Below, in pieces: positions 1 to 64,000 of a stretch of DNA of 64,000 nt (its first letter is position 1; each line of letters starts with the position of its first letter). Below the pieces are notes generated by a model, which ran no database searches, was not told the origin of the DNA, and saw nothing but the letters and a program-made list of their open reading frames with translations. A program made the translations under genes and the position numbers. Source of the DNA: Salinibacterium sp. SWN167 (GTDB lineage: Bacteria; Actinomycetota; Actinomycetes; Actinomycetales; Microbacteriaceae). The stretch is from the NCBI RefSeq assembly GCF_015864665.1, contig NZ_JADYWU010000001.1, forward strand, positions 1,178,001-1,242,000, in the 5' to 3' direction.

Positions 1-1
1 C

Positions 2-589
2 GGTCGCAACTATGCCGAGCACGCCAAGGAGCTCGGCAACGAGGTTCCGGATGCTCCCATGATGTTCATCAAGCCGAACACGTCTGTCGTGGGCCCCGGC
101 GATGCGATCATGTTGCCTCCGCAGTCGGAAGAGGTCGCGTTTGAGGGAGAGCTTGCCGTCATCATTGGCAGCATTGCCAAGAACGTTGCTGAAGCCGATG
201 TCGACAGTGTGATCTTTGGCTACACGATCGCCAACGACGTCACGGCTCGCGACCTGCAGAAGTCTGATGGCCAGTGGTCACGTGCCAAGGGCTTCGACAC
301 GTTCTGCCCGCTCGGACCGGTAATCGAGACTGAGTTCGTGGTGGGCTCGCAGAGCATCCGCACCACCGTCAATGGCGACCTCAAGCAAGACGGCACCGTC
401 GACCAGATGATTCATTCTGTTGCTGCGCAGGTCGTCTATGCTTCGGCCGCATTCACGCTGTTGCCCGGTGACATTCTTCTCACGGGCACGCCTGCCGGTG
501 TTGGCCCGCTCGTGCACGGCGACACCGTCGAGATCACGATCGAGGGCATCGGCACGCTGAGCAACCCGGTTCGTTCTATCGCCAAGTAG
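2..589 (+). CDS. Fumarylacetoacetate hydrolase (FAH) family protein, 5' end outside window
   Basis: The reading frame is open from base 2, so the N-terminus lies upstream; about 195 C-terminal residues are present. Visible FAH-fold features are the metal-binding stretch FEGELAVIIG (Glu residues that bind Mg2+/Mn2+ in this family), the G-YTIANDVTARD segment, and the terminal LLTGTPAGVG motif. Family members cleave or isomerise beta-diketo acids (fumarylpyruvate, HHDD) or decarboxylate oxaloacetate, and substrate cannot be told from sequence. The gene sits directly upstream of gltX, an adjacency common in Actinobacteria (Rv2993c-gltS in M. tuberculosis), so a housekeeping role is as likely as a link to the catabolic region at 8-16 kb. 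A hairpin follows the stop codon. Confidence 0.9.
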   Translation, partial: GRNYAEHAKELGNEVPDAPMMFIKPNTSVVGPGDAIMLPPQSEEVAFEGELAVIIGSIAKNVAEADVDSVIFGYTIANDVTARDLQKSDGQWSRAKGFDTFCPLGPVIETEFVVGSQSIRTTVNGDLKQDGTVDQMIHSVAAQVVYASAAFTLLPGDILLTGTPAGVGPLVHGDTVEITIEGIGTLSNPVRSIAK

Positions 590-596
590 GCGTCGT

Positions 597-627
597 CGCA
601 GAATCGCCCGCAATGGGCGGTTCTGCG
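597..627 (+). terminator. Hairpin between FAH gene and gltX
   Basis: A 13-bp stem (597-609 with 615-627, one T-G wobble at 604/620) closes a 5-nt loop immediately after the FAH stop codon. There is no T-tract, so it is either a weak terminator or an RNA-stabilising hairpin. It ends just before the putative gltX -10 element at 631-636. Confidence 0.45.
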
Positions 628-630
628 GCT

Positions 631-636
631 TAGAAT
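631..636 (+). promoter_or_regulatory. Putative -10 element of gltX
   Basis: TAGAAT fits the actinobacterial TANNNT -10 consensus and ends 7 nt before the ATG at 644. That spacing would start transcription at or next to the ATG, giving a leaderless mRNA. It also argues against the GTG at 638, only 1 nt after the hexamer, as the start codon. Confidence 0.4.
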
Positions 637-643
637 AGTGGCA

Positions 644-2134
644 ATGTCTGCGCCATTTTCTACTGCAACCGCTTCCGACGTTCGCGTTCGGTTTTGTCCG
701 TCTCCTACCGGAACGCCCCACGTTGGGCTGATCCGCACTGCCCTGTTCAACTGGGCTTATGCGCGTCACACCGGCGGCAAGATGGTGTTCCGTATTGAAG
801 ATACGGATGCCGCTCGCGACAGCGAAGAGAGCTACCTGCAGCTTCTCGACGCCATGCGCTGGTTGGGGTTGGACTGGGACGAGGGCGTGGAGACCGGTGG
901 GCCGAATGGACCCTACCGCCAGTCGCAGCGCACCGACATTTACCTTGAGGTCATCGAGAAGCTGAAGGCTTCCGGTCACCTCTACGAGTCTTTTGCGACG
1001 GGTGAAGAGATCGAGGCCCGCAACGTGGCCAACGGTCGCGACCCCAAGCAGGGCTACGACAACTTCGAGCGCGACCTCACCGCTGAGCAGATCGCGGCAT
1101 TCAAAGAAGAGGGCCGCAAGCCGGCTTTGCGTTTGCGCGTTCCGGACTCCGACTTGAGCTTCGACGACCTGGTTCGGGGCGACATCACGTTCCCCGCCGG
1201 TTCGTTCTCTGACTTCGTGGTGGTGCGCCCGAACGGTGCTCCGCTCTACACATTTGTGAACCCGGTGGATGACGCGCTCATGGGCATCACGCACGTGCTG
1301 CGCGGTGAAGACCTGCTCTCGAGCACTCCGCGCCAGATCGCCCTCTACACGGCGCTCATTGAGATCGGCCTCACAGATGCCATCCCGCGCTTCGGTCACC
1401 TTCCTTACGTGATGGGTGAGGGCAACAAGAAGCTCTCGAAGCGCGACCCCGAGTCGAACCTGTTCTTGCACCGCGACCGCGGGTTCATTCCCGAGGGGCT
1501 CATCAACTACCTCTCGCTGTTGGGCTGGTCGCTCGCACCCGACCGCGACGTGTTCTCGATCGAGGAGCTCATTGGGGCCTTCGACGTGGAGAACGTGAAC
1601 CCGAACCCGGCCCGCTTCGATGTGAAGAAGGCGGAGTCGTTGAATGGCGACCACATCCGTCTGCTGTCGGCGGAGGAATTCGCTGGCCGTCTCGTGCCGT
1701 ACCTCGTTGCTGCTGACGTCATTTCGGCTGAGCCGACCGAGGCTGAGCTGGCGACGCTCGCCGCTGCCGCGCCTCTCGTGCAGGAGCGCATGCAGTTGCT
1801 GGGCGATGCTCCCGCGCTCTTGCAGTTCTTGTTCACGGCGGATGCTGACCTCACGGTTGACGCGGATGCGATGCCGAAGGCTGAGGGCCCCGAGGTTCTG
1901 GATGCTGCGATTGCTGTGCTGACCGAGCTCGATTCGTGGACGCACGATGCTATTGAGGCAGCGTTGCGCGCCGAGCTCATCGAAGTGAAAGAGATGAAGC
2001 CGCGACTGGCTTTCGGACCCTTGCGTAGCGCGATCGCTGGTCGCCGCATCAGCCCGCCGCTCTTCGAGTCGATGGAACTGTTGGGCAAGGAATCGTCACT
2101 GGTTCGCCTGAAGGCGTTGCGCGCCCAGCTATGA
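644..2134 (+). CDS. gltX: Glutamyl-tRNA synthetase
   Basis: Class I aminoacyl-tRNA synthetase charging tRNA-Glu in the cytoplasm. The N-terminus carries [11 protein letters not shown], where PHVG is the HIGH signature (about residues 25-28), followed by [14 protein letters not shown]. The KMSKS equivalent KLSKRD lies near residue 263, and the C-terminal part is the helical anticodon-binding region. At 496 residues it has normal bacterial GluRS length. I chose ATG 644 rather than the in-frame GTG 638 because a TAGAAT -10 lies 7 nt upstream of the ATG and no Shine-Dalgarno sequence precedes either codon. The stop overlaps the next gene by 4 bases, so the two are probably co-transcribed. A tRNA-Glu gene is present at 29.5 kb. 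Confidence 0.96.
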
Positions 2135-3036
2135 GTGAGCAGTTCGACTGGGATGTTGTCATTGTCGGCGGCGGACCGGCTGGACTCAGCGCTGCCCTGA
2201 ACTTGGCGCGGGCTCGTCGACGCACTCTTGTGCTCGACAGCAATCGCCCCCGCAACTCGGCGACGTTCCACTCTCACGGCTTTTTGAGTCGCGATGGTAT
2301 TTCTCCTCTCGAGCTTCGCAAGATGGGACGGGAGGAGCTGGAGCAGTATCCGAACGTCTCGTTCGAACGAACCATTGTTGAAGGCATCGAGCCGCTCGGT
2401 GCCGTCGGCGCCGGCTTCACCGTCACGCATCGCGGGGGAGCGGTTACGACCCGCACTGTGCTGATCGCGACGGGGTTGCGTGAAGTGCTGCCAAAGTTGC
2501 CGCTGCTGCGCGCGTTCTATGGCACGAGCATCCACTCGTGCATGGAGTGTGACGGTTACGAGTATGCGGATAAGCCCATTGCGCTCATTGGGCACACGGA
2601 TGACCTAGCCGAGCGAGCGCTGTTGCTTTCGCAGTGGAGCCGCGACCTGATTGTCTTCACCCAGGGCGTTGGCCACGTGAGTGACGCCGACGAGGCGATG
2701 CTGGCGGAGCGCGGCATCCGAGTGGATCGTCGTGAAGTGGCGGATGTAGCGGGCGACCGTGATGGCCTCACCGGCGTTGTGCTTGCCGATGGCGAAACCA
2801 TTGCGCGCGAGGCCGCGTTTGTACGCCCCGACTATGAAACCGCCCTCGACTATGCAGCAGGCTTGCAGCTCACCCTCGACGCGGAGGGCCTGATCGTCGT
2901 GGACGCTGCCGGCCGCACCACCACGGCGGGAGCCTATGCGATCGGTGATGCCACCCCGCCCGGCCCCCAGCAGCTCATCGTTGCCGCCGGTGATGGCGCT
3001 GAGGTTGCCGCGGTCATCAACCGCGACCTGCTCTAA
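2131..3036 (+). CDS. Thioredoxin-reductase-like FAD/NAD(P)-dependent oxidoreductase
   Basis: A 301-residue two-dinucleotide-binding-domain flavoprotein. It starts with the FAD Rossmann motif [15 protein letters not shown], has the central redox pair C137-M-E-C140 ([10 protein letters not shown]), and ends with the second FAD contact [15 protein letters not shown]. This is the small thioredoxin-reductase/AhpF-like fold, and the active site is CMEC rather than the usual CATC. Canonical TrxB carries GGGxSA in the NADPH domain; here that region reads ALIGHTDD, so cofactor and partner are uncertain, and a reductase for a thioredoxin-like or mycothiol-type partner is possible. The ATG overlaps the gltX stop by 4 bases. 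Confidence 0.85.
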
Positions 3037-3039
3037 GAA

Positions 3040-3477
3040 TTACTCCGCTGCCCGGCCCCGCGTCTTCAGCATGGTGACGAGGCACGCGGCGAACAGCACC
3101 GCGGTGATGGGGGCCCAGACTGCTCGTTCGACGGCGCTGGGGGTGATGAGGTTCAGAATGACGCCCACGCCCGCATAGGCGGTGGTGAACCACGCGAGCA
3201 CCGTAATGAGTCGGCGTGGGGCGAGCCTGAGAGGGCCGCGTTCGGTGCGGGCGAGGATCGCTGCTGCCATCACGAGAACGAGGGCGGTAGAGACGCCGGC
3301 AAAGATGCGACTCTGAGCGGGGAGCGTGCCTTTGTTCGCTCCGCCTTGCGTGTATTCGCCGAGGGGTGCTCCGAGCACGACGGCGAGTTGGAAGAGCGCG
3401 ACGAGCGTGAAGAGCACGGCGGCGATGGTGGCACCGATGCGCGCGGTGCAGGGCATTGGTGCGGTGTTCTGCTTCAT
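3040..3477 (-). CDS. Small integral membrane protein, partner of PadR
   Basis: A 145-residue protein with four predicted membrane segments, including ATIAAVLFTLVALFQLAVVLG, TALVLVMAAAILA and a C-terminal AVLFAACLVTML stretch. No catalytic motif is visible and I recognise no named family. Its start overlaps the stop of the upstream padR gene by 4 bases, so it is the second cistron of a PadR-controlled operon. The family logic (PadR with a neighbouring membrane protein or transporter) suggests a stress- or drug-responsive membrane protein, but its function is unknown. It converges on the flavoprotein gene with 3 bases between stop codons. Confidence 0.8.
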   Translation of the reverse strand: MKQNTAPMPCTARIGATIAAVLFTLVALFQLAVVLGAPLGEYTQGGANKGTLPAQSRIFAGVSTALVLVMAAAILARTERGPLRLAPRRLITVLAWFTTAYAGVGVILNLITPSAVERAVWAPITAVLFAACLVTMLKTRGRAAE

Positions 3478-4025
3478 CGGGTGGACTCCTTGGGGTCGGC
3501 GAGTTGGGAACGAAGCTCATCGAGCCAGGTGATCTCGGCGCGCGCGTGGGCGCGGCCCGATTCGAGCGTGGCGTATTGCAGGCGGATGGCGAGAGCAGGT
3601 TTCGAAAACTTTGGGGGTGCGCTCGCGGCGAGTGCGTCGAGCGTAGTGAGCAGTTCGACAGCAGAGGAGCGACGTTGATCGAGCAGCTCGATCACGCCCG
3701 CAGCGCCGAGCGAGGCGGCGAAGAATAGCCGCAGGAGAAAAGGTTCGCGGGAGGTGTCTGGCTCGAGCGGTGAGGCCAGCCAGGTCTTCAATGCCGCCCG
3801 CCCCGGTTCGAGGATCGAGTAGAGGCGGCGGTCGGGGCGAGACGCCTGCTCGACGGTGGTGCTTTCAACCAGTCCGTCGGCCTCGGCCCGGTGGAGGGTG
3901 CGGTATAGCTGCGATTGATCGGCGGGCCAGAAGTGTGCGGCCGTTGTCGAGAACGCTTTGCCGAGTTCGTAGCCAGTCATGGGCTGAGTCGCGACGAAAC
4001 CGAGCACGGCATGTAGTAATGACAT
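3474..4025 (-). CDS. PadR-family transcriptional regulator
   Basis: A 183-residue repressor-type protein. The N-terminal winged helix (LHAVLGFVATQPMTGYELGKAF, WPADQSQLYRTLHRAEADGLV) is the classic PadR domain, and the C-terminal half is the helical Vir_act_alpha_C dimerisation region. A perfect 20-bp palindrome begins 8 bases upstream of the ATG and overlaps a probable -10 element, which implies autorepression. The next gene (3040-3477) overlaps the stop by 4 bases. PadR proteins generally derepress in response to phenolics, antibiotics or lipophilic compounds; the ligand here is unknown. Confidence 0.92.
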   Translation of the reverse strand: MSLLHAVLGFVATQPMTGYELGKAFSTTAAHFWPADQSQLYRTLHRAEADGLVESTTVEQASRPDRRLYSILEPGRAALKTWLASPLEPDTSREPFLLRLFFAASLGAAGVIELLDQRRSSAVELLTTLDALAASAPPKFSKPALAIRLQYATLESGRAHARAEITWLDELRSQLADPKESTR

Positions 4026-4032
4026 ACGTCGA

Positions 4033-4052
4033 ATATAGGACTAGTCCTATAT
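4033..4052 (-). promoter_or_regulatory. PadR operator palindrome and overlapping -10
   Basis: ATATAGGACTAGTCCTATAT is a perfect 20-bp inverted repeat just upstream of the padR ATG (4025). On the minus strand the hexamer TATATT (4032-4037) lies 6 nt before the ATG, as expected for a leaderless promoter, so a bound repressor would occlude the -10. Confidence 0.75.
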
Positions 4053-4127
4053 GGAGTCAAGGGGTGAACCACAACCCTCTCAAGATGCGCTAAAGTAGTA
4101 AATCGGTTCGGCTGCGGCTGAACGCTG

Positions 4128-4199
4128 TGGGGTATGGTGTAATTGGCAACACGGAAGATTCTGATTCTTTTGTTCTTGGTTCGAGTCCAGGTACCCCAG
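4128..4199 (+). tRNA. tRNA-Gln (CTG anticodon)
   Basis: A 72-nt cloverleaf. The acceptor stem TGGGGTA/TACCCCA is fully paired, the T arm contains GGTTCGAGTCC, and the anticodon loop TTCTGAT places anticodon CTG at 4161-4163, which reads CAG (Gln). The 3' CCA is not encoded. A strong terminator follows. Confidence 0.95.
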
Positions 4200-4227
4200 C
4201 AAAACAACTAGGGAGCAACTCCCGCCC

Positions 4228-4255
4228 AGCCCGGCTCACGCCGGGCTTTTTCTTT
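4228..4255 (+). terminator. Rho-independent terminator after tRNA-Gln
   Basis: An 8-bp perfect GC-rich stem (AGCCCGGC / GCCGGGCT, 4228-4235 with 4240-4247) with a TCAC loop is followed by TTTTCTTT. It lies 29 bases past the tRNA. Confidence 0.85.
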
Positions 4256-4326
4256 GCCGGTGCCGTGCGGGGCCTGTTTCGCTCTTAGCCACCCAAGACT
4301 TGCCGCTAGCTCGCGCACGTTGAGCG

Positions 4327-4905
4327 CTAGTTCAGGCCCATCGTGCTGCGGAAGTCGTGGCCGAGATCGCCCCATGGTGGCTCGATCTCGACGAACTGCG
4401 TTTCGCTATCCCACGACACGTGTTGTGCGACGAACCCGCCCCACTTGCGGAGTAGAGCTGCGAGCGAATCGGCGATGGCGATCTTCTCTAAGCCCCAGAA
4501 GTAATAGAGAAGAGCATCCCCTTCGATGAGATCGACCATCATCAGGTCACCGGCGCCTGCGCGACTGAGGATCGGGAAGTGAGGGTTGTGTTCCCCGCGT
4601 GACCCTTCGATGCCGGGCAGTAGTCGATAGGAGAAGGTTGTGATCGCTTCATCGAAGGGGATCGGGTCGTAGTCAAGGAAGAAGCCGGAACGAATCCTTC
4701 CGACATCCTTCACTCCGTTGTGCCACGAAAACCAATCGACCAGCGCCGCCGGCGCGCTCCCCGTCGCTGCGAGTAGGCGTTCTCTGATCTGTGCCCTTGT
4801 GTAAATCGGGGGTTCAACTGCTTCTTCAAAGGGAATGCCCCGAGTTTTGAGTATTTCGCGGTAGGCAGCCACGGGTGAATGGTCGTTGTGGGGCATGTGA
4901 TGCAC
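4327..4905 (-). CDS. Uncharacterised protein, SMI1/KNR4-like appearance
   Basis: A 192-residue soluble protein starting at GTG 4905 (ATG 4896 is an alternative). Features resembling the SUKH/SMI1-KNR4 fold are the early acidic/aromatic WFSWHNGV motif, GFFLDYDPIPFDEAI, the central phrase HFPILSRAGAGDLMMVDL and the late SLAALLRKW helix. SUKH proteins often act as immunity or regulatory proteins, but no toxin gene is adjacent. It begins 1 base after the stop of the SRPBCC gene, so the two form an operon. The family call is tentative. Confidence 0.6.
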   Translation of the reverse strand: MHHMPHNDHSPVAAYREILKTRGIPFEEAVEPPIYTRAQIRERLLAATGSAPAALVDWFSWHNGVKDVGRIRSGFFLDYDPIPFDEAITTFSYRLLPGIEGSRGEHNPHFPILSRAGAGDLMMVDLIEGDALLYYFWGLEKIAIADSLAALLRKWGGFVAQHVSWDSETQFVEIEPPWGDLGHDFRSTMGLN

Positions 4906-4906
4906 G

Positions 4907-5368
4907 TTACCGCTGCTCTGGGCGCAGGGAGCTGATCAGCGCAGCGTTGCGCTCCTCGAGCAGCGTCTGCATGTAGCGACGCAGGAACAGCTTCTCCACG
5001 AGGCGCGCGAGCGGCCCGAAGGGAGCCGCGAAGGTGAGTCGATCCTGCATGTGGGTGCGGCCGTCGATCTCTTCGAAGAGATGCTCGTGGTGGTAGGCGG
5101 CGAAAGGGCCGCGAACTTGTTCATCCGCAAACCGGTGCGGAGCATCCACATCAAAAATTCGCACAGTCAGGCGTAGCGGCAGGCCGAAGTGTCGAGCCGA
5201 CCAGGTGACGACGTCACCCTCGACGAAGTGGCCAGTGGTGCGGCCGGCGATGACCTTTTCGCGGTGGTGCGTCATCGAATCAAGGTGCAGGTTCACGCTC
5301 AGCGATAGTGCGCACACCTCAGCGATCGGGGCATCGAATACGGTATCGAGCACGATCAACTGGGTCAT
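4907..5368 (-). CDS. SRPBCC-superfamily (polyketide cyclase/START-like) protein
   Basis: A 153-residue protein with the layout of a helix-grip fold: an N-terminal strand FDAPIAEVCALSLSVN, the mid-domain phrases VVTWSARHFGLPLRLTVRI and HHEHLFEEIDGRTHMQDRLTF, and a long C-terminal helix with LRRYMQTLLEERNA. This arrangement matches ligand-binding SRPBCC proteins often annotated as cell-division-inhibitor-like or cyclase-like. Ligand and role are unknown. A TATGCT hexamer (5375-5380) ends 6 nt upstream of the ATG, suggesting a leaderless transcript. Confidence 0.75.
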   Translation of the reverse strand: MTQLIVLDTVFDAPIAEVCALSLSVNLHLDSMTHHREKVIAGRTTGHFVEGDVVTWSARHFGLPLRLTVRIFDVDAPHRFADEQVRGPFAAYHHEHLFEEIDGRTHMQDRLTFAAPFGPLARLVEKLFLRRYMQTLLEERNAALISSLRPEQR

Positions 5369-5374
5369 AAGTTG

Positions 5375-5380
5375 AGCATA
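5375..5380 (-). promoter_or_regulatory. Putative -10 of SRPBCC operon
   Basis: The minus-strand TATGCT lies 6 nt before the ATG at 5368. It has the same geometry as other probable leaderless starts in the window. Confidence 0.35.
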
Positions 5381-5590
5381 CGTTCACCAACGCAAGTCTG
5401 GCGGACGCGGTTCGCATCGCTGGTGCCGATTCAACAGATCTCGAAGGCCGCCGAGTTCTGGGAAAAAACTATCGCGCATCGGCGTGGGGCCGAGTACGAT
5501 CAGCGCAGTGATTCAGCACCAACAAGGGAGTTGAAGTGAGCAGTACGTCCCGCCTTCGTCCACCGGTCTCAACGCCGATCGGCGTCCCTG

Positions 5591-5971
5591 TTGTTGTCTA
5601 GAAGACAGGCGCACCGCAGGGGAGTGCGGAAAGTAGGCTTCGGGGTCGCCAGTATTTCTCTAGCCATCAGCCTGAACTCCTGTGCTGAGGTGCCCCCGCA
5701 GTACGGCACTGTCATCGGGATGACGCTCCTTGAAGCCACGCCATTGCTCCCGGGGGACCTCTCCATCTACGACCTGTCGATACCGCTTCTCGATGTCGAG
5801 CCCAGCTATAACGGTGGTGAGCCTGCGGGGCGTTGGGTGATCGTGGCGCAGTGCGCTGAAATCGACGCCGGGGCACTCGGCATAGTCCCGCTCGACGCCT
5901 ACGCGGGTGATATCAAAGCCACCGCCGAGCGTGAGGGGTGGAATTACGCGCTGCTGGAGTGCACTGAGTAG
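5591..5971 (+). CDS. Small lipoprotein of unknown function (start uncertain)
   Basis: A frame of 126 residues from TTG 5591. The N-terminus is strongly basic (SRRQAHRRGVRK), followed by a hydrophobic stretch GFGVASISLAISL and a lipobox-like LNSC, so the mature protein would start at Cys about residue 31. The rest shows no recognised domain; the pattern of short beta strands suggests a small extracytoplasmic domain. No Shine-Dalgarno precedes 5591. A good one (AAGGGAG, 5524-5530) instead precedes a GTG at 5536 in another frame that stops at 5601. A frameshift, or a short leader peptide followed by reinitiation, is therefore possible. Confidence 0.5.
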   Translation: MLSRRQAHRRGVRKVGFGVASISLAISLNSCAEVPPQYGTVIGMTLLEATPLLPGDLSIYDLSIPLLDVEPSYNGGEPAGRWVIVAQCAEIDAGALGIVPLDAYAGDIKATAEREGWNYALLECTE

Positions 5972-6021
5972 GCGGTGCGGGGACGGCGTCGGCTTACCGC
6001 ACAATCGCGGCGGATCATTTG

Positions 6022-6036
6022 CATAGCCCGGCTATG
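6022..6036 (+). promoter_or_regulatory. MarR operator palindrome
   Basis: CATAGCCCGGCTATG is a perfect 7+1+7 inverted repeat. A TATAGT -10 hexamer (6037-6042) abuts it and ends 6 nt before the marR ATG (6049). A repressor bound here would block the promoter of the marR-MFS operon. Confidence 0.65.
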
Positions 6037-6048
6037 TATAGTGGAGGA

Positions 6049-6525
6049 ATGCCATCCTCACTTCTCTCCCTGCTGGGTGACCTCGTCTCGGTCAACCAGC
6101 GCCTTACCCGGTTGGCCGCGCGCGCCACCGGCAGCTCTGAATCACCCGCAGTCTGGCGCACCCTCAGCGTGCTCAACTCCGGCGGGCCCATGCGCCTCGG
6201 CGAACTTGCCGAACTCAGCCGCGTCGCACAACCGACCGCCACGAAGCTCGTCAGCAACCTCACCGAACGCGGCTGGGTCAATCGCCTCCCCGATCCGGAT
6301 GACGCCCGCGCCTCCCAAATCGCCGTCACCACCGCCGGTGCCGATGCCCTCATCGCCTGGCGCGACGAACTCGCCGGAGCCATGCTCCCGCTCTTCGCCG
6401 ACCTCGACACCGACGACGTGGCCGTGCTGCGCCGGGCCGTCGAAATCATCGGCCAGCGTGCGGATGCCGCAGCAGACCTCGCGCCGGGCGCCCCCGTCAC
6501 CGCATCACTAGAAGGACAATCATGA
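6049..6525 (+). CDS. MarR-family transcriptional regulator
   Basis: A 158-residue winged-helix regulator. The recognition region reads MRLGELAELSRVAQPTATKLV with the wing GWVNRLPDPDDARASQIAVT, the MarR signature (DPDDxR). I chose ATG 6049 because a TATAGT hexamer lies exactly 6 nt upstream; the longer frame from 6019 would begin inside the operator. The stop overlaps the MFS transporter start by 4 bases, a standard arrangement in which MarR represses its own efflux pump until a small ligand binds. Confidence 0.9.
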   Translation: MPSSLLSLLGDLVSVNQRLTRLAARATGSSESPAVWRTLSVLNSGGPMRLGELAELSRVAQPTATKLVSNLTERGWVNRLPDPDDARASQIAVTTAGADALIAWRDELAGAMLPLFADLDTDDVAVLRRAVEIIGQRADAAADLAPGAPVTASLEGQS

Positions 6526-7799
6526 CCCGCACGATCGCATCGTCGACTAGCTCCGCGCACAACCCCAACGCGAGCACCACCAGCAGCATCCTGCACCAAC
6601 CGCGCGCAGTTTGGGCCGTAGCCTTCGCCTCCGTGATCGCCTTCATGGGCATCGGGCTCGTTGACCCGATCCTGCCCGCCATCGCCCAAGACCTTCAGGC
6701 CACAGCAACCGAAACCGAGATGCTCTTCACGAGCTACCTGCTCATCACGGGTCTCGCCATGTTCTTCACGAGCTGGATCTCGAGCCGCATTGGCGCCAAA
6801 CGTACCCTCCTCATCGGCCTCGCCCTCGTCGTGCTGTTCGCCTTCGCCGCAGGCTTGTCGGGCAACGTCGAATGGGTGATCGGCTTCCGCGCCGGCTGGG
6901 GGCTCGGTAATGCCCTCTTCATTTCGACGGCTCTCGCCACCATCGTGGGTGCGGCATCCGGAGGCACGAGCTCGGCGATCATCCTCTACGAAGCAGCCCT
7001 CGGCCTCGGCATCGCGATCGGACCACTCCTCGGCGGCCTGCTCGGCGGCATCAGCTGGCGCGGCCCGTTCTTCGGCACCGCAACCCTCATGGCCATCGGC
7101 TTCATCGGCATCGTGACCGTGATGAAAACGGATGCTGTGCGCCCCACCCCAACGCCGCTCTCAGCACCCTTCCGCGCTCTGGCCAACCCTGCCCTCGGAG
7201 TTCTCGCTGCCGCAGCACTGTTCTACAACATCGCTTTCTTCGTGCTGCTCGCCTACACGCCGTTCGCCCTGGTTCCGCTCGGCTTTGGCAGCGCCATGAC
7301 TCTCGGCTTTATCTTCTTCGGCTGGGGGCTCTCGCTCGCCGTCACCTCGGTGTGGGTCGCGCCGCTGCTCACGCACCGCCTGCCGCGCACCCTCGTGCTG
7401 CGACTCGTGCTGCCCCTGCTCGCGCTCGACCTCGTAGCCGCGGCACTCTTCATCGGCTCGGGCCCCGGCCTCATCGTGTGCGTAGTCGTCGGCGGCATGC
7501 TGCTCGGAGTACTCAACACCGTGCTCACCGAATGCGTTATGGAAGCCACCGACCTGCCACGCTCGGTAGCGTCATCCGCTTACTCGGGCGTGCGCTTCCT
7601 TGGGGGAGCCATCGCCCCACCTGCTGCCACCATTCTCGCCGCCGCCATCTCACCGGCAACCCCGTTCTACGCGGCAGCGGGCTCCGTGCTCGTAGCCACT
7701 CTCATCGTGGTCCTGGGCCGCAAACGCCTACGGAAAGCGGATGGCGCAGAGATCAGCGTCACCGAAGAAGCCGAGGTCATCGCGGCTGGCGACCGCTAA
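6522..7799 (+). CDS. MFS drug-efflux transporter (DHA1-like, 12 TM)
   Basis: A 425-residue inner-membrane protein with about 12 hydrophobic segments. TM1 reads VAFASVIAFMGIGLVDPILPAIA, motif A is represented by SRIGAKRTLLIG after TM2, and a motif-C-like glycine-rich helix (GLGIAIGPLLGGLLGG) lies in TM5. These are antiporter hallmarks of the DHA1 drug:H+ group. It is translationally coupled to marR (ATGA overlap), so it is presumably induced by its substrates. Substrates cannot be read from sequence. A terminator lies 45 bases downstream. Confidence 0.9.
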   Translation: MTRTIASSTSSAHNPNASTTSSILHQPRAVWAVAFASVIAFMGIGLVDPILPAIAQDLQATATETEMLFTSYLLITGLAMFFTSWISSRIGAKRTLLIGLALVVLFAFAAGLSGNVEWVIGFRAGWGLGNALFISTALATIVGAASGGTSSAIILYEAALGLGIAIGPLLGGLLGGISWRGPFFGTATLMAIGFIGIVTVMKTDAVRPTPTPLSAPFRALANPALGVLAAAALFYNIAFFVLLAYTPFALVPLGFGSAMTLGFIFFGWGLSLAVTSVWVAPLLTHRLPRTLVLRLVLPLLALDLVAAALFIGSGPGLIVCVVVGGMLLGVLNTVLTECVMEATDLPRSVASSAYSGVRFLGGAIAPPAATILAAAISPATPFYAAAGSVLVATLIVVLGRKRLRKADGAEISVTEEAEVIAAGDR

Positions 7800-7843
7800 C
7801 GGTGCCATCCGTTTCGCGCGTGACCTCCAGAGCGCAACGAAAA

Positions 7844-7888
7844 GCCGCCCACTCCCAGTAACCAGCTGGAGGGTGGGCGGCTTCTTTT
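7844..7888 (+). terminator. Bidirectional terminator between MFS and tctA
   Basis: The 9-bp stem GCCGCCCAC / GTGGGCGGC (7844-7852 with 7873-7881) has TTCTTTT on the plus side and AAAA on the other (TTTT on the minus strand). It therefore serves both convergent genes. Confidence 0.75.
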
Positions 7889-7942
7889 CGCTCGCGAGTG
7901 TGTCGGCGACTGTTCGGGTCTAGCGTCGCCGACTACTCGGGT

Positions 7943-9451
7943 CTAGAGGGGCTTGCGGTAGCGCAGCAGTTTGCCGATGAGCTTCTGCAGTACGGGGTAG
8001 AGCAACACGATGATCGTGAGAATCATCAGCGCGGCGCTCATCGGGCGGGTTAAGAACTGCGTAAGGTCCCACTCTGTCTTGATGACGCTCTGCATGAAGT
8101 TCTTTTCCACAATCGGTCCCAGAACCAACCCGAGCACGACCGGGGCGAGCGGGAACTTCGCTTGCTCCAGCAGATAGCCGAGGATGCCGAAGATCAGCAT
8201 GATGCCCACTTCGAGTAGACCGTTGTTGATTGAGAACGAACCCACAACACAGAACGCCACGATGATGGGCATGAGCACCGAGTTCGGCACCCGCAGCAGC
8301 ATTCCGCTGCCACGGATGGCGAGGTAGCCGAGCGGGATCATCAAGATATTCGCCGCAATGAATACGATGAAAATCGAGTACAACAAGGGCGCTTGGCTAT
8401 CGAACAGCGACGGCCCCGGCTGTACGCCCTTGACGAGCAGCACACCGAGCAGAATGGCGGTGATCGTGTCTCCGGGGATGCCGAATACGAGTGTCGGAAT
8501 ATAGGCCGAGCCGACTCCGGCGTTGTTGGCAGAACTCGCACCAACAATGGGTTGGATGTGCCCCTTACCGCTGCCGAAGTTCTTGCCCTCCTTAGAGCCG
8601 TTCTTGGTGACCGCGTAGGCAACCCACGCAGCGATGTCTCCGCCGGCGCCCGGCAACGTGCCGATCGCGCTGCCGATGACGTTGCCACCGACTGCTGTCT
8701 TCTTGTAGTTCCAGAGAGTGCTTGCGGCGTTGCGCAGCAAGCCCTTCGACTCGATCCGAATCGGTAGCGCTGCTGGGGGAGGGCTGATGACGTTGCGCAG
8801 CACCTGCGACAAGCCGAACAGACCGATCATTGCCGGGATGAAGTTGATGCCACCCAGCAAGTCGCTGCTGCCGAACGTGAAGCGGGGAAAACCCACCGAG
8901 ATATCAAGACCAATGGTCGACACGAAGAGCCCGATGAGCAGCGCGATGGTGCCCTTGACTTGAGAACCGCGAGAAATAATGACCGCGGCCGTCAGGCCCA
9001 GAATTGCGACCCAGAAGTACTCGTATGACGTGAAGAGCAGCGCCACCTTGGCTAGTTGTGGTGCAGCGAAAATCAGCACCAACCCACCGAAGATTCCACC
9101 GGTCGCCGACGCCAGCAGGCCGACTCCGAGCGCGAGGGCGCCCCGGCCGTTCTGGGTCAAGCGGTAGGAATCTTCGACGTAGGCGGCGCTGGCCGGTGTG
9201 CCCGGCATCCGCACCAAGGCCGACGGGATATCACCCGCGAAGATCGCCATCACCGACATCGTGATGATCGACGCAATGGCGGGAAGCGGGTCGAGGAAGA
9301 ACGCGAAGGGAACGAGAAGCGCGGCGGCCAGCGTGGCGGTGAGGCCAGGAATGGAACCAATGAAGATGCCGTAGACGCCTGCGGCGAGCACGACGAGGAG
9401 CAGTTCCCAGCTCGCCACCATGCTGAGCGCTTGGGAGAGATTGTCGATCAT
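7943..9451 (-). CDS. tctA: Tripartite tricarboxylate transporter, large permease TctA
   Basis: A 502-residue permease with 11-12 hydrophobic helices, matching TctA in length. Diagnostic stretches are the N-terminal GIFIGSIPGLTATLAAALLVPF and its inverted-repeat counterpart VIGSAIGTLPGAGGDIAAWVAY, the paired G-x-PG-x motifs of this family. It forms the channel for Na+- or H+-driven uptake of carboxylates with TctB and the periplasmic-type binding protein TctC, both encoded upstream in the same operon (3-base gap to tctB). Nearby sugar-acid enzymes suggest an organic acid substrate. Confidence 0.95.
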   Translation of the reverse strand: MIDNLSQALSMVASWELLLVVLAAGVYGIFIGSIPGLTATLAAALLVPFAFFLDPLPAIASIITMSVMAIFAGDIPSALVRMPGTPASAAYVEDSYRLTQNGRGALALGVGLLASATGGIFGGLVLIFAAPQLAKVALLFTSYEYFWVAILGLTAAVIISRGSQVKGTIALLIGLFVSTIGLDISVGFPRFTFGSSDLLGGINFIPAMIGLFGLSQVLRNVISPPPAALPIRIESKGLLRNAASTLWNYKKTAVGGNVIGSAIGTLPGAGGDIAAWVAYAVTKNGSKEGKNFGSGKGHIQPIVGASSANNAGVGSAYIPTLVFGIPGDTITAILLGVLLVKGVQPGPSLFDSQAPLLYSIFIVFIAANILMIPLGYLAIRGSGMLLRVPNSVLMPIIVAFCVVGSFSINNGLLEVGIMLIFGILGYLLEQAKFPLAPVVLGLVLGPIVEKNFMQSVIKTEWDLTQFLTRPMSAALMILTIIVLLYPVLQKLIGKLLRYRKPL

Positions 9452-9454
9452 GTT

Positions 9455-9964
9455 CTAACCCCAGAATCCAAGAGGAAGCGGCACGAGAAGTACCTTATTG
9501 AAGATCAGCCAGACCACGAGCGTGGTGAGCACGCCGGCTGTGATGGCGACCCACCACTTCGTGCCGAGTCGGAAAATCAGGCCGACCGTCATCACACTGA
9601 CAGTCGTGAGAAAACCGAGGAAGTCGACGGCGAGGAGATAGAAGATGACCGCACCGATGATGAGCCCGGCATTGATCCACCTGCTCCAGACGACAGCTTC
9701 GCCCTTTTCTTTCGCTGGTCGAACCGTCTTGCGGGCTGTGAACCATCGCCCCAGAAGCAGCAGCCCCATGAGGATCATGAGCCCGCCAATGATGCCGGGG
9801 AAGAGCGAGGGGCCGAGCTCTCCGCTCGGCAGTGTGGGGTAATCGCGAACGGCGAGAAGGATGGCCGAGCCGAAAACAACTACGACCACGCCACTGGCGA
9901 GATCGTAGTTGTTTTCGGACTTGTCCACCGACTCCTCTACCTCCGGAGCGGTGTCGAAAGTCAT
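9455..9964 (-). CDS. tctB: Tripartite tricarboxylate transporter, small subunit TctB
   Basis: A 169-residue protein with four transmembrane helices (SGVVVVVFGSAILLAV, LFPGIIGGLMILMGLLLLG, INAGLIIGAVIFYLLAV, VAITAGVLTTLVVWLIF), as expected for TctB. It overlaps the tctC stop by 4 bases and precedes tctA by 3 bases, so all three subunits are coupled. TctB has no catalytic residues and stabilises the large permease. Confidence 0.92.
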   Translation of the reverse strand: MTFDTAPEVEESVDKSENNYDLASGVVVVVFGSAILLAVRDYPTLPSGELGPSLFPGIIGGLMILMGLLLLGRWFTARKTVRPAKEKGEAVVWSRWINAGLIIGAVIFYLLAVDFLGFLTTVSVMTVGLIFRLGTKWWVAITAGVLTTLVVWLIFNKVLLVPLPLGFWG

Positions 9965-11052
9965 CCGGTCAGTCCTGCTGCTTCCATGATGGTTCCCTTG
10001 GCCTTGTCTTCGTTGACGATAAACTCAGTAAACGCGGCTGTGTCCTTGCCGTCAACGCCGAATCCGGCAGTCGTCATGAATTCGACGTACTCGTCGCTCG
10101 CCACGATGTCGGCAACTTGGCATTCGAGTTCAGCAACGATGTCTTCGTCCATTCCAGCGGGGCCAGAAACGCCGCGCCAGGAACCCATGGAGAAGTCGAT
10201 TCCGACCTCCTTCAGGGTCGGAACGTCGGGGTAGTTCGGGTCGCGCTCTTCACCCATGATGGCGAGCGGGCGAGCTTCGCCGGCACCGATCATGGTGGCG
10301 TTCTCAGCGAGGCTGGCGAAAGTGACATCAATACCGCCAGCAGCGAGCTCTTGAAGGGCGGGAGCAGAACCAGCGCTCGGTACCCAACGGATGTCATTGA
10401 CATCCATGCCGGCCTCAAGCAACATTCCGGCGCGAGCCAGGTCCCAAATTCCACCAATTGCTGTGCCCGAACCGACGATGTCGCCGGGGTTAGCGCGGGC
10501 GTCATCCAAGAGATCTTCGATCGTGTCCCACGGTGCATCCGCAGCGACCGTGATTCCCGAAGGATCAGAGTTGACCTGGGCGATGGGAGTGATGTCTTCG
10601 TAGGAGAGATCGGTGAGACCCTGCCAGTGCATCATGGTGATTTCTACCGTGGTCATACCGATAACAGAGCCGTCAGCTTTGCCGTTGGCTATGGCAGTGT
10701 GGCCGATAACGCCGCCGCCACCGTCACGGTTGACGACGTTGACCTGGGTACCGAGTCGGTCAGCCAACTGGATGCCGACGAAGCGAGAAACGCTGTCGGT
10801 GCCTCCACCGGCAGCCCAGGGAACGATGAATTCGATCGCACCGCTGGGGTAGGTCGAGGAGAAGTCGCAGGAATCGCCTGAACTGCCAGCGGCAGAGTCC
10901 GTAGACGAATCGGATCCAGACGCGCAACCGCTGAGTACGAGGCCTGCAGAAACTGCAAGCGCGAGTCCAGAAATCCTCACGCGACGGGACGGCTTGTGCA
11001 AGAGCCCGCTAGAGGAGATTTTTGACATCGACATTGATATCCAACCAATCAT
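9961..11052 (-). CDS. tctC: Tripartite tricarboxylate transporter substrate-binding lipoprotein TctC
   Basis: The extracytoplasmic solute receptor of the TTT system (363 residues from 11052; ATGs at 11034 and 11028 are plausible later starts, none with a clear Shine-Dalgarno). A lipoprotein signal ends in LVLSGCAS, followed by a Ser/Asp-rich linker. The mature domain opens with IEFIVPWAAGGGTDSVSR, the Bug/TctC signature loop that binds a carboxylate, and continues with VNRDGGGGVIGHTAIANG and DVPTLKEVGID. The first gene of tctCBA, it is divergent from an iclR regulator across 140 bases. Confidence 0.95.
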   Translation of the reverse strand: MIGWISMSMSKISSSGLLHKPSRRVRISGLALAVSAGLVLSGCASGSDSSTDSAAGSSGDSCDFSSTYPSGAIEFIVPWAAGGGTDSVSRFVGIQLADRLGTQVNVVNRDGGGGVIGHTAIANGKADGSVIGMTTVEITMMHWQGLTDLSYEDITPIAQVNSDPSGITVAADAPWDTIEDLLDDARANPGDIVGSGTAIGGIWDLARAGMLLEAGMDVNDIRWVPSAGSAPALQELAAGGIDVTFASLAENATMIGAGEARPLAIMGEERDPNYPDVPTLKEVGIDFSMGSWRGVSGPAGMDEDIVAELECQVADIVASDEYVEFMTTAGFGVDGKDTAAFTEFIVNEDKAKGTIMEAAGLTG

Positions 11053-11061
11053 TGTTGTTAA

Positions 11062-11082
11062 TTCACGTTCATGCTTGTGAAC
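11062..11082. promoter_or_regulatory. Inverted repeat in tctC-iclR intergenic region
   Basis: GTTCA (11067-11071) and TGAAC (11078-11082) form an inverted repeat, nested with TTCAC (11062-11066) and GTGAA (11077-11081). It sits just upstream of tctC and is a candidate IclR operator. The repeat is short and could be chance. Confidence 0.3.
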
Positions 11083-11179
11083 GCCGAAGATATCACAATT
11101 GTTCGGGCGCTGTCTTTAGCGCGGCGAAAACTTTCCGGAATTGAGCTGCTCCGAGAGTGCCGCGGCGAGTTCACATCTG

Positions 11180-11185
11180 TAAACT
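11180..11185 (+). promoter_or_regulatory. Putative -10 of iclR
   Basis: TAAACT ends 7 nt before the ATG at 11193, the same leaderless geometry seen at gltX. No Shine-Dalgarno is present. Confidence 0.35.
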
Positions 11186-11192
11186 CCGGGTT

Positions 11193-12005
11193 ATGCAACA
11201 CCAGACAACGGCGTCACCCGCCCACTCCGTCAAGTCGGCCGATCGCGCGCTAGCAATCGTCGATCTTGTCGCTGCCAAGGGCTACGTAAGTTTTATCGAG
11301 ATCGTGACGGCACTCGGCCTGCCACGATCGAGCGCGCACGGCTTGCTCAATACCCTGCACTCGGCGGGCTGGCTCGAACACGACCAGTCGACACGACAGT
11401 ATTCGCTCGGCTTGAGGGCCTGGCACGTGGGCCAGTTGTACACGGGGCACAACCAGATCGCTAACGCGGCGAGGCCCGTTCTTGATGAGCTGGCGACCAA
11501 ACTGGGGGAGACCGTTCAGCTGGCTCGCCTCGATGGTTCAGCGAATGCTTACTTCGCAATCAGCCAGCATTCTGTTGAAGGAATGCGGTTTGGGTCCTCG
11601 GTGGGGATGCGGCTGCCGGCGCACGCCACGGCACCCGGAACCGCGCTGCTGAGTAATCTCGATGCTGCCGATGTCAAGCGCCGGTTGGATGACTCGCCCT
11701 CGCCGCTCTTGGTGAATAAGGCTCCGGTTGAAGCATCCGCGCTTCGGGAGCGGGTTGCCGAAGTGAAGCTGCGGGGGTACGCGCTGGACAACCAGACTTA
11801 CCTTGCGGGTTCCCGGAGCGTTGCGGTGCCGCTCACGAGCGCTACCGGCGGAATCAATACCGCGATCTCGATCACGATGTCTGCTTCTCGAACAAGCGAT
11901 GTGTGGCCCACGGATGTGCTGCGCGCGTTGGTGGCAGCAGCGAGCGAAGTGCGGCTGCGGCTCGGCGCACGCGAGCCCGGGATTGTTGTTCCCGATTTGG
12001 GATGA
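11193..12005 (+). CDS. IclR-family transcriptional regulator
   Basis: A 270-residue regulator. An N-terminal winged helix (SFIEIVTALGLPRSSAHGLLNTL) is followed by the IclR effector domain with the usual phrases SLGLRAWHVGQLY, PVLDELATKLGETVQLARLDG, and LPAHATAPGTALLS. I chose ATG 11193 since TAAACT lies 7 nt upstream; the frame can extend to GTG 11157 but nothing supports that. Divergent from tctCBA and upstream of the RraA-like gene, it probably senses the imported acid or an intermediate. Confidence 0.93.
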   Translation: MQHQTTASPAHSVKSADRALAIVDLVAAKGYVSFIEIVTALGLPRSSAHGLLNTLHSAGWLEHDQSTRQYSLGLRAWHVGQLYTGHNQIANAARPVLDELATKLGETVQLARLDGSANAYFAISQHSVEGMRFGSSVGMRLPAHATAPGTALLSNLDAADVKRRLDDSPSPLLVNKAPVEASALRERVAEVKLRGYALDNQTYLAGSRSVAVPLTSATGGINTAISITMSASRTSDVWPTDVLRALVAAASEVRLRLGAREPGIVVPDLG

Positions 12006-12040
12006 TCCCTCTGCGCTAACCTTCGCGGTGGTTTGATATC

Positions 12041-12052
12041 TTGGTATACCAG
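12041..12052 (+). promoter_or_regulatory. GntR-type operator upstream of RraA-like gene
   Basis: TTGGTATACCAG contains the perfect 10-bp palindrome TGGTATACCA. It lies between a TTGATA-like hexamer (12033-12038) and TATGGT (12053-12058), so it overlaps the likely promoter. The same word recurs at 15198-15209, and a GntR/FadR-family gene lies between the two copies. Confidence 0.7.
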
Positions 12053-12093
12053 TATGGTTAACCCTGATGTCGGCCTAATGGAGGGTTTTGAGA

Positions 12094-12855
12094 ATGCACA
12101 CCAATTCAGCGAATCGCAGTGAGATCGATGAGCAAGCGGCGGCGCACCTCGCCCCGCTCAGCCCCGAAGCGACCCTCGCGCTCAGTCGAGTGAGCACCGC
12201 AACGATCACCACTCAGCTGATGTCTCGTGGGCTGCGCAACACCTACCTTGAGGGGCTCGAATTCTCGAACCCCGAGCGCCAGCGTCTGCTCGGAGAAGCC
12301 TTCACGATGCGGTGCATCCCCGCCAGAGAAGACATCGATGTGCCGTCGATCTTTCAGGACTACGACCATCCGCAACGGATCGGTGTCGAGTCGGTCGAAC
12401 CCGGGCAAGTGCTCGTCATCGACGCGCGCGGCAAGAAGCGGGCGGCATCCATTGGGCACATTCTCGCGACGCGCTTGAAGATGCGGGGAGCAAGCGGAAT
12501 CGTCAGCGACGGCTCGTTCCGCGACATGGTCGGTTTCGAAGAACTAGACCTGCCGACGTTCTCTGCCGGAGCATCGCCGACAACCAACCTGGCGCAGCAC
12601 CACGTTGTGGACTTTCAGATCCCGATCGCGTGCGCTGAAGTCGCTATTTACCCGGGCGACATCATGGTGGGCGATCGCGATGGAGTGGTCTGCATCCCGC
12701 GTCACCTCGCCGAGTCTGTGGCGCATGACGCTCTCGAACAGGAAGAGCTCGAAGAATTCATCCTGTCGAAAGTTGAAGCGGGAAGCCCGCTGCGGGGAAC
12801 ATATCCACCCAACGAAGAACTGCTGAAGAGCTACAGCGAACTGCTGCCCAACTGA
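12094..12855 (+). CDS. RraA-like / 4-hydroxy-4-methyl-2-oxoglutarate aldolase family protein
   Basis: A 253-residue protein of the RraA/MenG-like fold. ATG 12094 follows GGAGGG at 12080-12085 with an 8-base gap, which is better than TTG 12088. The family core is visible: VSTATITTQLMSRGLRN at the N-terminus, GQVLVIDARG, and the active-site segment GASGIVSDGSFRD, where the Arg-Asp pair binds substrate and metal in HMG/CHA aldolases. The C-terminus reads YPGDIMVGDRDGVVCIP. Such aldolases split 4-hydroxy-2-oxo acids to pyruvate; in sugar-acid clusters they replace other aldolases. RNase E inhibition is unlikely in this context. Confidence 0.85.
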   Translation: MHTNSANRSEIDEQAAAHLAPLSPEATLALSRVSTATITTQLMSRGLRNTYLEGLEFSNPERQRLLGEAFTMRCIPAREDIDVPSIFQDYDHPQRIGVESVEPGQVLVIDARGKKRAASIGHILATRLKMRGASGIVSDGSFRDMVGFEELDLPTFSAGASPTTNLAQHHVVDFQIPIACAEVAIYPGDIMVGDRDGVVCIPRHLAESVAHDALEQEELEEFILSKVEAGSPLRGTYPPNEELLKSYSELLPN

Positions 12856-12866
12856 TCGTGAGTCCG

Positions 12867-13553
12867 CTACAGCCCGAGCTCACGCTTGGTTACACGCTCG
12901 ATGGAGGCACCAATGTGTTCTTTCATCAGACGCGCTGCCGTCGTGGCATCCCCGCTGCTCGCTGCAGCGTAGATGGCTTCGTGCTCGCTCGCTTCAATCT
13001 CGCGTCGCGGCCAGTTCTCCCAGAGCACTCCAGCAACGGCCAACGCCGTGAGATCCTGCAAACGGTCGAGCGAATTGACGATGAACTCGTTCTCGCTATT
13101 GGCATACATTCCGCGATGAAAGCGACGGTTCGCGAGCGCGGTCGCCGCGTTGTCGTTGGCGGCGGCGAAGATGCGAGCGTCAGCCAGCGCCTGACCAGCG
13201 ACAGTGAACTCACGACCGCTTCGTGCGGCATCCATAATGGCCCACGGTTCGAGCAAGACACGCTCTTCATAAATGTGGCGGATGTCGGTGAACCCCAGTC
13301 GTCGAACCGAAATGCGGCGGGCCTGAACATCCAGCAGTCCCGATCGCTCGAGCACAATCAGCGCTTCACGCACGGGAGTTTTCGAGACCCCCAACTGCTC
13401 GGCAATCTTTCGCTCGACAAGAACCTGACCCGGTTCCAAGGCTCCAGAAACGATCGCCGACCGCAGTGCATCGATGATCTGATCCGTGCGCGTGGGAGTG
13501 TCCGCCTGCGGCGGCAGCGGGGACGGAAAAGTGGCGTCGAGCGACTGGGTCAT
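12867..13553 (-). CDS. GntR-family (FadR subfamily) transcriptional regulator
   Basis: A 228-residue regulator. The winged helix reads QIIDALRSAIVSGALEPGQVL with KIAEQLGVSKTPVREALIVLERSGLL, the GntR signature. The C-terminal all-helical FCD-type domain follows (RFHRGMYANSENEFI, HEAIYAAASSGDATTAARLMKEHI), where His/Asp residues normally hold a metal and a carboxylate effector. ATG 13553 is preferred because TAGGCT (13561-13566) lies 7 nt upstream. It converges on the RraA-like gene (11 bases) and is divergent from the dehydrogenase. The flanking TGGTATACCA palindromes are its likely targets. Confidence 0.92.
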   Translation of the reverse strand: MTQSLDATFPSPLPPQADTPTRTDQIIDALRSAIVSGALEPGQVLVERKIAEQLGVSKTPVREALIVLERSGLLDVQARRISVRRLGFTDIRHIYEERVLLEPWAIMDAARSGREFTVAGQALADARIFAAANDNAATALANRRFHRGMYANSENEFIVNSLDRLQDLTALAVAGVLWENWPRREIEASEHEAIYAAASSGDATTAARLMKEHIGASIERVTKRELGL

Positions 13554-13651
13554 GGAGGTCAGCCTAAACGACCACACGCTCTGCCTCGCAAATGCGACAC
13601 CAGAACGGCCGCGCACCTCACACCCCACCGCCCCTCATCCTTGGGAGAATC

Positions 13652-15187
13652 ATGCTGACAACGACCAACCCCGCAACCGGGATTACGAACGAAACCGACA
13701 TTGAACAGACGTCACCGGCAGAGACCGCCGCGCGGGCGGCATCCGCGCAGCTAGCGTTTGACACGGTGCGGGGGAGCACTCGTGACTGGCGGGCCGGGCT
13801 GTTGGAGGCACTCGCCGACGGTTTAGAACATCACCGCCCAGCGCTCGTCGCCACAGCCAATGACGAAACCGGTCTCGGCGAGGCGCGGTTGAATGGTGAA
13901 CTCAATCGCTCGCAATTTCAGTTTCGACTGTTTGCTGACGCTCTTCGTGAAGGCAGCTACCTTGAGGCCACAATCGACCACGCCGGGGAAACCCCGCTAG
14001 GGGCTGCGCCAGAGCTGCGCCGGATGCTGCTGCCCATTGGGCCAGTAGCGGTCTTCGGATCGAGCAACTTTCCGTTCGCGTTCTCTGTTGTGGGCGGTGA
14101 CACCGCATCGGCGCTCGCGGCGGGCAACAGCGTCGTCATCAAGGCGCACAGTTCGCATCCGCTCACCTCGCAGTTGTCGTTCAGCGCGCTCGCTGACGCG
14201 GCTTCGGCCTACGGTGCTCCGGAGGGCATCCTTGGCATTGTGTATGGCACCGAGTCGGGGCGTGTTCTCGTGGCCGACCCGCACATCGCTGCCGTCGGAT
14301 TCACCGGATCGCTCGGAGCCGGAGAAGCGCTGCTGGCAATCATCAGCACGCGCCCCAACCCGATTCCGTTCTACGGAGAGCTCAGCAGCCTGAACCCGCT
14401 TATCGTGACGCGGGCGGCAGCAGCCGAGCGCACGACGCAGATCGCCGAAGGGCTGTTCGGATCCTTCACCCTGGGGGCCGGTCAGTTCTGCACCAAGCCG
14501 GGCGTCGCCTTCGTGCCGCGGGGGGCGAGCGGAGACGCGATCCTCGAAGATCTGCGAGCGCGCACCGCAGCGGCTGGTGGAATGGTGCTGCTCAACGAAC
14601 GCATTTCGCATTCGCTGACCGACATCCTCGGAAGAATCACGAATGATGGTGGCGCGAACGTACTCGCGGTCGGCTCGTTGGCTGGCGCGGGCATCCTGGC
14701 GGCGCCGACGCTGCTGGAGATCGATGCTGCAGACTTCACTGAAGCAACCGCCGAGGAAGCCTTCGGGCCCGTGCTCGTTGTCGCTCGCTTCGACTCGCTT
14801 GAGCAGATCTTCCATGCCGTCGATGCCATGCCCGGTTCGCTCACCGCCACAATTCATCACGGCGATGATGAACCGGATGCCGTACGCCAACTTTCTGAGC
14901 GGATTGCGCCGACAGTCGGTCGACTCGTTTTCAACGGCTTTCCTACCGGAGTGCGAGTGTCGTGGGCGCAACACCACGGTGGAAATTGGCCGTCGACAAA
15001 CTCCCAACACAGCTCGGTCGGTGTCAGCGCTATCCGTCGTTTTCTCCGCCCGATCGCTTTTCAGGATGCGCCGGCAGCGGTGCTCCCCGAAGAGTTGCGG
15101 GAGGAGTTCTCCTCAATCCCGCGCCGTATTGATGGTGTGCTCGTTCTTCCCGCCCGTGCTGCGACCAGCAAAAAGGTGATCGTGTAG
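13652..15187 (+). CDS. Aldehyde dehydrogenase, alpha-ketoglutarate-semialdehyde (2,5-dioxovalerate) type
   Basis: A 511-residue NAD(P)-dependent dehydrogenase. ATG 13652 has a Shine-Dalgarno GGGAGA at 13643-13648. The cofactor region LLPIGPVAVFGSSNFPFAFS and GGDTASALAAGNSVVIKAHS is typical of the hydroxyproline/galactarate-inducible KGSADH group. The general base is E243 (FYGELSSLNPL) and the nucleophile C280 (GAGQFCTKPG). It would oxidise 2,5-dioxopentanoate to 2-oxoglutarate, the last step of non-phosphorylating pentose or hexarate degradation. It is divergent from gntR and upstream of the SDR gene. Exact substrate is inferred from family resemblance. Confidence 0.88.
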   Translation: MLTTTNPATGITNETDIEQTSPAETAARAASAQLAFDTVRGSTRDWRAGLLEALADGLEHHRPALVATANDETGLGEARLNGELNRSQFQFRLFADALREGSYLEATIDHAGETPLGAAPELRRMLLPIGPVAVFGSSNFPFAFSVVGGDTASALAAGNSVVIKAHSSHPLTSQLSFSALADAASAYGAPEGILGIVYGTESGRVLVADPHIAAVGFTGSLGAGEALLAIISTRPNPIPFYGELSSLNPLIVTRAAAAERTTQIAEGLFGSFTLGAGQFCTKPGVAFVPRGASGDAILEDLRARTAAAGGMVLLNERISHSLTDILGRITNDGGANVLAVGSLAGAGILAAPTLLEIDAADFTEATAEEAFGPVLVVARFDSLEQIFHAVDAMPGSLTATIHHGDDEPDAVRQLSERIAPTVGRLVFNGFPTGVRVSWAQHHGGNWPSTNSQHSSVGVSAIRRFLRPIAFQDAPAAVLPEELREEFSSIPRRIDGVLVLPARAATSKKVIV

Positions 15188-15197
15188 CCTCGACTCG

Positions 15198-15209
15198 TTG
15201 GTATACCAA
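15198..15209 (+). promoter_or_regulatory. GntR-type operator upstream of SDR gene
   Basis: TTGGTATACCAA is a perfect 12-bp palindrome in the 81-base gap between the aldehyde dehydrogenase and the SDR gene. It matches the box at 12041-12052 in 11 of 12 positions and fits the GT-N-AC core of GntR/FadR operators. Confidence 0.75.
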
Positions 15210-15268
15210 GCCTGACCATCCCCGATTTTTAGTACCTGTTTTTCATCGCTCAACCAGAAAGAGGCATC

Positions 15269-16033
15269 ATGCAGCTCAACCTCACCGGACGCAAAGCCCT
15301 AGTCACCGGCGCAGGACAAGGAATTGGCGCGGCAATCGCGCTCGGTCTCGCCCAAGCCGGCGCCGACGTTGTCGTGCACTATGCGAATAGCAAGGATGCC
15401 GCTGCCGACGTCGTGGCCCAGATCGTCGCCCTCGGCCGCGCTTCGGTCGCGGTGCAAGGTGACCTCACCGACTCTGCCCAGGCAACAGCCGTCGTGGATG
15501 CCGCTGCGGAATCGCTTGGCGGTCTCGACATCATCGTCAACAATGCGGGAAACCTCGTGGGGCGTCACACGATCGCCGAGATGAGTGATGAGCACTGGCA
15601 CCAGGTGATGGATGTCAACGCCACGAGCGGGTTCTTTGTTTCTCGGGCTGCGATCCCATATCTGACGCAGTCGAGTGCCGGCCGCGTCATTATGATGTCG
15701 TCGCTTGCCTCCGAAAATGGTGGCGGCGCCGGTGCTGTTGCCTACGCGACCGCGAAGTCTGCGATCGTCGGCTTCACGCGAGGTCTCGCCAAGGAGCTTG
15801 CTCCGTCGAACATCACCGTCAATGCTCTCGCGCCCGGGTTCATCGGTGACACCCCGTTCCACAACAACTTCACGCCCAGCAGTGCGCAGCCCGGAATCAT
15901 CGCCGGGGTGCCGTTGGGGCGCGCGGGAACCGTGGAAGACGTCGCTGGCGTCACTGCCTTCCTGGCCTCTGACCTGTCGTCGTACGTGACGGGGCAGGTT
16001 CTCGACATTAACGGTGGGTTGAACTTCCGCTAG
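15269..16033 (+). CDS. Short-chain dehydrogenase/reductase (FabG-like)
   Basis: A 254-residue classical SDR. The cofactor motif is TGAGQGIG (residues 13-20), with NNAG at the NNAG position (VNNAGNLVG), a Ser in VIMMSSLAS, and the catalytic Y159-x3-K163 (AYATAKSA). The C-terminus ends VTGQVLDINGG as usual. A Shine-Dalgarno AGAAAGAGG precedes the ATG. In this neighbourhood it is probably a sugar or sugar-acid dehydrogenase rather than a fatty-acid enzyme. Its own upstream TTGGTATACCAA box suggests GntR control separate from the preceding dehydrogenase. Confidence 0.9.
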   Translation: MQLNLTGRKALVTGAGQGIGAAIALGLAQAGADVVVHYANSKDAAADVVAQIVALGRASVAVQGDLTDSAQATAVVDAAAESLGGLDIIVNNAGNLVGRHTIAEMSDEHWHQVMDVNATSGFFVSRAAIPYLTQSSAGRVIMMSSLASENGGGAGAVAYATAKSAIVGFTRGLAKELAPSNITVNALAPGFIGDTPFHNNFTPSSAQPGIIAGVPLGRAGTVEDVAGVTAFLASDLSSYVTGQVLDINGGLNFR

Positions 16034-16063
16034 CCAGCAATTCCGCTTCCGCTCACGAGAGCG

Positions 16064-17716
16064 CTATCCCTTGAGGGGGATGACCGCGATCTTGCCCTTA
16101 GCGCCCGCCACCACGAGAACGTTGCTGGCCTCGATTCCGTCGAGGGCGGCAACGATTTCGGCGATGCCGGGCTCAAGCGGCGAGGCCGTTGCGCGCTGAA
16201 GAACCGTCACGCGGGCTCCGGTTGCGGCACGCACGGCATCCACAAGCTCGGCGTCGTCGTGGGAGGCCACGAGCGTGACGTGACCGATGCGACGAACGAC
16301 TTCTTCAGTGACGCTGGAGGCGCGGTCTCGTTGCCAAATCGCGAAATGGTAGGCCGCAACCAGAAGGGTGGCGGTGAGCAACCCGAGGGCCTGGCGTGAA
16401 CGCTCAACAAAGCTTTCACCGCTGCCACCATCGAGCAAGAACGAGAACAGCTGAAAGCCGATCACAAGCAACGTGATGAGTGCCACGAGTGCGCTGAGGC
16501 CAAAAATGATCACGAGATAGATGCGTCGACCGGGGGTCGCCACGCGCTCAGGGTTCGAGGCCTGCCGAGGAAGCCAAGCCCTCCACCAGAAGACGCCGCC
16601 CACGAGCAGAGCGCTGAGCCCACCCAACAACAGGCTGCGGATGTTGCCCTCAAGAAGCGAGTTGCTGGTTGTTGCGAGCAACGCATTTACTGTCACGCCC
16701 ACACCCGTCGCGGCTACCGCGAGGGAAACTCCAGCGCTAGCAAAGCTGACCGCGGAGCGCACGCCACGGGAGCGTGCCCACACAGTGGGAGCGTGATAAA
16801 TGAAGACAATCACGCCCACCGCGGCAGCCGAAAACGCGCTTCCTAGCGGATCTAGCGTTACCGAGAGCGGTTCCGGCAGTCGCGCGAGCAGCGACAGAAT
16901 CACCCACACGACAACGGCGGTGCCCACGACGTAGGCCGCAATCGAGGCGATGCCCGAAATGAACACCAGCAAGACGTTGGCGAAGCCGTGCAATTGCGAT
17001 TGCACGCCGGCGCGGAACCAATGCCACCACCACAACAGTGCGCCGCCGGCCGCCCAGACGAGCGCCTGCAGCACGAGCTGCCACAGCGGGGCAGTCACGA
17101 TAACGCCGCCCGCCAAGGCATCAAGCGCACCGTCAATGATGCGCGCGAGAGCTACTGCCAGTCCGCCAGCAAGATAGAGCAGTCCCAGCAGCGACGCGAT
17201 TGCCGGCGCCGCACCGGCGAGGCGGGTAGGCGCTTTGAGTGGATGCCGCCACATCCAGTAGTGCCAGGCCCACACCAAAGTCCACACAATTCCCACCGCG
17301 AGGCCGGAGGGCCGCCAGCCGTTGACGATCGCATCGGATGCCCAGGAGAACAGCGAAATCGTGGCGACCAAGAGCGCGACCGTTGACATCACGACGAGAT
17401 ATACCGGCCAGAGAATGGATGCGCGATCTCGAGCCATTGCCGAATCGCGCCACGTCAACCACCAGAGTCCTGCCGCGAGAGGTCCAGCGACGAGGGCGGA
17501 GGCGAGTGATGTCGCCAAGCCGTAGTTATCGAAGCTCACCTCGACGCGTCCAACGCCGAACAGTCGGTCGAGCAGGCCACTAAGTCCGCTCGCCGCAATA
17601 ATGACCGTGGCCGCTAACAACCCGTAGGTGATCACTCGGCGCACAGTTTGCACGCCACCGACCGCTGGCGTCACTGCCGCTGAGGATGGGGGAGTTGTTG
17701 TGCGTGAGGTGGTCAT
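16064..17716 (-). CDS. Large multi-span membrane protein with DUF5671-like repeats
   Basis: A 550-residue membrane protein starting at ATG 17716, which overlaps the upstream stop by 4 bases. At least 12 hydrophobic helices form a repeating pattern in which a helix ends in a Trp-rich cap (AAGLWWLTWRD, GGALLWWWHWFRAG, GGVFWWRAWLPRQ), resembling DUF5671 repeats. The last 90 or so residues are soluble and have a nucleotide-fold-like look (GHVTLVASHDDAELVDAVRA, NVLVVAGAKGKIAVIPL). No catalytic motif is evident and the function is unknown. It forms a two-gene operon with the small anchored protein upstream. Confidence 0.8.
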   Translation of the reverse strand: MTTSRTTTPPSSAAVTPAVGGVQTVRRVITYGLLAATVIIAASGLSGLLDRLFGVGRVEVSFDNYGLATSLASALVAGPLAAGLWWLTWRDSAMARDRASILWPVYLVVMSTVALLVATISLFSWASDAIVNGWRPSGLAVGIVWTLVWAWHYWMWRHPLKAPTRLAGAAPAIASLLGLLYLAGGLAVALARIIDGALDALAGGVIVTAPLWQLVLQALVWAAGGALLWWWHWFRAGVQSQLHGFANVLLVFISGIASIAAYVVGTAVVVWVILSLLARLPEPLSVTLDPLGSAFSAAAVGVIVFIYHAPTVWARSRGVRSAVSFASAGVSLAVAATGVGVTVNALLATTSNSLLEGNIRSLLLGGLSALLVGGVFWWRAWLPRQASNPERVATPGRRIYLVIIFGLSALVALITLLVIGFQLFSFLLDGGSGESFVERSRQALGLLTATLLVAAYHFAIWQRDRASSVTEEVVRRIGHVTLVASHDDAELVDAVRAATGARVTVLQRATASPLEPGIAEIVAALDGIEASNVLVVAGAKGKIAVIPLKG

Positions 17717-18189
17717 TCGCCGAGTCCTTGGTTGTAGCAGAGGGTGAGGTCCCACGGGGCCGACTCAATCCGCCATGAGCGGTCTTCGAGAACGAGGGTG
17801 AACACTTCTTCTGACACATAGCCGGAGCCGCCGAAATCGCCGCTTCCGCGTTCCATCGACACCCGCACCACGGCGGTGTCGTCGTTGATGGTTGACGAGA
17901 TGACGGTCATCCTCAGGCCCTGAAAGGTGCTCGGATCGGCGGAGTCGCAATTCTCACGCAGCTCGGCGGACAACAGGTCGCGCGCCGTCGCGTAGTCGCT
18001 ATCGACAATCGCGAGCGAATAGGACTGCACAACGCCTTCGGGCGTTGCAGGATCGAGCACCGTTGGGCCGCCGCGGGTGAACACCACCACGAGCGCAATC
18101 ACCACGATTGCGGCGATGACGGAAAGGATCACTATGAGCGTGCGATCGGGGCGTGCCGTGGTTGGTTCCATGACGCCATCTTCGTCCAT
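17713..18189 (-). CDS. Small single-pass membrane protein, NTF2/DUF4878-like extracytoplasmic domain
   Basis: About 158 residues from ATG 18189 (the frame extends to 18219). One membrane helix (LIVILSVIAAIVVIALVVVF) is followed by an extracytoplasmic domain with the sequence pattern of SnoaL/NTF2-like DUF4878 proteins: TPEGVVQSYSLAIVDSDYATA, a middle with MTVISSTINDDTAVVRVSME, and a final DRSWRIE strand. No catalytic residues stand out. Its stop overlaps the start of the multi-span protein by 4 bases, suggesting they form one complex. Start choice is uncertain. Confidence 0.7.
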   Translation of the reverse strand: MDEDGVMEPTTARPDRTLIVILSVIAAIVVIALVVVFTRGGPTVLDPATPEGVVQSYSLAIVDSDYATARDLLSAELRENCDSADPSTFQGLRMTVISSTINDDTAVVRVSMERGSGDFGGSGYVSEEVFTLVLEDRSWRIESAPWDLTLCYNQGLGE

Positions 18190-18279
18190 CTCGGCCTGCA
18201 AGGCTAGCCGTAAATTCACCAGCGCTCGCGGGGGACTCTCGGCATCCCTCGCTGCTGCGTGTGGATGCCGGTACCCCTG

Positions 18280-19974
18280 TCAGGCCGGCTTGCCGCGCAT
18301 CTCGAGCGCGATCTGAGAAGCATCGAGATTCGCCAAGGCATTCTCCAGCAGGTCGGCATCGAAAATGCCGTTATCGCGCGCGTCGAGCAGAGCTGTTCGC
18401 TGAGCATCGATGACCGCCAGTCGGTGGCGTTTCTCATCGTCGAAATCGGCTTCCAACGGTGCGAAGGCGTCGTCGCTATCCGCAACCGCACCGTTAATAT
18501 CCAACCGCGCCGGGACGGTGCGCGCGCTTGCCTTCAGGAGGGCAAAGAGGCGGGTTCGTTCTTCCCGTTCTCGCTCCGCGACCGCGACCTTATCGACCTT
18601 CGGCGAGATCCGTCGTACGACGGTGCCGATCGTTCCTCCCTGGACGAGCAGCGACATCGCCGCCACCGCAAACGCAATCAAAATGAGAGTCGAACGCTGA
18701 GGAGTATCAGCCGGGAGCGTCTGGGCTGCAGCCACCGTGATCGCGCCACGCATGCCAGCCCACACCACGGTGGTGCCCTCGCGCCATCCCAAGGGTTCAC
18801 GCCGAAAATACTCGATATCGGCCAGCGACCGAGTGACCAGCCCGGTCACGCGTTGAAGATAGCGCTCCGACCTCGCGGGATTATGTTTGCTGCCGCGCTC
18901 GGCCGCATCCTGAATCTCCTTCGGGGCATTCAGCCGTTCCTGCATCACCTGCATCCGCGGTTTCATGGAGGCATGCCGACGAGACCGCCGCCCCAAAACG
19001 GCAAGCAGGGGAGCGACATAGGCGGCGCGCACTAGAACCGTGATGACGAGAGCGCCAGCTGCAGTGAGTACTGCGTTTCTGATTCCCGCGTCGTCGTTCT
19101 CGACATCTGTCAGAATCGTCGAAATCTGGAGTCCCATCATGAGGAAAATCGCACCCTCGAGAACAAGTTCGATCATGCGCCAATTTTGAGTATCGGACAG
19201 CCGATTCTGGGGCGAAAACAGCCGAGGTGCCCAGATGCCCGTCACGATTCCGGCGACAACGGCCGCGACCAACCCTGAAGCACCCAACAGCTCCGCTGGC
19301 ACTGACGCGATGAAAGGCACCGTGAAAGAGATTGCGGTATTGACAGTCGGGTCCGTGATGCGTTTGCGAACCACGAGATTAAGCCAGCCGACCGCTCCAC
19401 CAACAACGAGAGCAATAAGAACCGAGTAGGAGAACGATCCGACGGCGCCCCAAAAGGAGAACGTCGCTGCGGTCGCCACGATAGCGGCGCGGAGCAGGGC
19501 GAGTGCGGTGGCATCGTTGAGCAAGCTTTCGCCGTCGAGCATCGCGACTACGCGTTTCGAGACCGGGGTCTTCTTGATGATGGATGCCGCGACAGCATCC
19601 GTGGGACTCACGATGGCTCCCAAAGCGACACCCCACGCGAAACCGAGCCCGGGAATTACGAGCATGAAGAACACGCCCAGTATGAGGGCCGTGCCGACTA
19701 CAAGCACCACAGAAAGCCCGCCGATTGCGCCAAATTCGCGGCGGAAGTTCATGGTCGGCAGCGAGACGGCAGCTGAATAGAGCAACGGCGGAAGGATGCC
19801 CTGCAGAATTAGCTCCGGATCAATTTGCACCGAGTCAAACGCAGGCACCAAGCTCGCCGCGACCCCAATCGCGACCAAAACGAGCGGCGACGCAACGCCG
19901 AAACGGGGGCCGAGAAGCGTCGCCGAGGCGATCACGATGAGTGCGATCACGATCACGATGAGCAATTCGGTCAT
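18280..19974 (-). CDS. Na+/H+ antiporter, CPA1 family
   Basis: A 564-residue protein. Some 12 transmembrane helices span the first 400 residues, with the ion-site motifs GAIVSPTDAVAA (the conserved Asp of helix 5/6) and DGESLLNDATALALL, and the later GMRGAITVAAAQTLP. These are CPA1/NhaP hallmarks. The C-terminal ~110 residues are cytoplasmic, charged and rich in Asp/Arg, as in regulatory tails of this family. It exports Na+ or K+ in exchange for H+. It is monocistronic here and divergent from the liv operon. Confidence 0.95.
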   Translation of the reverse strand: MTELLIVIVIALIVIASATLLGPRFGVASPLVLVAIGVAASLVPAFDSVQIDPELILQGILPPLLYSAAVSLPTMNFRREFGAIGGLSVVLVVGTALILGVFFMLVIPGLGFAWGVALGAIVSPTDAVAASIIKKTPVSKRVVAMLDGESLLNDATALALLRAAIVATAATFSFWGAVGSFSYSVLIALVVGGAVGWLNLVVRKRITDPTVNTAISFTVPFIASVPAELLGASGLVAAVVAGIVTGIWAPRLFSPQNRLSDTQNWRMIELVLEGAIFLMMGLQISTILTDVENDDAGIRNAVLTAAGALVITVLVRAAYVAPLLAVLGRRSRRHASMKPRMQVMQERLNAPKEIQDAAERGSKHNPARSERYLQRVTGLVTRSLADIEYFRREPLGWREGTTVVWAGMRGAITVAAAQTLPADTPQRSTLILIAFAVAAMSLLVQGGTIGTVVRRISPKVDKVAVAEREREERTRLFALLKASARTVPARLDINGAVADSDDAFAPLEADFDDEKRHRLAVIDAQRTALLDARDNGIFDADLLENALANLDASQIALEMRGKPA

Positions 19975-20056
19975 GGGGTTAGCCTTTCAGCCAAAATTAT
20001 CGAAAAGCTGACAGCAGTGAGGGCTGACGATGTCTCAGCGCGGGGGCGAGAAAAGC

Positions 20057-20075
20057 TAGACTCACACGGGTGAGT
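20057..20075 (+). promoter_or_regulatory. Putative liv promoter with inverted repeat
   Basis: TAGACT (20057-20062) is a candidate -10. It overlaps the inverted repeat ACTCAC-ACGG-GTGAGT (20060-20075), which could be an operator or the base of a leader hairpin. It lies 50 bases upstream of livJ's Shine-Dalgarno. Confidence 0.4.
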
Positions 20076-20124
20076 TTGCCTAGGTGTTAGGTGGCTCATG
20101 CACCTTGGCCAAGGAGGTCCACTT

Positions 20125-21300
20125 ATGAAAAGTAAACTGTTTTCTGCCGCTGTCTGCGGTTCCACCCTATTGCTTGCTCTTACCGCCTGCAGCGCTGCCG
20201 GAGAGTCGGGATCGACCGCTACCGGCGAATTGACCGGAACGGGTACTGGCGCAGAATGCGTCATCGATTCTGCAATTCCCATTGGTGCTTCCTTTAGCCT
20301 CACCGGTGCTGCTGCACAGTACGGTGCTGGGCAGAAGAATGCACTCGAACTTGCGGTCAAGACTCTCAACGAGGTTGGCGGCGTCACGTACGACCTCACT
20401 GTCGAGGACGACGCGACCGACCCTAAGGAAGCCATCCAGGTCTTCGATGGCTTCATTAGCGCTGGCGCTAGTGTCATCATCGGCCCGACGCTGTCGAACA
20501 CGGCAAAGCAAACAGACCCGATCGCGCAGGATGCTGGCGTTCCCGTGCTCGGTGTGTCCAACACTGCAGCGGGCATCACCGAAATCGGTGACTACATTTT
20601 CCGCGACTCCCTCACTGAAGATGCCGTCATCCCGCAGACCGTCAAGGCTGCTGTTGACAGTCTCGGTGTGCAGAAGGTCGTTGTCATGTACGCCAATGAT
20701 GATGCATTCACCGAATCTGGCTACCAAGCGTTCGCTGCCGCTCTCGAGGACCAAAACGTTGAGGTCGCCGAAACTCTCACCTTCTCCAAGGCTGACACTG
20801 ACTTCCGCGCCCTGCTCAACAAGGCGAAGCAGTCTGACGCCGACGCGATCATCGTTTCTGGTCTCATCGACGCTGCAGTGCCGCTCGTGACTCAGGCCCG
20901 TGAAATCGGCATCGACACCCCCATCATCGGTGGAAACGGCTTCAACTCGCCCGCACTCATCGAAGGTGCTGGCGATGCTGCAGAAGGCGTCATCGTGGGA
21001 GCCGCGTGGAATTCTGCTTCAGACAACGAGCAGAACGTGAAGTTCATTGATGACTACACCGCCGCCTACAGCTCAGCTCCCGACCAGTTCGCCGCTCAGG
21101 CGTACGCCGGAATGCAGATCATTGACCAGGCAGTCCGCTCAGAATGCTCGGGCGAGCGTGACGGTATCAAGGCTGGCCTTGGCACAATCACGGATGTTCC
21201 TACCGTTCTCGGTAATGTGACTCTGAACGCGAACCGCGACGCTGAACATGACGCTCTCGTGCAGATCGTTCAGGACGGCCAGTTCGTCATTCTGAACTAG
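20125..21300 (+). CDS. livJ: Branched-chain amino-acid ABC transporter substrate-binding lipoprotein
   Basis: A 391-residue solute receptor. A near-perfect Shine-Dalgarno AAGGAGG (20111-20117) fixes the ATG at 20125. The signal peptide ends in a lipobox LTACS, anchoring it outside the membrane. The periplasmic-binding-protein type I fold opens with IPIGASFSLTGAAAQYG, then VIIGPTLSNTAKQTDPIAQDAGVPVLGVS, as in LivJ/LivK. It delivers branched-chain or related amino acids to the LivHMGF complex encoded next. A strong hairpin separates it from livH, which would allow higher expression of the receptor than of the membrane parts. Confidence 0.95.
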   Translation: MKSKLFSAAVCGSTLLLALTACSAAGESGSTATGELTGTGTGAECVIDSAIPIGASFSLTGAAAQYGAGQKNALELAVKTLNEVGGVTYDLTVEDDATDPKEAIQVFDGFISAGASVIIGPTLSNTAKQTDPIAQDAGVPVLGVSNTAAGITEIGDYIFRDSLTEDAVIPQTVKAAVDSLGVQKVVVMYANDDAFTESGYQAFAAALEDQNVEVAETLTFSKADTDFRALLNKAKQSDADAIIVSGLIDAAVPLVTQAREIGIDTPIIGGNGFNSPALIEGAGDAAEGVIVGAAWNSASDNEQNVKFIDDYTAAYSSAPDQFAAQAYAGMQIIDQAVRSECSGERDGIKAGLGTITDVPTVLGNVTLNANRDAEHDALVQIVQDGQFVILN

Positions 21301-21331
21301 CGTCACCGCACCGCACCGCCACTACATGCAG

Positions 21332-21361
21332 ACTGCGTGCCGCCTTCGGGCGGCACGCAGT
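21332..21361 (+). other. Intercistronic RNA hairpin between livJ and livH
   Basis: A perfect 13-bp stem (21332-21344 with 21349-21361) is capped by TTCG, an ultrastable tetraloop. No T-tract follows, so it is more likely a 3' stabiliser or processing element for livJ mRNA than a terminator. It ends about 20 bases before the livH ATG. Confidence 0.75.
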
Positions 21362-21382
21362 CACAGAGCAGGGACTCCACCA

Positions 21383-22258
21383 ATGCAACTCTTTCTGGAC
21401 GGGATATTTCTCGGCTCGATCTACGCGTTATTCGCGATCGGGTTCACTCTGGTATTTGGCATTCTTGACCGGCTGAACCTCGCCCATGCGGCAGTGTTCA
21501 CCGCCGGCGCCTTGGTCGGTATCGAGATCGTCACCGTCTTCGGAGTTCCGATCTGGCTGCTCATCCCCATCGTGCTGGTGATTGGCGCGATCCTGGGTAT
21601 TGCTATCGAGCGCATCGCTTTCAGGCCGCTCGCCGGTCGCCACGATGCGCACTTCGCGGGGCTCATCTCTTCGATCGCGTTCGGCGCGATCATCCTCTCT
21701 CTATTGCAGGCGCTGTACGGGGCCGATACCCGTCGTTTTCCTGCGGATGCCTTTCCCACTACGCGCGTGGAAATCTTCGGCGCGACAGTATCCCTGCTTC
21801 AAGTCGTCATCCTCATCATCAGCGTCTCGCTCATGGTCGTTCTCACCTGGCTCGTGGCCAAATCCAAGCTGGGTCGAGGAATGCGCACGATCGCCGAGAA
21901 CCCGCACGCCGCCGCTGTGCTCGGCCTTAACGTGGGCCGCATTAGCAGCACAACCTTCGCTCTCTCGTCTGCGCTCGGCGCGGTTGCCGGCGTGCTGTTC
22001 ACCCTGAACGTGAACGCTGCATCCCTCGGTGTCGGCCATGCCGTTGAACTCAAGGCCCTCGCAGTGATCATCGTCGGCGGAATGGGATCCCTGCCGGGAG
22101 CACTCGTTGGCGGTCTGATCCTCGGTCTCGCCGAGGTGCTCGCCGTCAACTACATCGGCAGCTCGTGGCGAGACATGGTGGCGTTCGGGCTGTTGTTCCT
22201 CATCCTCATACTTCGACCGCAGGGCCTTTTCGGTGCTCGCAAGACGCGGGAGGTCTAA
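21383..22258 (+). CDS. livH: Branched-chain amino-acid ABC transporter permease LivH
   Basis: A 291-residue permease with about eight helices, starting at ATG 21383; the longer frame from 21326 would run through the intercistronic hairpin. Family phrases are the N-terminal FLDGIFLGSIYALFAIGFTLVFGIL, LNLAHAAVF, and the EAA-like loop RGMRTIAENPHAAAVLGLNVG. The C-terminus ends GLFGARKTREV. It forms the membrane channel with the LivM half of the next protein, whose GTG begins 2 bases after this stop codon. Confidence 0.95.
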   Translation: MQLFLDGIFLGSIYALFAIGFTLVFGILDRLNLAHAAVFTAGALVGIEIVTVFGVPIWLLIPIVLVIGAILGIAIERIAFRPLAGRHDAHFAGLISSIAFGAIILSLLQALYGADTRRFPADAFPTTRVEIFGATVSLLQVVILIISVSLMVVLTWLVAKSKLGRGMRTIAENPHAAAVLGLNVGRISSTTFALSSALGAVAGVLFTLNVNAASLGVGHAVELKALAVIIVGGMGSLPGALVGGLILGLAEVLAVNYIGSSWRDMVAFGLLFLILILRPQGLFGARKTREV

Positions 22259-22260
22259 TC

Positions 22261-24066
22261 GTGATCGCGGAATATTCGTCACTCATCACCCTGATCGCCC
22301 TCACGGCGATTCTCGCCTATAGCTTCTACGCCGTGCTCATCGCCGGCCAGTTGAGCTTGGCGCAGGTAGGGCTCGCCTCGTTGGCGGCCTTCACCTCGGC
22401 GCTTGTCGTACCCTCCGAGCCACTATTTGGCTTCATCCCGCCGCTCGTCATTGGCATCGTGTTCGGCATGTTTGTGGGTGCCTTCGCCGCGTTTATCTTG
22501 GGTCTGCCCGTCATTCGCCTTCGTGGCGTGTTTCTGGCGATCGCCACTCTCGCCTTCGGCGAAATGGTGCGGATCTTTCTGATCAACCAGACGTGGACGA
22601 ACGGTGCGCAAGGGTTGAGCTTCGCCAAGCTCGTTGGCCCTGGCGTCGCCTGGATCGCGTTGATCGTCGTGGCGTACTGGTTCTGGCGCCTGTCTGGTTC
22701 CCGCCTTGGGCGAGCGTTCGCCGCAATTCGCGAAGATGAACTGGCCGCGACCACCATGGGCATCGACGTTCCTCGGTACCGGATGGCGTCGTTCGTGATC
22801 GCCGGAGCAGTTGCGGGCCTCTATGGCGTGCTTCTCGCGCACTTCTCCCGTTTCGCGGATCCGAACGAGTTCTCGTTTACCGCTGCGGTTGATGGGCTTG
22901 TCACGGCAGTCGTCGGCGGTGTCACGCTCTTCATTGGCCCCGTTCTTGGTTCCGCTTTCCTCAGTTTGCTTCCTGAAGTGCAGCGCGCGATCGGAATTGA
23001 TGCCGGGTGGATTCGCCCCACGATTTCGGGTGTGCTTCTTCTTGTCGTGATCCTCTTTCTTCCCGGTGGCCTCTCGGGGCTTATCCCGGTGCGAAAATCG
23101 GCCAAGCGTCTGAACGTCGATCCGTCATTCCAGCCCACGCTGCCTGCCCTGCCCGCTGTTGGTTCCGAACTCGTCAGCCTGAGCGGTCTCGGCAAGTCGT
23201 ACGGGGGCGTGCACGCCGTGCAATCTGTTGATCTCACGGTGAATGCCGGCGAGGTGCTCGGTCTGATCGGGCCCAACGGCGCAGGAAAGACCACCCTCGT
23301 GAACATGGTGACCGGCCTAACGCCGCCAACGACGGGAACCGGCAACGTTCTCGGCGTTCCTCTCACCGCCAGCACGAAAGCTCACCGCCTGGCGCAAGCC
23401 GGAGTGGCGCGCACCTTCCAGCAGATCAAGCTCTTCAACCGCCTCTCGGCGCTCGAAAACGTGCTCGTCGGCGGCTACCGCATCACGCAGGACACACTGT
23501 TGCGTCGGCTGTTCTTCTTGCCCTCAGCTCGGCGTCTCGAGCGTGAAGCCGTCGCGATGGCTTCCGCCCAGCTGGTCCGCGTGGGCCTCGGCGAGAAAGC
23601 CGCGAACGCCGCCGGTGACCTCTCCTACGGCGACCAACGTCGACTGGAGATCGCCCGCGCGCTCGCCTCTCATCCCTCTCTCCTCGTGCTCGACGAGCCC
23701 GCAGCGGGAATGAACCATGTCGAAGCAGCAAGCCTGTCGGAGCTCATTCGTTCGCTGGCGGCCGACGGCATCGCAGTGCTCGTCATCGAACATAATGTGC
23801 GGATGATGCTGGCCACGTGTGACCGCATCATGGTGCTGAACTTTGGTGAGATCATCGCCTTCGGAGAGCCGAGCGAGATCGCTCGGGACCCGCGCGTGCT
23901 CGAGGCCTACCTCGGATCAGCGGGCTCCGATGAGGATGTCGAGGCGGCATCCGTGCTCGCCTCCGAAACCCTCGCCCACGTTGTCGATGACCGTGCAGCC
24001 GAGCACCCCGAGCATGACGGTGCTGCTGCGGCCGACGACGCGACTACCCCGGAGGAGAACCGATGA
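22261..24066 (+). CDS. LivM permease - LivG ATPase fusion protein
   Basis: A 601-residue fusion starting at GTG 22261. Residues 1-280 are the LivM permease (ten hydrophobic helices; LPVIRLRGVFLAIATLAFGEM and GRAFAAIREDELAATTMGID are the family signatures). After a linker, residues 305-560 form the LivG ATPase with Walker A GPNGAGKTTLVN, signature LSYGDQRRLEIARAL, Walker B LLVLDEPAAGMN and switch His in VIEHNVRMML. The last ~45 residues are an acidic Ala/Asp-rich tail. LivM and LivG are usually separate; this fusion fixes their stoichiometry. livF overlaps the stop by 4 bases. Confidence 0.95.
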   Translation: MIAEYSSLITLIALTAILAYSFYAVLIAGQLSLAQVGLASLAAFTSALVVPSEPLFGFIPPLVIGIVFGMFVGAFAAFILGLPVIRLRGVFLAIATLAFGEMVRIFLINQTWTNGAQGLSFAKLVGPGVAWIALIVVAYWFWRLSGSRLGRAFAAIREDELAATTMGIDVPRYRMASFVIAGAVAGLYGVLLAHFSRFADPNEFSFTAAVDGLVTAVVGGVTLFIGPVLGSAFLSLLPEVQRAIGIDAGWIRPTISGVLLLVVILFLPGGLSGLIPVRKSAKRLNVDPSFQPTLPALPAVGSELVSLSGLGKSYGGVHAVQSVDLTVNAGEVLGLIGPNGAGKTTLVNMVTGLTPPTTGTGNVLGVPLTASTKAHRLAQAGVARTFQQIKLFNRLSALENVLVGGYRITQDTLLRRLFFLPSARRLEREAVAMASAQLVRVGLGEKAANAAGDLSYGDQRRLEIARALASHPSLLVLDEPAAGMNHVEAASLSELIRSLAADGIAVLVIEHNVRMMLATCDRIMVLNFGEIIAFGEPSEIARDPRVLEAYLGSAGSDEDVEAASVLASETLAHVVDDRAAEHPEHDGAAAADDATTPEENR

Positions 24067-24779
24067 GCGACCCGATTCTGAGTGTCACGGGCCTGCAGGT
24101 CAACTACGGGCGCGTGGAGGCCGTGCGCGACGTGTCCTTCGAGGTGCCGGTCGGCTCGCTTGTCACGCTCGTCGGCGCCAACGGTGCAGGCAAGACTTCG
24201 GTGCTCAACGCCGTATCGGGGCTCTTGCGCCCGCGCCAAGGTGTCATCACTTTCGAGGGCACAGACGTCACCAAGTGGCCGGCGCACCGCCTAGTGAAGG
24301 CGGGGCTCGTGCAGGTGCCGGAAGGTCGCGAGATCTTGGGCACCCTCACGGTTGCCGAGAACCTCACTCTGGGTGGCTGGCACCGCAGCAACAGTGCGAT
24401 GCACGCAAAAGTGGCTGAAGTCTACGAACGATTCCCCGTGTTGTTTGAGCGTCGCAAACTGCATGCTGGCGCGCTATCGGGTGGAGAGCAGCAGATGCTG
24501 GCTATTGCTCGCGCTCTGATCGCTGAGCCGAAGATTCTCCTGCTCGACGAACCGTCGATGGGGCTGGCTCCGAAGATCGTCGACGAAGTGTTTAGGGTGA
24601 TCGAAGAGATCCGGCAGACCGGCACCACGGTCGTTCTTGTCGAACAGAACGCCCGCCGTGCCCTCGCCGCCGCCGACTACGGTTACGTCTTAGAGACTGG
24701 TGAAGTGTCGCACTCTGGCCCCGCCCATGAACTGCTCGCTGACGAGAAGGTCATCGAGGCCTACCTCGGCCTCGACTAG
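24063..24779 (+). CDS. livF: Branched-chain amino-acid ABC transporter ATP-binding protein LivF
   Basis: A 238-residue ABC ATPase of normal LivF length. Walker A is GANGAGKTSVLNA, the signature LSGGEQQMLAIARAL, Walker B LLLDEPSMGLAP, and the H-loop position reads VEQNARRAL (Gln in place of His, common in LivF). It pairs with the LivG half of the fusion to power uptake. It is the last gene of livJ-H-MG-F. Confidence 0.95.
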   Translation: MSDPILSVTGLQVNYGRVEAVRDVSFEVPVGSLVTLVGANGAGKTSVLNAVSGLLRPRQGVITFEGTDVTKWPAHRLVKAGLVQVPEGREILGTLTVAENLTLGGWHRSNSAMHAKVAEVYERFPVLFERRKLHAGALSGGEQQMLAIARALIAEPKILLLDEPSMGLAPKIVDEVFRVIEEIRQTGTTVVLVEQNARRALAAADYGYVLETGEVSHSGPAHELLADEKVIEAYLGLD

Positions 24780-24789
24780 GGCAGACAGC

Positions 24790-24841
24790 GAAAAGACCCG
24801 CAACACCCCTGTCCGTTGTGCGACGAGGATGCTGCGGGTCT
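24790..24841 (-). terminator. Terminator for the EmrB/QacA gene (minus strand)
   Basis: The stem AGACCCGCA / TGCGGGTCT (24794-24802 with 24833-24841) is followed by TTTT on the minus strand. It lies 43 bases past the minus-strand transporter's stop codon and 15 bases past livF, and may act weakly on the plus strand as well. Confidence 0.7.
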
Positions 24842-24883
24842 AGCCACGCAGTGGGGCGACCTGTGCGGTCGCCGCCACCGCAA

Positions 24884-26578
24884 CTACGGCTGACTGCGGA
24901 TGATCGAAATAGGCCCCGACTGATCGCTCGCTGTCGTCAGTTGGTGCGAAGCGGCATTCGTTGCCTTCGCTTCGGCATCGTCGCTGTCATCGTCGTCCCC
25001 GAGCACGTTGAGCGATTCCGTGGCTTCTCCGCGGTCGATGCTGGTGGCCAACGGAACCTCTTTGAGGAACATCAGCAGCACGGCCGAGAGCAGAACCAGC
25101 GGCACCATGTAGAGGAACACCGGTGCCAGCGAATCGTTGTAGGAGCTGACGATGATCTCGCGCAGTGCATCCGGAAGATCGCGCACAGCAGCTGGCGTCA
25201 ATGAGTTGGTGTCGCCGGTGGCGCCAGCGGCAGTCGCCGGAAGGCGGGTGCTCAGCAGATCGGTGAGACGAGCAACGAACAGGCTGCCGACGACTGCGGT
25301 GCCAATTGAGGCACCAATCTGGCGGAAGTAGTTGTTGGATGCCGTAGCGGTGCCGACCTGCGAGTTGGGGAACGTGTTCTGCACGATAAGCACCAGAATT
25401 TGCATGCTCATGCCGATACCGAGGCCCATCACGGCGAGGTACGAGCAGAGAATCCAGAGGGGGAGGTCGGGCGTCATAGTGGAGAGCAACGCCAAACCGG
25501 TAGCGAGAACAAAGGCGCCCGTGATCGGTAGCCACTTGTAGCGGCCGGTGCGACTAACCAGTTGGCCCGCCGTTACCGAACTCAGAAGAAGCGCACCCAT
25601 CATCGGAATCATCAAGAATCCGGCCTGGGTCGCATTCACACCCGTCACCATCTGCAAGTACGTCGGCATGTAGGCGAGGGCACCGAACATGGCGATACCG
25701 GTAATCAGGCCGGATGCCGTCGTGAGAACAAAGTTGCGTTCCTTGAACATGCCCATGGGCATGATCGGCTCGGCGGCGGAGCGTTCCACCATCACGAAGG
25801 AGAAGGCGGCGACAACGGCGATGATGATTAGCGAGATGATGAGCAGCGAATCCCAGTCGTACTGTGTGCCACCCCAGGTTGTCGTGAGAACAACCGCTGC
25901 CGAAGCAATGGCGAGCAACACCATGCCGGCGACATCGATGGTCGGCTTGCGCTTGTTGTGTTTCGGGAGCTTGAGCAGGGTGACAGCAGCGAGGATCGCT
26001 AGGGCACCGAGCGGGAGGTTCATCCAGAACGCCCAACGCCATCCGATCGACTCAGTGAACCAGCCACCGAGTAGTGGCCCGGCGACGCTCGCGAGAGCAA
26101 ATACGCCACCGATCGCGCCCATGTAACGGCCACGCTCGCGCGCGGGAATCACATCGGCAATGATCGCCTGCGACAAAATCATGAGGCCACCGCCGCCGAG
26201 TCCCTGAACGGCGCGGCCGACGATCAGCCAGGTCATGTCGGGGGCGAGCCCGCCGACAACAGAGCCAATCATGAAGATAGAAATTGCTCCGATGAACAGA
26301 CCCTTGCGACCAATGAGGTCACCGAGTTTTCCGTAGACGGGCATCATGATGGTCGCAGCCAGAATGTAGGCCGTCGTGACCCACAGCATGTGGTTCACGC
26401 CATCGAGCTCTCCCACAATGGTGGGGAGTGCGGTGCTGAAGATGGTTTGGTCGAGAGCTGAGAGCAGCATCGTCACCATGAGACCCACGAACAGCAAAAG
26501 GATGCTGCGCTTCGTAGCGGGATCGTTGAAGGATTCGGGAGTGACGTCGGCGACAGGTGGTTCGTTGGTGGTTGTCAT
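24884..26578 (-). CDS. MFS multidrug transporter, DHA2 family (EmrB/QacA-like, 14 TM)
   Basis: A 564-residue, 14-helix drug:H+ antiporter. ATG 26578 overlaps the tetR stop by 4 bases. TM1 carries LDQTIFSTALPTIV (motif D1), the loop MPVYGKLGDLIGRKGLFIGA is motif A, and ASVAGPLLGGWFTESIGWRWAFWMNLPLG covers motif C and the DHA2-specific WRWxFxxNLP stretch. A large loop lies between the last two helices (DLLSTRLPATAAGATG). Second gene of a tetR-emrB type operon; substrates unknown but probably lipophilic cations or antibiotics. Confidence 0.93.
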   Translation of the reverse strand: MTTTNEPPVADVTPESFNDPATKRSILLLFVGLMVTMLLSALDQTIFSTALPTIVGELDGVNHMLWVTTAYILAATIMMPVYGKLGDLIGRKGLFIGAISIFMIGSVVGGLAPDMTWLIVGRAVQGLGGGGLMILSQAIIADVIPARERGRYMGAIGGVFALASVAGPLLGGWFTESIGWRWAFWMNLPLGALAILAAVTLLKLPKHNKRKPTIDVAGMVLLAIASAAVVLTTTWGGTQYDWDSLLIISLIIIAVVAAFSFVMVERSAAEPIMPMGMFKERNFVLTTASGLITGIAMFGALAYMPTYLQMVTGVNATQAGFLMIPMMGALLLSSVTAGQLVSRTGRYKWLPITGAFVLATGLALLSTMTPDLPLWILCSYLAVMGLGIGMSMQILVLIVQNTFPNSQVGTATASNNYFRQIGASIGTAVVGSLFVARLTDLLSTRLPATAAGATGDTNSLTPAAVRDLPDALREIIVSSYNDSLAPVFLYMVPLVLLSAVLLMFLKEVPLATSIDRGEATESLNVLGDDDDSDDAEAKATNAASHQLTTASDQSGPISIIRSQP

Positions 26579-27201
26579 TGAAGTGTGTTCAGTGTTTCTC
26601 GTGTAAGTCCGATCGCGCGAAGGTACATGGAGTCGATGTCGGCGGTAGCGCCGGCAGCAATCCATTCCTTGACTGCGATTCGAACGGATGCGACGCAAGT
26701 GGCTACGGCAATTTCGGCGACGTGTTCGGGGTCGCGGGGGAGCGTAGTTTCTCGCTTATTGAGGAATTGGACGACGGCAGCAGCCATCGTGCTGTTCAGT
26801 TGCGTGAATTGGTGAATCTGTCGGCTCAACAAACGCGGGTGTTCTTGAACAAGAGCCATCCGCTGAGTTTTGAGCTGGGTACGAGCGGCCATCGGGCCAA
26901 AGATGTGAAACATGGTGGAGACGATCGCAACGACCAAGTCATCGGTTTCTGCGCCGGCGACTCCAGCATCAATCGCGCGCTGAACTTCTCCCATGTCCTG
27001 AGTTCCGAGGATGGCATCCTCTTTGCTCTCGAAATAGTTGAAGAAGGTGCGCGGCGAGATGTCTGCACGGTCGCTGATCATGTCGACCGTGGCGCCATCA
27101 AGCCCTTCAGCCGTGACGATTTCAACCGCGGCAGTTTCGATGCGCAGTCGCGTTTCGATTCGTTTGCGGTCGCGGAGACCGAGGGCAGGAGTATCAGGCA
27201 C
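26575..27201 (-). CDS. TetR-family transcriptional regulator
   Basis: A 208-residue repressor starting at GTG 27201. The N-terminal HTH reads AVEIVTAEGLDGATVDMISDRADISPRTFFNYFESKEDAIL, shown here as a description of the canonical TetR turn with the SPRTFFNYF recognition helix. The C-terminal helical domain is the ligand pocket. Upstream lie repeated TTTTTGCAGT/TGCA elements (27212-27245), probable operators. The DHA2 transporter overlaps the stop, so it controls its own efflux pump. Confidence 0.92.
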   Translation of the reverse strand: MPDTPALGLRDRKRIETRLRIETAAVEIVTAEGLDGATVDMISDRADISPRTFFNYFESKEDAILGTQDMGEVQRAIDAGVAGAETDDLVVAIVSTMFHIFGPMAARTQLKTQRMALVQEHPRLLSRQIHQFTQLNSTMAAAVVQFLNKRETTLPRDPEHVAEIAVATCVASVRIAVKEWIAAGATADIDSMYLRAIGLTRETLNTLQ

Positions 27202-27211
27202 TCAGCAATAA

Positions 27212-27245
27212 TTGCAGAGACTGCAAAAATGCACAACTGCAAAAA
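27212..27245 (-). promoter_or_regulatory. Tandem TetR operator candidates
   Basis: On the minus strand the word TTTTTGCAGT occurs twice, each followed by TGCA after 2-3 bases. On the plus strand this gives TGCA at 27213, 27222, 27230 and 27238, including TTGCA-N5-TGCAA. The pair lies 10-44 bases upstream of the tetR start. Confidence 0.6.
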
Positions 27246-27275
27246 GCTGGGAGAGTGCTTAGAGCTCCGCGCCGG

Positions 27276-27911
27276 CTAGAGCGTGATGGATTCGCCCGGT
27301 TGCAGAATCGTCAGTTCGCCACCATGGCCAGCCATGGCATCCGTAATTCTGGCGGCCGAGAGGGCAAGTCCCTTGTCGGAGAGCACGGCATCGTGCGTCT
27401 GAATTGCCCGCTTCGGGGCTAGCTCCGTCACGTAATCCATGACCTCACTGATCTTCAGCCACGGAGCGCCGGCGGGGATCGCGGCGGCCGCCACAGGCTT
27501 CGGCGGCACTGTGAAGGAGTCTCCGCCGTACCAAAACTCGCCATTCACGAGCACTCCGAGGTTGTCGATCATCGGGATCGAGGGATGGATGACGGCATGC
27601 TCGCCGCCGAAGAATTCGAGGGTCCAGACGCCTGCAGTGATCATCGCGCCGTCAACGACTGTCGTGATGTTCCAGTTCGTGGCAGCGGCCGCGACTCCGG
27701 CAGGACCGAAGATGGGCGCGTCGGGATTGTTGTCGCGAATGCGCTCGAGTTGCTCGTCGGTCCAATGGTCGGGGTGTTGGTGGGTGATCACGATGGCGGT
27801 CACGTTGTCGAGCGCGGGAAGTGGCTCGGTGAACCCGCCGGGATCGATGACGAGGCGCTCATTCTGGTGTTCGAGAACGAGGCAGGCATGCTCATACTTG
27901 GTGACCTTCAT
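27276..27911 (-). CDS. MBL-fold metal-dependent hydrolase
   Basis: A 211-residue metallo-beta-lactamase-fold protein. The metal motif is THQHPDHW, an H-x-H-x-D-H signature, preceded by LVIDPGGF; a later metal ligand is the His in GGEHAVIHP. It resembles the UPF0173/YtkL-like group of small cytoplasmic hydrolases with unknown substrates. TAGGCT (27918-27923) lies 6 nt upstream of the ATG, suggesting a leaderless transcript. It is divergent from the lipid kinase gene across 56 bases. Confidence 0.85.
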   Translation of the reverse strand: MKVTKYEHACLVLEHQNERLVIDPGGFTEPLPALDNVTAIVITHQHPDHWTDEQLERIRDNNPDAPIFGPAGVAAAATNWNITTVVDGAMITAGVWTLEFFGGEHAVIHPSIPMIDNLGVLVNGEFWYGGDSFTVPPKPVAAAAIPAGAPWLKISEVMDYVTELAPKRAIQTHDAVLSDKGLALSAARITDAMAGHGGELTILQPGESITL

Positions 27912-27967
27912 GCTTTGAGCCTAAGCCTGTGGTGCGCTCGATGCGAGACAGTGCGACATACTGAAGT

Positions 27968-28900
27968 GTGGAGTCGATCAAACCCCTGCGTCTAGTTGTC
28001 GCGATCAATCCCACAGCATCGTTTGGCCGCGGCAAGAACGTGGGCCCGCGTGCTGTTGAAGCGTTGCGTGCGCTCGGGCATGATGTGACTGCCCTTGAGC
28101 AACCTAATTTCGCTTTGCTGTTGAAGCGCGGGCGAAAAGCGGTCGCTAAAAAGCCAGACGCACTGCTGGTGGTTGGCGGCGACGGCATGGTCAATTTGGG
28201 CACCAATTTGGTGGCAAAAACCAAAGTGCCGTTGGGTATCATTCCGTCGGGCACTGGCAATGACATGGCTCGAGGTCTCGGCATCCCACTGTCTGATGTG
28301 GATGCCGCTGTCGCGAGTATTGTGCGCGGCCTGGCGAGGCCGCCGCGCGCGATCGATGCCGGCAGCGTTACCTATGTGGATGACGCCACGGGGTCGGCCG
28401 CGACCCGCTGGTTTGCGTGTGTGCTCTCCGCCGGTTTTGATGCGATCGTCAACGAGCGTGCGAACCTCATGTCGTGGCCGCGCGGTGCCAGCCGCTACAC
28501 GGTCGCGCTTCTCATCGAACTGTTGCGCTTGCGCCCTATCCATTACAAGCTCACCCTCGACGATGTGGTGATTGAAACCACGGCGGCGCTTGTCAGCGTG
28601 GGCAATAACGTGTCGCTCGGTGGCGGCATGAAGGTGACGCCTGATGCGATTCTGGATGACGGCCTCGCCGATGTTCTCGTCGTCGAAGCCTTGTCACGGT
28701 TGGCTTTCTTGCGCGTCTTCCCGCGCGTCTTCAGCGGCAAGCATCTCAGTGACCCGCGCGTGACGGTCTATCGGGCTAAGCGAATTCGTATCGAGTCCGA
28801 GGACATCATGGCGTACGCCGATGGGGAGCGCTTTGCGGCGCTGCCAATCGATATCAAGATGGTTGCCGGTGTGCTGAACGTGCTGGATCAGCGGCCGTAG
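27968..28900 (+). CDS. Diacylglycerol kinase / YegS-like lipid kinase
   Basis: A 310-residue protein starting at GTG 27968. The kinase catalytic domain shows LVVAINPTASFGRGK, the diacylglycerol-kinase glycine motif VVGGDGMVNLGTNLV, and the nucleotide loop GIIPSGTGNDMARGLGI. The C-terminal beta-sandwich ends in AYADGERFAALPIDI, where the DGE motif is conserved in the DgkB/YegS family. It phosphorylates diacylglycerol or a related lipid at the membrane face and is likely a housekeeping lipid-recycling enzyme. Confidence 0.93.
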   Translation: MESIKPLRLVVAINPTASFGRGKNVGPRAVEALRALGHDVTALEQPNFALLLKRGRKAVAKKPDALLVVGGDGMVNLGTNLVAKTKVPLGIIPSGTGNDMARGLGIPLSDVDAAVASIVRGLARPPRAIDAGSVTYVDDATGSAATRWFACVLSAGFDAIVNERANLMSWPRGASRYTVALLIELLRLRPIHYKLTLDDVVIETTAALVSVGNNVSLGGGMKVTPDAILDDGLADVLVVEALSRLAFLRVFPRVFSGKHLSDPRVTVYRAKRIRIESEDIMAYADGERFAALPIDIKMVAGVLNVLDQRP

Positions 28901-28921
28901 CCAGCGCCTGCTGGTGTCTCG

Positions 28922-29389
28922 CTAGGCAGTAGGGGATGCGGCGTCGGTGGCGATGCACGCGTAATCAGTCATGAGCGTGCCATCGTCGGCGGAACGCTCG
29001 GAGATGATGAATTCCTGGTCGGGGCGCGCTGTGCCATCCGCGACTGTCTCTTTGAACGCGCTGAACGTGTCAGAGCAGGCTGAGGAGACAGCGTTCTGCA
29101 AGCCGCCGGCGTCAGTGATGGCACTCTTCTTGAGTTCGCCCTTGCCGATCACAATGTGGCTGTGATCTGTGGTGCACGGGGTCACTTCTGCTTCGCTGAG
29201 GTCGCTTCCCTCTACGAACGTAAAGCAGTCATTGACGAGTAATTCGGTGGAGCCAATGATGGTCGGCTCGAGCACTTGGCCACTGTCATCGCGGGGAATT
29301 TCAGGGGAGAGGAGTGAGCACCCCGTGAGGGCGGCGACAGCCGCAACAGCAATAAAAGTGGCAGTGGTGGCGCGCGTGAAGGCAGTCAA
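28922..29389 (-). CDS. Septum-formation-domain-like lipoprotein
   Basis: Starting at TTG 29389 gives a 155-residue protein with a compact lipoprotein signal ending in ALTGCS. The longer frame (29449) begins upstream of a good TATAAT (29403-29408), so the TTG with AGGA a few bases upstream is preferred. The mature part contains LVNDCFTF and EVTPCTTDHSHIVIG, the paired Cys pattern of the actinobacterial septum-formation-related domain (GDCF ... V-x-C-x-x-x-H). A further Cys pair (SSACSD, DYACIA) may form a second disulfide. The cell-envelope role is inferred from the family name only. Confidence 0.75.
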   Translation of the reverse strand: MTAFTRATTATFIAVAAVAALTGCSLLSPEIPRDDSGQVLEPTIIGSTELLVNDCFTFVEGSDLSEAEVTPCTTDHSHIVIGKGELKKSAITDAGGLQNAVSSACSDTFSAFKETVADGTARPDQEFIISERSADDGTLMTDYACIATDAASPTA

Positions 29390-29402
29390 AAATGATCCTG
29401 TG

Positions 29403-29408
29403 ATTATA
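29403..29408 (-). promoter_or_regulatory. -10 element of the lipoprotein gene
   Basis: The minus-strand TATAAT is the consensus -10. It lies 13 bases upstream of TTG 29389, leaving a short leader that carries AGGA. No good -35 is visible. Confidence 0.5.
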
Positions 29409-29468
29409 AATTGGCAGAAGTGGGAAAAGTAGCGCCAAAGGTGTGGCATACTTTTCTAGTTGTTGTGA

Positions 29469-29541
29469 GGCCCCATCGTATAGAGGCCTAGTACGCCGCC
29501 CTCTCACGGCGGTAACACGGGTTCGAATCCCGTTGGGGTCA
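29469..29541 (+). tRNA. tRNA-Glu (CTC anticodon)
   Basis: A 73-nt cloverleaf. The acceptor GGCCCCA pairs with TGGGGTC, the anticodon stem CCGCC/GGCGG encloses loop CTCTCAC with anticodon CTC (29503-29505, reads GAG), and the T arm contains GGTTCGAATCC. CCA is not encoded. A terminator follows within 10 bases. Confidence 0.95.
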
Positions 29542-29548
29542 CAGTAGC

Positions 29549-29588
29549 AAAATCCCGGTCTCGTTCGTGTGAACAAGACCGGGATTTT
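29549..29588 (+). terminator. Terminator after tRNA-Glu
   Basis: A stem of at least 10 bp (AATCCCGGTC 29551-29560 with GACCGGGATT 29577-29586) ends in TTTT on the plus strand and has AAAA on the 5' side, so it could work in both directions. Confidence 0.85.
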
Positions 29589-29636
29589 ATCGTTAACGGG
29601 ACACCCAATTCAGGGGGTCAATTGCGCCTTCATTGC

Positions 29637-29665
29637 GCGGTACCCGCGGTACCCGCGGTAGTGCC
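29637..29665. repeat. Short iterated GGTACCCGC repeat
   Basis: GCGGTACCC occurs in tandem copies with 9-base periodicity, ending in CGCGGTAGTG. Each copy contains the palindrome GGTACC. No function is apparent. Confidence 0.5.
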
Positions 29666-29774
29666 GAGTTCAGTGTTGAGCCGGCTTGGGCGAATCATCC
29701 GGCCGACGCAACCCTTGCTTCGTGATGAATTCTCGTTACGGTGGAGGGGTGCGTAACTTCAGCGCAGTCGGGAT

Positions 29775-29978
29775 GTGATGGACATGTTTATGGGTGGAAA
29801 CGGCCAGTGGGTTCGCGCCCGCAACGAGGCCGGAGCCAAACTTTTTCTTCAAGAGAAACAGCTGGAGGCCGAACGTCATGCGGCCTCTCGGGCTCGCTCC
29901 CGAGCATTCTGGAAGCGAACCCGTCGACGGGTGCGTGAATCGTGGCAACGCTGGCGAGCTAAGCGTCACTCACGCTGA
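29775..29978 (+). CDS. Possible small basic protein
   Basis: A 67-residue frame whose start (GTG 29775, or ATG 29778, 29784 or 29790) lacks a convincing Shine-Dalgarno. The C-terminal half is highly charged (EKQLEAERHAASRARSRA, then a run of Arg/Trp/Lys), predicted to be one long amphipathic helix. No family is recognised. It occupies the gap between tRNA-Glu and the alpha/beta hydrolase, where nothing else is apparent. Overlapping frames in this stretch are of similar length, so this is only a candidate. Confidence 0.4.
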   Translation: MMDMFMGGNGQWVRARNEAGAKLFLQEKQLEAERHAASRARSRAFWKRTRRRVRESWQRWRAKRHSR

Positions 29979-30000
29979 ACGCCAATCACGTTGAACGTGC

Positions 30001-30822
30001 TTACTCCGCGATGAACTCGAGAATGTCGCGGCCGAGTTGCTCCTGGTAGTCGCCATAGATGCCGTGGGGCGCTCCCGCATACACCTTGAGCGTTCCGTGT
30101 TTCACGAGCGCTACGGCCTTGTGGGCGGCATCGTTGATGGGCACAATCTGATCGTCGTCGCCGTGCGCGAGCAGGATGGGAACATCCAGTGCCTTCAGGT
30201 CTTCGGTGAAGTCGGTTTCGGAGAATGCCTTCACGCAGTCGTAGGCAGCGGCCAGATTGACGTTCATGCCTTGGCGCCAAAACTCGCGCTTAGCACCCTC
30301 TGACACGGCGGAGCCTTCGCGGTTGGCGCCGAAGAATGCCTCGGTCAAGTCAATGTAGAACTGCGACGCATCCTTCAATACACCCGCACGGATGCCATCA
30401 AATGCTTCCAGGGGCAAGCCATCGGGGTTGGTGTCACTGATCACCATCTGCGGCGGCACAGCACCGGCAGTGATGACCTTCGCGACGCGGCCGTTGGCGT
30501 GCTGAGCGGCATAACGGACCACTTCACCGCCGCCTGTTGAGTGGCCGATGACGACAAGGTTGCTGAGATCGAGATGTTCGACGAGCTCAGCGAGATCGCG
30601 GGCATAGGTATCCATGTCATTGCCGGTGTACGTCTTGGAGGAGCGACCGTGTCCGCGGCGGTCGTGCGCGATAGCGCGGTAGCCGTTGTCGGCGAGCAGT
30701 TTGATTTCGACTTGCCAAGCATCCGAGGAGAGAGGCCAGCCGTGGCTCAGCAGTACCGGCTGACCGGCACCCTGATCGGTGTAGTAAATCTCTGTTCCAT
30801 CGGAGGTGGTGAAGTAGGGCAT
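30001..30822 (-). CDS. Alpha/beta hydrolase (non-haem chloroperoxidase/arylesterase-like)
   Basis: A 273-residue hydrolase of the cofactor-free haloperoxidase/esterase group. The early oxyanion segment is VLLSHGWPLSSDAWQ, the nucleophile elbow VIGHSTGGGEVVRY (Ser in G-H-S-T-G), the acid Asp lies in ILLAHGDDDQIVP and the His in GAPHGIY. AAGGAA is a good Shine-Dalgarno 7 bases before the ATG. It hydrolyses esters or, with acetate, forms peracid; the physiological substrate is unknown. It is divergent from an MmyB-type regulator across 150 bases, which may control it. Confidence 0.92.
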   Translation of the reverse strand: MPYFTTSDGTEIYYTDQGAGQPVLLSHGWPLSSDAWQVEIKLLADNGYRAIAHDRRGHGRSSKTYTGNDMDTYARDLAELVEHLDLSNLVVIGHSTGGGEVVRYAAQHANGRVAKVITAGAVPPQMVISDTNPDGLPLEAFDGIRAGVLKDASQFYIDLTEAFFGANREGSAVSEGAKREFWRQGMNVNLAAAYDCVKAFSETDFTEDLKALDVPILLAHGDDDQIVPINDAAHKAVALVKHGTLKVYAGAPHGIYGDYQEQLGRDILEFIAE

Positions 30823-30972
30823 TGCGGGTTCCTTTCGCGTGGTGGGGAGAACTCTGTCTCAGGCTAGAAAGCCAATCGCTGTTGCGCGTGCCCCCACGAG
30901 TCCTAGTCAGCTACCCGCAGAGGCCCGCGCCGGACTAGATTTACTAGTGCGGGAATTGGGAAAGGACCCCTC

Positions 30973-31833
30973 GTGGCCGATCAACAGGGTGCGCTCGGTG
31001 AGTACTTGTGCGCTCGCCGCGGAGGGCTCACGCCCGAGCAAGTAGGGTTGCCTGCTGACCCTCAGCGCCGTGTCGCCGGGCTGCGTCGTGACGAAGTCGC
31101 CGCGCTCGCGGGCATCAGCCGCGAATACTACGTTCGGCTCGAACAGGGCCGAGATGATCGCCCGTCGATGCAAGTGATCAGTGCTCTCGCGCGAGCGCTT
31201 AAACTCGACGAATTTGCTGTCCGCTACCTCGTTCGATTGGCAACGCCTCAAGCGCCTCGACCGCAAGCAGCGGGGCCGTTGCCGGATGCCATCACCGGCC
31301 GTCTACTCGAACAGTGGCCAGATAGCCCCGCTCTCGTTCTCGACCCTAACCGCGACATTGTCGCTAGCAATTCACTGGCGCGAGCTCTTGTTCCCGAGAG
31401 TTTTCAGGTCGGAATGAACCTCATGCTCAATACCTTCTTGCCTGGGGCTCGCACGCGGCATCCTCATTGGAGCGGTCTCGTCTCTGATCACGTCGCGGCG
31501 CTTCGCTTCTACAGTGATCCGACGGATCCGCGTCGGCAAGAGATCGTCGCTCAGCTGCTGCGTGAACAGCCCGAGTTTGCTCGCTGTTGGGCGCGCCATG
31601 ACGCTCGACCGTTCAGCGACAGGACCTTTCGTGTGCCGATTGCGGGGGTCGGGGAAGTGGAACTCAACATCCAACTCTTCTCGCTGCCGGTGCATTTTGG
31701 CTACGAGCTGATGGTGGTGTTTCCCACCCCCGGATCGCCCGCCGCCTCCGCTCTCGCGTACCTCGCCGCTCGCGGTACTGGGCCAGGCGTTACCCCCACA
31801 CGTTTTAGCGAGCCAGACTCACCAACGCGCTAA
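30973..31833 (+). CDS. XRE-family regulator with MmyB-like ligand-binding domain (copy 1)
   Basis: A 286-residue regulator starting at GTG 30973 (Shine-Dalgarno AAAGGA). The N-terminal HTH contains RRVAGLRRDEVAALAGISREYYVRLEQGRD, the stretched XRE domain of the MmyB group, of which the core turn is VAALAGISREYYVRLEQG. The C-terminal ~180 residues (PALVLDPNRDIVASNSLARAL, then an EFARCWARHDARP motif) form the MmyB PAS-like domain thought to bind a fatty acid or similar ligand. It is divergent from the hydrolase. Confidence 0.93.
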   Translation: MADQQGALGEYLCARRGGLTPEQVGLPADPQRRVAGLRRDEVAALAGISREYYVRLEQGRDDRPSMQVISALARALKLDEFAVRYLVRLATPQAPRPQAAGPLPDAITGRLLEQWPDSPALVLDPNRDIVASNSLARALVPESFQVGMNLMLNTFLPGARTRHPHWSGLVSDHVAALRFYSDPTDPRRQEIVAQLLREQPEFARCWARHDARPFSDRTFRVPIAGVGEVELNIQLFSLPVHFGYELMVVFPTPGSPAASALAYLAARGTGPGVTPTRFSEPDSPTR

Positions 31834-31898
31834 ATCGTCGTGGTGGGTGGCCCCACCGGGGCTAGGCTGCCGCGACCGTCGCGCCCTACGGTGAGCAC

Positions 31899-32462
31899 AT
31901 GAACGAAGATGTCGATCTCGCCATTGAGCGCCAACGTGCTCTGGCGACTGCGCACCTCAGGAACTGGCGCGAAGTGCCAGCAGTGCTGCTGGATCGGCAT
32001 CTTGAGGTGCTCGCCTCGAACCCGCTCGCTCGAGCGCTCTCCGCCAGTTTTGAGAGGGGCGTGAACCTCGCTCGTTTCACCTTTCTCGAGCCCACTGTCG
32101 AGCGCAGCGGGGCATCCTTCACCGCGGCGGCAACCCAGATCGCCGGGATGCTCAACGACTCGCTCGCGCTTCATGAGAGCGATAGCGAATTTCGGGAGAT
32201 AGTGGGTGAGCTTTCGGCCAAGAGCCCCACATTTTCCGAAGTGTGGGCGAAAGAGTCGATCGGAGCGCAGGTGACGGGCACCGTCAGCTTTACTGATACC
32301 GGCGTTGGCACGCTCAGCCTGGGCTATAGCCTCGTGAGAATCCCCGAAGACACCGACGACTATCTACTCGTTTTCTGCACGACCGATGATGCCGCGCAGT
32401 CGCATCTCGATTCACTGATAGCGCTCATTGCGCATGATCCTCCGTCTTGCGGTAAGGGCTGA
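31899..32462 (+). CDS. MmyB-like ligand-binding domain protein lacking the HTH
   Basis: A 187-residue protein aligning only with the C-terminal sensory half of its neighbours: VPAVLLDRHLEVLASNPLARALSA, a central SDSEFREIVGELSAKSP, and FSEVWAKES matching the xxxxWAxH region (His replaced by Glu-Ser). The XRE DNA-binding domain is absent and the 65 bases upstream do not encode one, so it is either a free-standing ligand-binding protein that modulates the other two copies or a decayed paralogue that has lost its N-terminus. The frame is intact and codon use looks normal, which favours the first view. No Shine-Dalgarno is obvious. Confidence 0.75.
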   Translation: MNEDVDLAIERQRALATAHLRNWREVPAVLLDRHLEVLASNPLARALSASFERGVNLARFTFLEPTVERSGASFTAAATQIAGMLNDSLALHESDSEFREIVGELSAKSPTFSEVWAKESIGAQVTGTVSFTDTGVGTLSLGYSLVRIPEDTDDYLLVFCTTDDAAQSHLDSLIALIAHDPPSCGKG

Positions 32463-32484
32463 CGAGGCTCCACGTGAGAAGCAA

Positions 32485-33354
32485 TTAGGCATCAGGTGAT
32501 AACTGGTCGGAACGGAAAGCGGATGCCCCCGGCCGTCGAATCGACACGAGGTACGCGATCGCGGCAGCAGCGTGAGTGTCTGGCTCGACTAGGTAGGTCA
32601 CGAGATATTGGCCGGGAGCATTCGAGACTTCGAGGGCTTGCCACCGAAATTCGACCCAGCCGATGGGATCAAGGAGCACGTGGAGTGTGCCTCCCGTATG
32701 AGGTCGCGCCTCGTGCCGAGCCCAGAGTGGTCGAAAGCTTCGGTAGGTCGTCGACAAATAGCCGACGACCTCGTGCAGCCGCGGATCATTGGGGTCGCTT
32801 GAGAATCGAAGTGCAGCGAGCATTTGGTTGAGAATAGACTCCCAGCCCTCCAGCACCGCGGCAGGCTGTTCCTCCTCGATCGCGCGGGCGTAGCCGCCGA
32901 AAGCATCGATGAGTTGATTGTGCCCCGGTTGTACTTCGGGACTGAGGGCGCGCATCAACTGATTGGAGGCGAGCACATCATGGTTGCGATCAAAGAGGTA
33001 GGCGGGGGTGTGCGACCAGTAGTCGAGCAATCCCAGTACCGACTCCGACAGCGGATGCGAACGCATCGTTTGTGACCCCGGGCGCGCTAGTCGAAAGAAA
33101 TAGTCGCGCGCATCGTCATCCAAGCGCAGCGCTCGCGCCAGCGCACTGAGCACTTGGTCGGAGGGGTGCTGATCGCGGCCCTGCTCGATGCGCACGTAGT
33201 AATCGGCGCTGATGCCCGCGAGTTCGGCGACCTCTTCCCGACGAAGACCCGACACTCGCCGACCCGCCGCGGCGGGCAGTCCAACGTCGGTGGGCTGCAG
33301 CGAATCCCTTCGCGCTCGCAGATAGCTGGCGAGCGGATTCGGCTCGTGGGCCAT
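32485..33354 (-). CDS. XRE-family regulator with MmyB-like ligand-binding domain (copy 2)
   Basis: A 289-residue regulator. ATG 33354 has AGGAG on the minus strand a few bases upstream; the longer frame to 33582 has no support. The HTH core is VAELAGISADYYVRIEQGRD, and the C-terminal MmyB domain shows TPAYLFDRNHDVLASNQLMRAL and FRPLWARHEARPHTGG. It is divergent from the DszC-like flavoenzyme (160 bases), so that gene is the most likely target. Confidence 0.93.
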   Translation of the reverse strand: MAHEPNPLASYLRARRDSLQPTDVGLPAAAGRRVSGLRREEVAELAGISADYYVRIEQGRDQHPSDQVLSALARALRLDDDARDYFFRLARPGSQTMRSHPLSESVLGLLDYWSHTPAYLFDRNHDVLASNQLMRALSPEVQPGHNQLIDAFGGYARAIEEEQPAAVLEGWESILNQMLAALRFSSDPNDPRLHEVVGYLSTTYRSFRPLWARHEARPHTGGTLHVLLDPIGWVEFRWQALEVSNAPGQYLVTYLVEPDTHAAAAIAYLVSIRRPGASAFRSDQLSPDA

Positions 33355-33514
33355 CGGGTCTCCTCGTGCTCTCGGCAGCGTGCTCAGTGCTGAATCTAGT
33401 ACACGATTCGTAACAGAAAGTAGCGAGAAGACACATGCTCGACGCGTGCCGCGATGAGGCTCAAGATAGGGCTCACACCCCATCCGGAATCCTGACTCAC
33501 GAAGGAAAGCGACC

Positions 33515-34759
33515 ATGCCGCATCTCACTGCCACGCCCACTGCGATCGAGAATCGCTGGGCGGCTAGCGCCCGCCCCACCACACCAGAGGGCTGGCTTCA
33601 GCGCGCTCAAGAAGTGTCTGACATCCTGGCCGCAGATGCGGTTGAGCGAGATGTCGCCAACCAGCCGCCGCACGCCGAAGTGGCGCTTCTCAAGAACTCA
33701 GGGCTCGTCACGCTGCTCGGACCGGCCGAGCATGGCGGCGGTGGGCAGGAGTGGGAGACCACCTACAAGGTCATCCGCACGATTGCGCGGGGTGACGGCT
33801 CGATCGGTCAACTGCTCGGCTACCACTACCTCTGGGCGTGGGCGGCGCGCCTCGTCGCCACCGACGAGCAGATCGTCGCCGTGGAGAAGCACTACACCGA
33901 GAACAACTACCTCTTTGGCGGTGCGGTGAATCCCCGCGATTCTGATTTGCTCGTCACGGACGAGGGCGACGGGATCGTCTTCACCGGCAACAAGTCGTTC
34001 TCGACGGGCGGTGTCGTTTCGGATCTCACCGTGCTCGAGGGAATCCTCGAAGGAACCGACACTCATGTTTTTGCTATCGTGCCGACAGACCAGCCAGCAA
34101 TCGTGTTCAACGGCGACTGGGACAATCTTGGCCAACGACTGACCGAATCCGGCTCCGTACAGATCAATGGCGTGCGCACCGGATGGTCGTCAGCGCTGGG
34201 CTTCGTGAACAAAGAGTTTCAGCCGCTCACCTACGGCACTCTCAACGTGCCCGCGATCCAGTTAGTCTTTGCGAATTTCTATCTCGGCATTGCGCAAGGA
34301 GCGATTGAAGCCGCCTCGTCGTACACGCGCACCAAGAGCCGCGCTTGGCCCTATGGCGGTGACACCAAAGCGCACGCGAGCGAGGAGTGGTACATCCTCG
34401 AAGGCTACGGTGAGCTTCAATCGAAACTCTGGGCGGATGAGGCCCTGCTCAATGCTGTCGGCGCCGAAATCAGTGCGGTGCTTCACGCGCCGCGCACCGA
34501 GCTCACCGAACGCCGCCGTGGCGAAATCGCCGTGCGCATTGCAGCCGGGAAGCTGCGCATCAGCGACGACGGCTTGGAGGTCGCAACGAAGGTGTTCGAG
34601 CTGACGGGTGCTCGGGCATCCGCCAACTCAGTGGGCCTCGATATTTTCTGGCGCAACCTGCGCACCCACAGCCTGCACGACCCGGCGCCGTACAAGAAGC
34701 GCGAAGTCGGTCAGTATGTGCTGCTGAACGAAGTACCAGAACCGAGTTGGTACACCTAA
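33515..34759 (+). CDS. DszC/SfnB-like flavin-dependent monooxygenase (acyl-CoA dehydrogenase fold)
   Basis: A 414-residue protein with the three-domain acyl-CoA dehydrogenase fold. GAAGGAAAG precedes the ATG. DszC-like traits are VALLKNSGLVTLLGPAEHGGGGQ near the N-terminus, the GYHYLWAWAARL segment, the flavin-loop phrases LFGGAVNPRD and FTGNKSFSTGG, and the C-terminal FELTGARASANSVGLDIFWRNLRTHSLHDP. It would use reduced FMN from a separate reductase to oxygenate a sulfur compound; a role in sulfur acquisition is inferred. No flavin reductase or sulfonate transporter is adjacent. Confidence 0.85.
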   Translation: MPHLTATPTAIENRWAASARPTTPEGWLQRAQEVSDILAADAVERDVANQPPHAEVALLKNSGLVTLLGPAEHGGGGQEWETTYKVIRTIARGDGSIGQLLGYHYLWAWAARLVATDEQIVAVEKHYTENNYLFGGAVNPRDSDLLVTDEGDGIVFTGNKSFSTGGVVSDLTVLEGILEGTDTHVFAIVPTDQPAIVFNGDWDNLGQRLTESGSVQINGVRTGWSSALGFVNKEFQPLTYGTLNVPAIQLVFANFYLGIAQGAIEAASSYTRTKSRAWPYGGDTKAHASEEWYILEGYGELQSKLWADEALLNAVGAEISAVLHAPRTELTERRRGEIAVRIAAGKLRISDDGLEVATKVFELTGARASANSVGLDIFWRNLRTHSLHDPAPYKKREVGQYVLLNEVPEPSWYT

Positions 34760-34782
34760 GCAGCGTTGGGCGCTGAGTGCAA

Positions 34783-35448
34783 TTAGCCCTTGACTGCGGC
34801 GTCAACAGCCTCCGGCAGATTTTCTAGACGACTCGTCTCGATGTATTCGTCGTTCACGAAGAAGGTGGGAGTGCTGTTGACGCCCAGCTCAACGCCGGCG
34901 TCGAAGTCGGCCTCGACACGAGCCTGAGTCGCAGGGTCGGCTACTGCGGCATCGTAGGCATCCATATCGAGCCCGAGTTCAACGGCGAGCGCACGAAAGG
35001 CATCCGTCTGTGGGGGAGTGCCGCCGGCCCAGTCGCCCTGAGTTTCGAAGAGGCGGTGGTACATGGCCTCGAACTCGCCCTGCTGGGCAGCAGCCTCGGC
35101 CGCGATGGCGGCATCCATCGAGTTGAGGTGGCTCGGCAGCGGAAAGTAGCGAACGACGTAGTTGATATCTCCGTCGTACACTTCGCGCAGGGCCTCAACA
35201 TAGGGGTAGAACTGACCGCAGGCACCACATTCGAAGTCGAGGAATTCGACAATGGTGACCGCATCGGAGCCGACATCGTCGATGTAATTTGAATCGCTCG
35301 CTACAGCGGAGGCGAGTTCGGAGGAGTCCGAGCTGGTGCTTGCTGTGTCGGTATCGGCGTTCTTCGCCGTCACGTACACAAAGACGAAGGCGGCGACGAG
35401 AGCGAGGATGCCCAGTGCAGCAAAGGTGGGCAGGAGGGCTTTCTTCAC
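34783..35448 (-). CDS. DsbA-family thiol-disulfide protein, membrane-anchored
   Basis: A 221-residue protein with an N-terminal membrane anchor (LPTFAALGILALVAAFVFVYV), a Ser/Asp linker, then a thioredoxin-fold DsbA domain. The active site is FECGACGQFYPYV, a C-G-A-C pair. The helical insertion and the late VNSTPTFFVNDEYIE (cis-Pro as T-P-T) follow. It should act outside the membrane in disulfide formation or isomerisation. It overlaps the P-type ATPase gene by 4 bases, so it belongs to a metal-stress operon and may protect cysteines under Cd/Zn/Pb stress. Confidence 0.9.
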   Translation of the reverse strand: MKKALLPTFAALGILALVAAFVFVYVTAKNADTDTASTSSDSSELASAVASDSNYIDDVGSDAVTIVEFLDFECGACGQFYPYVEALREVYDGDINYVVRYFPLPSHLNSMDAAIAAEAAAQQGEFEAMYHRLFETQGDWAGGTPPQTDAFRALAVELGLDMDAYDAAVADPATQARVEADFDAGVELGVNSTPTFFVNDEYIETSRLENLPEAVDAAVKG

Positions 35449-37478
35449 ACGAGACTCCGAACAGGCTGGGATTGACGGCCAGCGCCCATTGCTGAGCGCG
35501 AATCAAGGCTATGCGAAAGTCGAGCCGCGCGGAGGCCGTTTAGGATGACCACCAGCTCGGCGAGCTCGTGCACGAGCACCACACCGGCCAGGCCGAGAAC
35601 GCCCGTGAGCGCCAGCGGGAAAAGACCCACGATGATCGCAAGCGACAGCACGATGTTTCCCGTCATGATGCGACGCCCGCGCCGAGCATGAAGCAGCGCC
35701 ACCGGAATGAGTCTCAGGTCGCTGCCGGTGAAGGCGACATCCGCAGACTCGACCGCCGCTGCCGAGCCTGTCGCACCCATCGCAATGCCCACGTCGGCGG
35801 TGGCCAGTGCTGGTGCGTCGTTGATACCGTCACCGATCATTGCCGTGGGGGACTCCTGGGAGAGTGCGGCGATCGCGTCGGCCTTGTCGGCGGGAAGGAG
35901 TTCGGCGCGCACATCGCTGATCCCAGCTTCGGCTGCAATCGTCGTTGCCGTTCTGGAATTGTCGCCGGTGAGCATGAGGGTGCGGATGCCCGCGCTCGCC
36001 AATTGCGAGACAGCCTCCGCAGCGTCGGGCCGCAGTTCGTCGCGGATGCCGAGTAGCCCGATCACGATGCCGGAGCGTTCGATGGCCATCACGGTCATGC
36101 CGTCGTCGGCGAGGCGAAGGGCGGCTGGCGAAAGCTCGCCGGCGTCCATCCAGCGGGTGCTGCCGGCACGCACGGAAACGCCGTTCACGGTGCCGGATAT
36201 TCCGCGGCCGGCATCCTCTCGTACCTCTAGTGCTTCGGGGTGGTCGGGACATGCAACCAGGACCGCGTGAGCGAGCGGGTGGGTGCTGTGGGTTTCGAGC
36301 GCAGCGGCGATGCTCAGCACCTCGTCACGCGTCACCCCATCGACGGTTTCGACGGCAATAACGGTTGGCTGGTTTCGCGTGAGCGTGCCGGTTTTGTCGA
36401 AAGCAACGGTGCGGATGCTGCCCATGCGTTCGAAGGCGGCGCCCGATTTCACGATGATTCCGAGCTTGCTCGCGGAGCCGATCGCCGAGATGACCGTTAC
36501 AGGAACGGCGATCGCGAGGGCGCACGGCGATGCGGCCACAAGCACGACGAGCGCTCGTTCAGTCCAGAGCTCGGGGTCGCCGACGAGGAAGCCGAAACCA
36601 ACAATGGCGGCGGCGACTCCCAAAACGATCGGCACGAGAGGACGAGCGATTCTGTCGGCCAGTCGAGCACGAGCGCCCTTGCGCCCATTCGCTTCTTCGA
36701 CAAGGCGCACGATGGTTGTCAGGGAGTTGTCGGTGCCAGCCGCAGTGGTGCGGATGCGCAAAGAACCTTCACCGTTGATCGAACCGGCGAGCACAGCGTC
36801 GCCGGTGTCTACCGCGGCGGGGAGCGATTCGCCCGTCACGGCGGAGGTATCGATGCTGCCTCGGCCGCTCACCACGATGCCATCCGAGGCGACGCGCTCA
36901 CCGGCGCGCACGACAAGAACGTCACCGATCACGATGTCGCGAGTCGGTACGCTCAGCTGGGCCCCTTCGCGCTCGACCACTACCGCGTCGGGAATAAGCG
37001 CGAGAAGAGCGCGCAATCCTTGGCGTGCGCGATCCATTGCACGATCTTCAAGAGCTTCGGCGATGGAGAAAAGGAAGGCGAGGGCGGTAGCCTCGCCAAC
37101 ATGACCAAGGAGTACAGCACCGATGCCGGCAATTGTCATCAGCAGCCCTACCCCGAGGGAGCCGCGGAGCAGGCGACGCACTGCACCGGGCACAAACGTT
37201 GTTGCGCCCGCGAGGAGGCTCAGAAACTGCAGGGTGAAGGTGACCCCGTCAGTGACTCCGGACCAACCCACAATGACGGATGCCGCGAGAAGCGCTCCCG
37301 AGGCTGCAGGCAGCGCGAGGGCTCGGTCTTTCCACCACGGCGCGACGGCAGCGTCCACTCGACGTGACGCTGGAGCTGCGTCAGGCGTGGTGCCGGCGGT
37401 AGCGGTGCCGAGCAGGGTTACGGACTCGGTGCCGCGTGACTTGAGCGGAGCATCCACGCCACAGCACTCTTCGCTCAT
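35445..37478 (-). CDS. P1B-type heavy-metal-translocating ATPase (CtpD/CoaT-like, SPC class)
   Basis: A 677-residue ATPase. ATG 37478 overlaps the regulator stop by 4 bases. The transport motif in the membrane is S-P-C (AASPCALAIAV) rather than CPC, and the last helix pair carries VLVHELAELVVILNGLR, both typical of the P1B-4 group (Co2+/Fe2+, some Cd/Zn). The phosphorylation site is FDKTGTLTR, with TGES, the HP locus STHPLAHA and the hinge MIGDGINDAPAL all present. There is no N-terminal HMA domain, only a short Cys-rich start (MSEECCG). With a CmtR-type regulator, efflux of Cd, Pb, Co or Fe is likely. Confidence 0.93.
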   Translation of the reverse strand: MSEECCGVDAPLKSRGTESVTLLGTATAGTTPDAAPASRRVDAAVAPWWKDRALALPAASGALLAASVIVGWSGVTDGVTFTLQFLSLLAGATTFVPGAVRRLLRGSLGVGLLMTIAGIGAVLLGHVGEATALAFLFSIAEALEDRAMDRARQGLRALLALIPDAVVVEREGAQLSVPTRDIVIGDVLVVRAGERVASDGIVVSGRGSIDTSAVTGESLPAAVDTGDAVLAGSINGEGSLRIRTTAAGTDNSLTTIVRLVEEANGRKGARARLADRIARPLVPIVLGVAAAIVGFGFLVGDPELWTERALVVLVAASPCALAIAVPVTVISAIGSASKLGIIVKSGAAFERMGSIRTVAFDKTGTLTRNQPTVIAVETVDGVTRDEVLSIAAALETHSTHPLAHAVLVACPDHPEALEVREDAGRGISGTVNGVSVRAGSTRWMDAGELSPAALRLADDGMTVMAIERSGIVIGLLGIRDELRPDAAEAVSQLASAGIRTLMLTGDNSRTATTIAAEAGISDVRAELLPADKADAIAALSQESPTAMIGDGINDAPALATADVGIAMGATGSAAAVESADVAFTGSDLRLIPVALLHARRGRRIMTGNIVLSLAIIVGLFPLALTGVLGLAGVVLVHELAELVVILNGLRAARLSHSLDSRSAMGAGRQSQPVRSLV

Positions 37479-37846
37479 GCGGTCACCTCGGCGGTCGTGT
37501 TGGGGGTGCAGCAGAACGGATCGTTGCAGTTGTCGCCGGCGCACGGTGTGCCGTCGTCGACGGCGAGCACGACGTTGAGGAGGTCGTTGAGGGCGTGGGC
37601 AAGGTGGGGGTCCGAAACGTCATAGCGGGTCGAGCGACCTTCGGGTGTTGCGACGACGAGCCCGCAGCCGCGCAGACAGGTGAGATGGTTGGAGACGTTG
37701 CTGCGCGTGAGCTCAAGGTCGTGCGCCAGTTGCACGGGATATCCGGGCTTCTCGAGCAATGAGAGCAGAATGCGGGCACGAGTGGGGTCAGTCATGGCTC
37801 GGCCTAGGCGGTTCATGACATCGACACGAGAAGCAATGGTCAGCAT
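37475..37846 (-). CDS. cmtR: CmtR-like ArsR/SmtB-family metal sensor
   Basis: A 123-residue metal-sensing repressor closely resembling mycobacterial CmtR: DPTRARILLSLLE, ELTRSNVSNHLTCLRGCGLV (the recognition helix with Cys-x3-Cys, the Cd/Pb ligands C57/C61 type), and HLAHALNDLLNVVLAVD. A Cys-rich C-terminus (CAGDNCNDPFCC) supplies further thiolate ligands and is longer than in CmtR. The ATG is preceded at 6 nt by TATGGT (37853-37858), so it is probably leaderless. First gene of the cmtR-ATPase-dsbA operon. Metal identity (Cd, Pb or Co) is inferred. Confidence 0.9.
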   Translation of the reverse strand: MLTIASRVDVMNRLGRAMTDPTRARILLSLLEKPGYPVQLAHDLELTRSNVSNHLTCLRGCGLVVATPEGRSTRYDVSDPHLAHALNDLLNVVLAVDDGTPCAGDNCNDPFCCTPNTTAEVTA

Positions 37847-37876
37847 CCACTGACCATACAGTGACCGCTGACCATA
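37836..37876 (-). promoter_or_regulatory. CmtR operator region with three half-sites
   Basis: An inverted repeat ATGGTCAG (37836-37843) and CTGACCAT (37850-37857) spans the cmtR start codon; a third TGACCATA lies at 37869-37876, 18 bases from the one at 37851-37858. The likely -10 (minus-strand TATGGT, 37853-37858) is inside the repeat. Apo-regulator bound here would block transcription. Confidence 0.7.
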
Positions 37877-37928
37877 TGTCCACGGGCGAAACTGTGAACT
37901 TTCCCGTATTGAGCGAGCGCGCGTCGGC

Positions 37929-37934
37929 TATCAT
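37929..37934 (+). promoter_or_regulatory. Putative -10 for the terC leader
   Basis: TATCAT is followed 10-15 bases later by the start of the yybP-ykoY-like leader. No convincing -35 at 16-18 bases is seen. Confidence 0.35.
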
Positions 37935-37940
37935 GGGCCA

Positions 37941-38072
37941 TGCGAAGGGGAGTATCCCACCTCGTTGTACTCGTCAATACGAACCGCTCAGTAGCGGTTC
38001 CGGGGCAACGGCATCCACGTCTCTGGCGGATGCGGGAGAGACTTTCGAGTCTTGCTACGCCTCGAAACCCTT
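37941..38072 (+). promoter_or_regulatory. yybP-ykoY (manganese) riboswitch upstream of terC
   Basis: The leader contains the conserved islands of this class in order: AAGGGGAGTA (37945-37954), CGTCAATACG (37972-37981), a stem AACCGCTCAGTAGCGGTT, then CGGGAGAGACTTTCGAGTC (38033-38051). The TerC family is a standard target of this Mn2+-sensing RNA. The expression platform between 38052 and the TTG start at 38085 shows no T-tract, so control is probably translational. Boundaries are approximate. Confidence 0.8.
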
Positions 38073-38084
38073 GAACGGATTCTT

Positions 38085-39086
38085 TTGACTACTCTGCCTA
38101 TTTGGTTTGAAGTGACGTCGATGTCAGTGCTGCTGATCATTTTGACGGCCGATCTCATCATGGCTTACAAACGCCCGCACATTCCGAGCACCAAGGAATC
38201 AGCATTGTGGGTTGGCTTCTACGTGAGCCTTGCCCTCGTTTTCGCCCTCATGATGTTCCTGCTCGGCGATGTTGAACAGGCCGGCCAATTCATTGCCGGT
38301 TGGGTCACGGAATACAGTCTCTCGATCGACAACCTCTTTGTCTTCGTGATCATCATGGGCCGTTTCTCGGTGCCGCGAAAGTACCAACAAGAGGTGCTGA
38401 TGGTCGGCATCCTGATCGCTCTCGTGTTGCGTGGAATCTTCATTCTGCTCGGTGCGCAATTGATCGAGAACTTCAGCTTTATCTTCTACATTTTTGGTGC
38501 GTTTTTGCTCTACACAGCCATCCGTCAAGTGTTCGAAGACCACGACGACATGGAACAGACCGAGAGCGGCATCATCCGCTACTTGCGCAGACACATCAAT
38601 ATTTCCCCGAACTTCGACGGTGGCAAAGTGCGCACCGTGGTCGACGGCAAAAAGGTCTTCACGCCGATTCTCGTGGTCTTTATTGCGCTGGGAATTACGG
38701 ACCTCGTGTTCGCGATCGACTCGATTCCGGCCATCTTCGGAATCACGACCGACCCCTTCATCGTGTTCGCGGCCAATATCTTTGCTCTGATGGGCCTTCG
38801 CCAGTTGTACTTCCTTCTTGGCGATCTCATCGACAAGCTCGAGTACCTGCACTATGGCATCGCCTTCGTGCTGGCCTTTATCGGTGTCAAGTTGTTCTTC
38901 CACGCCATGCACGTCAATGAGCTGCCGTTTATCAACGGCGGAGAGCCGATGCTGTGGGCACCCGAGATCGGCACCTGGACCTCGCTCATCGTGATCCTTG
39001 CCGCAATGGCCGTTGCCGTCGTGGCGAGTCTCGCCAAGATGCGCCGCGACAAGAAGCGTGAGCTCGCCGAACTCTCGGTCGACTAA
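38085..39086 (+). CDS. TerC/Alx-family membrane protein (manganese export)
   Basis: A 333-residue protein with 8-9 membrane helices. I chose TTG 38085 (LPIWFEVTSMSVLLIILTAD), since the longer frame from 38052 would start inside the riboswitch. Family hallmarks are YKRPHIPSTKESALW, the SLSIDNLFVFVIIM segment, and its internal repeat ITDLVFAIDSIPAIFGIT, whose acidic residues line the ion path. TerC/Alx proteins export Mn2+ or load it into exported enzymes, consistent with the riboswitch. The C-terminal ~15 residues are charged. A long bidirectional hairpin follows. Confidence 0.95.
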   Translation: MTTLPIWFEVTSMSVLLIILTADLIMAYKRPHIPSTKESALWVGFYVSLALVFALMMFLLGDVEQAGQFIAGWVTEYSLSIDNLFVFVIIMGRFSVPRKYQQEVLMVGILIALVLRGIFILLGAQLIENFSFIFYIFGAFLLYTAIRQVFEDHDDMEQTESGIIRYLRRHINISPNFDGGKVRTVVDGKKVFTPILVVFIALGITDLVFAIDSIPAIFGITTDPFIVFAANIFALMGLRQLYFLLGDLIDKLEYLHYGIAFVLAFIGVKLFFHAMHVNELPFINGGEPMLWAPEIGTWTSLIVILAAMAVAVVASLAKMRRDKKRELAELSVD

Positions 39087-39107
39087 GCGGTATTTCCTGC
39101 ATACGCG

Positions 39108-39166
39108 AACGCGCGGTGGGGCACCTCGAGCATGAGCTCGCCGGTGCACCACCGCGCGTTTCGTTT
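39108..39166 (+). terminator. Terminator between terC and the dehydrogenase
   Basis: A 12-bp outer stem AACGCGCGGTGG / CCACCGCGCGTT (39108-39119 with 39149-39160) encloses an inner GCACC/GGTGC stem (39121-39125 with 39143-39147). It is followed by TCGTTTG on the plus strand. The two genes it separates converge. Confidence 0.7.
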
Positions 39167-39179
39167 GCGGAGCGGTGAG

Positions 39180-40268
39180 TTATCCCGCAGTAATAAGGCG
39201 CGACTGCGCGAGGCGTTCTGCGGCGTCCAAGGTGGTGATGCCCTGGGCCGCAGCATCGCGGAAGATCGTGGTCACGGTGTCACCGATGGCCTCGACGCGC
39301 TTCGCAATGGCGTCGGCATCCGCATCCGGCTCCGAAGCCATATCGAGGTAGATCACACCGCCACCGTTCACGACGAAGTCAGGTGCCCAGAGGATGCCGC
39401 GTTCAGCAAGGGCTTCGGCGCCGTCGTGCTGGGCAAGCTGGTTATTCGCGGCTCCGACAACACCGCTGACGTTGAGTTCGCGGATGACGCGGGGGCTGAG
39501 CGCGCCGCCCATGCCACACGGGATGTAGAGGTCGGCAACCACGCTGTGCGCTTCGTCGGCGTCAACCCAGTTGGCGTCGAGTTCTGCCGCGAGCAGCTTG
39601 CGGTCGAGATTGACATCGGTGACGGTGAGCACGGCGCCGGCTGCGGTGAGGGAACGTGCCAAGCGGCCGCCGACCTGGCCGAGCCCAGAAATAACGAGGT
39701 GGCGACCGGCAAGATCGCGCGTACCGAACAGTGCTTCGCAGGTGGCGAGGATGCTCGCGTGCACGCCTGCAGCAGTCGCATCCGCCGGCTCGCCAGCGCC
39801 GCCCTGATCAGCGGGAAGGCCGCAGACGTGCTCGGTGCGCTCAGCAACAATTGACATCAATTCGGCACTTGTGCCGACATCTTCCGCCGTCATGTAGGCG
39901 CCGTTGAGACTCTCGATGGCGTCACCGAGATCGAGCATCGCATCGCGCTTCTGGTCCGCCGTGAGGGTGACACCCATTGGAATGTGGATGACCGACTTGC
40001 CGCCACCACGGTTGAGGCCAGCGGCAGAGTTCTTGAGCGTCATTGCGGCGGAGAGGCGCAGGGAGTCAGCGACCGCGTCGGTCCAGTGCGGATAGTTCCA
40101 CATTCGGGCACCACCGAGGGCTTGGCCGAGAACGGTGGAATGAACGGCAACGGTAATGACAAGCCCCGAGCGTTTGCCTGTTGAAATCAGAACGTTCTCG
40201 TGCGTGAAATCCGCATTTTCGAGAGCGGATACGGGGGCTTCTAGCGTCGTTGATGCGTGCGAAATCAT
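39180..40268 (-). CDS. Glu/Leu/Phe/Val dehydrogenase family protein
   Basis: A 362-residue amino-acid dehydrogenase of leucine/valine dehydrogenase length. ATG 40268 has a Shine-Dalgarno AGGAG on the minus strand; the frame continues to 40316 without support. Substrate-site features are GGARMWNYP and MTLKNSAAGLNRGGGKSVI (the Gly-rich loop with catalytic Lys), then the NAD motif VISGLGQVGGRLARSL. It deaminates a branched-chain or aromatic amino acid reversibly to the keto acid. A broken second copy with the same upstream region lies at 41.0-41.4 kb. Confidence 0.93.
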   Translation of the reverse strand: MISHASTTLEAPVSALENADFTHENVLISTGKRSGLVITVAVHSTVLGQALGGARMWNYPHWTDAVADSLRLSAAMTLKNSAAGLNRGGGKSVIHIPMGVTLTADQKRDAMLDLGDAIESLNGAYMTAEDVGTSAELMSIVAERTEHVCGLPADQGGAGEPADATAAGVHASILATCEALFGTRDLAGRHLVISGLGQVGGRLARSLTAAGAVLTVTDVNLDRKLLAAELDANWVDADEAHSVVADLYIPCGMGGALSPRVIRELNVSGVVGAANNQLAQHDGAEALAERGILWAPDFVVNGGGVIYLDMASEPDADADAIAKRVEAIGDTVTTIFRDAAAQGITTLDAAERLAQSRLITAG

Positions 40269-40478
40269 GAACTTCTCCTGCGTGTGGGCCTTGTGGGCAA
40301 AACAACAAAATGGCAAGTGGTGGTAGCGCGAGGGTGGTGCGCTCTGGTCAGCATACCGCCGGGTTTCCGCGGTGTCGCCTATTCGTTGCTACCTTTTGAT
40401 TTGGCACATGCTTGAGCGATCGGGCCCGGTCGTCACTGGCCCACATTGTGCGCCAAGCAGCGACAGAGAGACCAGTTC

Positions 40479-40991
40479 ATGAGCGACACTTCGCCAGCGC
40501 CTGAGCCGAACAAACCAACGGCTCCGCCGAACAAGCCAACGGCTCCGCCGAACAAGCCAACGGCTCCGCCGAACAAGCCAACGGCTCCGCCGAACAAGCC
40601 AACGCCTCAGGCGAACAAACGCAGGCCCGTCTGGAACCTCGTCAAGTTCTTCGTTATCCCGCTCGCGATCATCGCGATCATTGGCGTGCTGACGACGCAA
40701 AAGCATGATGGGCGGGCAGAGATCATCGAAAACGGTCTCGTCACGCAGGCCGTGCCGACCGGTAATACTGTTGACGAGTCGAGCCGCTCCGGCCGTCACA
40801 CGGTTCAACTCGTGCGCCTTGAGTTCAGCTACGAGGTTGACGGCAAGACATACATCGCTCTCGGCGACCACAGCTACGACGAAGGGTCCTTCGACAAAGA
40901 AGCTGCGCTCGCCGCAAATTCCACAGCAGAGGTGCACTACGTCGAGGCCGACCCTGCTACGGCAATCGTGCTCGACACCGACTACCGCTAA
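40479..40991 (+). CDS. DUF3592-like single-pass membrane protein with PNKPTAP repeats
   Basis: A 170-residue protein from ATG 40479. Residues 10-44 are five tandem 7-residue units, four of PNKPTAP and one PNKPTPQ, encoded by near-identical 21-bp repeats. A membrane helix follows (FFVIPLAIIAIIGVLT), then an extracytoplasmic domain of DUF3592 type with the strand pattern VQLVRLEFSYEVDGKTYIA and a late AEVHYVEADPATAIVL. The Pro-rich tail probably lies in the cytoplasm. No catalytic residues are seen and the function is unknown. It sits between the dehydrogenase and its decayed copy. Confidence 0.8.
   Translation: MSDTSPAPEPNKPTAPPNKPTAPPNKPTAPPNKPTAPPNKPTPQANKRRPVWNLVKFFVIPLAIIAIIGVLTTQKHDGRAEIIENGLVTQAVPTGNTVDESSRSGRHTVQLVRLEFSYEVDGKTYIALGDHSYDEGSFDKEAALAANSTAEVHYVEADPATAIVLDTDYR
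40506..40610 (+). repeat. 21-bp tandem repeat (five units) within the DUF3592-like gene
   Basis: Unit CCGAACAAGCCAACGGCTCC plus one G is repeated; the first unit has one silent change (AAA for AAG) and the last diverges (CCTCAGGCG). Low divergence implies recent slippage expansion, so copy number may vary between strains. Confidence 0.9.
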
Positions 40992-41028
40992 TCGAGCGTT
41001 AGTTCGCAGAATGCATTTGCCGCTCGGT

Positions 41029-41318
41029 TCAGACTGAATAGATTGAGCAGCATGTGTGTCGATAACGCCGAGATCGCATCGTCGAGGTCGAGCCTCGCAT
41101 CGAGTTGTGTTCGGGCGTCAACGCCATACCGCTAGGGATCTGGATGACCGACTTCCGTGCACCGCCCAAGCCTTGTCTGAGGACGGTCGCATGAACGGCA
41201 ACGCTCATAACACGACCGGCGCGCTCGCCGGTCGGCACGGGAACAATCTCGTTGCGGGACTTGGCATTTCCGAGAGTGGATATGCGTGCTTCTCACGGCG
41301 TTGGGTCCGCGTAATCAT
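41029..41318 (-). pseudogene. Decayed tandem copy of the amino-acid dehydrogenase
   Basis: The central frame encodes PTGERAGRVMSVAVHATVL then RQGLGGAR joined directly to KSVIQIPSGMALTPE. These match STGKRSGLVITVAVHSTVL, GQALGGAR and KSVIHIPMGVTLTAD of the intact gene at 39180-40268. About 35 codons between GGAR and KSV (including the catalytic NRGGG loop) are deleted, a frameshift separates the ATG (41318, still followed upstream by the parental AACTTCTCC) from the conserved part, and another precedes the last homologous residues (ARLDLDDAIS in a shifted frame). Everything downstream of that is gone. The copied upstream region continues to about 41418. Confidence 0.85.
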
Positions 41319-41340
41319 GAACTTCTCCAGCGCGAGCGAC

Positions 41341-41418
41341 GTGCGTTGTGGATAGCATGCCACTGGGTATGCGCGGTGTCGCCCATTCATTGCTACGTTG
41401 ATATCTGACAAATACTTG
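41341..41418 (-). repeat. Duplicated upstream region of the dehydrogenase gene
   Basis: The segment with CGCGGTGTCGCC and ATTCATTGCTAC at about 41368-41397 matches CGCGGTGTCGCC and ATTCGTTGCTAC at about 40368-40393, upstream of the intact dehydrogenase. Both run on into a TTGAT/ACTTG-like stretch. This copy now lies immediately upstream of the PP2C gene and may supply part of its promoter. Confidence 0.7.
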
Positions 41419-41429
41419 GGGGCACAGCG

Positions 41430-42284
41430 ATGGTTTCGAATCAGTACACGGTTGTGCTGCCTAACGGGCCTCTGAGCGTGACGGCGTATGCCAATTCAGA
41501 CCGCGGATCAGTGCGCACTTTGAACGAAGACAGCATGCTCGTGTTGCCTCGCGTCTACCTCGTTGCCGACGGAATGGGCGGGCATTCATTCGGCGATCGC
41601 GCGAGTCAGTGCGTTGTTCAGAGCGTCGCTCGTGCAGTGGCGCAGCACGACATCCTCACGCCCGAACACATCGTTCATGCCATCTCAGAGGCCAACCTCG
41701 CCGTCATCGCGCTTCGTGGAGAAGAAGACGGAGTATCGGGAACAACCCTGTCGGGCATCGCTCTGGTCTCTGTGGGGGCCGACGAAGAAACTCGTTGGAT
41801 GGCGTTCAATGTGGGGGACTCCAGAATTTATGGTTGGGATGGGCGAAGCCTGCAGCAGCTCTCCGTCGACCACTCTGCCGTGCAAGAACTCATCGACCTC
41901 GGGCACATCACCTCGATCGAAGCATCCGTTCACCCCGATCGCAACGTGATCACGCGAGCCCTGGGCATCCACTCTCACGTCGATCCGGATTTTTGGTTAT
42001 TGCCAGTTGCGACGCAGCAGACTTTTGTTGTGTGCTCCGACGGCCTCACGAAAGAACTCGACGACGACCTTATTGCAGGCATTCTTGCTGACCGTGCCGC
42101 TCTCAGTGACGACGAATCGATCGCCGATCGACTCGTTGCGGCCGCCATCGCGGCCGGCGGCTCAGACAACGTCACGGTTGTCGTAGTCGACGCTGCGCGT
42201 GCCGCCGACAATGACGCAACCGATGAAGACACTGTCGACCGCGTCATTCCGCAGCACCTCGAACAAACCCGACCCAGGAAGTAG
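41430..42284 (+). CDS. PP2C-family Ser/Thr protein phosphatase (PrpC/PstP-like)
   Basis: A 284-residue cytoplasmic phosphatase. Metal-binding motifs are NEDSMLV, VADGMGGH, and the late SDNVTVVVVDA; GDSRIYGWD and CSDGLTKELDDD are also typical. The Shine-Dalgarno GGGGGC lies 8 bases before the ATG. It removes phosphates from targets of the Ser/Thr kinase three genes downstream and is the first gene of the long plus-strand cluster that ends in the type VII module. FHA proteins between the two are candidate phospho-readers. The last ~25 residues are an acidic tail. Confidence 0.95.
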   Translation: MVSNQYTVVLPNGPLSVTAYANSDRGSVRTLNEDSMLVLPRVYLVADGMGGHSFGDRASQCVVQSVARAVAQHDILTPEHIVHAISEANLAVIALRGEEDGVSGTTLSGIALVSVGADEETRWMAFNVGDSRIYGWDGRSLQQLSVDHSAVQELIDLGHITSIEASVHPDRNVITRALGIHSHVDPDFWLLPVATQQTFVVCSDGLTKELDDDLIAGILADRAALSDDESIADRLVAAAIAAGGSDNVTVVVVDAARAADNDATDEDTVDRVIPQHLEQTRPRK

Positions 42285-42290
42285 AACGCA

Positions 42291-43565
42291 GTGGTAACGA
42301 AGTATCTCTGTGAACCAGCCGCTGATGCCGCATGGTCAGCGGTCGTTGGCGAGCAACTCATCATTCTTGTCGACTCATCGGACTCGGCGCTTATCGAGCG
42401 GCTCTGGACTAACCGGATTGCAGGAGCGCAAGCGGCCGTCGAGGTGCTGAGCGCCCGCGGTCTCTCGGCTACGCCGTCATTTGCCCTCGTCGAGTGGACG
42501 GCGGATGACACCACTTCGGCGGGTGCCCGCGCTATCGTGCGCGGAGCAGCGAGCGTGGTTTTCAGCACCGCCACCGGTTCGCACACCGTAAGCGGAACAC
42601 GTGTGAGCACATGGGCAGAACACCATTTTGATGACGTTCGCGACTGCGTGATCGCGATCGACGGCCGCGCCGCTGGACGGAGCGATGAGACGCGCCATGA
42701 GGTATTCCTCCCGATATTCGCGGGCGTTGTAAAGACGATGAGCGTCCACTCGTCACGCAGCAGCAGCCGCAGCACAGCGACTCCCGCTTCGCTGGAGTCT
42801 CCAAGGCTGACTCCCAGCGCCCCCGAGTTGGCAGACGCATTGCCGCCAGCCGCCGCAGTGTCGGAGGCGACGATGGTCGACCGACCAGATCAGTTCTCCG
42901 ACATTCCGCCGGGAGTGAGCGCAGCATCCGCCGCCCGCAAGGGCGATACCGCCGTCGACGACGCTCAGGGATACGACTTTCTCTTCGGAGAAACCGTCAT
43001 GCGCAACGTCTCGGAAGCCGCCAGCGGCAACGAAAATGACGTGAGCGCCGAAAACGCGGATGTCGCGCCGCCGCCGGCCCCAGAAGCTGGCTCAGAGTTC
43101 CTGGGTGCAGAGCAACCGGCGGCAGAGGGCGACCACGATGGTTTGACGATCATGACGGCGGATCTTGCGAGTCTGCGAGCCTCGCAACCGAAACCCTCGA
43201 CGGTGAGCGATTCACCGCCCAATCAGCCCACGCTCTATCTCGACCTCTCGACTGGTGCCCGCGAGGTGCTTTCTCAGCCGATTTTGGTTGGACGCGCACC
43301 AACCGTGGCCAAGGTGTCGAGCGGAGCGCTACCTCGACTCGTCACGATCCCCGGCGATAAAGACATCTCTCGCAATCACGTTCAGATCGTTGTCGAGGGC
43401 GGAACGGTGGTCGTTACCGACTTGCATTCTCGAAACGGCACTCATGTGACATTGCCGGGTCGAGCCTCTCAACGGCTGCGTGCCGGGGAGCCGACAGCGG
43501 TGATTATAGGCACCGTGATCGATCTCGGTGGCGACGTCACTCTCACCGTGAGTGAGGGGGCGTAA
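42291..43565 (+). CDS. FHA-domain protein with an unrecognised N-terminal domain
   Basis: A 424-residue protein starting at GTG 42291, 6 bases after the phosphatase. Residues 1-145 form an alpha/beta domain I cannot assign (EQLIILVDSSDSALIERLW, then SFALVEWTADDTTSAGARAIVRGA), followed by a long Ser/Ala/Pro/Asp-rich linker (about 150-315). The C-terminal ~100 residues are an FHA domain: PILVGRAPTVAK, then DISRNHVQIVVEGG and DLHSRNGT, with the Arg, Ser, His and Asn needed for phospho-Thr binding. It should dock on a Thr-phosphorylated partner of the kinase encoded next. No membrane helix is seen. Confidence 0.88.
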   Translation: MVTKYLCEPAADAAWSAVVGEQLIILVDSSDSALIERLWTNRIAGAQAAVEVLSARGLSATPSFALVEWTADDTTSAGARAIVRGAASVVFSTATGSHTVSGTRVSTWAEHHFDDVRDCVIAIDGRAAGRSDETRHEVFLPIFAGVVKTMSVHSSRSSSRSTATPASLESPRLTPSAPELADALPPAAAVSEATMVDRPDQFSDIPPGVSAASAARKGDTAVDDAQGYDFLFGETVMRNVSEAASGNENDVSAENADVAPPPAPEAGSEFLGAEQPAAEGDHDGLTIMTADLASLRASQPKPSTVSDSPPNQPTLYLDLSTGAREVLSQPILVGRAPTVAKVSSGALPRLVTIPGDKDISRNHVQIVVEGGTVVVTDLHSRNGTHVTLPGRASQRLRAGEPTAVIIGTVIDLGGDVTLTVSEGA

Positions 43566-45223
43566 TGCGTCGGGCTCCCTCAACGCCGCCCGAACTCCCG
43601 GGCTACACGTTTGTGAAGCTGTTAGGTTCGGGCGGCTTCAGCGACGTCTTTCTCTATGACCAGCACCTTCCTAAGCGTCGGGTCGCAGTGAAAGTCCTCC
43701 TCACCGAAGACTTAGCGCCGGCTACTCGCGCATCGTTCGTGGCTGAAGCCAACCTGATGGCGCAGCTCTCGGCGCATCCGTATATCGTTTCCATTTTTCA
43801 TGCGGATGTTGCCTCTGACGATCGACCCTATTTCGTCATGGAATACTGCTCGGGCCCGAGTCTCGCTGAGCGATACAAGAGCGCTCCGCTCGCGGTGACC
43901 GATGTTTTGCGGGTGGGCATCCGAGTGAGCGGCGCGGTCGCCACTGCGCACGGCGCTGGCATTCTGCACCGCGATATCAAGCCCGCCAACGTGCTCACTA
44001 ACGATTACGGTTGGCCGGCTCTCACCGACTTCGGTATCTCTTCGGCGCTCGATGACGAGATTCCGCTGCACACGAGTTCGCGCTCGCCACTCATCGAAGA
44101 GAGCGGCTCAACGACCGGGGCGTCGATCGGTATGTCGATACCGTGGTCGCCGCCCGAGATGTTCGACGACGATCCGAATCCGGATGTTCGTGCCGACGTG
44201 TTTTCGTTAGCGGCCACGCTCTACACTCTCCTCGCCGGGCATACGCCGTTCGAGGTGCGTGGTCGATCTAATGGTGCTCTTGACCTCATCGGCCGCATCG
44301 AACGTGGACTCATCACTCCGCTCACGCGGGAGGATGTGTCGGCCAGCTTTCTCGCCGTGTTGCGCAAGGGTATGGCATCTCGTCGCGACGATCGGTTCGC
44401 GAGCGCACTTGATCTGGCACGAGCATTGCAGCGCGTTGAACTGGAATTGGGTTACGCCCCGACGACCGTCGACGTGCCGAACCTTGTCGTCGATCAGGTC
44501 GCTCCGGCCGGAGCCGAGGATGACGACGACGCCACGCGTGCGCGAGGGGTTGCAACGATCGAAGCGCAGCCTTCGGCTGCCGCTCCCGCGGCTGATCGCG
44601 TCGCAGACGCTCCCATTGCGGGCACTGTCGCCAGCGCAGACGAGACTCAGCTCCGCGGTGCTCCCCAGCGGATCGCCCAGCCAGGGGGAATGGAGTTGGG
44701 CGAGACCGTGGTCCGCCGCAGACCGCCCGCGAACGAGGCCGCTGACTCGACCACAGAACCTTTTGAGATGGCGACGACGCGCGAAAGCGAGCTGAAGACG
44801 CGAACATCGTCTCCCCGAAAGCCACTGCCGTGGATCATCGGAGGAGTCGCAGCCGCCGTCGCGATTGCCGTCGGCGTAGCGGTCTTCATCACGAATCCGG
44901 TTTCCACAGAGGTTCCCTCGGTTGCGGCTCCCACCACGGCTCCCACCTCCGCAATTGTGGAGAGCGTGCCAACGCCGGTGCTCGTGTCCGCATCCGAAAC
45001 TGCCGGTTCCGTAATTTTTACCGTCGATAACCCCTCGGGCGACGACGACGATCGCATCATCTGGCAGCGGGTGGGGCGCGACAGTGAGCCGGTTCGACAA
45101 TCGGAAGACGGCGTCATCACCGTCGACGGTTACGCTCCGGGAGTCACACTTTGTATCGACGTGAGGATCGTGCGCGCCGGCACCGAATCTGCTAATCCGT
45201 TGGAGGCGTGTTTTCCCGAATGA
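43565..45223 (+). CDS. Transmembrane Ser/Thr protein kinase
   Basis: A 552-residue kinase; ATG 43565 shares a base with the upstream stop (TAATG). The Hanks motifs are intact: P-loop GSGGFSDV, K43 in VAVKVL, H-R-D with D137 in HRDIKPANVL, and D155 in TDFGIS. PPEMF replaces the usual APE. The juxtamembrane region (about 300-415) is long and Ala/Asp/Thr-rich, a likely autophosphorylation region; one membrane helix (about 421-441) precedes a ~110-residue external domain with two Cys (LCIDVRI, LEACFPE) and no PASTA repeats. It would phosphorylate FHA partners in this cluster. Confidence 0.95.
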   Translation: MRRAPSTPPELPGYTFVKLLGSGGFSDVFLYDQHLPKRRVAVKVLLTEDLAPATRASFVAEANLMAQLSAHPYIVSIFHADVASDDRPYFVMEYCSGPSLAERYKSAPLAVTDVLRVGIRVSGAVATAHGAGILHRDIKPANVLTNDYGWPALTDFGISSALDDEIPLHTSSRSPLIEESGSTTGASIGMSIPWSPPEMFDDDPNPDVRADVFSLAATLYTLLAGHTPFEVRGRSNGALDLIGRIERGLITPLTREDVSASFLAVLRKGMASRRDDRFASALDLARALQRVELELGYAPTTVDVPNLVVDQVAPAGAEDDDDATRARGVATIEAQPSAAAPAADRVADAPIAGTVASADETQLRGAPQRIAQPGGMELGETVVRRRPPANEAADSTTEPFEMATTRESELKTRTSSPRKPLPWIIGGVAAAVAIAVGVAVFITNPVSTEVPSVAAPTTAPTSAIVESVPTPVLVSASETAGSVIFTVDNPSGDDDDRIIWQRVGRDSEPVRQSEDGVITVDGYAPGVTLCIDVRIVRAGTESANPLEACFPE

Positions 45224-45927
45224 ATCCGCTTCGAGTTGAGTTCTGCGGCGAGTGGTACGACATTGCTCACCCCAACGATTTTCATGTCGGTCGGGAATCC
45301 GACCTGGTCATCGACGACAACCCCTACCTGCACCGTCGTTTTCTTCGGATATATGAAGATTTTGGGATGTGGTGGCTAGCAAACGTGGGCAACCTGCTGA
45401 CAGCGACCGTGACTGATGCCACCGGTCAAGTGCAGGCATGGCTAGCGCCCGGAGCACGGCTGCCGATCGTTTTCCCCCAAATGCAGGTGCTGTTCAGCGC
45501 GGGGTCTACGACGTACGAATTCACTATTCACGCGGGTGATGACTACTACAACACGTCGACGGCGTTAGCGGGAACGGGTGGCTCGACGACGATCGGTCCG
45601 ATTCCCCTGACGTCGTCTCAGCGGTTGCTCATCGTGGCTCTTGCAGAGGGAGTACTGCGTCAGTCGACGGCAGGCCGAGGGGATATTCCGACCTCTGCCG
45701 TTGTCGCGGCGAGACTCGGCTGGTCGATCACCACGTTCAATCGCAAGCTCGATAACGTATGCGAGAAGCTCGACAAGCGCGGTGTCGCGGGTTTGAGAGG
45801 GGGCAAGGACAATCTCGCCACCAACCGAAGGTTGCGACTCGTGGAGTTTGCCGTTGCGACCAGACTTGTCGATAAAGACGACCTCTATTTGCTTGATCGC
45901 AATGACGAGGAAGGCCGCACCCCATGA
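45220..45927 (+). CDS. FHA-domain protein fused to a winged-HTH-like region
   Basis: A 235-residue protein. ATG 45220 overlaps the kinase stop by 4 bases (GGAGG 45203-45207 favours neither start strongly; GTG 45208 is the alternative). Residues 1-110 look like an FHA domain: FHVGRESDLVIDDNPYLHRRFLRI supplies the Arg and His landmarks, though the SxxNG loop is poor. Residues 130-215 contain LTSSQRLLIVALAEGVLRQ, SAVVAARLGWSITTFNRKLDNV and KRGVAGLRGG, which read like a winged-helix DNA-binding region. A phospho-responsive transcription factor is a plausible role. It does not carry an obvious membrane segment. Confidence 0.75.
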   Translation: MNPLRVEFCGEWYDIAHPNDFHVGRESDLVIDDNPYLHRRFLRIYEDFGMWWLANVGNLLTATVTDATGQVQAWLAPGARLPIVFPQMQVLFSAGSTTYEFTIHAGDDYYNTSTALAGTGGSTTIGPIPLTSSQRLLIVALAEGVLRQSTAGRGDIPTSAVVAARLGWSITTFNRKLDNVCEKLDKRGVAGLRGGKDNLATNRRLRLVEFAVATRLVDKDDLYLLDRNDEEGRTP

Positions 45928-46072
45928 TTGGGGCCGCGGCAGGGGAGAACTACCCATACACTGCCCTACTGAGAGAAGTTGAAAAATGCTACGGTAATTG
46001 CCAGAAGTGATCGAAGAAATGTCAGCGTGATCGTGTGCACGCAAGCTGTGCCGAGTTCGGGAGTAGTGCAAC

Positions 46073-49000
46073 GTGAAGCTGTCTATCGGTACTACGCGCC
46101 AGCGTAAGACAATCGCCTCAGCGGTCGTAGTCTCGCTCGTTGTCGGTGTGCCTCTGACATTCGCTGCATTGCACCCAGGGTTTCCCGTTTCCGATGTCGA
46201 CCTCACCGCCAGCGATGTCTGGGTGACCAACGGCGAACAACTGCTCGGCGGTCGGCTTAATCGCCAGATCGACGAACTCAACGGGTCAGTTATCGCCTCG
46301 AGCGCACAATTCGATGTGCTCCAGGATGGCGACGCTCTCTTCATGAGTGACCCCGTCGCCAACCGCATTGAATCGGTTGATCCCGCAACGACAGAAGTAA
46401 CCTCGGCCATTGACGTCCCCAGCGACGCCGACATCTCTTTCGGCGGCTCGAACTTGGCTATCGTTTCGCCCAAGGGTGAGCTGTGGATTGTGCCCGCCGT
46501 CGGCGACCTGCAGTTCAACTATGTTTCAGACCCCGCTCTGATCGAGCTTGGCGATGGCGGCCGCGCGACGGTCACGGCCGAAGGCGTCGTCATTGCTGTC
46601 TCGCCAGAGAAGAAGGCGATCTATCGCGTCGAGACGATTGCCGACGAACCCGTGAAGTCAGAATTCCCAGCGGTGGGGGAGTTTCAGATAGCGGCGGCTG
46701 GCGATTCCGCGGTCGTGTTCGATCAGTCAACGAACGAACTGATTCTGGAATCGGGGCGCAGCTATCCGCTTGAGAAGCAGGGCATCCGTCTTCAGCAATC
46801 GAGCACCGAATCGGAATTTGCGCTGGTTGCAACCGGCGACTCGCTCCAAAGGCTCGAGCTCGGCAACGGTGCTCTCAGCGACATTCCCGCCGACATGGCA
46901 ACCCCGGCGCAGGCGGATGGTGTCTCTGCTCCCGTCGCGCTTGATGGGTGCGCGCATGGGGCGTGGGCTTCTGCGCAACGGTACGTCCTGGCCTGCACCG
47001 GCGGCGACGCACAGACGTACGATATTGCCGAGCCGACGCAAGGAAGCGAACTAGAATTCCGGGTGAATCGCTCAGTGATAGCACTCAACAACCTTTCAAA
47101 CGGCAATGTTTGGCTCATCGACGAGAACATGCGTCTCGTCGAAAACTGGGAGGACGTGACTCCTCCAGAAGACCAGGAGTCAGAAGAAGAGGGCGACGAG
47201 AAGTCATCGATTCAGTCATTCGAAGACACTCTTGCTGAGCGAACCGACTCCAACCGAGATCCGGTAGCGGCCGATGATGATTTCGGCGTTCGCCCGGGCC
47301 GCACCACCGTATTCAGCGTGCTCGACAACGACACTGACGCTGATGGCGATGTGCTTGTAATCTCGGACTATGACCGAATCGCAGAGTCGACGGGACGACT
47401 CGACCTGATCGACGGTGGCCGTGCGCTCCAATTCACGCCGGTTCCCGACTTCGTTGGTGGCATCGCTTTCAACTACACGATCGACGATGGTCGCGGGGGA
47501 ACTGACCAGGCCCGGGTCTCGGCGACAGTTGTTCCCGAGGGGCGCAACGAACTCCCCGTCAGTGTTCGCGAAACCGGTATCAGCGTTGAAGCGAACCAGA
47601 CCGTGAGCTATAACGTGCTCGCGGATTGGAAAGACCCCGACGGTGACGATCTCTACTTGATCGCGGCTTCTCCGAAGTCCGGTGACCTCGTGAGGTTCAC
47701 GCCCGATGGCTTCGTAACGTTCACACACCAGACCTCAGAACTCGGCGAGAAGGTCGTGACCTTCTTGGTGTCTGACGGCAGCGATACTCCAGCTCAAGGC
47801 GAACTAGTCGTGACCGTGGAGCCCGCCGGAACCCTCAATCCCGTTGGTACTCCCGACTTTGCTTCGGCGTTCGAATCAGAGACCGTGGTTATCGAACCGC
47901 TGCTTAACGATCTCTCGCCGTCAGGAGCACAGCTCACTCTGATCGCGATGGACGAGGCAGACAACGGCGCCGTGGCTTCCTTCGACAGCGATCGCGGCGA
48001 GATCACCTTTAGCTCGTCATCGGCCGGGGTCTTTTACTTGACCTACACCTTGAGCGCCGGCGCGAACACGAGCGTCGGGATTGTGCGCGTTGACGTCCTT
48101 CCCAAGCCCGCATCCGCGCAGCTTCCCCCCGTCGCGGTGAAGGACACGGCGTATCTCCGTGGGGATGAGCCAACGACAGTGTCGGCGCTGTCCAACGATG
48201 TCAGCCCCAGCGGCAATATTCTCGCGGTGCAATCGATCGACGTTGATCCCGCTCTCGTCGCGAAAGGCCTCGTTGTTGAGTTGCTAGAAAGCACGCTCAT
48301 CCGAGTTACCTCGCCAGCTGCGCTCACGAGCCAAGTCAATTTCACCTACACAATTTCAGATGGCGTGAACACCGCTACGGCCGGCGTCACGGTGGTGCCG
48401 GTGCCAGCGTTGACCAAGCACCAGCCGCCCGTCGCTCTGGATGACTCCGCCAAGGTCCGTGCTGGAGACATCATCACTCTTGATGTGCTCAACAATGACT
48501 TCCATCCCGACGACAGCCCAATGTCTCTTGCCCCAGAACTCGTAACTCAGCCTGTGGCTGGCGTTGCTTTTGTCAGCCGCGACAAGCTGCGGTTCCAAGC
48601 ACCGACAGCTCCCGGTGCGTACACCGTCGACTACCGCGTTATTGACCCCTTCGGTGAGACTGCTGCGGCGACCGCTACCTTCACGGTGACACCGATCGAC
48701 GTTGACGCCAACCAAGACCCGACCCCTATTGCTCTTATCGCGCGAGTTCTTGCTGGGGGCGAGATCAAGGTCGAGATTCCGCTGAGCACCGTCGACCCCG
48801 ATGGTGACTCAACGCAGTTGCTCCGATTCCCGACAAACCCCACGCTGGGAGCGGTGACGGAGTTCGGCACTGACTACTTCATTTACGAATCCTCGACTGC
48901 AACATCCGGTACTGACTCGTTCAGCTACGAGGTAGTCGATGCATTCGGGGCGACGGGAGTCGGTGACGTCAAAATTGCGGTCATTCCAGAACCTGACGAG

Positions 49001-51673
49001 CTGCGTGATCCCATCGCCGTTCCCGACAGCGTCGCGATTCGCCCCGGCCGCACGGCACAGCTCGACCTGATGGAAAACGACTCGGATCCTCAGGGCGCCC
49101 CCATCTCCGTCTCGCCAGAGCTCATCGACGTGCCTGATGGAGTGTCTGCCGAGGTAGTTCGGGGCCAGTTCTTGGTGATCGAAGCCCCCGACACCGAACA
49201 GTCATTCTCATTGCGCTATCGCCTAGAGAACAACAGAGGTGGATCAGCGGTGAGCTACGTGCTCGTTCAAGTGACGCCGGATGCCCCGATCTTGCCACCC
49301 TCGGCTGAGGACCTCAGCGTGCTCAAGAAAGACATTGCTGGCAAGAAGTCGATCTCGGTCGATTTGTTCGACGGCTACGCGTTCAACCCTGCGGGCCGAA
49401 CCGAAGATCTTGTGATTGCTCTCGAAGGGCCTAACGCTAAGTCGGGCGTGCTCAACGAGGTTAACGGCCAGATCGAAGTCACCCCCGGGGCGACGCGTCA
49501 GGCAATCACCTACAGCGTCACGAATGAGATCGACGGGCTAAGTGCCCGAGCCTTCATCCTTGTGCCCGCTGCCGTCGACGAAGACTTCGACGAGCCGCCA
49601 GCAATTGATCCTGACTTGCCCACCCAATATGTGGGGATGAACGAGACGCGTGAGTGGAAACTCTCCGACATTCTCGACGTGCCGTCGGGGCGTGACGCGT
49701 GGATTCCCGAAGCGACTTCGGTGAGCGCAGTTCAGGGTGATGGCTCGCCCAACTTCGTAGACAAAGACACCATCACGTTCACGCCAGCGTTGGACTACCG
49801 TGGGCCGGCATCCGTCAGCTTCACTGTCACTGATGGTGCCTCTAAGAATGATCCCGCCGGCAACTCGGCCGGACTGCGGATGAACATCGTTGTCGGCGAC
49901 CCTGACTTCAAGGACACGCCGCCAGAGTTCACGACTCCCAACACCCAAGTTGAAGTGGGGGAGACGACGGTTATCGACCTGCGGAGTTCAACCGCGCATC
50001 CAAACCCGACCATTCTTGGCCAGGTCAGCTACTCGAACATCACCGGCGCCAGCGATGGCCTTGAGGCAAACCTCAGCGGTTCTCAGCTGAGCTTGAATGT
50101 GCCACGCAACACTCCCAAGGGCACAACGATCACGCTAGGCGTCACCCTCCGGTGGGATAAATTCGAGGTTCCCGGCACGATCAATGTGACCGTCGTCGGA
50201 TCGACCCGTCCTTTGGCCGTAGCAGTGTCGGATGCTGTTGAAACACAACGAGGCGATGGAGCGGTCACCGTCAACCCGCTGACGAACGACTCGAACCCGT
50301 ATCAGACCACGGGTGAAGCGTTGGAGATTGTCGACGCTAAGGTGCAGAACACGGGCGAACCGGCCGATGTGACCTTCACGGGCACTACGGTGACTATTCG
50401 CCCCGATGCAGCTCTGAAGAGTGGCGTCATTGAAGTCGTGTACACGATCGCAGATGCGACGGAAGATGCGGATCGACAGGTCAACGGAACCATCACTCTG
50501 GTGGTCAGCGACATTCCCGACCGGGTGCAGAAGCCAACGCAGGATGCCGGCTCCGCCATCGGCGGCGACAAGTCCGCAACCTGGAGGTTCGTCGCACCGG
50601 CCACGAACGGCAAGCCCATTACAAGCTATGAAGTGCGCACCACACCGGCTGTTTCTCCTGTGCCGACAGACTGCACCGCTGGAGCGCCCTGCACGATCAC
50701 TGGCCTCCAGAACGGAACGCCCTACACCTTTGGTGTGCGGGCGATCAACGAGCACGGTGCAGGCGAGTGGTCGTCGACGAGTGATCAGATTACTCCGTAC
50801 GGCACCCCTGCCGCTCCAACGGTAACAGCGACGGTGGCGAGTAGCTGGGCGCCGAATGGTCAAGTATCCGCGACCTGGCCTGCCGTCGGTGGCACCGGAG
50901 GTACCACGACGTATTACTGGTCAGCAAGCAATGGCCAGTCAGGAAACACGGCGGGAACGTCCGCAACAACAACCGCCAATCTGGGCGCGGGAAACTACAC
51001 CTTTACGGTGTACGCCCAGAACTCTGGCGGCAAGCGCGGACCCGACGGCACCTCGAATGGCGCTCAAATTCAGAATCAGACCGTGCCGGCCCGGGTGGCA
51101 GGCATCACGGGCAACGTGACGAAGAGCACTACTGCCGGCACGATCGCGTGGAGTTGGAGTGCGAGCACCGGTGGTGCAGCAGTGACGGACAATCTCCGTT
51201 ACCGCTGGACGCTCAGCAACGGAACGACCGGCGTCACTGCCTCCACGAGCGCGACGACTTCGGGGCTGCCAGCAGCCACGAAGTACACGCTCACCGTCGA
51301 GGCTTACAACAACGCAGGAACCGGCGCCGCCGGGTCCGGAGACGCTGGCCCGATCGTGACGCCGCCGCCGCCGGCTGTGTCGCACCTCTGCCTGGCACCG
51401 TATCCGGCTACTTCACGAACCGATGACTACCTCTTGGGGGTCAAGTGGAGCGGCCAGGGTACTGGCTCGCACACCATGGAGGCACGCGACGAAGAAGGTA
51501 GCTACAGCGGCAACACCTACACCCGATCTGGCGCAAGCGGTACCCAGATCACCGCATCGTGGAAGGTTTGGAATGGCCTGCGCGGAAACATCGATGGTCT
51601 GTACAAGGTGTGGGAACGCTTTGACGGCTCCGATGGGCCCCACGTGTCAATTCAAGATCTGCCCGCCTGCTAG
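46073..51673 (+). CDS. Giant exported Ig-like/fibronectin type III repeat protein
   Basis: A 1866-residue surface protein starting at GTG 46073 (CGGGAG upstream). A signal/anchor helix (about 12-32, IASAVVVSLVVGVPLTFAAL) leads to a beta-propeller-like region (45-350) and an acidic linker (about 365-390). From ~395 to ~1480 come tandem cadherin/tandem-95-type repeats, recognisable by PVAADDDFGVRPG-like starts and N-D motifs (VLDNDTDADGD, LNNDFHPDD, MENDSDPQG). Three Fn3-like domains follow (~1484, 1583, 1674), then a C-terminal ~95-residue domain with two Cys (HLCLAPY, LPAC). It lacks an LPXTG motif. It corresponds in position to fn3 of the bifidobacterial PFNA cluster. Confidence 0.88.
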   Translation: MKLSIGTTRQRKTIASAVVVSLVVGVPLTFAALHPGFPVSDVDLTASDVWVTNGEQLLGGRLNRQIDELNGSVIASSAQFDVLQDGDALFMSDPVANRIESVDPATTEVTSAIDVPSDADISFGGSNLAIVSPKGELWIVPAVGDLQFNYVSDPALIELGDGGRATVTAEGVVIAVSPEKKAIYRVETIADEPVKSEFPAVGEFQIAAAGDSAVVFDQSTNELILESGRSYPLEKQGIRLQQSSTESEFALVATGDSLQRLELGNGALSDIPADMATPAQADGVSAPVALDGCAHGAWASAQRYVLACTGGDAQTYDIAEPTQGSELEFRVNRSVIALNNLSNGNVWLIDENMRLVENWEDVTPPEDQESEEEGDEKSSIQSFEDTLAERTDSNRDPVAADDDFGVRPGRTTVFSVLDNDTDADGDVLVISDYDRIAESTGRLDLIDGGRALQFTPVPDFVGGIAFNYTIDDGRGGTDQARVSATVVPEGRNELPVSVRETGISVEANQTVSYNVLADWKDPDGDDLYLIAASPKSGDLVRFTPDGFVTFTHQTSELGEKVVTFLVSDGSDTPAQGELVVTVEPAGTLNPVGTPDFASAFESETVVIEPLLNDLSPSGAQLTLIAMDEADNGAVASFDSDRGEITFSSSSAGVFYLTYTLSAGANTSVGIVRVDVLPKPASAQLPPVAVKDTAYLRGDEPTTVSALSNDVSPSGNILAVQSIDVDPALVAKGLVVELLESTLIRVTSPAALTSQVNFTYTISDGVNTATAGVTVVPVPALTKHQPPVALDDSAKVRAGDIITLDVLNNDFHPDDSPMSLAPELVTQPVAGVAFVSRDKLRFQAPTAPGAYTVDYRVIDPFGETAAATATFTVTPIDVDANQDPTPIALIARVLAGGEIKVEIPLSTVDPDGDSTQLLRFPTNPTLGAVTEFGTDYFIYESSTATSGTDSFSYEVVDAFGATGVGDVKIAVIPEPDELRDPIAVPDSVAIRPGRTAQLDLMENDSDPQGAPISVSPELIDVPDGVSAEVVRGQFLVIEAPDTEQSFSLRYRLENNRGGSAVSYVLVQVTPDAPILPPSAEDLSVLKKDIAGKKSISVDLFDGYAFNPAGRTEDLVIALEGPNAKSGVLNEVNGQIEVTPGATRQAITYSVTNEIDGLSARAFILVPAAVDEDFDEPPAIDPDLPTQYVGMNETREWKLSDILDVPSGRDAWIPEATSVSAVQGDGSPNFVDKDTITFTPALDYRGPASVSFTVTDGASKNDPAGNSAGLRMNIVVGDPDFKDTPPEFTTPNTQVEVGETTVIDLRSSTAHPNPTILGQVSYSNITGASDGLEANLSGSQLSLNVPRNTPKGTTITLGVTLRWDKFEVPGTINVTVVGSTRPLAVAVSDAVETQRGDGAVTVNPLTNDSNPYQTTGEALEIVDAKVQNTGEPADVTFTGTTVTIRPDAALKSGVIEVVYTIADATEDADRQVNGTITLVVSDIPDRVQKPTQDAGSAIGGDKSATWRFVAPATNGKPITSYEVRTTPAVSPVPTDCTAGAPCTITGLQNGTPYTFGVRAINEHGAGEWSSTSDQITPYGTPAAPTVTATVASSWAPNGQVSATWPAVGGTGGTTTYYWSASNGQSGNTAGTSATTTANLGAGNYTFTVYAQNSGGKRGPDGTSNGAQIQNQTVPARVAGITGNVTKSTTAGTIAWSWSASTGGAAVTDNLRYRWTLSNGTTGVTASTSATTSGLPAATKYTLTVEAYNNAGTGAAGSGDAGPIVTPPPPAVSHLCLAPYPATSRTDDYLLGVKWSGQGTGSHTMEARDEEGSYSGNTYTRSGASGTQITASWKVWNGLRGNIDGLYKVWERFDGSDGPHVSIQDLPAC

Positions 51674-51714
51674 CGCAGCCCGAAATCACCAGTAAGCACA
51701 AAGGACACTTCAGA

Positions 51715-52683
51715 ATGCCCGTTACACAAGAGCAAGCGACCTGGTTCGCTAACGCGTTTCAGAAACTGATTAGCAACGTCGACAAGGCCATTGTCGGCAA
51801 AGATCACGTGATTCGTCTCGTGCTGACAGCGCTGATTTCTGACGGCCACGTTCTGCTTGAGGACTACCCGGGAACGGGCAAGACTGTTCTGGCAAAGGCA
51901 CTGGCGAACACGCTCGACGGCACCACGTCGCGCATCCAGTTCACTCCTGACCTCCTGCCTTCGGACGTCACGGGTGTGCAGATTTTCGACCAGTCGAAGG
52001 GCAAGTTCGAGTTTCACCACGGGCCGATATTCGCCTCGATTGTTCTGGCGGATGAGATCAACCGCGCGAGCCCCAAGACTCAGAGCGCGCTGCTCGAAGT
52101 GATGGAAGAGGGCGTCGTCACGATCGATGGTGAAGGGCACCCCGTGGGGGCGCCGTTCCTCGTCATCGCGACCCAGAACCCCGTGGAGCAAGCCGGAACG
52201 TACAAGCTTCCCGAAGCCCAGCTCGACCGCTTCCTCATCAAAACGACGCTGGGTTACCCCGACAGCGCCACCGCGGTGTCGCTGCTCATGGACTCCGGCA
52301 CTCGGGCTCGAGCTTCGCTGGTGTCACCCATCATCAAGCCAGAATCGATCGTCGCCATGGCAGCGCTGGCCGCGGAGGTGTTCGTCGATGAGTCAGTGAT
52401 GAAGTACCTGAACAGCATCGTCGAAGGCACTCGCACAGACCGTGACGTCGTGCTCGGCGTGAGCATGCGTGGGGCAATGGCCCTCGCTCGCGCGATCAAG
52501 ACCTGGGCAATCACCCAGGGCCGCACCTACGCAACCCCGGATGACGTGCGTGATCTTGCCGTTCCTGTTCTCGCTCACCGTGTCATCCTCGACCCAGAAT
52601 CGGAGTTCTCCGGGGTGCTGGCCGAAGACGTGATCAACCGCATTCTGGTCGACATCGAACCGCCCGCCTACCGCGCTTCCTAA
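51715..52683 (+). CDS. MoxR-family AAA+ ATPase
   Basis: A 322-residue ATPase. Walker A is DYPGTGKTVLAKAL, the Walker B/sensor segment LADEINRASPKTQSALLEVMEE, and the Arg-finger-bearing AQLDRFLIKTTLGYPD region is present. MoxR ATPases act as chaperones that assemble or activate protein complexes, generally with the DUF58 and VWA proteins encoded alongside. Here DUF58 and a transglutaminase-like membrane protein follow, the conserved MoxR-DUF58-TGc triad. The gene starts 41 bases after the giant surface protein. Confidence 0.95.
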   Translation: MPVTQEQATWFANAFQKLISNVDKAIVGKDHVIRLVLTALISDGHVLLEDYPGTGKTVLAKALANTLDGTTSRIQFTPDLLPSDVTGVQIFDQSKGKFEFHHGPIFASIVLADEINRASPKTQSALLEVMEEGVVTIDGEGHPVGAPFLVIATQNPVEQAGTYKLPEAQLDRFLIKTTLGYPDSATAVSLLMDSGTRARASLVSPIIKPESIVAMAALAAEVFVDESVMKYLNSIVEGTRTDRDVVLGVSMRGAMALARAIKTWAITQGRTYATPDDVRDLAVPVLAHRVILDPESEFSGVLAEDVINRILVDIEPPAYRAS

Positions 52684-52701
52684 GCACGGCACTCTCTTCC
52701 T

Positions 52702-54081
52702 GTGACTACCGACTCTGCTGTGAGCTCCGACGCCCGTGCCGATGCCCGTGCCGACGCTGAGCGCGCCCGGGCAGCGGGCTCGCGGGCGACGGAGCGTGAA
52801 CCAGCCCGAGCCACGGCCGCGACGCCGGGCTTCGTGACGCGCGCGAGCGAGTCGATTCGCCGAGTGTTGCGGGGTGCCGCCGCGGTGCTCTCGCCCGTTA
52901 TTCGGGCAGTCGTTCGGGCTCTCGCGCCCGTGCTCGGTGTGGTGACGCCACTCGGTTGGTTGGTCCTGATTCTCGCGACGGCTGCTTTGCTCCTCAGTAT
53001 CGGTTTTGGCTGGCAAGAGTTCACCTTCCTCGCTGCTGTGTTGTTCGCAGCAGTGGTCGTGAGCGTTGCGTTCTTGTTCGGGCGAGCATCGTACGGCGTG
53101 GTCGTCGAACTCAACCCTCGCCGCGTAGTCGTTGGCGATCGAGCGCTGGGGCGCATGGTCGTCACTAATGTTGGTGCACGACCTCTGCCTCCCACCCGCA
53201 TGGAGCTTCCCGTCGGTAAAGGTGTCGCAGAGTTTCAGCTTCCCGCGATGAAGCCGCAAGCCGAGCACGAAGAATTATTCGCGGTGCCCACGGCTAAACG
53301 AGCAGTGATCGTCGCCGGCCCGGCAGAGTCCGTGCGGGGCGATCAGCTGGGGCTGCTGCGTCGGGCTCTCAAATGGGCGGATGCCGTCGACCTGTTCGTG
53401 CATCCGCGCACGGTCCGCCTTGTTCCGTCAGCGGCGGGTCTGGTGCGCGACCTCGAAGGTCAAGTGTCGAACAAGATCACCAATAACGACATCGCTTTTC
53501 ATGCTCTTCGGCCCTATGTTCCGGGCGACGACCGCCGCTATGTTCACTGGCGTACGTCGGCGCGCATTGGGCAACTGATGGTGCGTCAGTTTCAGGAGAC
53601 TCGGCGTTCACAGCTCACGATCATCCATTCGTCTCGCAGCGAGCTCTATGCGTCTGAGGCAGAGTTCGAGCTGGCAGTCTCGGTGACGGCATCCATTGCA
53701 GCTCAAGTGATTCGCGACGGCACTCAAATGAATGTGGTCAGCGAGACAGGGTTGTGGAAAACCCAGACCGTAACGTCAATGTTGGATGCCTCGTGTCGTA
53801 TTGAGCCGAATGTGGACCGTTCCGAGACCATGCGGAGCTTCGCTCGTGGGCAGACGCGACGTTTGCCAGCCCCGAGCGTGGTCATGATTGTGGCGGGATC
53901 ACAGATGAGCACCGCCGATTTCCGCAGCATTCAATCTCTGTTTGGTCAGGACACCAGCCAAGTGGCATTCCATGTTGTCGACGGCGCTGATCCGAAAATT
54001 TCAGCGGTGGCCGGTCTGACGGTCATCACCATTGGCGATCTCAATGATCTGTCGCGACTCGTTCGGGGGTTGGGCGGTTGA
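52702..54081 (+). CDS. DUF58-domain membrane protein
   Basis: A 459-residue protein starting at GTG 52702. An Arg/Ala-rich N-terminus (about 1-60) precedes two membrane helices (about 85-130: PLGWLVLILATAALLLSIG, FLAAVLFAAVVVSVAFLFG). The DUF58 signature lies near residue 272 (ALRPYVPGDDRRYVHWRTSARIG). The remainder has a VWA-like fold but without a complete MIDAS. These proteins partner MoxR; the precise biochemistry is unknown. It overlaps the next gene by 4 bases. Confidence 0.92.
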   Translation: MTTDSAVSSDARADARADAERARAAGSRATEREPARATAATPGFVTRASESIRRVLRGAAAVLSPVIRAVVRALAPVLGVVTPLGWLVLILATAALLLSIGFGWQEFTFLAAVLFAAVVVSVAFLFGRASYGVVVELNPRRVVVGDRALGRMVVTNVGARPLPPTRMELPVGKGVAEFQLPAMKPQAEHEELFAVPTAKRAVIVAGPAESVRGDQLGLLRRALKWADAVDLFVHPRTVRLVPSAAGLVRDLEGQVSNKITNNDIAFHALRPYVPGDDRRYVHWRTSARIGQLMVRQFQETRRSQLTIIHSSRSELYASEAEFELAVSVTASIAAQVIRDGTQMNVVSETGLWKTQTVTSMLDASCRIEPNVDRSETMRSFARGQTRRLPAPSVVMIVAGSQMSTADFRSIQSLFGQDTSQVAFHVVDGADPKISAVAGLTVITIGDLNDLSRLVRGLGG

Positions 54082-56423
54082 GTACACAACAGCAGCGTCC
54101 ACAGCAACAGCCACGGCGTCGTCCGGTGAGCGCACGAACCTGGGCTGATAGTGGCATCGTGCTGGCGCTCACCGCTATTGGGCTCGTAGGTTTCGAGCCA
54201 TCGTTTGGCGGGTACAGCTTTCTGTTGCCGGCGATCGGCGGGCTAGTGCTTGGCGCGACGACCGCAATCGTTGCAAGTATTTTCCGACTCAATGTGGTCA
54301 CCACGGTTACGGTTGCCGTCGTGGCGTACTTTCTGTGTGGCGCTGCCATTGCGGTGCCCCAGCAGGCCCTCTTCTTTGTGCTCCCGAGTCTTCAGGCGTT
54401 GTCGACGATTGCGATCGGCACGGTCTATGGCTGGGCAGATATCGTCACGCTGCAAACTCCGATCGAAGCGCCGCAGCACATCACGGTGGTGCCGTACTTC
54501 GCAACGTGGGTGGTTGCGCTGGTGTCAACCTCGCTGGCGGCACGCTGGTTACCGAGCACATCACGCTCGGCCTGGCGCTACGGCGTCGTGCTGCTGGGGC
54601 CTTTGGTGATTTATCTCGCGAGCATCCTGATCGGTACCGACGACCCGTACCAGGCTGGTGTTCGTGGCATCGGCTTCGCTGTGCTGGCGCTCATATGGTT
54701 GGGATGGCGCCGCTCGAGCGACAACGTTGCTCAGGCCGGATCGCAGCGGATTCGCTCGCGCAAAATCGCGGGCACGGCGGTCGTGCTGACAGCAGCCGTT
54801 CTTCTTGGTGGGGGAGCGGGCTGGTGGTTCGCGCCCGCACAAGACCAACGATTCGTGTTGCGGGATGAGATCGAGCCGCCGTTCGATCCGCTGCAGTACC
54901 CGAGTCCGTTAGCAGGGTTCCGTCACTACACGAAGCAGGTCACGGATGACGTGCTTTTCACGGTCTCGGGGCTGAAAGCGGGCGACACCGTGCGCCTCGC
55001 AACGCTCGACTCGTTCACCGGCAAACTCTGGAATGTGACCGGCGCCGAATCGAGTGCTGAGGGCTCAGGCACGTTCAGCTTGGTTGGTCGTGCTCTGCCC
55101 GAGCAGACCTTCGTTACTCCTGAAACCCGCAACGACGTCACTTTCACGATGGGCGAGTATGCGGATGTCTGGATGCCGAGCATCGGATACCCGACCGATT
55201 TGGTCTTCACCGATGGTGCCGCGCTCGATGCCAGGGACAGCCTGCGCTACAACGCGGCGACGGGCACGGCGGTGCTCACCGCCGGCCTTCGAGAGGGCGA
55301 TTCGTACACCATTGACGCGACCGTGCAGCAGGTGCTCACCGTCGAGGAACTTTCCGATCTTCCGGTCGCCGCGGTGGAACTTCCTCCGGTCACGGCGAGC
55401 CCTGACGTCGTCACGGCCAAGGCTCAGGAGTATGCCGCGAGTGCCACTACGCCGGCGGCCCAACTTGAAGCTATGCGGCTGGCGCTCACGACGACGGGCT
55501 TCCTGAGCCACGGTCGAGCATCCGACACCGTTGCCTCTCGAGCGGGGCACGGTGCTGACCGCATCACCGACCTCCTTGAAAGCAACCAGATGGTCGGAGA
55601 CCAGGAGCAATACGCTTCAGCGTTCGCGCTGATGGCGCGCAGTTTTGGCTACCCCGCACGCGTCGTTATGGGGTTCGCGCCCGAGATTGTCGACGGCCAG
55701 GCTGTCGAGGTGACGGGTGATGACGTCACGGCCTGGGTTGAGGTCGCATTCGATGATGTGGGGTGGGTTGCTTTCGATCCGACTCCGGATGAGACGGACA
55801 TCCCTCAAGACCAGACGCCGAAGCCTCAGAGTGAACCGCAACCGCAAGTGCGTCAACCTCCGCGGGCCGAAGCTGATGCTGAAGATTTGCTCACGCCGGT
55901 CGAGCTCGAAGAGAGCGACGAAGAAGACGATGGGCTGGCATTCTCCATTCCGGGTTGGGTTTACGTGCTCGGCCTCAGCATTCTCATTCCCGCGCTCCTG
56001 CTGCTGGTGCCGCTGCTGATCATCGGGCTCCACAAGGCCCGTCGTGCTCGGCGCCGCCGCGCGGCCGCCGCGGCCCACGATCAGGTCGCCGGCGCCTGGG
56101 AAGAGCTTGTCGACCAGTACTCCGAGCTTGGCTACAGCGTTCCCTCACGAGCCACCCGCGTGATGGTCGCCGACCAGCTCGACGGGCAAGTGGGCGAGGG
56201 AACCCTCGCGCTGCGCACGATTGCCGTCACGACCGACGACGCAGTGTTTTCTGGGCAAGAGGTCTCACCAGAACGCAGTGACGAGGTGTGGAGCGCTACC
56301 GCGGCGGCGATCGAAGCGGGCCGCGCCGGCCTGACGAAGCGACGTCAGTTCGTGAGCCGCTACCGCATCCGCTCAGCCCGCGACTGGGCCGCAAAAATCT
56401 CATCGAAGAGAGAAGACTCATGA
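54078..56423 (+). CDS. Transglutaminase-like membrane protein, catalytic residues missing
   Basis: A 781-residue protein starting at TTG 54078 within the DUF58 stop. Six or so N-terminal helices (up to about 260) are followed by an external domain with the transglutaminase-core pattern, then a C-terminal helix (about 625-650) and a cytoplasmic tail. In the core, the nucleophile position of G-D-C-E is Q509 (GDQEQYASAFAL) and the position of the catalytic His (HAWVEV) is T551 (VTAWVEV); only D567 (FDPTP) of the triad remains. The fold therefore looks pseudo-enzymatic. It probably has a binding or structural role on the cell surface. Confidence 0.9.
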   Translation: MSTQQQRPQQQPRRRPVSARTWADSGIVLALTAIGLVGFEPSFGGYSFLLPAIGGLVLGATTAIVASIFRLNVVTTVTVAVVAYFLCGAAIAVPQQALFFVLPSLQALSTIAIGTVYGWADIVTLQTPIEAPQHITVVPYFATWVVALVSTSLAARWLPSTSRSAWRYGVVLLGPLVIYLASILIGTDDPYQAGVRGIGFAVLALIWLGWRRSSDNVAQAGSQRIRSRKIAGTAVVLTAAVLLGGGAGWWFAPAQDQRFVLRDEIEPPFDPLQYPSPLAGFRHYTKQVTDDVLFTVSGLKAGDTVRLATLDSFTGKLWNVTGAESSAEGSGTFSLVGRALPEQTFVTPETRNDVTFTMGEYADVWMPSIGYPTDLVFTDGAALDARDSLRYNAATGTAVLTAGLREGDSYTIDATVQQVLTVEELSDLPVAAVELPPVTASPDVVTAKAQEYAASATTPAAQLEAMRLALTTTGFLSHGRASDTVASRAGHGADRITDLLESNQMVGDQEQYASAFALMARSFGYPARVVMGFAPEIVDGQAVEVTGDDVTAWVEVAFDDVGWVAFDPTPDETDIPQDQTPKPQSEPQPQVRQPPRAEADAEDLLTPVELEESDEEDDGLAFSIPGWVYVLGLSILIPALLLLVPLLIIGLHKARRARRRRAAAAAHDQVAGAWEELVDQYSELGYSVPSRATRVMVADQLDGQVGEGTLALRTIAVTTDDAVFSGQEVSPERSDEVWSATAAAIEAGRAGLTKRRQFVSRYRIRSARDWAAKISSKREDS

Positions 56424-56448
56424 AACTACCCTGTGCACAGGAGGCCTT

Positions 56449-57636
56449 GTGAGTATCACTCTGGACGACGAAGAGAACCTGATTCTTGGCCTCGATGACA
56501 CAGGCCGCCCCGACCCCGGCTACGCACAATCGTTGGGTCTGGTAGCGGCATCGGCGGGCTCGCGCTCACTTGCCTTCACTATCGATGCTGCAATAGTCCT
56601 GTTACTCACCCTTCCTCTTAGCTTGGGCACGCTCCCTCTCTGGATGGGTGTTTTTCTCACTACATCTTTCACGTCCCCCGAGGCGTTGCTCCGTAACGAT
56701 GAGTTCATCACTGGACTCGTCTACTACGGAATTGGTCAGGGCTTGCTGTGGCTATTCGTCTTCGTCCAAATCATCGTGCACGGGCTTCGTGGGCGCACTG
56801 TCGGCAAGGCCATCGTTGGCATCCGCTCGGTGAAAGTATCGACATTCGAGAAGCCAGGATTCTGGCGCATGTTTCTGCGGGGAATGATTTTCTGGATGGC
56901 TCTGGCGATTGTTCCGATACTTGGCGGCATCCCATTTTTGCTCTCGCCGCTCTGGGATCGAGAACATCGTGGACGGGGATGGCTCGACAAGATCGGTCAC
57001 AATTGGCTCATTGACGTGCGGCGCGGACTGGATCCGTTCGATCTGAAAGCGCTTCGGCATGCACGGAGAAAGATCAGCGCTGTGGCGCATTCCCCGCAAG
57101 AAGAGTTGCCCTCGCTCGCTACGGGGGCTGAAGGAGCGGTGACTAGCTTCGTGCCCGCTAGCCGATCACGGTCAGGGGTCGTCTCGCCGCCCACCTTCGG
57201 CAGCGACCAGATTGAGCCGTGGCAACCCCCGCCAGTGGGGGCTTTAGTCGAACCGCCGAATCAACCCGCGCAGGGAACTGAAGCGAAAGTCCTGCTTCTC
57301 TTCGACGACGGCACCGTGATCGAGGTCACGGGCGATGGCCTCATTGGCCGCTCGCCGTCGGGGAAAGCTGATGAGAGTTTCTCGACGCTCATTCCGCTTG
57401 TCGATGAGTCGATGCGCATTTCTAAGACACACCTTGCGTTGGGCGTGGATAGTGTCGGGTTTTGGCTAATAGATCGGGGTTCTTCGAACGGGACGCCCGT
57501 TTCACCGCCCGAGGGCGAGTCGTTTTCGTTGGTGCCGTGGGAGCGCCGCTATATCCCTTGGAATTCGGTCGTTGAAGTTGGTGGTCGCAGTTTTACTGTG
57601 ACCGGAGGATCACAGATGAATGGGCGTGAAGCGTGA
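56449..57636 (+). CDS. RDD-family membrane protein with C-terminal FHA domain
   Basis: A 395-residue protein. AGGAGG precedes GTG 56449. The RDD domain spans about residues 25-195: the opening ASAGSRSLAFTIDAAIVLLL and GLRGRTVGKAIVGIRSV are family phrases, with three to four membrane helices. A linker of ~80 residues leads to an FHA domain (about 280-385): GDGLIGRSPSGK, SMRISKTHLALGVDS and DRGSSNGT carry the Arg, Ser/His and Asn landmarks. RDD proteins are channel-like or of unknown function. The FHA suggests recruitment of Thr-phosphorylated partners to the membrane. The stop overlaps essC by 4 bases. Confidence 0.92.
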   Translation: MSITLDDEENLILGLDDTGRPDPGYAQSLGLVAASAGSRSLAFTIDAAIVLLLTLPLSLGTLPLWMGVFLTTSFTSPEALLRNDEFITGLVYYGIGQGLLWLFVFVQIIVHGLRGRTVGKAIVGIRSVKVSTFEKPGFWRMFLRGMIFWMALAIVPILGGIPFLLSPLWDREHRGRGWLDKIGHNWLIDVRRGLDPFDLKALRHARRKISAVAHSPQEELPSLATGAEGAVTSFVPASRSRSGVVSPPTFGSDQIEPWQPPPVGALVEPPNQPAQGTEAKVLLLFDDGTVIEVTGDGLIGRSPSGKADESFSTLIPLVDESMRISKTHLALGVDSVGFWLIDRGSSNGTPVSPPEGESFSLVPWERRYIPWNSVVEVGGRSFTVTGGSQMNGREA

Positions 57637-60600
57637 AAATTAAGCTCTCTCTCCGGCGACAGTCAGGTTCGTTGGTCGATATTGTCGTGACCGCCGATTC
57701 AACGGCGACCATCGAAGATGTAGCTCGTGCAATCGCGGAAACCGATCCCATGTCGTCGAGCTATTCACGTGCTACAAGCGCGGTCATGACTCTCTCTGTC
57801 GCGCCACCGACGACGGGCGAATTGGTCGCGCTGCATCCAGATGCGCTAATCGGCGAAGCGGAGATCGGTTCTGGTTTTATCGCCTCCGTCACTGCGGCGG
57901 AGAACCGCAGCAATGCACATGGCGATTCCGGAATCCAGCAGGTCGCTGCGATTCTTCGTGTGTTCTCGGGGCCGGATGCGGGTAGAGAAGTTCCGCTCTC
58001 GGCCGGCCACAGCATTATTGGGCGCGGTGTGGGCGCTGACGTCGAACTGTCAGACCCGTTGGTCTCGAAACGTCACGCGCGGCTCGAGGTCGGTCAGGTA
58101 ATTGAGTTAGTGGACCTCAACTCGGCCAATGGCGTCATGGTTGACGGCGGGATGGTTCCGCGACTCAAAGTGGTCTCCGGGCAGATGATTACGTTGGGGG
58201 ATACAACTGTCACGCTGACCCCCGTCGCTTCTCAAGAGAGCACCGTCGACCCTGTTCTGGAGCGCGGGGGCGCTCTGATGTTCAACAGATCACCGCGAGT
58301 CGAGATTCGCTATCCCGGGACGGTATACCCCTACCCCAAAGTGCCGACCGAGTCTCAACCAAAAATGTTCCCCTGGCCGATGGTGGTCGCCCCGATCATG
58401 CTCGGTATTGCGATGTACACGATTACACAGCGGCCAGCCTCCCTGCTCATGATTTTCATGTCGCCAATGATGATGCTCGGAAACGTGATCAACCAGAAGC
58501 TGCAGGGTGGACAGAAGCTTAAGCAAGAAATCGAGACGTACGAGGTTCAAATAGAGGACCTCGAAGAAGAACTCGCGGAGCAAACTTCGGTTGAACAGGA
58601 ACGTCGGCGTGCGGAAGCCCCGGCGGTGGCTCAAGTGTACGAACAAGCGATGAAGCTTGGTCCGTTGCTCTGGACGAGACGCCCGGAGCATTGGAATTTC
58701 TTGACGCTGAGACTCGGCGTTGGCCGCGCGCTCAGTAGAAACTCAATTGCGGAGTCGACAGACTCCAGCGGTATTCCGAAATATGCCCGTCAAATTGAGA
58801 AGCTGCAACAACGACATAAGTGGATCGATGATGTTCCGTTGGTGGAAACTTTTCCGAGTGCTGGCGCCATCGGAATCGCCGGTTCGCGCGAAACTGCGGC
58901 TGACATCATGCGCGGTTTGGCAGTGCAGCTTTTCGGTCTCCATGCACCCAATGAGCTCATAACAGCCGCCATCGTCGACCCTTCGTGGACCCCCGAGCTG
59001 GAATGGATGAAGTGGCTGCCTCACACCAGCAGCGCACAGTCGCCATTCGCCGATATAGCGCTGGCCGATAGCCAGTCGGCGGGTACTGCTCTGCTCAATG
59101 CGCTCGAGGAAGCAATCTTGCAGCGCACCACCCAGCAGGCTTCGCATCGGGGACCGCTGAAGAGCGGTGAGGGCTCAATGTCTCTCGGCTCGACCGTGGG
59201 GGAAGGGGCGGGTGCTCGCAGCGAGCTGGGCGGCGATCTCGTACTCGTATTGTTCGTTTCTGCGGATGCCCCAGTTGATCGACCGCGTCTGACGCAGGTT
59301 ATCGAGCGCGGCGCTGATTCAGGCATTTACACCATCTTCCTTGCGCCAACGGTTGAGTCGCTTCCTGCCGCTTGCCGCACGTTCATCGATGCAACTCACG
59401 GTCTCGACAATGCCACGGTGGGGTTTGTTCGCTCCGGCGAAGACTTCGCGTCAGTAAAGCTCGAAGGAGTGTCGAGTTCGTACGCTCACGTCTTCGCCAA
59501 AAGGCTTGCTCCCGTTGTCGACTCGAGCTCAGTCGAGACGGATGCGAGTGATATTCCTCGCAGCGTCAACTTGCTGAACTTAGTGGGAACCGAGGCAGCA
59601 GATTCACCGAGCTCGGTTCTTGAGCGCTGGCGTCAGAACAATTCTGTTCTCGACAGGAGTGGGGCGCAGCTCGGCAGGCTCAAGCGTGCCGGGACGCTCA
59701 AAGCGTTCGTCGGTCAGGGAAGTCCCGATGCGATGACGCTCGATCTGCGCACCCAAGGCCCTCACGCGCTTGTCGGCGGCACAACAGGTTCGGGTAAGTC
59801 GGAGTTTTTGCAGGCGTGGGTGCTCGGTATGGCAGCGGAGTACAGTCCGGATCGCGTCACTTTTCTCTTTGTCGATTACAAGGGTGGTTCAGCGTTCGCA
59901 GATTGTGTAGCGCTGCCGCATTGCGTCGGTCTGGTGACTGACTTGAGCCCGCACTTGGTTCGACGGGCACTGACGAGCTTGCGTGCTGAGCTTCACCACC
60001 GTGAGCATTTATTTAACCGAAAGAAGGCGAAAGACCTTCTCGAATTGGAAAAGCGTCGGGATCCAGAAACACCGCCGGCGCTTGTTCTCGTGATCGATGA
60101 GTTTGCGGCTCTTGCTGGCGAAGTACCGGAGTTCGTAGACGGGGTAGTCGATATTGCCCAGCGCGGTCGCTCTCTTGGAATCCACCTCATTATGGCCACG
60201 CAACGTCCGGCAGGAGTGATCAAAGACAACCTTCGAGCGAACACGAACCTCCGTGTTGCGCTTCGAATGGCCGATGAGTCTGACTCGAAGGATGTTGTTG
60301 GCGATCCGATCGCGGGAACGTTCGATCCCTCGATCCCGGGCCGGGGAATCGCGAAGACTGGGCCGGGTCGCTTGGTTTCGTTCCAGTCCGCTTATGCTGG
60401 CGGCTGGACCGGAAGCGCCGTAACGAAGGCAGAAGTGCGTGTCGCTGAATTACGATTTGGAGCGCTTGTCTTGTGGGAGGCGGACGCGGAGCCCGAGTCT
60501 GAGTCGCATGATGAGGACCTGGGGCCCAATGACCAAAAACGTATGGTGAGCAATTTCATTAATGCCACAGGTCTTGCGCGCATTCCCTCTCCGCGGAGGC

Positions 60601-62126
60601 CGTGGCTCGATGATCTCGCCACAACCGTGGACATCGTCAATTTGCCGGTGCAAAGCGACTCACAAATCGTGCTCGGTAAAGCCGATATGCCCGAACGCCA
60701 GTTGCAAGACGCTGTCTACTTCTCCCCAGATCGAGATGGATCGATGCTGGTCTACGGAACGAGCGGATCGGGTAAGTCGGCCACATTGCGGTCGATCGCT
60801 GCGGCATCTGGCATGCGACCTGAACTTGGTGACGTCGAGGTCTACGGCCTTGACTTCGGGTCGGGGTCGCTCCGCTCGCTCGATGCCCTACCGCACGTCG
60901 GGTCGATCATCACTGGCGATGATGCTGAGCGAGTTCAGCGGCTGTTGCGCACTCTCGGCGAAATACTCGACCGCCGCGGCAAGAAATTCAGCGAAGCTAA
61001 TGCGGCCACCTTGAGCGAATATCGCGACATCACCGGGGAGCGAGAGCCACGCGTCCTGCTCCTCATCGATGGGTTCGGGCAGTTCAAAGCGGACTGGGAC
61101 GCCACAACAGCTCGCTTGCCGTTCTACAACGTCTTCATGCGAATCTTGGGGGAGGGGCGCCCACTGGGCGTTCACGTCATTGCGACCGCTGACCGCTCCG
61201 GTAGCGTGCCTTCTGCGGTGAGCGCGAATGTGACGAAGCGTATCGTGCTTCGTCTCGCGGATGAGTCTGCCTACCAAACGGTGGGGGTGCCGAAGGACGT
61301 GCTCGATGAGCATTCACCAGTGGGTCGAGCGATTGTCGATGGGTTCGAGACCCAAATCGCTATTCTTGGCGGTACATCCAACGTCGCAGAGCAATCGAAA
61401 GCACTCGAACGGCTCGCCGCCCATCTTCGCCAGCGAGGAGCTCGTGAGGTGCCAGAGATCGGCGCCCTACCGACGGCGCTGTCTCAGCTCGAACTTCCTT
61501 CGGAAATTGCGGACGAGCCAGTGCTCGGGATCGCAGAAGACACTCTCGCGCCGCGTGGTTTCGAACCGGTCGGCACGTTCTCGATTTCTGGTCCGCCCCA
61601 GAGCGGAAAGACCAACGGGATGAAGTGGATGATCACATCGATGCTCCGCTACGACCCATCCGTGAAGCTCTTCCACTTCGCCGGACGCCGGTCGCAGCTG
61701 AAGGAATTTGTGCCGTGGGTGCGGAGCGCCACCAACGTCGAGGACGCCCGTGCTCTCGCCAAGGAACTTGTTGATCTGGTTCCTGATGAGTCAATTCCTG
61801 GTCGAATCATGATCGTGGTCGAGGGTGTTACGCAGTTCGCGGATACGGATGCGGAACGCGCGATGAAAGAGCTCTTCCAGGCGATAAATCGCAGCGATCA
61901 CTTTCTTATCGGCGATGCTGATATTTCATCGCTGTCGAGCGGTTTCGGCTTTATCGGCGATTTCAAGGCGGGACGCAAGGGAATCGTCATGAAACCAGAC
62001 TCGTACGACGGAGACTCGGTATTTAAGACTCCGTTCCCGAAGGTGAAACGCAGCGACTTTCCACCAGGGCGAGGCATTTTTGTGCAGAACGGTCGTACTG
62101 TCACCGTGCAGACACCGCTGATTTAG
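57633..62126 (+). CDS. Type VII secretion FtsK/SpoIIIE ATPase with N-terminal FHA domain (EssC/EccC-like)
   Basis: A 1497-residue motor of type VII secretion. A ubiquitin-like N-terminus (1-95) is followed by an FHA domain (about 105-190: IIGRGVGADVELSD, SKRHARLEV, DLNSANGVMV), two membrane helices (about 245-288), a coiled coil (about 295-330), then three P-loop ATPase domains with Walker A Lys at K722 (GGTTGSGKSEF), K1048 and K1326 (PPQSGKTNG). Only the first has a full Walker B (D822-E823 in LVIDEF); the second reads LLIDGF, the third VVEG. Length and the FHA domain resemble firmicute EssC more than mycobacterial EccCa/EccCb. GTG start at 57633. Confidence 0.95.
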   Translation: MKIKLSLRRQSGSLVDIVVTADSTATIEDVARAIAETDPMSSSYSRATSAVMTLSVAPPTTGELVALHPDALIGEAEIGSGFIASVTAAENRSNAHGDSGIQQVAAILRVFSGPDAGREVPLSAGHSIIGRGVGADVELSDPLVSKRHARLEVGQVIELVDLNSANGVMVDGGMVPRLKVVSGQMITLGDTTVTLTPVASQESTVDPVLERGGALMFNRSPRVEIRYPGTVYPYPKVPTESQPKMFPWPMVVAPIMLGIAMYTITQRPASLLMIFMSPMMMLGNVINQKLQGGQKLKQEIETYEVQIEDLEEELAEQTSVEQERRRAEAPAVAQVYEQAMKLGPLLWTRRPEHWNFLTLRLGVGRALSRNSIAESTDSSGIPKYARQIEKLQQRHKWIDDVPLVETFPSAGAIGIAGSRETAADIMRGLAVQLFGLHAPNELITAAIVDPSWTPELEWMKWLPHTSSAQSPFADIALADSQSAGTALLNALEEAILQRTTQQASHRGPLKSGEGSMSLGSTVGEGAGARSELGGDLVLVLFVSADAPVDRPRLTQVIERGADSGIYTIFLAPTVESLPAACRTFIDATHGLDNATVGFVRSGEDFASVKLEGVSSSYAHVFAKRLAPVVDSSSVETDASDIPRSVNLLNLVGTEAADSPSSVLERWRQNNSVLDRSGAQLGRLKRAGTLKAFVGQGSPDAMTLDLRTQGPHALVGGTTGSGKSEFLQAWVLGMAAEYSPDRVTFLFVDYKGGSAFADCVALPHCVGLVTDLSPHLVRRALTSLRAELHHREHLFNRKKAKDLLELEKRRDPETPPALVLVIDEFAALAGEVPEFVDGVVDIAQRGRSLGIHLIMATQRPAGVIKDNLRANTNLRVALRMADESDSKDVVGDPIAGTFDPSIPGRGIAKTGPGRLVSFQSAYAGGWTGSAVTKAEVRVAELRFGALVLWEADAEPESESHDEDLGPNDQKRMVSNFINATGLARIPSPRRPWLDDLATTVDIVNLPVQSDSQIVLGKADMPERQLQDAVYFSPDRDGSMLVYGTSGSGKSATLRSIAAASGMRPELGDVEVYGLDFGSGSLRSLDALPHVGSIITGDDAERVQRLLRTLGEILDRRGKKFSEANAATLSEYRDITGEREPRVLLLIDGFGQFKADWDATTARLPFYNVFMRILGEGRPLGVHVIATADRSGSVPSAVSANVTKRIVLRLADESAYQTVGVPKDVLDEHSPVGRAIVDGFETQIAILGGTSNVAEQSKALERLAAHLRQRGAREVPEIGALPTALSQLELPSEIADEPVLGIAEDTLAPRGFEPVGTFSISGPPQSGKTNGMKWMITSMLRYDPSVKLFHFAGRRSQLKEFVPWVRSATNVEDARALAKELVDLVPDESIPGRIMIVVEGVTQFADTDAERAMKELFQAINRSDHFLIGDADISSLSSGFGFIGDFKAGRKGIVMKPDSYDGDSVFKTPFPKVKRSDFPPGRGIFVQNGRTVTVQTPLI

Positions 62127-62209
62127 CCGCACCATGCTGCTGACTTGAGGTTCGAGAATCGGCATGGGTAGTCCTGCCCATTGAACTAAGGTTTCGAGCA
62201 TTGCTAACT

Positions 62210-62215
62210 TATACT
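62210..62215 (+). promoter_or_regulatory. Putative -10 for the small ESX-type protein gene
   Basis: TATACT in the 141-base gap after the ATPase gene is a good -10, with no clear -35. It would give a leader of ~45 nt that carries the Shine-Dalgarno, allowing separate, stronger expression of the small secreted protein. Confidence 0.45.
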
Positions 62216-62267
62216 TCAGGTGGTCCACCAGACGGGCCAATGCAGGCAACGAGGAAGGTTCATACCA

Positions 62268-62555
62268 ATGGCAGATTTCGGCGCATCATATGGCGAGATG
62301 GAAGCAATGGCCGGCAAGCTCAAGGACGCGAGAGAAGACATTCAGGGTCAACTTGATGTTCTCAAGAACTCGGTTGACACGCTTCTCGGCAACGACTTCA
62401 AGACGCAGCACGCCTCGGGCAAGTTCGGCGACGGCTACAACGAGCTCACAACCGGGCTCAAGAACGCGACCGATGGTCTCGGCGACATGGGCGACGCGCT
62501 CAAGGGCATGATGCAGGCGATCCAGGAGCTCGACCAGAAGCTCGCGGGCGCCTAA
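62268..62555 (+). CDS. ESAT-6/WXG100-like small helical protein without the W-x-G motif
   Basis: A 95-residue protein; Shine-Dalgarno GAGGAAGG 10 bases before ATG 62268. Two amphipathic helices (about 8-40 and 50-92) with heptad hydrophobics are separated by the turn LLGNDFKTQHASGKF, where WXG100 proteins have W-x-G. A C-terminal Y-x3-D/E export signal is not seen. The length, gene position after the FtsK ATPase and helical pattern still make it the probable substrate or component, likely forming dimers. It resembles the group annotated as pore-forming ESAT-6 family proteins. A strong hairpin follows. Confidence 0.88.
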   Translation: MADFGASYGEMEAMAGKLKDAREDIQGQLDVLKNSVDTLLGNDFKTQHASGKFGDGYNELTTGLKNATDGLGDMGDALKGMMQAIQELDQKLAGA

Positions 62556-62567
62556 GACACGCTTAAC

Positions 62568-62597
62568 GCGGAGGGCCAGCACACGCCGGCCCTCCGC
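62568..62597 (+). terminator. Hairpin after the ESAT-6-like gene
   Basis: The perfect 10-bp stem GCGGAGGGCC / GGCCCTCCGC (62568-62577 with 62588-62597) lies 12 bases after the stop codon and is followed by CTTCTGTCT, a weak T-rich tail. It could partly terminate and so raise the ratio of the small protein to downstream genes. Confidence 0.65.
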
Positions 62598-62651
62598 CTT
62601 CTGTCTCAACGATCTCAAGCAGCGATTCTGCACTAGTGAAGGGTGTTCGCC

Positions 62652-62957
62652 GTGGGCGACGGAGTTCTCATTAAATACACTGAGCTTAAAGCCGTCGGTG
62701 ATCATCTGAAGAACATTATTGAAGAGCTTAAAGAGGCGTCTAAGCGCTCCAACGGGTTGGAGGCTGCGATCGGCAATCCCTTCGGCCGAACCAAACTGCG
62801 CGAGGCTGCACAAGAGTTTGAAGACGGGTGGGATGACCGTCGCAAGGCTCTTCTCGAAGACATCGAAAAAGTCGAGCAACATGTTGTCGGCGTTCTCGAG
62901 GGCTTTGAAGAGTGGGATAAAGATACGTCCAAAGAGATGGAATCGGCTTCAGAATAG
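62652..62957 (+). CDS. Small helical protein, type VII-associated (WXG/LXG-partner-like)
   Basis: A 101-residue protein starting at GTG 62652 (GAAGGG 9 bases upstream; GTG 62643 is in frame but too close). Two helices are predicted: a first with YTELKAVGDHLKNIIEELKEA, and a long second with EFEDGWDDRRKALLEDIEKVEQHVVGVLEGFEEW. The turn is AIGNPFGRTK. This shape is shared by WXG100 proteins and by the small LXG-associated proteins that chaperone LXG toxins in type VIIb systems. It precedes the large LXG-like gene by 38 bases, so it is probably its partner. Acidic overall. Confidence 0.75.
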   Translation: MGDGVLIKYTELKAVGDHLKNIIEELKEASKRSNGLEAAIGNPFGRTKLREAAQEFEDGWDDRRKALLEDIEKVEQHVVGVLEGFEEWDKDTSKEMESASE

Positions 62958-62995
62958 GCCGGATTACCCACTCGCTCGGGAGATAGAGAAAAGAC

Positions 62996-64000
62996 ATGGA
63001 AGCTTCCCCTCAAGGACGCGAGATCACGACGCTCGACGGCGACGCCGGAGCCATTGTGTCTCGCGCGAAGGACATCACGACACTCGGCGGCCAGATGATT
63101 TCATCGGCAGCGATTCTGAAAGACATTGCAGACGGCGCTGCCGGTCAGCAGGGTCTCGCCTTCGACAAGCTCCAAGAAGTTGTTGGCGATTGCTATGAGG
63201 AATTGAAGTTGGCCGGTGAACGCTACCGCCCAACAGGCTGGGTACTCAAAGATTACGGAACGGTCGTTGCGGAAGTTCAACCCCTCATCAAACGCGCGGT
63301 AGAAAACTGCGAGACCGAATGGGCCGCGTATCGATCGCGGTCTAACGAATTGGGTCTTGCGCAGATGCCCGTGGACACGCCGACGGTTTTTGTTCTGCCT
63401 GGTGAAGCTAGCCCCGATACGGAGCAAGCGCGTCAAGAGGGAATTGATACCGCGCGATCGCTAGCGAATTCCGCGTACGACGAGTGGGCCTCGGAAGCGC
63501 AGGCCTTCGATGCTTATTACGAAACGTGGGAAACTGCGTTCAATCAAGCCGCAGAGCTTATTGGTGATGCGACCGAAGGCGGAATCCAAGACTCCAATTG
63601 GGACGACCTCGACGGTGCCGTTGCTGGCGCTCTCGAAGTGCTCAAGTGGGTCGGCATTGCTCTCGCGGTTCTGGGTGTTATCGTCGGCGGTCCCTTCATC
63701 GCGGCCCTAGCAGCCATCGTCGCGATCGCGACACTTCTATTGACGATTTACGCTTTCTCTCGCGGAAATGCGAGTGTTCTCGACCTGGTCTTGGCCGGGG
63801 TCTCGGTCGTACCCTTCGGGAGCCTGGGAAAGCTATTTGGCGGAAATAAGCTGGGGTTCGTTGACGACATGGCGGGCGGCCTTCTTACCTCTGGAGGACG
63901 TGCGAATATCGTGGGTGACTTTCGGGCGATAAATTCAGGGTTCAACGCTGGTTTCGGATTCGCACAGGGCGGGGTTGCTAAGCAAGTTTTCGGCGGCCTT
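62996..64000 (+). CDS. Large LXG-like protein, probable type VII effector, cut by window end
   Basis: The frame from ATG 62996 is open to base 64000, giving 335 residues with no stop. Residues 1-205 are nearly all helical and acidic, with periodic Trp (DYGTVVAEVQPLIKRAV, TEWAAYRS, YDEWASEAQAFDAYYETW), like the N-terminal targeting domain of LXG proteins. A hydrophobic pair of helices follows (about 216-256, VGIALAVLGVIVGGPFIAAL), then DLVLAGVSVVPFGSLGKLFGG, a pre-toxin phrase common in polymorphic toxins. The C-terminal domain, which would show toxin activity, lies beyond the window. An immunity gene would be expected next. Confidence 0.8.
   Translation, partial: MEASPQGREITTLDGDAGAIVSRAKDITTLGGQMISSAAILKDIADGAAGQQGLAFDKLQEVVGDCYEELKLAGERYRPTGWVLKDYGTVVAEVQPLIKRAVENCETEWAAYRSRSNELGLAQMPVDTPTVFVLPGEASPDTEQARQEGIDTARSLANSAYDEWASEAQAFDAYYETWETAFNQAAELIGDATEGGIQDSNWDDLDGAVAGALEVLKWVGIALAVLGVIVGGPFIAALAAIVAIATLLLTIYAFSRGNASVLDLVLAGVSVVPFGSLGKLFGGNKLGFVDDMAGGLLTSGGRANIVGDFRAINSGFNAGFGFAQGGVAKQVFGGL

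Follow-up and report, generated by a model that had tools for sequence, protein, structure and literature searches.

Genes of the PFNA cluster, known mainly from gut bifidobacteria, are found repeatedly beside a type VII secretion motor in many environmental actinobacteria. The example analysed here lies in a 64,000-nucleotide stretch of the Salinibacterium sp. SWN167 genome (the window). We consider it moderately probable that this locus serves type VII (EssC/WXG100) export and belongs to an actinomycetal subtype in which the partner genes constitute a PFNA-type envelope and signalling module. The PFNA literature, centred on bifidobacteria and host immune signals, and the literature on new type VII subtypes do not meet: searches found no work joining PFNA, FN3 and type VII and, as judged from titles and term counts, none on the subject of Micrococcales WXG100 proteins and only seemingly incidental co-mention of MoxR, DUF58 and type VII. 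If the linkage is functional, PFNA gains a concrete hypothesis, a type VII machine devoid of recognised envelope parts gains candidates for them, and a fused ubiquitin-like domain may answer a gap reported for the T7SSd subtype.

Gene content of the locus

All listed genes of the cluster share the plus strand. The signalling part opens with a PP2C-type Ser/Thr phosphatase (41430..42284; Pfam PP2C_2, 2e-11), followed by FHA1, a protein with a C-terminal FHA domain (42291..43565; FHA, 1.2e-8), and a transmembrane Ser/Thr kinase with a short extracellular tail (43565..45223; Pkinase, 3.5e-33). The kinase combines intact catalytic motifs (GSGGFSDV, HRDIKPANV and DFG) with a TM-like stretch at about residues 420-448; its gene overlaps that of FHA1 by 1 bp and the next open reading frame by 16 bp. 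The latter (45208..45927) encodes a conserved 239-aa protein, 63-82% identical in leuC-linked relatives, with no Pfam or NCBIfam match. Pfam bears out the gene order, strand and domains of the initial annotation except for the fourth FHA domain placed in this protein, where only a degenerate G-R...H pattern is visible by eye, possibly the remains of an FHA domain next to a helix-turn-helix. The phosphothreonine motifs of the FHA domains are intact in EssC, the RDD protein, FHA1 and FHA5; that of FHA1, VGR...ISRNH...RNGT, is the canonical G-R / S-x-x-H / N-G arrangement. FHA5, a fifth protein with a clear FHA domain, lies beyond the end of the window (67646-68401), as does leuC, where the cluster ends.

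The envelope part begins with a giant 1866-aa Ig/Fn3 surface protein (46073..51673; Big_9, 1.4e-64; fn3, 5e-17), whose only TM-like stretch is an N-terminal hydrophobic anchor at residues 12-37, a C-terminal TM being absent by hydropathy. It is followed by a MoxR AAA+ ATPase (51715..52683; AAA_3, 3.2e-62), a DUF58 membrane protein with TM-like stretches between residues 60 and 131 (52702..54081; DUF58, 8.6e-15) and, overlapping the DUF58 gene by 4 bp, a polytopic membrane protein with a transglutaminase-fold domain, here called TG (54078..56423; Transglut_core, 1.2e-16). TG, described at first as transglutaminase-like, is a pseudo-transglutaminase: Gln509 replaces the catalytic Cys and Thr551 the His. 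A Cys in the catalytic column is missing from all 73 aligned TG rows that have a residue there (five further rows are gapped, and some of the 73, L115 and G000c2 for instance, are duplicates), which rules out a transglutaminase with catalytic Cys. The Cys is also absent from the one bifidobacterial copy examined.

The inserted type VII block starts 25 bp after TG with an RDD membrane protein (56449..57636; RDD, 1.1e-14), whose cytosolic FHA domain scores 19.5 bits, just under the Pfam cut-off of 20.7. Its gene overlaps by 4 bp that of the EssC-type ATPase (57633..62126; FtsK_SpoIIIE, 2e-59; FHA, 2.8e-10), which carries a YukD-like ubiquitin domain at about residues 1-90, an FHA domain at about 109-197 and FtsK/SpoIIIE modules, and matches YukB and EccC5 in the PDB. 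Of the three genes said to be coupled across the junction, the last two thus overlap, while TG and the RDD gene are separated by the 25 bp gap. The WXG100-family protein (62220..62555; PF06013, 3.7e-10) is devoid of the W-x-G triplet and reaches 32.4 bits against NCBIfam WXG100_ESAT6, below the cut-off of 44.85. It is followed by a 104-aa protein with no Pfam match (62643..62957), a candidate partner of the adjacent 421-aa gene; its homologues adjoin 421-aa-type genes in other EssC loci. The 421-aa candidate secreted substrate (62996..64261, running past the window end at 64000) has a best Pfam match of 0.015, far below the cut-off, a TM-like region at 208-277, a conserved N-terminal part and a variable C-terminal part; the Salinibacterium copy matches over residues 1-282 only. 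At 64910 lies a 220-aa gene whose product shows a single TM-like stretch. As regards co-transcription, the locus offers short gaps and gene overlaps, and promoter and terminator scans did no better than shuffles. A defence system was considered and dropped, PADLOC giving generic kinase and FtsK/HerA matches and one weak PP2C match.

The ubiquitin-like domain emerges most clearly at the family level. A profile of 114 of the 120 full-length EssC N-termini aligns with the EccD/YukD domain in hhalign at 94.9% (E 4.5e-8), and the controls gave 0.34 for the reversed profile, 3.9 for the best of 60 column shuffles and at most 0.6 for five other local families. Six N-termini are missing from the profile (L248, L211, G396, L219, G348 and G150); L211 and L219 are ORFs of 1912-1913 aa whose translated start is unlike a ubiquitin-like domain. 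Individually, three of six N-termini tried match YukD at 0.00045, 0.0038 and 0.12, below the Pfam cut-off, and that of the window yields no Pfam match. Among 27 relatives, OTU1_UBXL appears in six (best 0.0043) and YukD in three (best 0.012), mixed with unrelated families; an earlier comparison of 27 close sequences had reached only 11%, and a PDB search with the N-terminus returned nothing useful. PF08817 has no match in the window genome (G000) at E <= 0.001, so no separate YukD/EccD-type gene was found there, and the EspC family has no match as a separate gene. Judged by this profile similarity, the component that T7SSd is reported to lack may be this fused YukD/EsaB-like domain.

Linkage across genomes and history of the junction

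EssC and TG lie within 25 kb of each other in 48 of the 73 Actinomycetales genomes in which both are listed, in 10 of 12 families, with 2.3 expected; a family sample gave 15 of 32 (expected 1.1). P values attached to these counts overstate the case since the genomes are related. The test took EssC matches of at least about 900 bits, found in 88 of 123 genomes, 73 of them with a TG among the matches listed down to about 235 bits; the other 15 were counted apart, and weaker copies could add linked cases. TG itself occurs in at least 188 of 297 Actinomycetales genomes, among the matches listed. A distant phylum member (G339) has the order IG-MoxR-DUF58-TG-kinase-EssC. Together with the 48 genomes, this means that the adjacency is not confined to the present strain; such confinement would have spoken against the initial annotation. 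Chance is excluded, since many genomes repeat these genes in an identical order. The PFNA gene set is also present in mapped stretches of several families.

The arrangement varies: EssC can precede PP2C, follow TG or the kinase block, or lie inverted. Spacing is uniform, at 6-9 kb, among the linked genomes of three families (f2, f108 and f111), a sign that these clusters are old and have been maintained. Two families (f113 and f118, the latter with fragmented assemblies) have no linkage in 11 genomes with both genes listed, and in G021, G001 and G074 the EssC module is distant from the PFNA locus or sits on a different contig. Only 10 of 101 Bifidobacteriaceae genomes have an EssC match of at least about 900 bits; among the 17 genomes with a listed TG, 14 lack such a match. 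PFNA-EssC coupling is therefore not obligatory. Family f104 is taken as Bifidobacteriaceae because one of its genomes, G896, shares 100% EssC identity with Bombiscardovia L258. A TG search of the Bombiscardovia genome, which has T7SSd, gave no match, the query being one for which a hit in any close relative is yet to be demonstrated.

In an EssC tree (FastTree; 76 of 80 named loci, the window and three hand-labelled genomes), 25 of the 33 scorable rows in the window's 39-row clade are PFNA-linked, and 1 of 28 in a clade of Streptomyces-type ATPases and the Bombiscardovia T7SSd. These counts were read off the drawn tree, with profiles from Microbacteriaceae that favour the window's clade; 16 short-flank rows, Bombiscardovia included, were unscored.

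In the lineage of the window the junction is secondary. Ten relatives have TG-FHA-leuC with no type VII genes between, the EssC and TG trees disagree, and the RDD-EssC pair recurs as a unit at other loci. EssC sits between TG and FHA-leuC in three lineages: the window with Salinibacterium, Protaetiibacter, and G118, where it is inverted. Comparison of these loci shows that the RDD-EssC-WXG100 block is a lineage-specific cassette inserted into the PFNA locus. An ancestral junction is ruled out by the ten relatives and the tree conflict, and the differing histories of EssC and TG exclude strict co-evolution. The proposed direct continuation into type VII genes holds as recurrent linkage, but its tightness here stems from an insertion in one lineage.

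A proposed phosphorylation-controlled export machine and its alternatives

The recurrent adjacency of PFNA genes and type VII motor suggests a single phosphorylation-controlled export machine, a function we infer, whose parts earlier work had covered one by one. Kinase and PP2C phosphatase would between them control the threonine phosphorylation of cluster proteins, a state that FHA domains on the ATPase, on the RDD protein and on two soluble proteins may read by binding, recruiting or gating the motor. MoxR and DUF58 would assemble or remodel a membrane complex comprising the TG-fold protein, which has lost its Cys and may persist as a scaffold for binding, and the giant Ig/Fn3 protein, which would span the wall. 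By analogy with its family, the ATPase with its fused EsaB/YukD part would export WXG100-type proteins and the 104/421-aa pair.

Two independent systems may instead share a neighbourhood, PFNA acting by itself in envelope sensing and at the surface, as seems to be the case in most bifidobacteria, and EssC settling beside it, for example at a TG/FHA-leuC insertion hotspot. The frequency of PFNA-type genes lacking EssC (the ten relatives; 14 of 17 Bifidobacteriaceae), the mobility of the EssC module relative to the locus in the trees, the GC content of the block (0.574 vs 0.611 and 0.604 on its flanks) and a Bombiscardovia T7SSd with no detected TG all speak for this explanation. Linkage in 10 families and in differing orders, well beyond one slot, argues against it, and a leuC hotspot fails to explain the uniform spacing in f2, f108 and f111; we regard it as possible but doubtful. 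It is improbable that the PFNA module acts more generally as a dock in the envelope, used by several kinds of pumping ATPase of FtsK or EssC type, only some of which export WXG100 proteins. This would fit a second cluster in the window genome, kept in the congener G082, where the shared gene set stands with a shorter, 1026-aa ATPase of FtsK type; G071, G023, G079, G064 and G111, like G082, also combine the gene set with a shorter FtsK ATPase. Within the limited flanks covered, a single set of profiles detected no WXG100, 104-aa or 421-aa homologue in the second cluster.

The export locus with PFNA-type partners remains our preferred reading. In an extended form, which we put forward only tentatively, the PFNA genes would supply the envelope side of a type VII subtype of Actinomycetales that is switched by phosphorylation and lies outside T7SSa-T7SSj, with the ubiquitin-like part fused to the motor and the Cys-less TG-fold protein, DUF58 and giant Ig protein replacing EccB/EssB/EsaA; bifidobacterial PFNA would then descend from it, mostly shorn of the export motor.

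Comparison with known systems

The closest described system is T7SSd, as presented in the available text of Garrett, Higginson and Palmer (2024; PMC11217815). Shared with it are an FHA-bearing EssC-type ATPase with conserved phosphothreonine motif, a WXG100 protein (TsdA) beside the ATPase, a membrane Ser/Thr kinase (TsdD), a giant Ig-like protein, an actinobacterial host and the absence of a separate ubiquitin-like gene; the ubiquitin-like domain is N-terminal in Bombiscardovia TsdC too, hence fused to the ATPase in both. However, the window ATPase falls outside the 36-row clade (98*) that holds this TsdC, the only reference for the clade test, its locus (L258) being assigned to T7SSd from gene content. 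TsdI, the giant Ig-like protein, is described there with a signal peptide and a C-terminal TM; the giant of the window has the N-terminal hydrophobic stretch at 12-37 and, by hydropathy, no C-terminal TM. For the short single-TM protein TsdH, reading the ORFs from 41430 to leuC brought up no clear candidate; the counterpart to compare in L258 would be an ORF of 149 aa. Relative to that text, the window adds PP2C, several FHA proteins, MoxR, DUF58, the TG-fold protein and RDD; DUF58 and transglutaminase are absent from its main text.

The parallel with PFNA drawn in the initial annotation is sound. The order pkb2-fn3-aaa-atp-duf58-tgm on one strand, given in the available text of PMC8430577, recurs here, with PP2C and FHA genes accompanying kinase, Fn3, MoxR, DUF58 and TG, and profiles match all five genes of one Bifidobacteriaceae locus (G703: Ig 1174, TG 483, MoxR 463, DUF58 305 and kinase 273 bits). 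According to the same text, the cluster is unique to bifidobacteria and its MoxR is a substrate of its kinase; the published reading of its TG is as an enzyme. The present gene set is found in several actinomycetal families and is followed by type VII genes in the window, and TG, in the window and in one bifidobacterial copy, lacks the catalytic Cys expected of an enzyme. An ordinary MoxR-DUF58-transglutaminase trio, a conserved combination as cited from Wong and Houry 2012 (PMC6803598, available text), lies downstream in the window genome at about 85.4-90 kb (window numbering); it has the three genes in the same order but keeps the GYC...HAW lost from the cluster version.

From T7SSa (ESX) the window genome differs in lacking an EccD with ubiquitin-like domain, given the PF08817 result. 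EccB, MycP and EccE do not appear among the cluster's Pfam matches, which include no EccB/EccD/EsaA/EssB-like channel part. As regards T7SSb, no separate EsaB/YukD gene was found in the window genome. With type VII systems in general it shares the pairing of an EssC/EccC-type ATPase with a WXG100 protein.

Gene content of the cluster

The window (C1:1178001-1242000 of the 3.0-Mb genome G000) carries, all on the plus strand, genes in which Pfam recognises PP2C, FHA, kinase, giant Ig/Fn3, MoxR, DUF58, transglutaminase core, RDD-FHA, FHA-EssC and WXG100 proteins, and nearly everything that the initial annotation observed in this cluster is correct. Judged by its named relatives, Salinibacterium and Protaetiibacter, the genome probably falls within the Microbacteriaceae. 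However, no FHA domain is detected in the fourth protein thought to bear one (45208-45927). This 239-aa protein, for which no family is matched in Pfam or NCBIfam, looks by eye FHA-like with a helix-turn-helix, and is among the better-conserved proteins of the cluster (63–82 % in leuC-linked relatives). FHA motifs are intact on EssC (57633..62126), on the RDD protein (56449..57636), on FHA1 (42291..43565) and on FHA5, a further FHA protein that precedes leuC beyond the window (67646-68401). Three genes had been described as coupled across the junction with the type VII genes; this holds for RDD and EssC, which overlap by 4 bp, and not for the transglutaminase-fold gene TG (54078..56423) and RDD, which are separated by 25 bp. 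Past the window end lie the remainder of the 421-aa gene (62996..64261), a 220-aa gene, a related 271/273-aa pair, the FHA protein and leuC. The two members of the pair (L002:5864-6679 and L002:6726-7547), at the far end of an inserted block, have three TM-like stretches apiece; for the first, Pfam gives no match above chance. The protein encoded at 62220-62555 scores as WXG100, yet is devoid of the W-x-G triplet.

The TG protein of the cluster has lost its catalytic Cys. At the alignment column presumed, for the transglutaminase family, to hold this residue, all 73 rows bearing a residue have D, E, Q, G, A or S, while at the presumed His column H is found in 25 rows; the window protein has Q509 and T551 at these positions. 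In Bifidobacteriaceae, the one copy read (G703; GDSEQYAS...DDIAAWVE) likewise lacks both Cys and His. An ordinary MoxR-DUF58-transglutaminase trio of this same genome, at about 85447-90000 in window numbering (L002, L003), has an intact GYC...HAW core and provides a built-in control for the cluster protein.

By profile comparison, EssC bears a putative fused ubiquitin-like domain. In the window ATPase, residues 1-90 follow what looks like a beta-grasp pattern, and a profile of the EssC N-terminus (114/120 full-length actinobacterial sequences) matches the YukD-like domain of EccD with a probability of 94.9 % over 74 columns (E 4.5e-8), versus 3.9 % at most for 60 column-shuffled controls. Pfam matches from single sequences are weak. 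A fusion of this kind is not met with in the accessible part of Iyer et al.

Linkage of EssC and TG across Actinomycetales

Among 297 Actinomycetales genomes compared, TG is matched in 188 (1e-20) and EssC in 123 (1e-150). A cut-off of about 900 bits for EssC leaves 88 genomes. A listed TG is present in 73 of them, and in 48 of these 73, spread over 10 of 12 families, the two genes lie within 25 kb, whereas 2.3 are expected for two TG copies placed randomly in 3.6 Mb. The link is general and not peculiar to this strain. The family sample gives 15 linked cases out of 32 (1.1 expected). Since the kinship of the genomes makes nominal P values too small, the argument for linkage is drawn from its spread across families and arrangements. 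In f2, f108 and f111, linked cases share a uniform gap of 6–9 kb, which in the stretches read (G127; Arthrobacter L227 and L235) holds RDD-PP2C-FHA-kinase-239aa, and in f103, f105, f107 and f4 the gap is below 0.25 kb in six of nine. A distant member of the phylum, G339, has the order Ig-MoxR-DUF58-TG-kinase (inverted)-EssC, with profile scores of 432 bits for MoxR, 229 for the kinase, 228 for TG, 191 for DUF58 and 56 for Ig, the Ig frame being cut. Linkage is absent from f113 (0/6) and from f118 (0/5, in fragmented assemblies). One EssC gene (L278) has no TG in its flanks of about 9 kb per side, and another (G621:C1:1240897-1243821) resides in a genome with no listed TG. At G009:C1:725000-764000 (L292, L293) an EssC module adjoins two successive PFNA-type clusters, i.e., clusters resembling the bifidobacterial set of kinase, giant Ig/Fn3 protein, MoxR, DUF58 and TG; the TG, MoxR and Ig genes are in several pieces there, and assembly errors are possible (genome 86 % complete, 5 % contaminated).

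A scan of named genomes yields at least 80 EssC loci. In the best 80, many of which have short flanks, TG (>150 bits) or MoxR is found with family-built profiles in 24 stretches. Carriers among these 80 include Arthrobacter, Paenarthrobacter, Promicromonospora, Cellulosimicrobium, Demequina, Terrabacter, Marihabitans, Propionibacteriaceae, three Microbacterium, Pseudoclavibacter, Salinibacterium, Protaetiibacter, Dactylosporangium and others, with a single Streptomyces (L207, TG 189 bits). A FastTree EssC tree of 80 rows (76 named, the window and three further genomes) has 27 PFNA-linked, 37 unlinked and 16 unscored rows, with nine state changes. Read off the drawn tree, a 39-row clade that includes the window (support 100) has 25 linked rows against 8 unlinked ones, with 6 left unscored; a 36-row clade that includes Streptomyces-type ATPases and Bombiscardovia coagulans (support 98) has 1, 27 and 8, respectively, and the scoring profiles, derived from Microbacteriaceae, may miss distant homologues in it.

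History of the EssC block and a proposed single system

The history of the EssC block is separate from that of the PFNA locus. In the family sample of 120 genomes, TG is matched in 103 and EssC in 65 (E <= 1e-60), and gene maps cover 46 stretches and the window. Ten mapped stretches (G080, G076, G089, G021, G006, G079, G008, G048, G055 and G073) have the full order PP2C-FHA-kinase-239aa-Ig-MoxR-DUF58-TG-FHA-leuC with EssC absent from the TG-leuC interval. In the window this TG/FHA-leuC slot is filled exactly by an 11-kb block (RDD, EssC, WXG100, 104 aa at 62643..62957, 421 aa, 220 aa and the 271/273-aa pair), with a GC content of 0.574 against 0.611 and 0.604 in the flanks. In G021, G001 and G074 an RDD-EssC module occupies another genomic site, at a distance from the PFNA genes, and in G086 it directly precedes PP2C. 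In quick trees, TG of the window groups with G080, G076, Salinibacterium sp. G-O1 (L268) and Protaetiibacter (L209) with a support of 99, G089 coming next, while EssC of the window and L268 groups with G086, G074 and G119 (100), apart from G076, G089 and L209. The TG grouping imposed on EssC is rejected (p-AU 4.5e-155; 7.7e-7 for a three-row group).

That the PFNA-type module and the EssC block form one working system is a reading we moderately favour; domains, motifs and the EssC-PFNA linkage itself are observed. The kinase and PP2C would set threonine phosphorylation, which intact FHA motifs on EssC, RDD, FHA1 and FHA5 would read; MoxR-DUF58 may assemble a membrane complex that includes the giant Ig protein and, as a scaffold, the TG-fold protein; EssC would export WXG100-type proteins and the 104/421-aa pair. 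Alternatively, module and ATPase are neighbours merely sharing space, which we think rather unlikely. Protaetiibacter L209 and G118 (inverted) have EssC of other lineages in the same TG/FHA-leuC slot, and the presence of EssC from at least three lineages in one slot suggests that proximity is selected for or that the slot is a hotspot. The initial annotation rightly held that the link between the two parts matters, but the window's own junction does not serve as evidence for it.

The strongest evidence against obligatory coupling comes from bifidobacteria. Family f104 is Bifidobacteriaceae, as the EssC of its member G896 is 100 % identical over 1517 aa to that of Bombiscardovia (L258). Of 101 f104 genomes, 10 have EssC at this level of about 900 bits or above; these 10 include 3 of the 17 f104 genomes in which TG is matched in the comparison of 297 genomes, so that PFNA is mostly without such an EssC there. 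G703 is the bifidobacterial PFNA locus read gene by gene. PFNA is reported from 71 of 86 bifidobacterial species (PMC8430577). At the G703 locus a single 2187-aa open frame (L356:8313-14876) spans MoxR and the giant Ig protein, through a genuine fusion or the loss of a stop codon.

A second cluster of G000, on contig C3 (138000-157900; L301, L115, L284), carries FHA, PP2C, kinase, Ig, MoxR, DUF58 and TG together with an FtsK-type ATPase of 1026 aa and a zinc-ribbon/FHA protein of 1051 aa, and so replicates naturally the pairing of a PFNA module with an FtsK-type ATPase. With one profile set, no WXG100 homologue is detected beside it. The unit recurs in the congener G082 as well as in G071, G023, G079, G064 and G111, certain parts being absent from some stretches.

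Comparison with T7SSd

In the portion of Garrett et al. (2024, PMC11217815) available to us, the components that define the type VII subtype T7SSd are TsdA, C, D, H and I; Olsenella uli is the example given, and Bifidobacterium is one of the hosts. The same portion reports, with surprise, that no ubiquitin-like part is present; the Bombiscardovia ATPase TsdC belongs to the set matching the ubiquitin-like profile (E 0.0057). Gene content at Bombiscardovia L258 (WXG100, kinase, 149-aa ORF, 1758-aa Ig protein, EssC, FHA) fits the T7SSd definition. TG is not matched in that genome, and a T7SSd therefore seems able to dispense with the PFNA module. The window cluster shares the general plan of T7SSd. 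However, its ATPase falls outside the clade of the Bombiscardovia T7SSd ATPase, no clear TsdH is seen among the ORFs read as far as leuC, and MoxR, DUF58, TG, RDD and PP2C are added; for these reasons it is not filed as T7SSd, although it may well function in the same manner.
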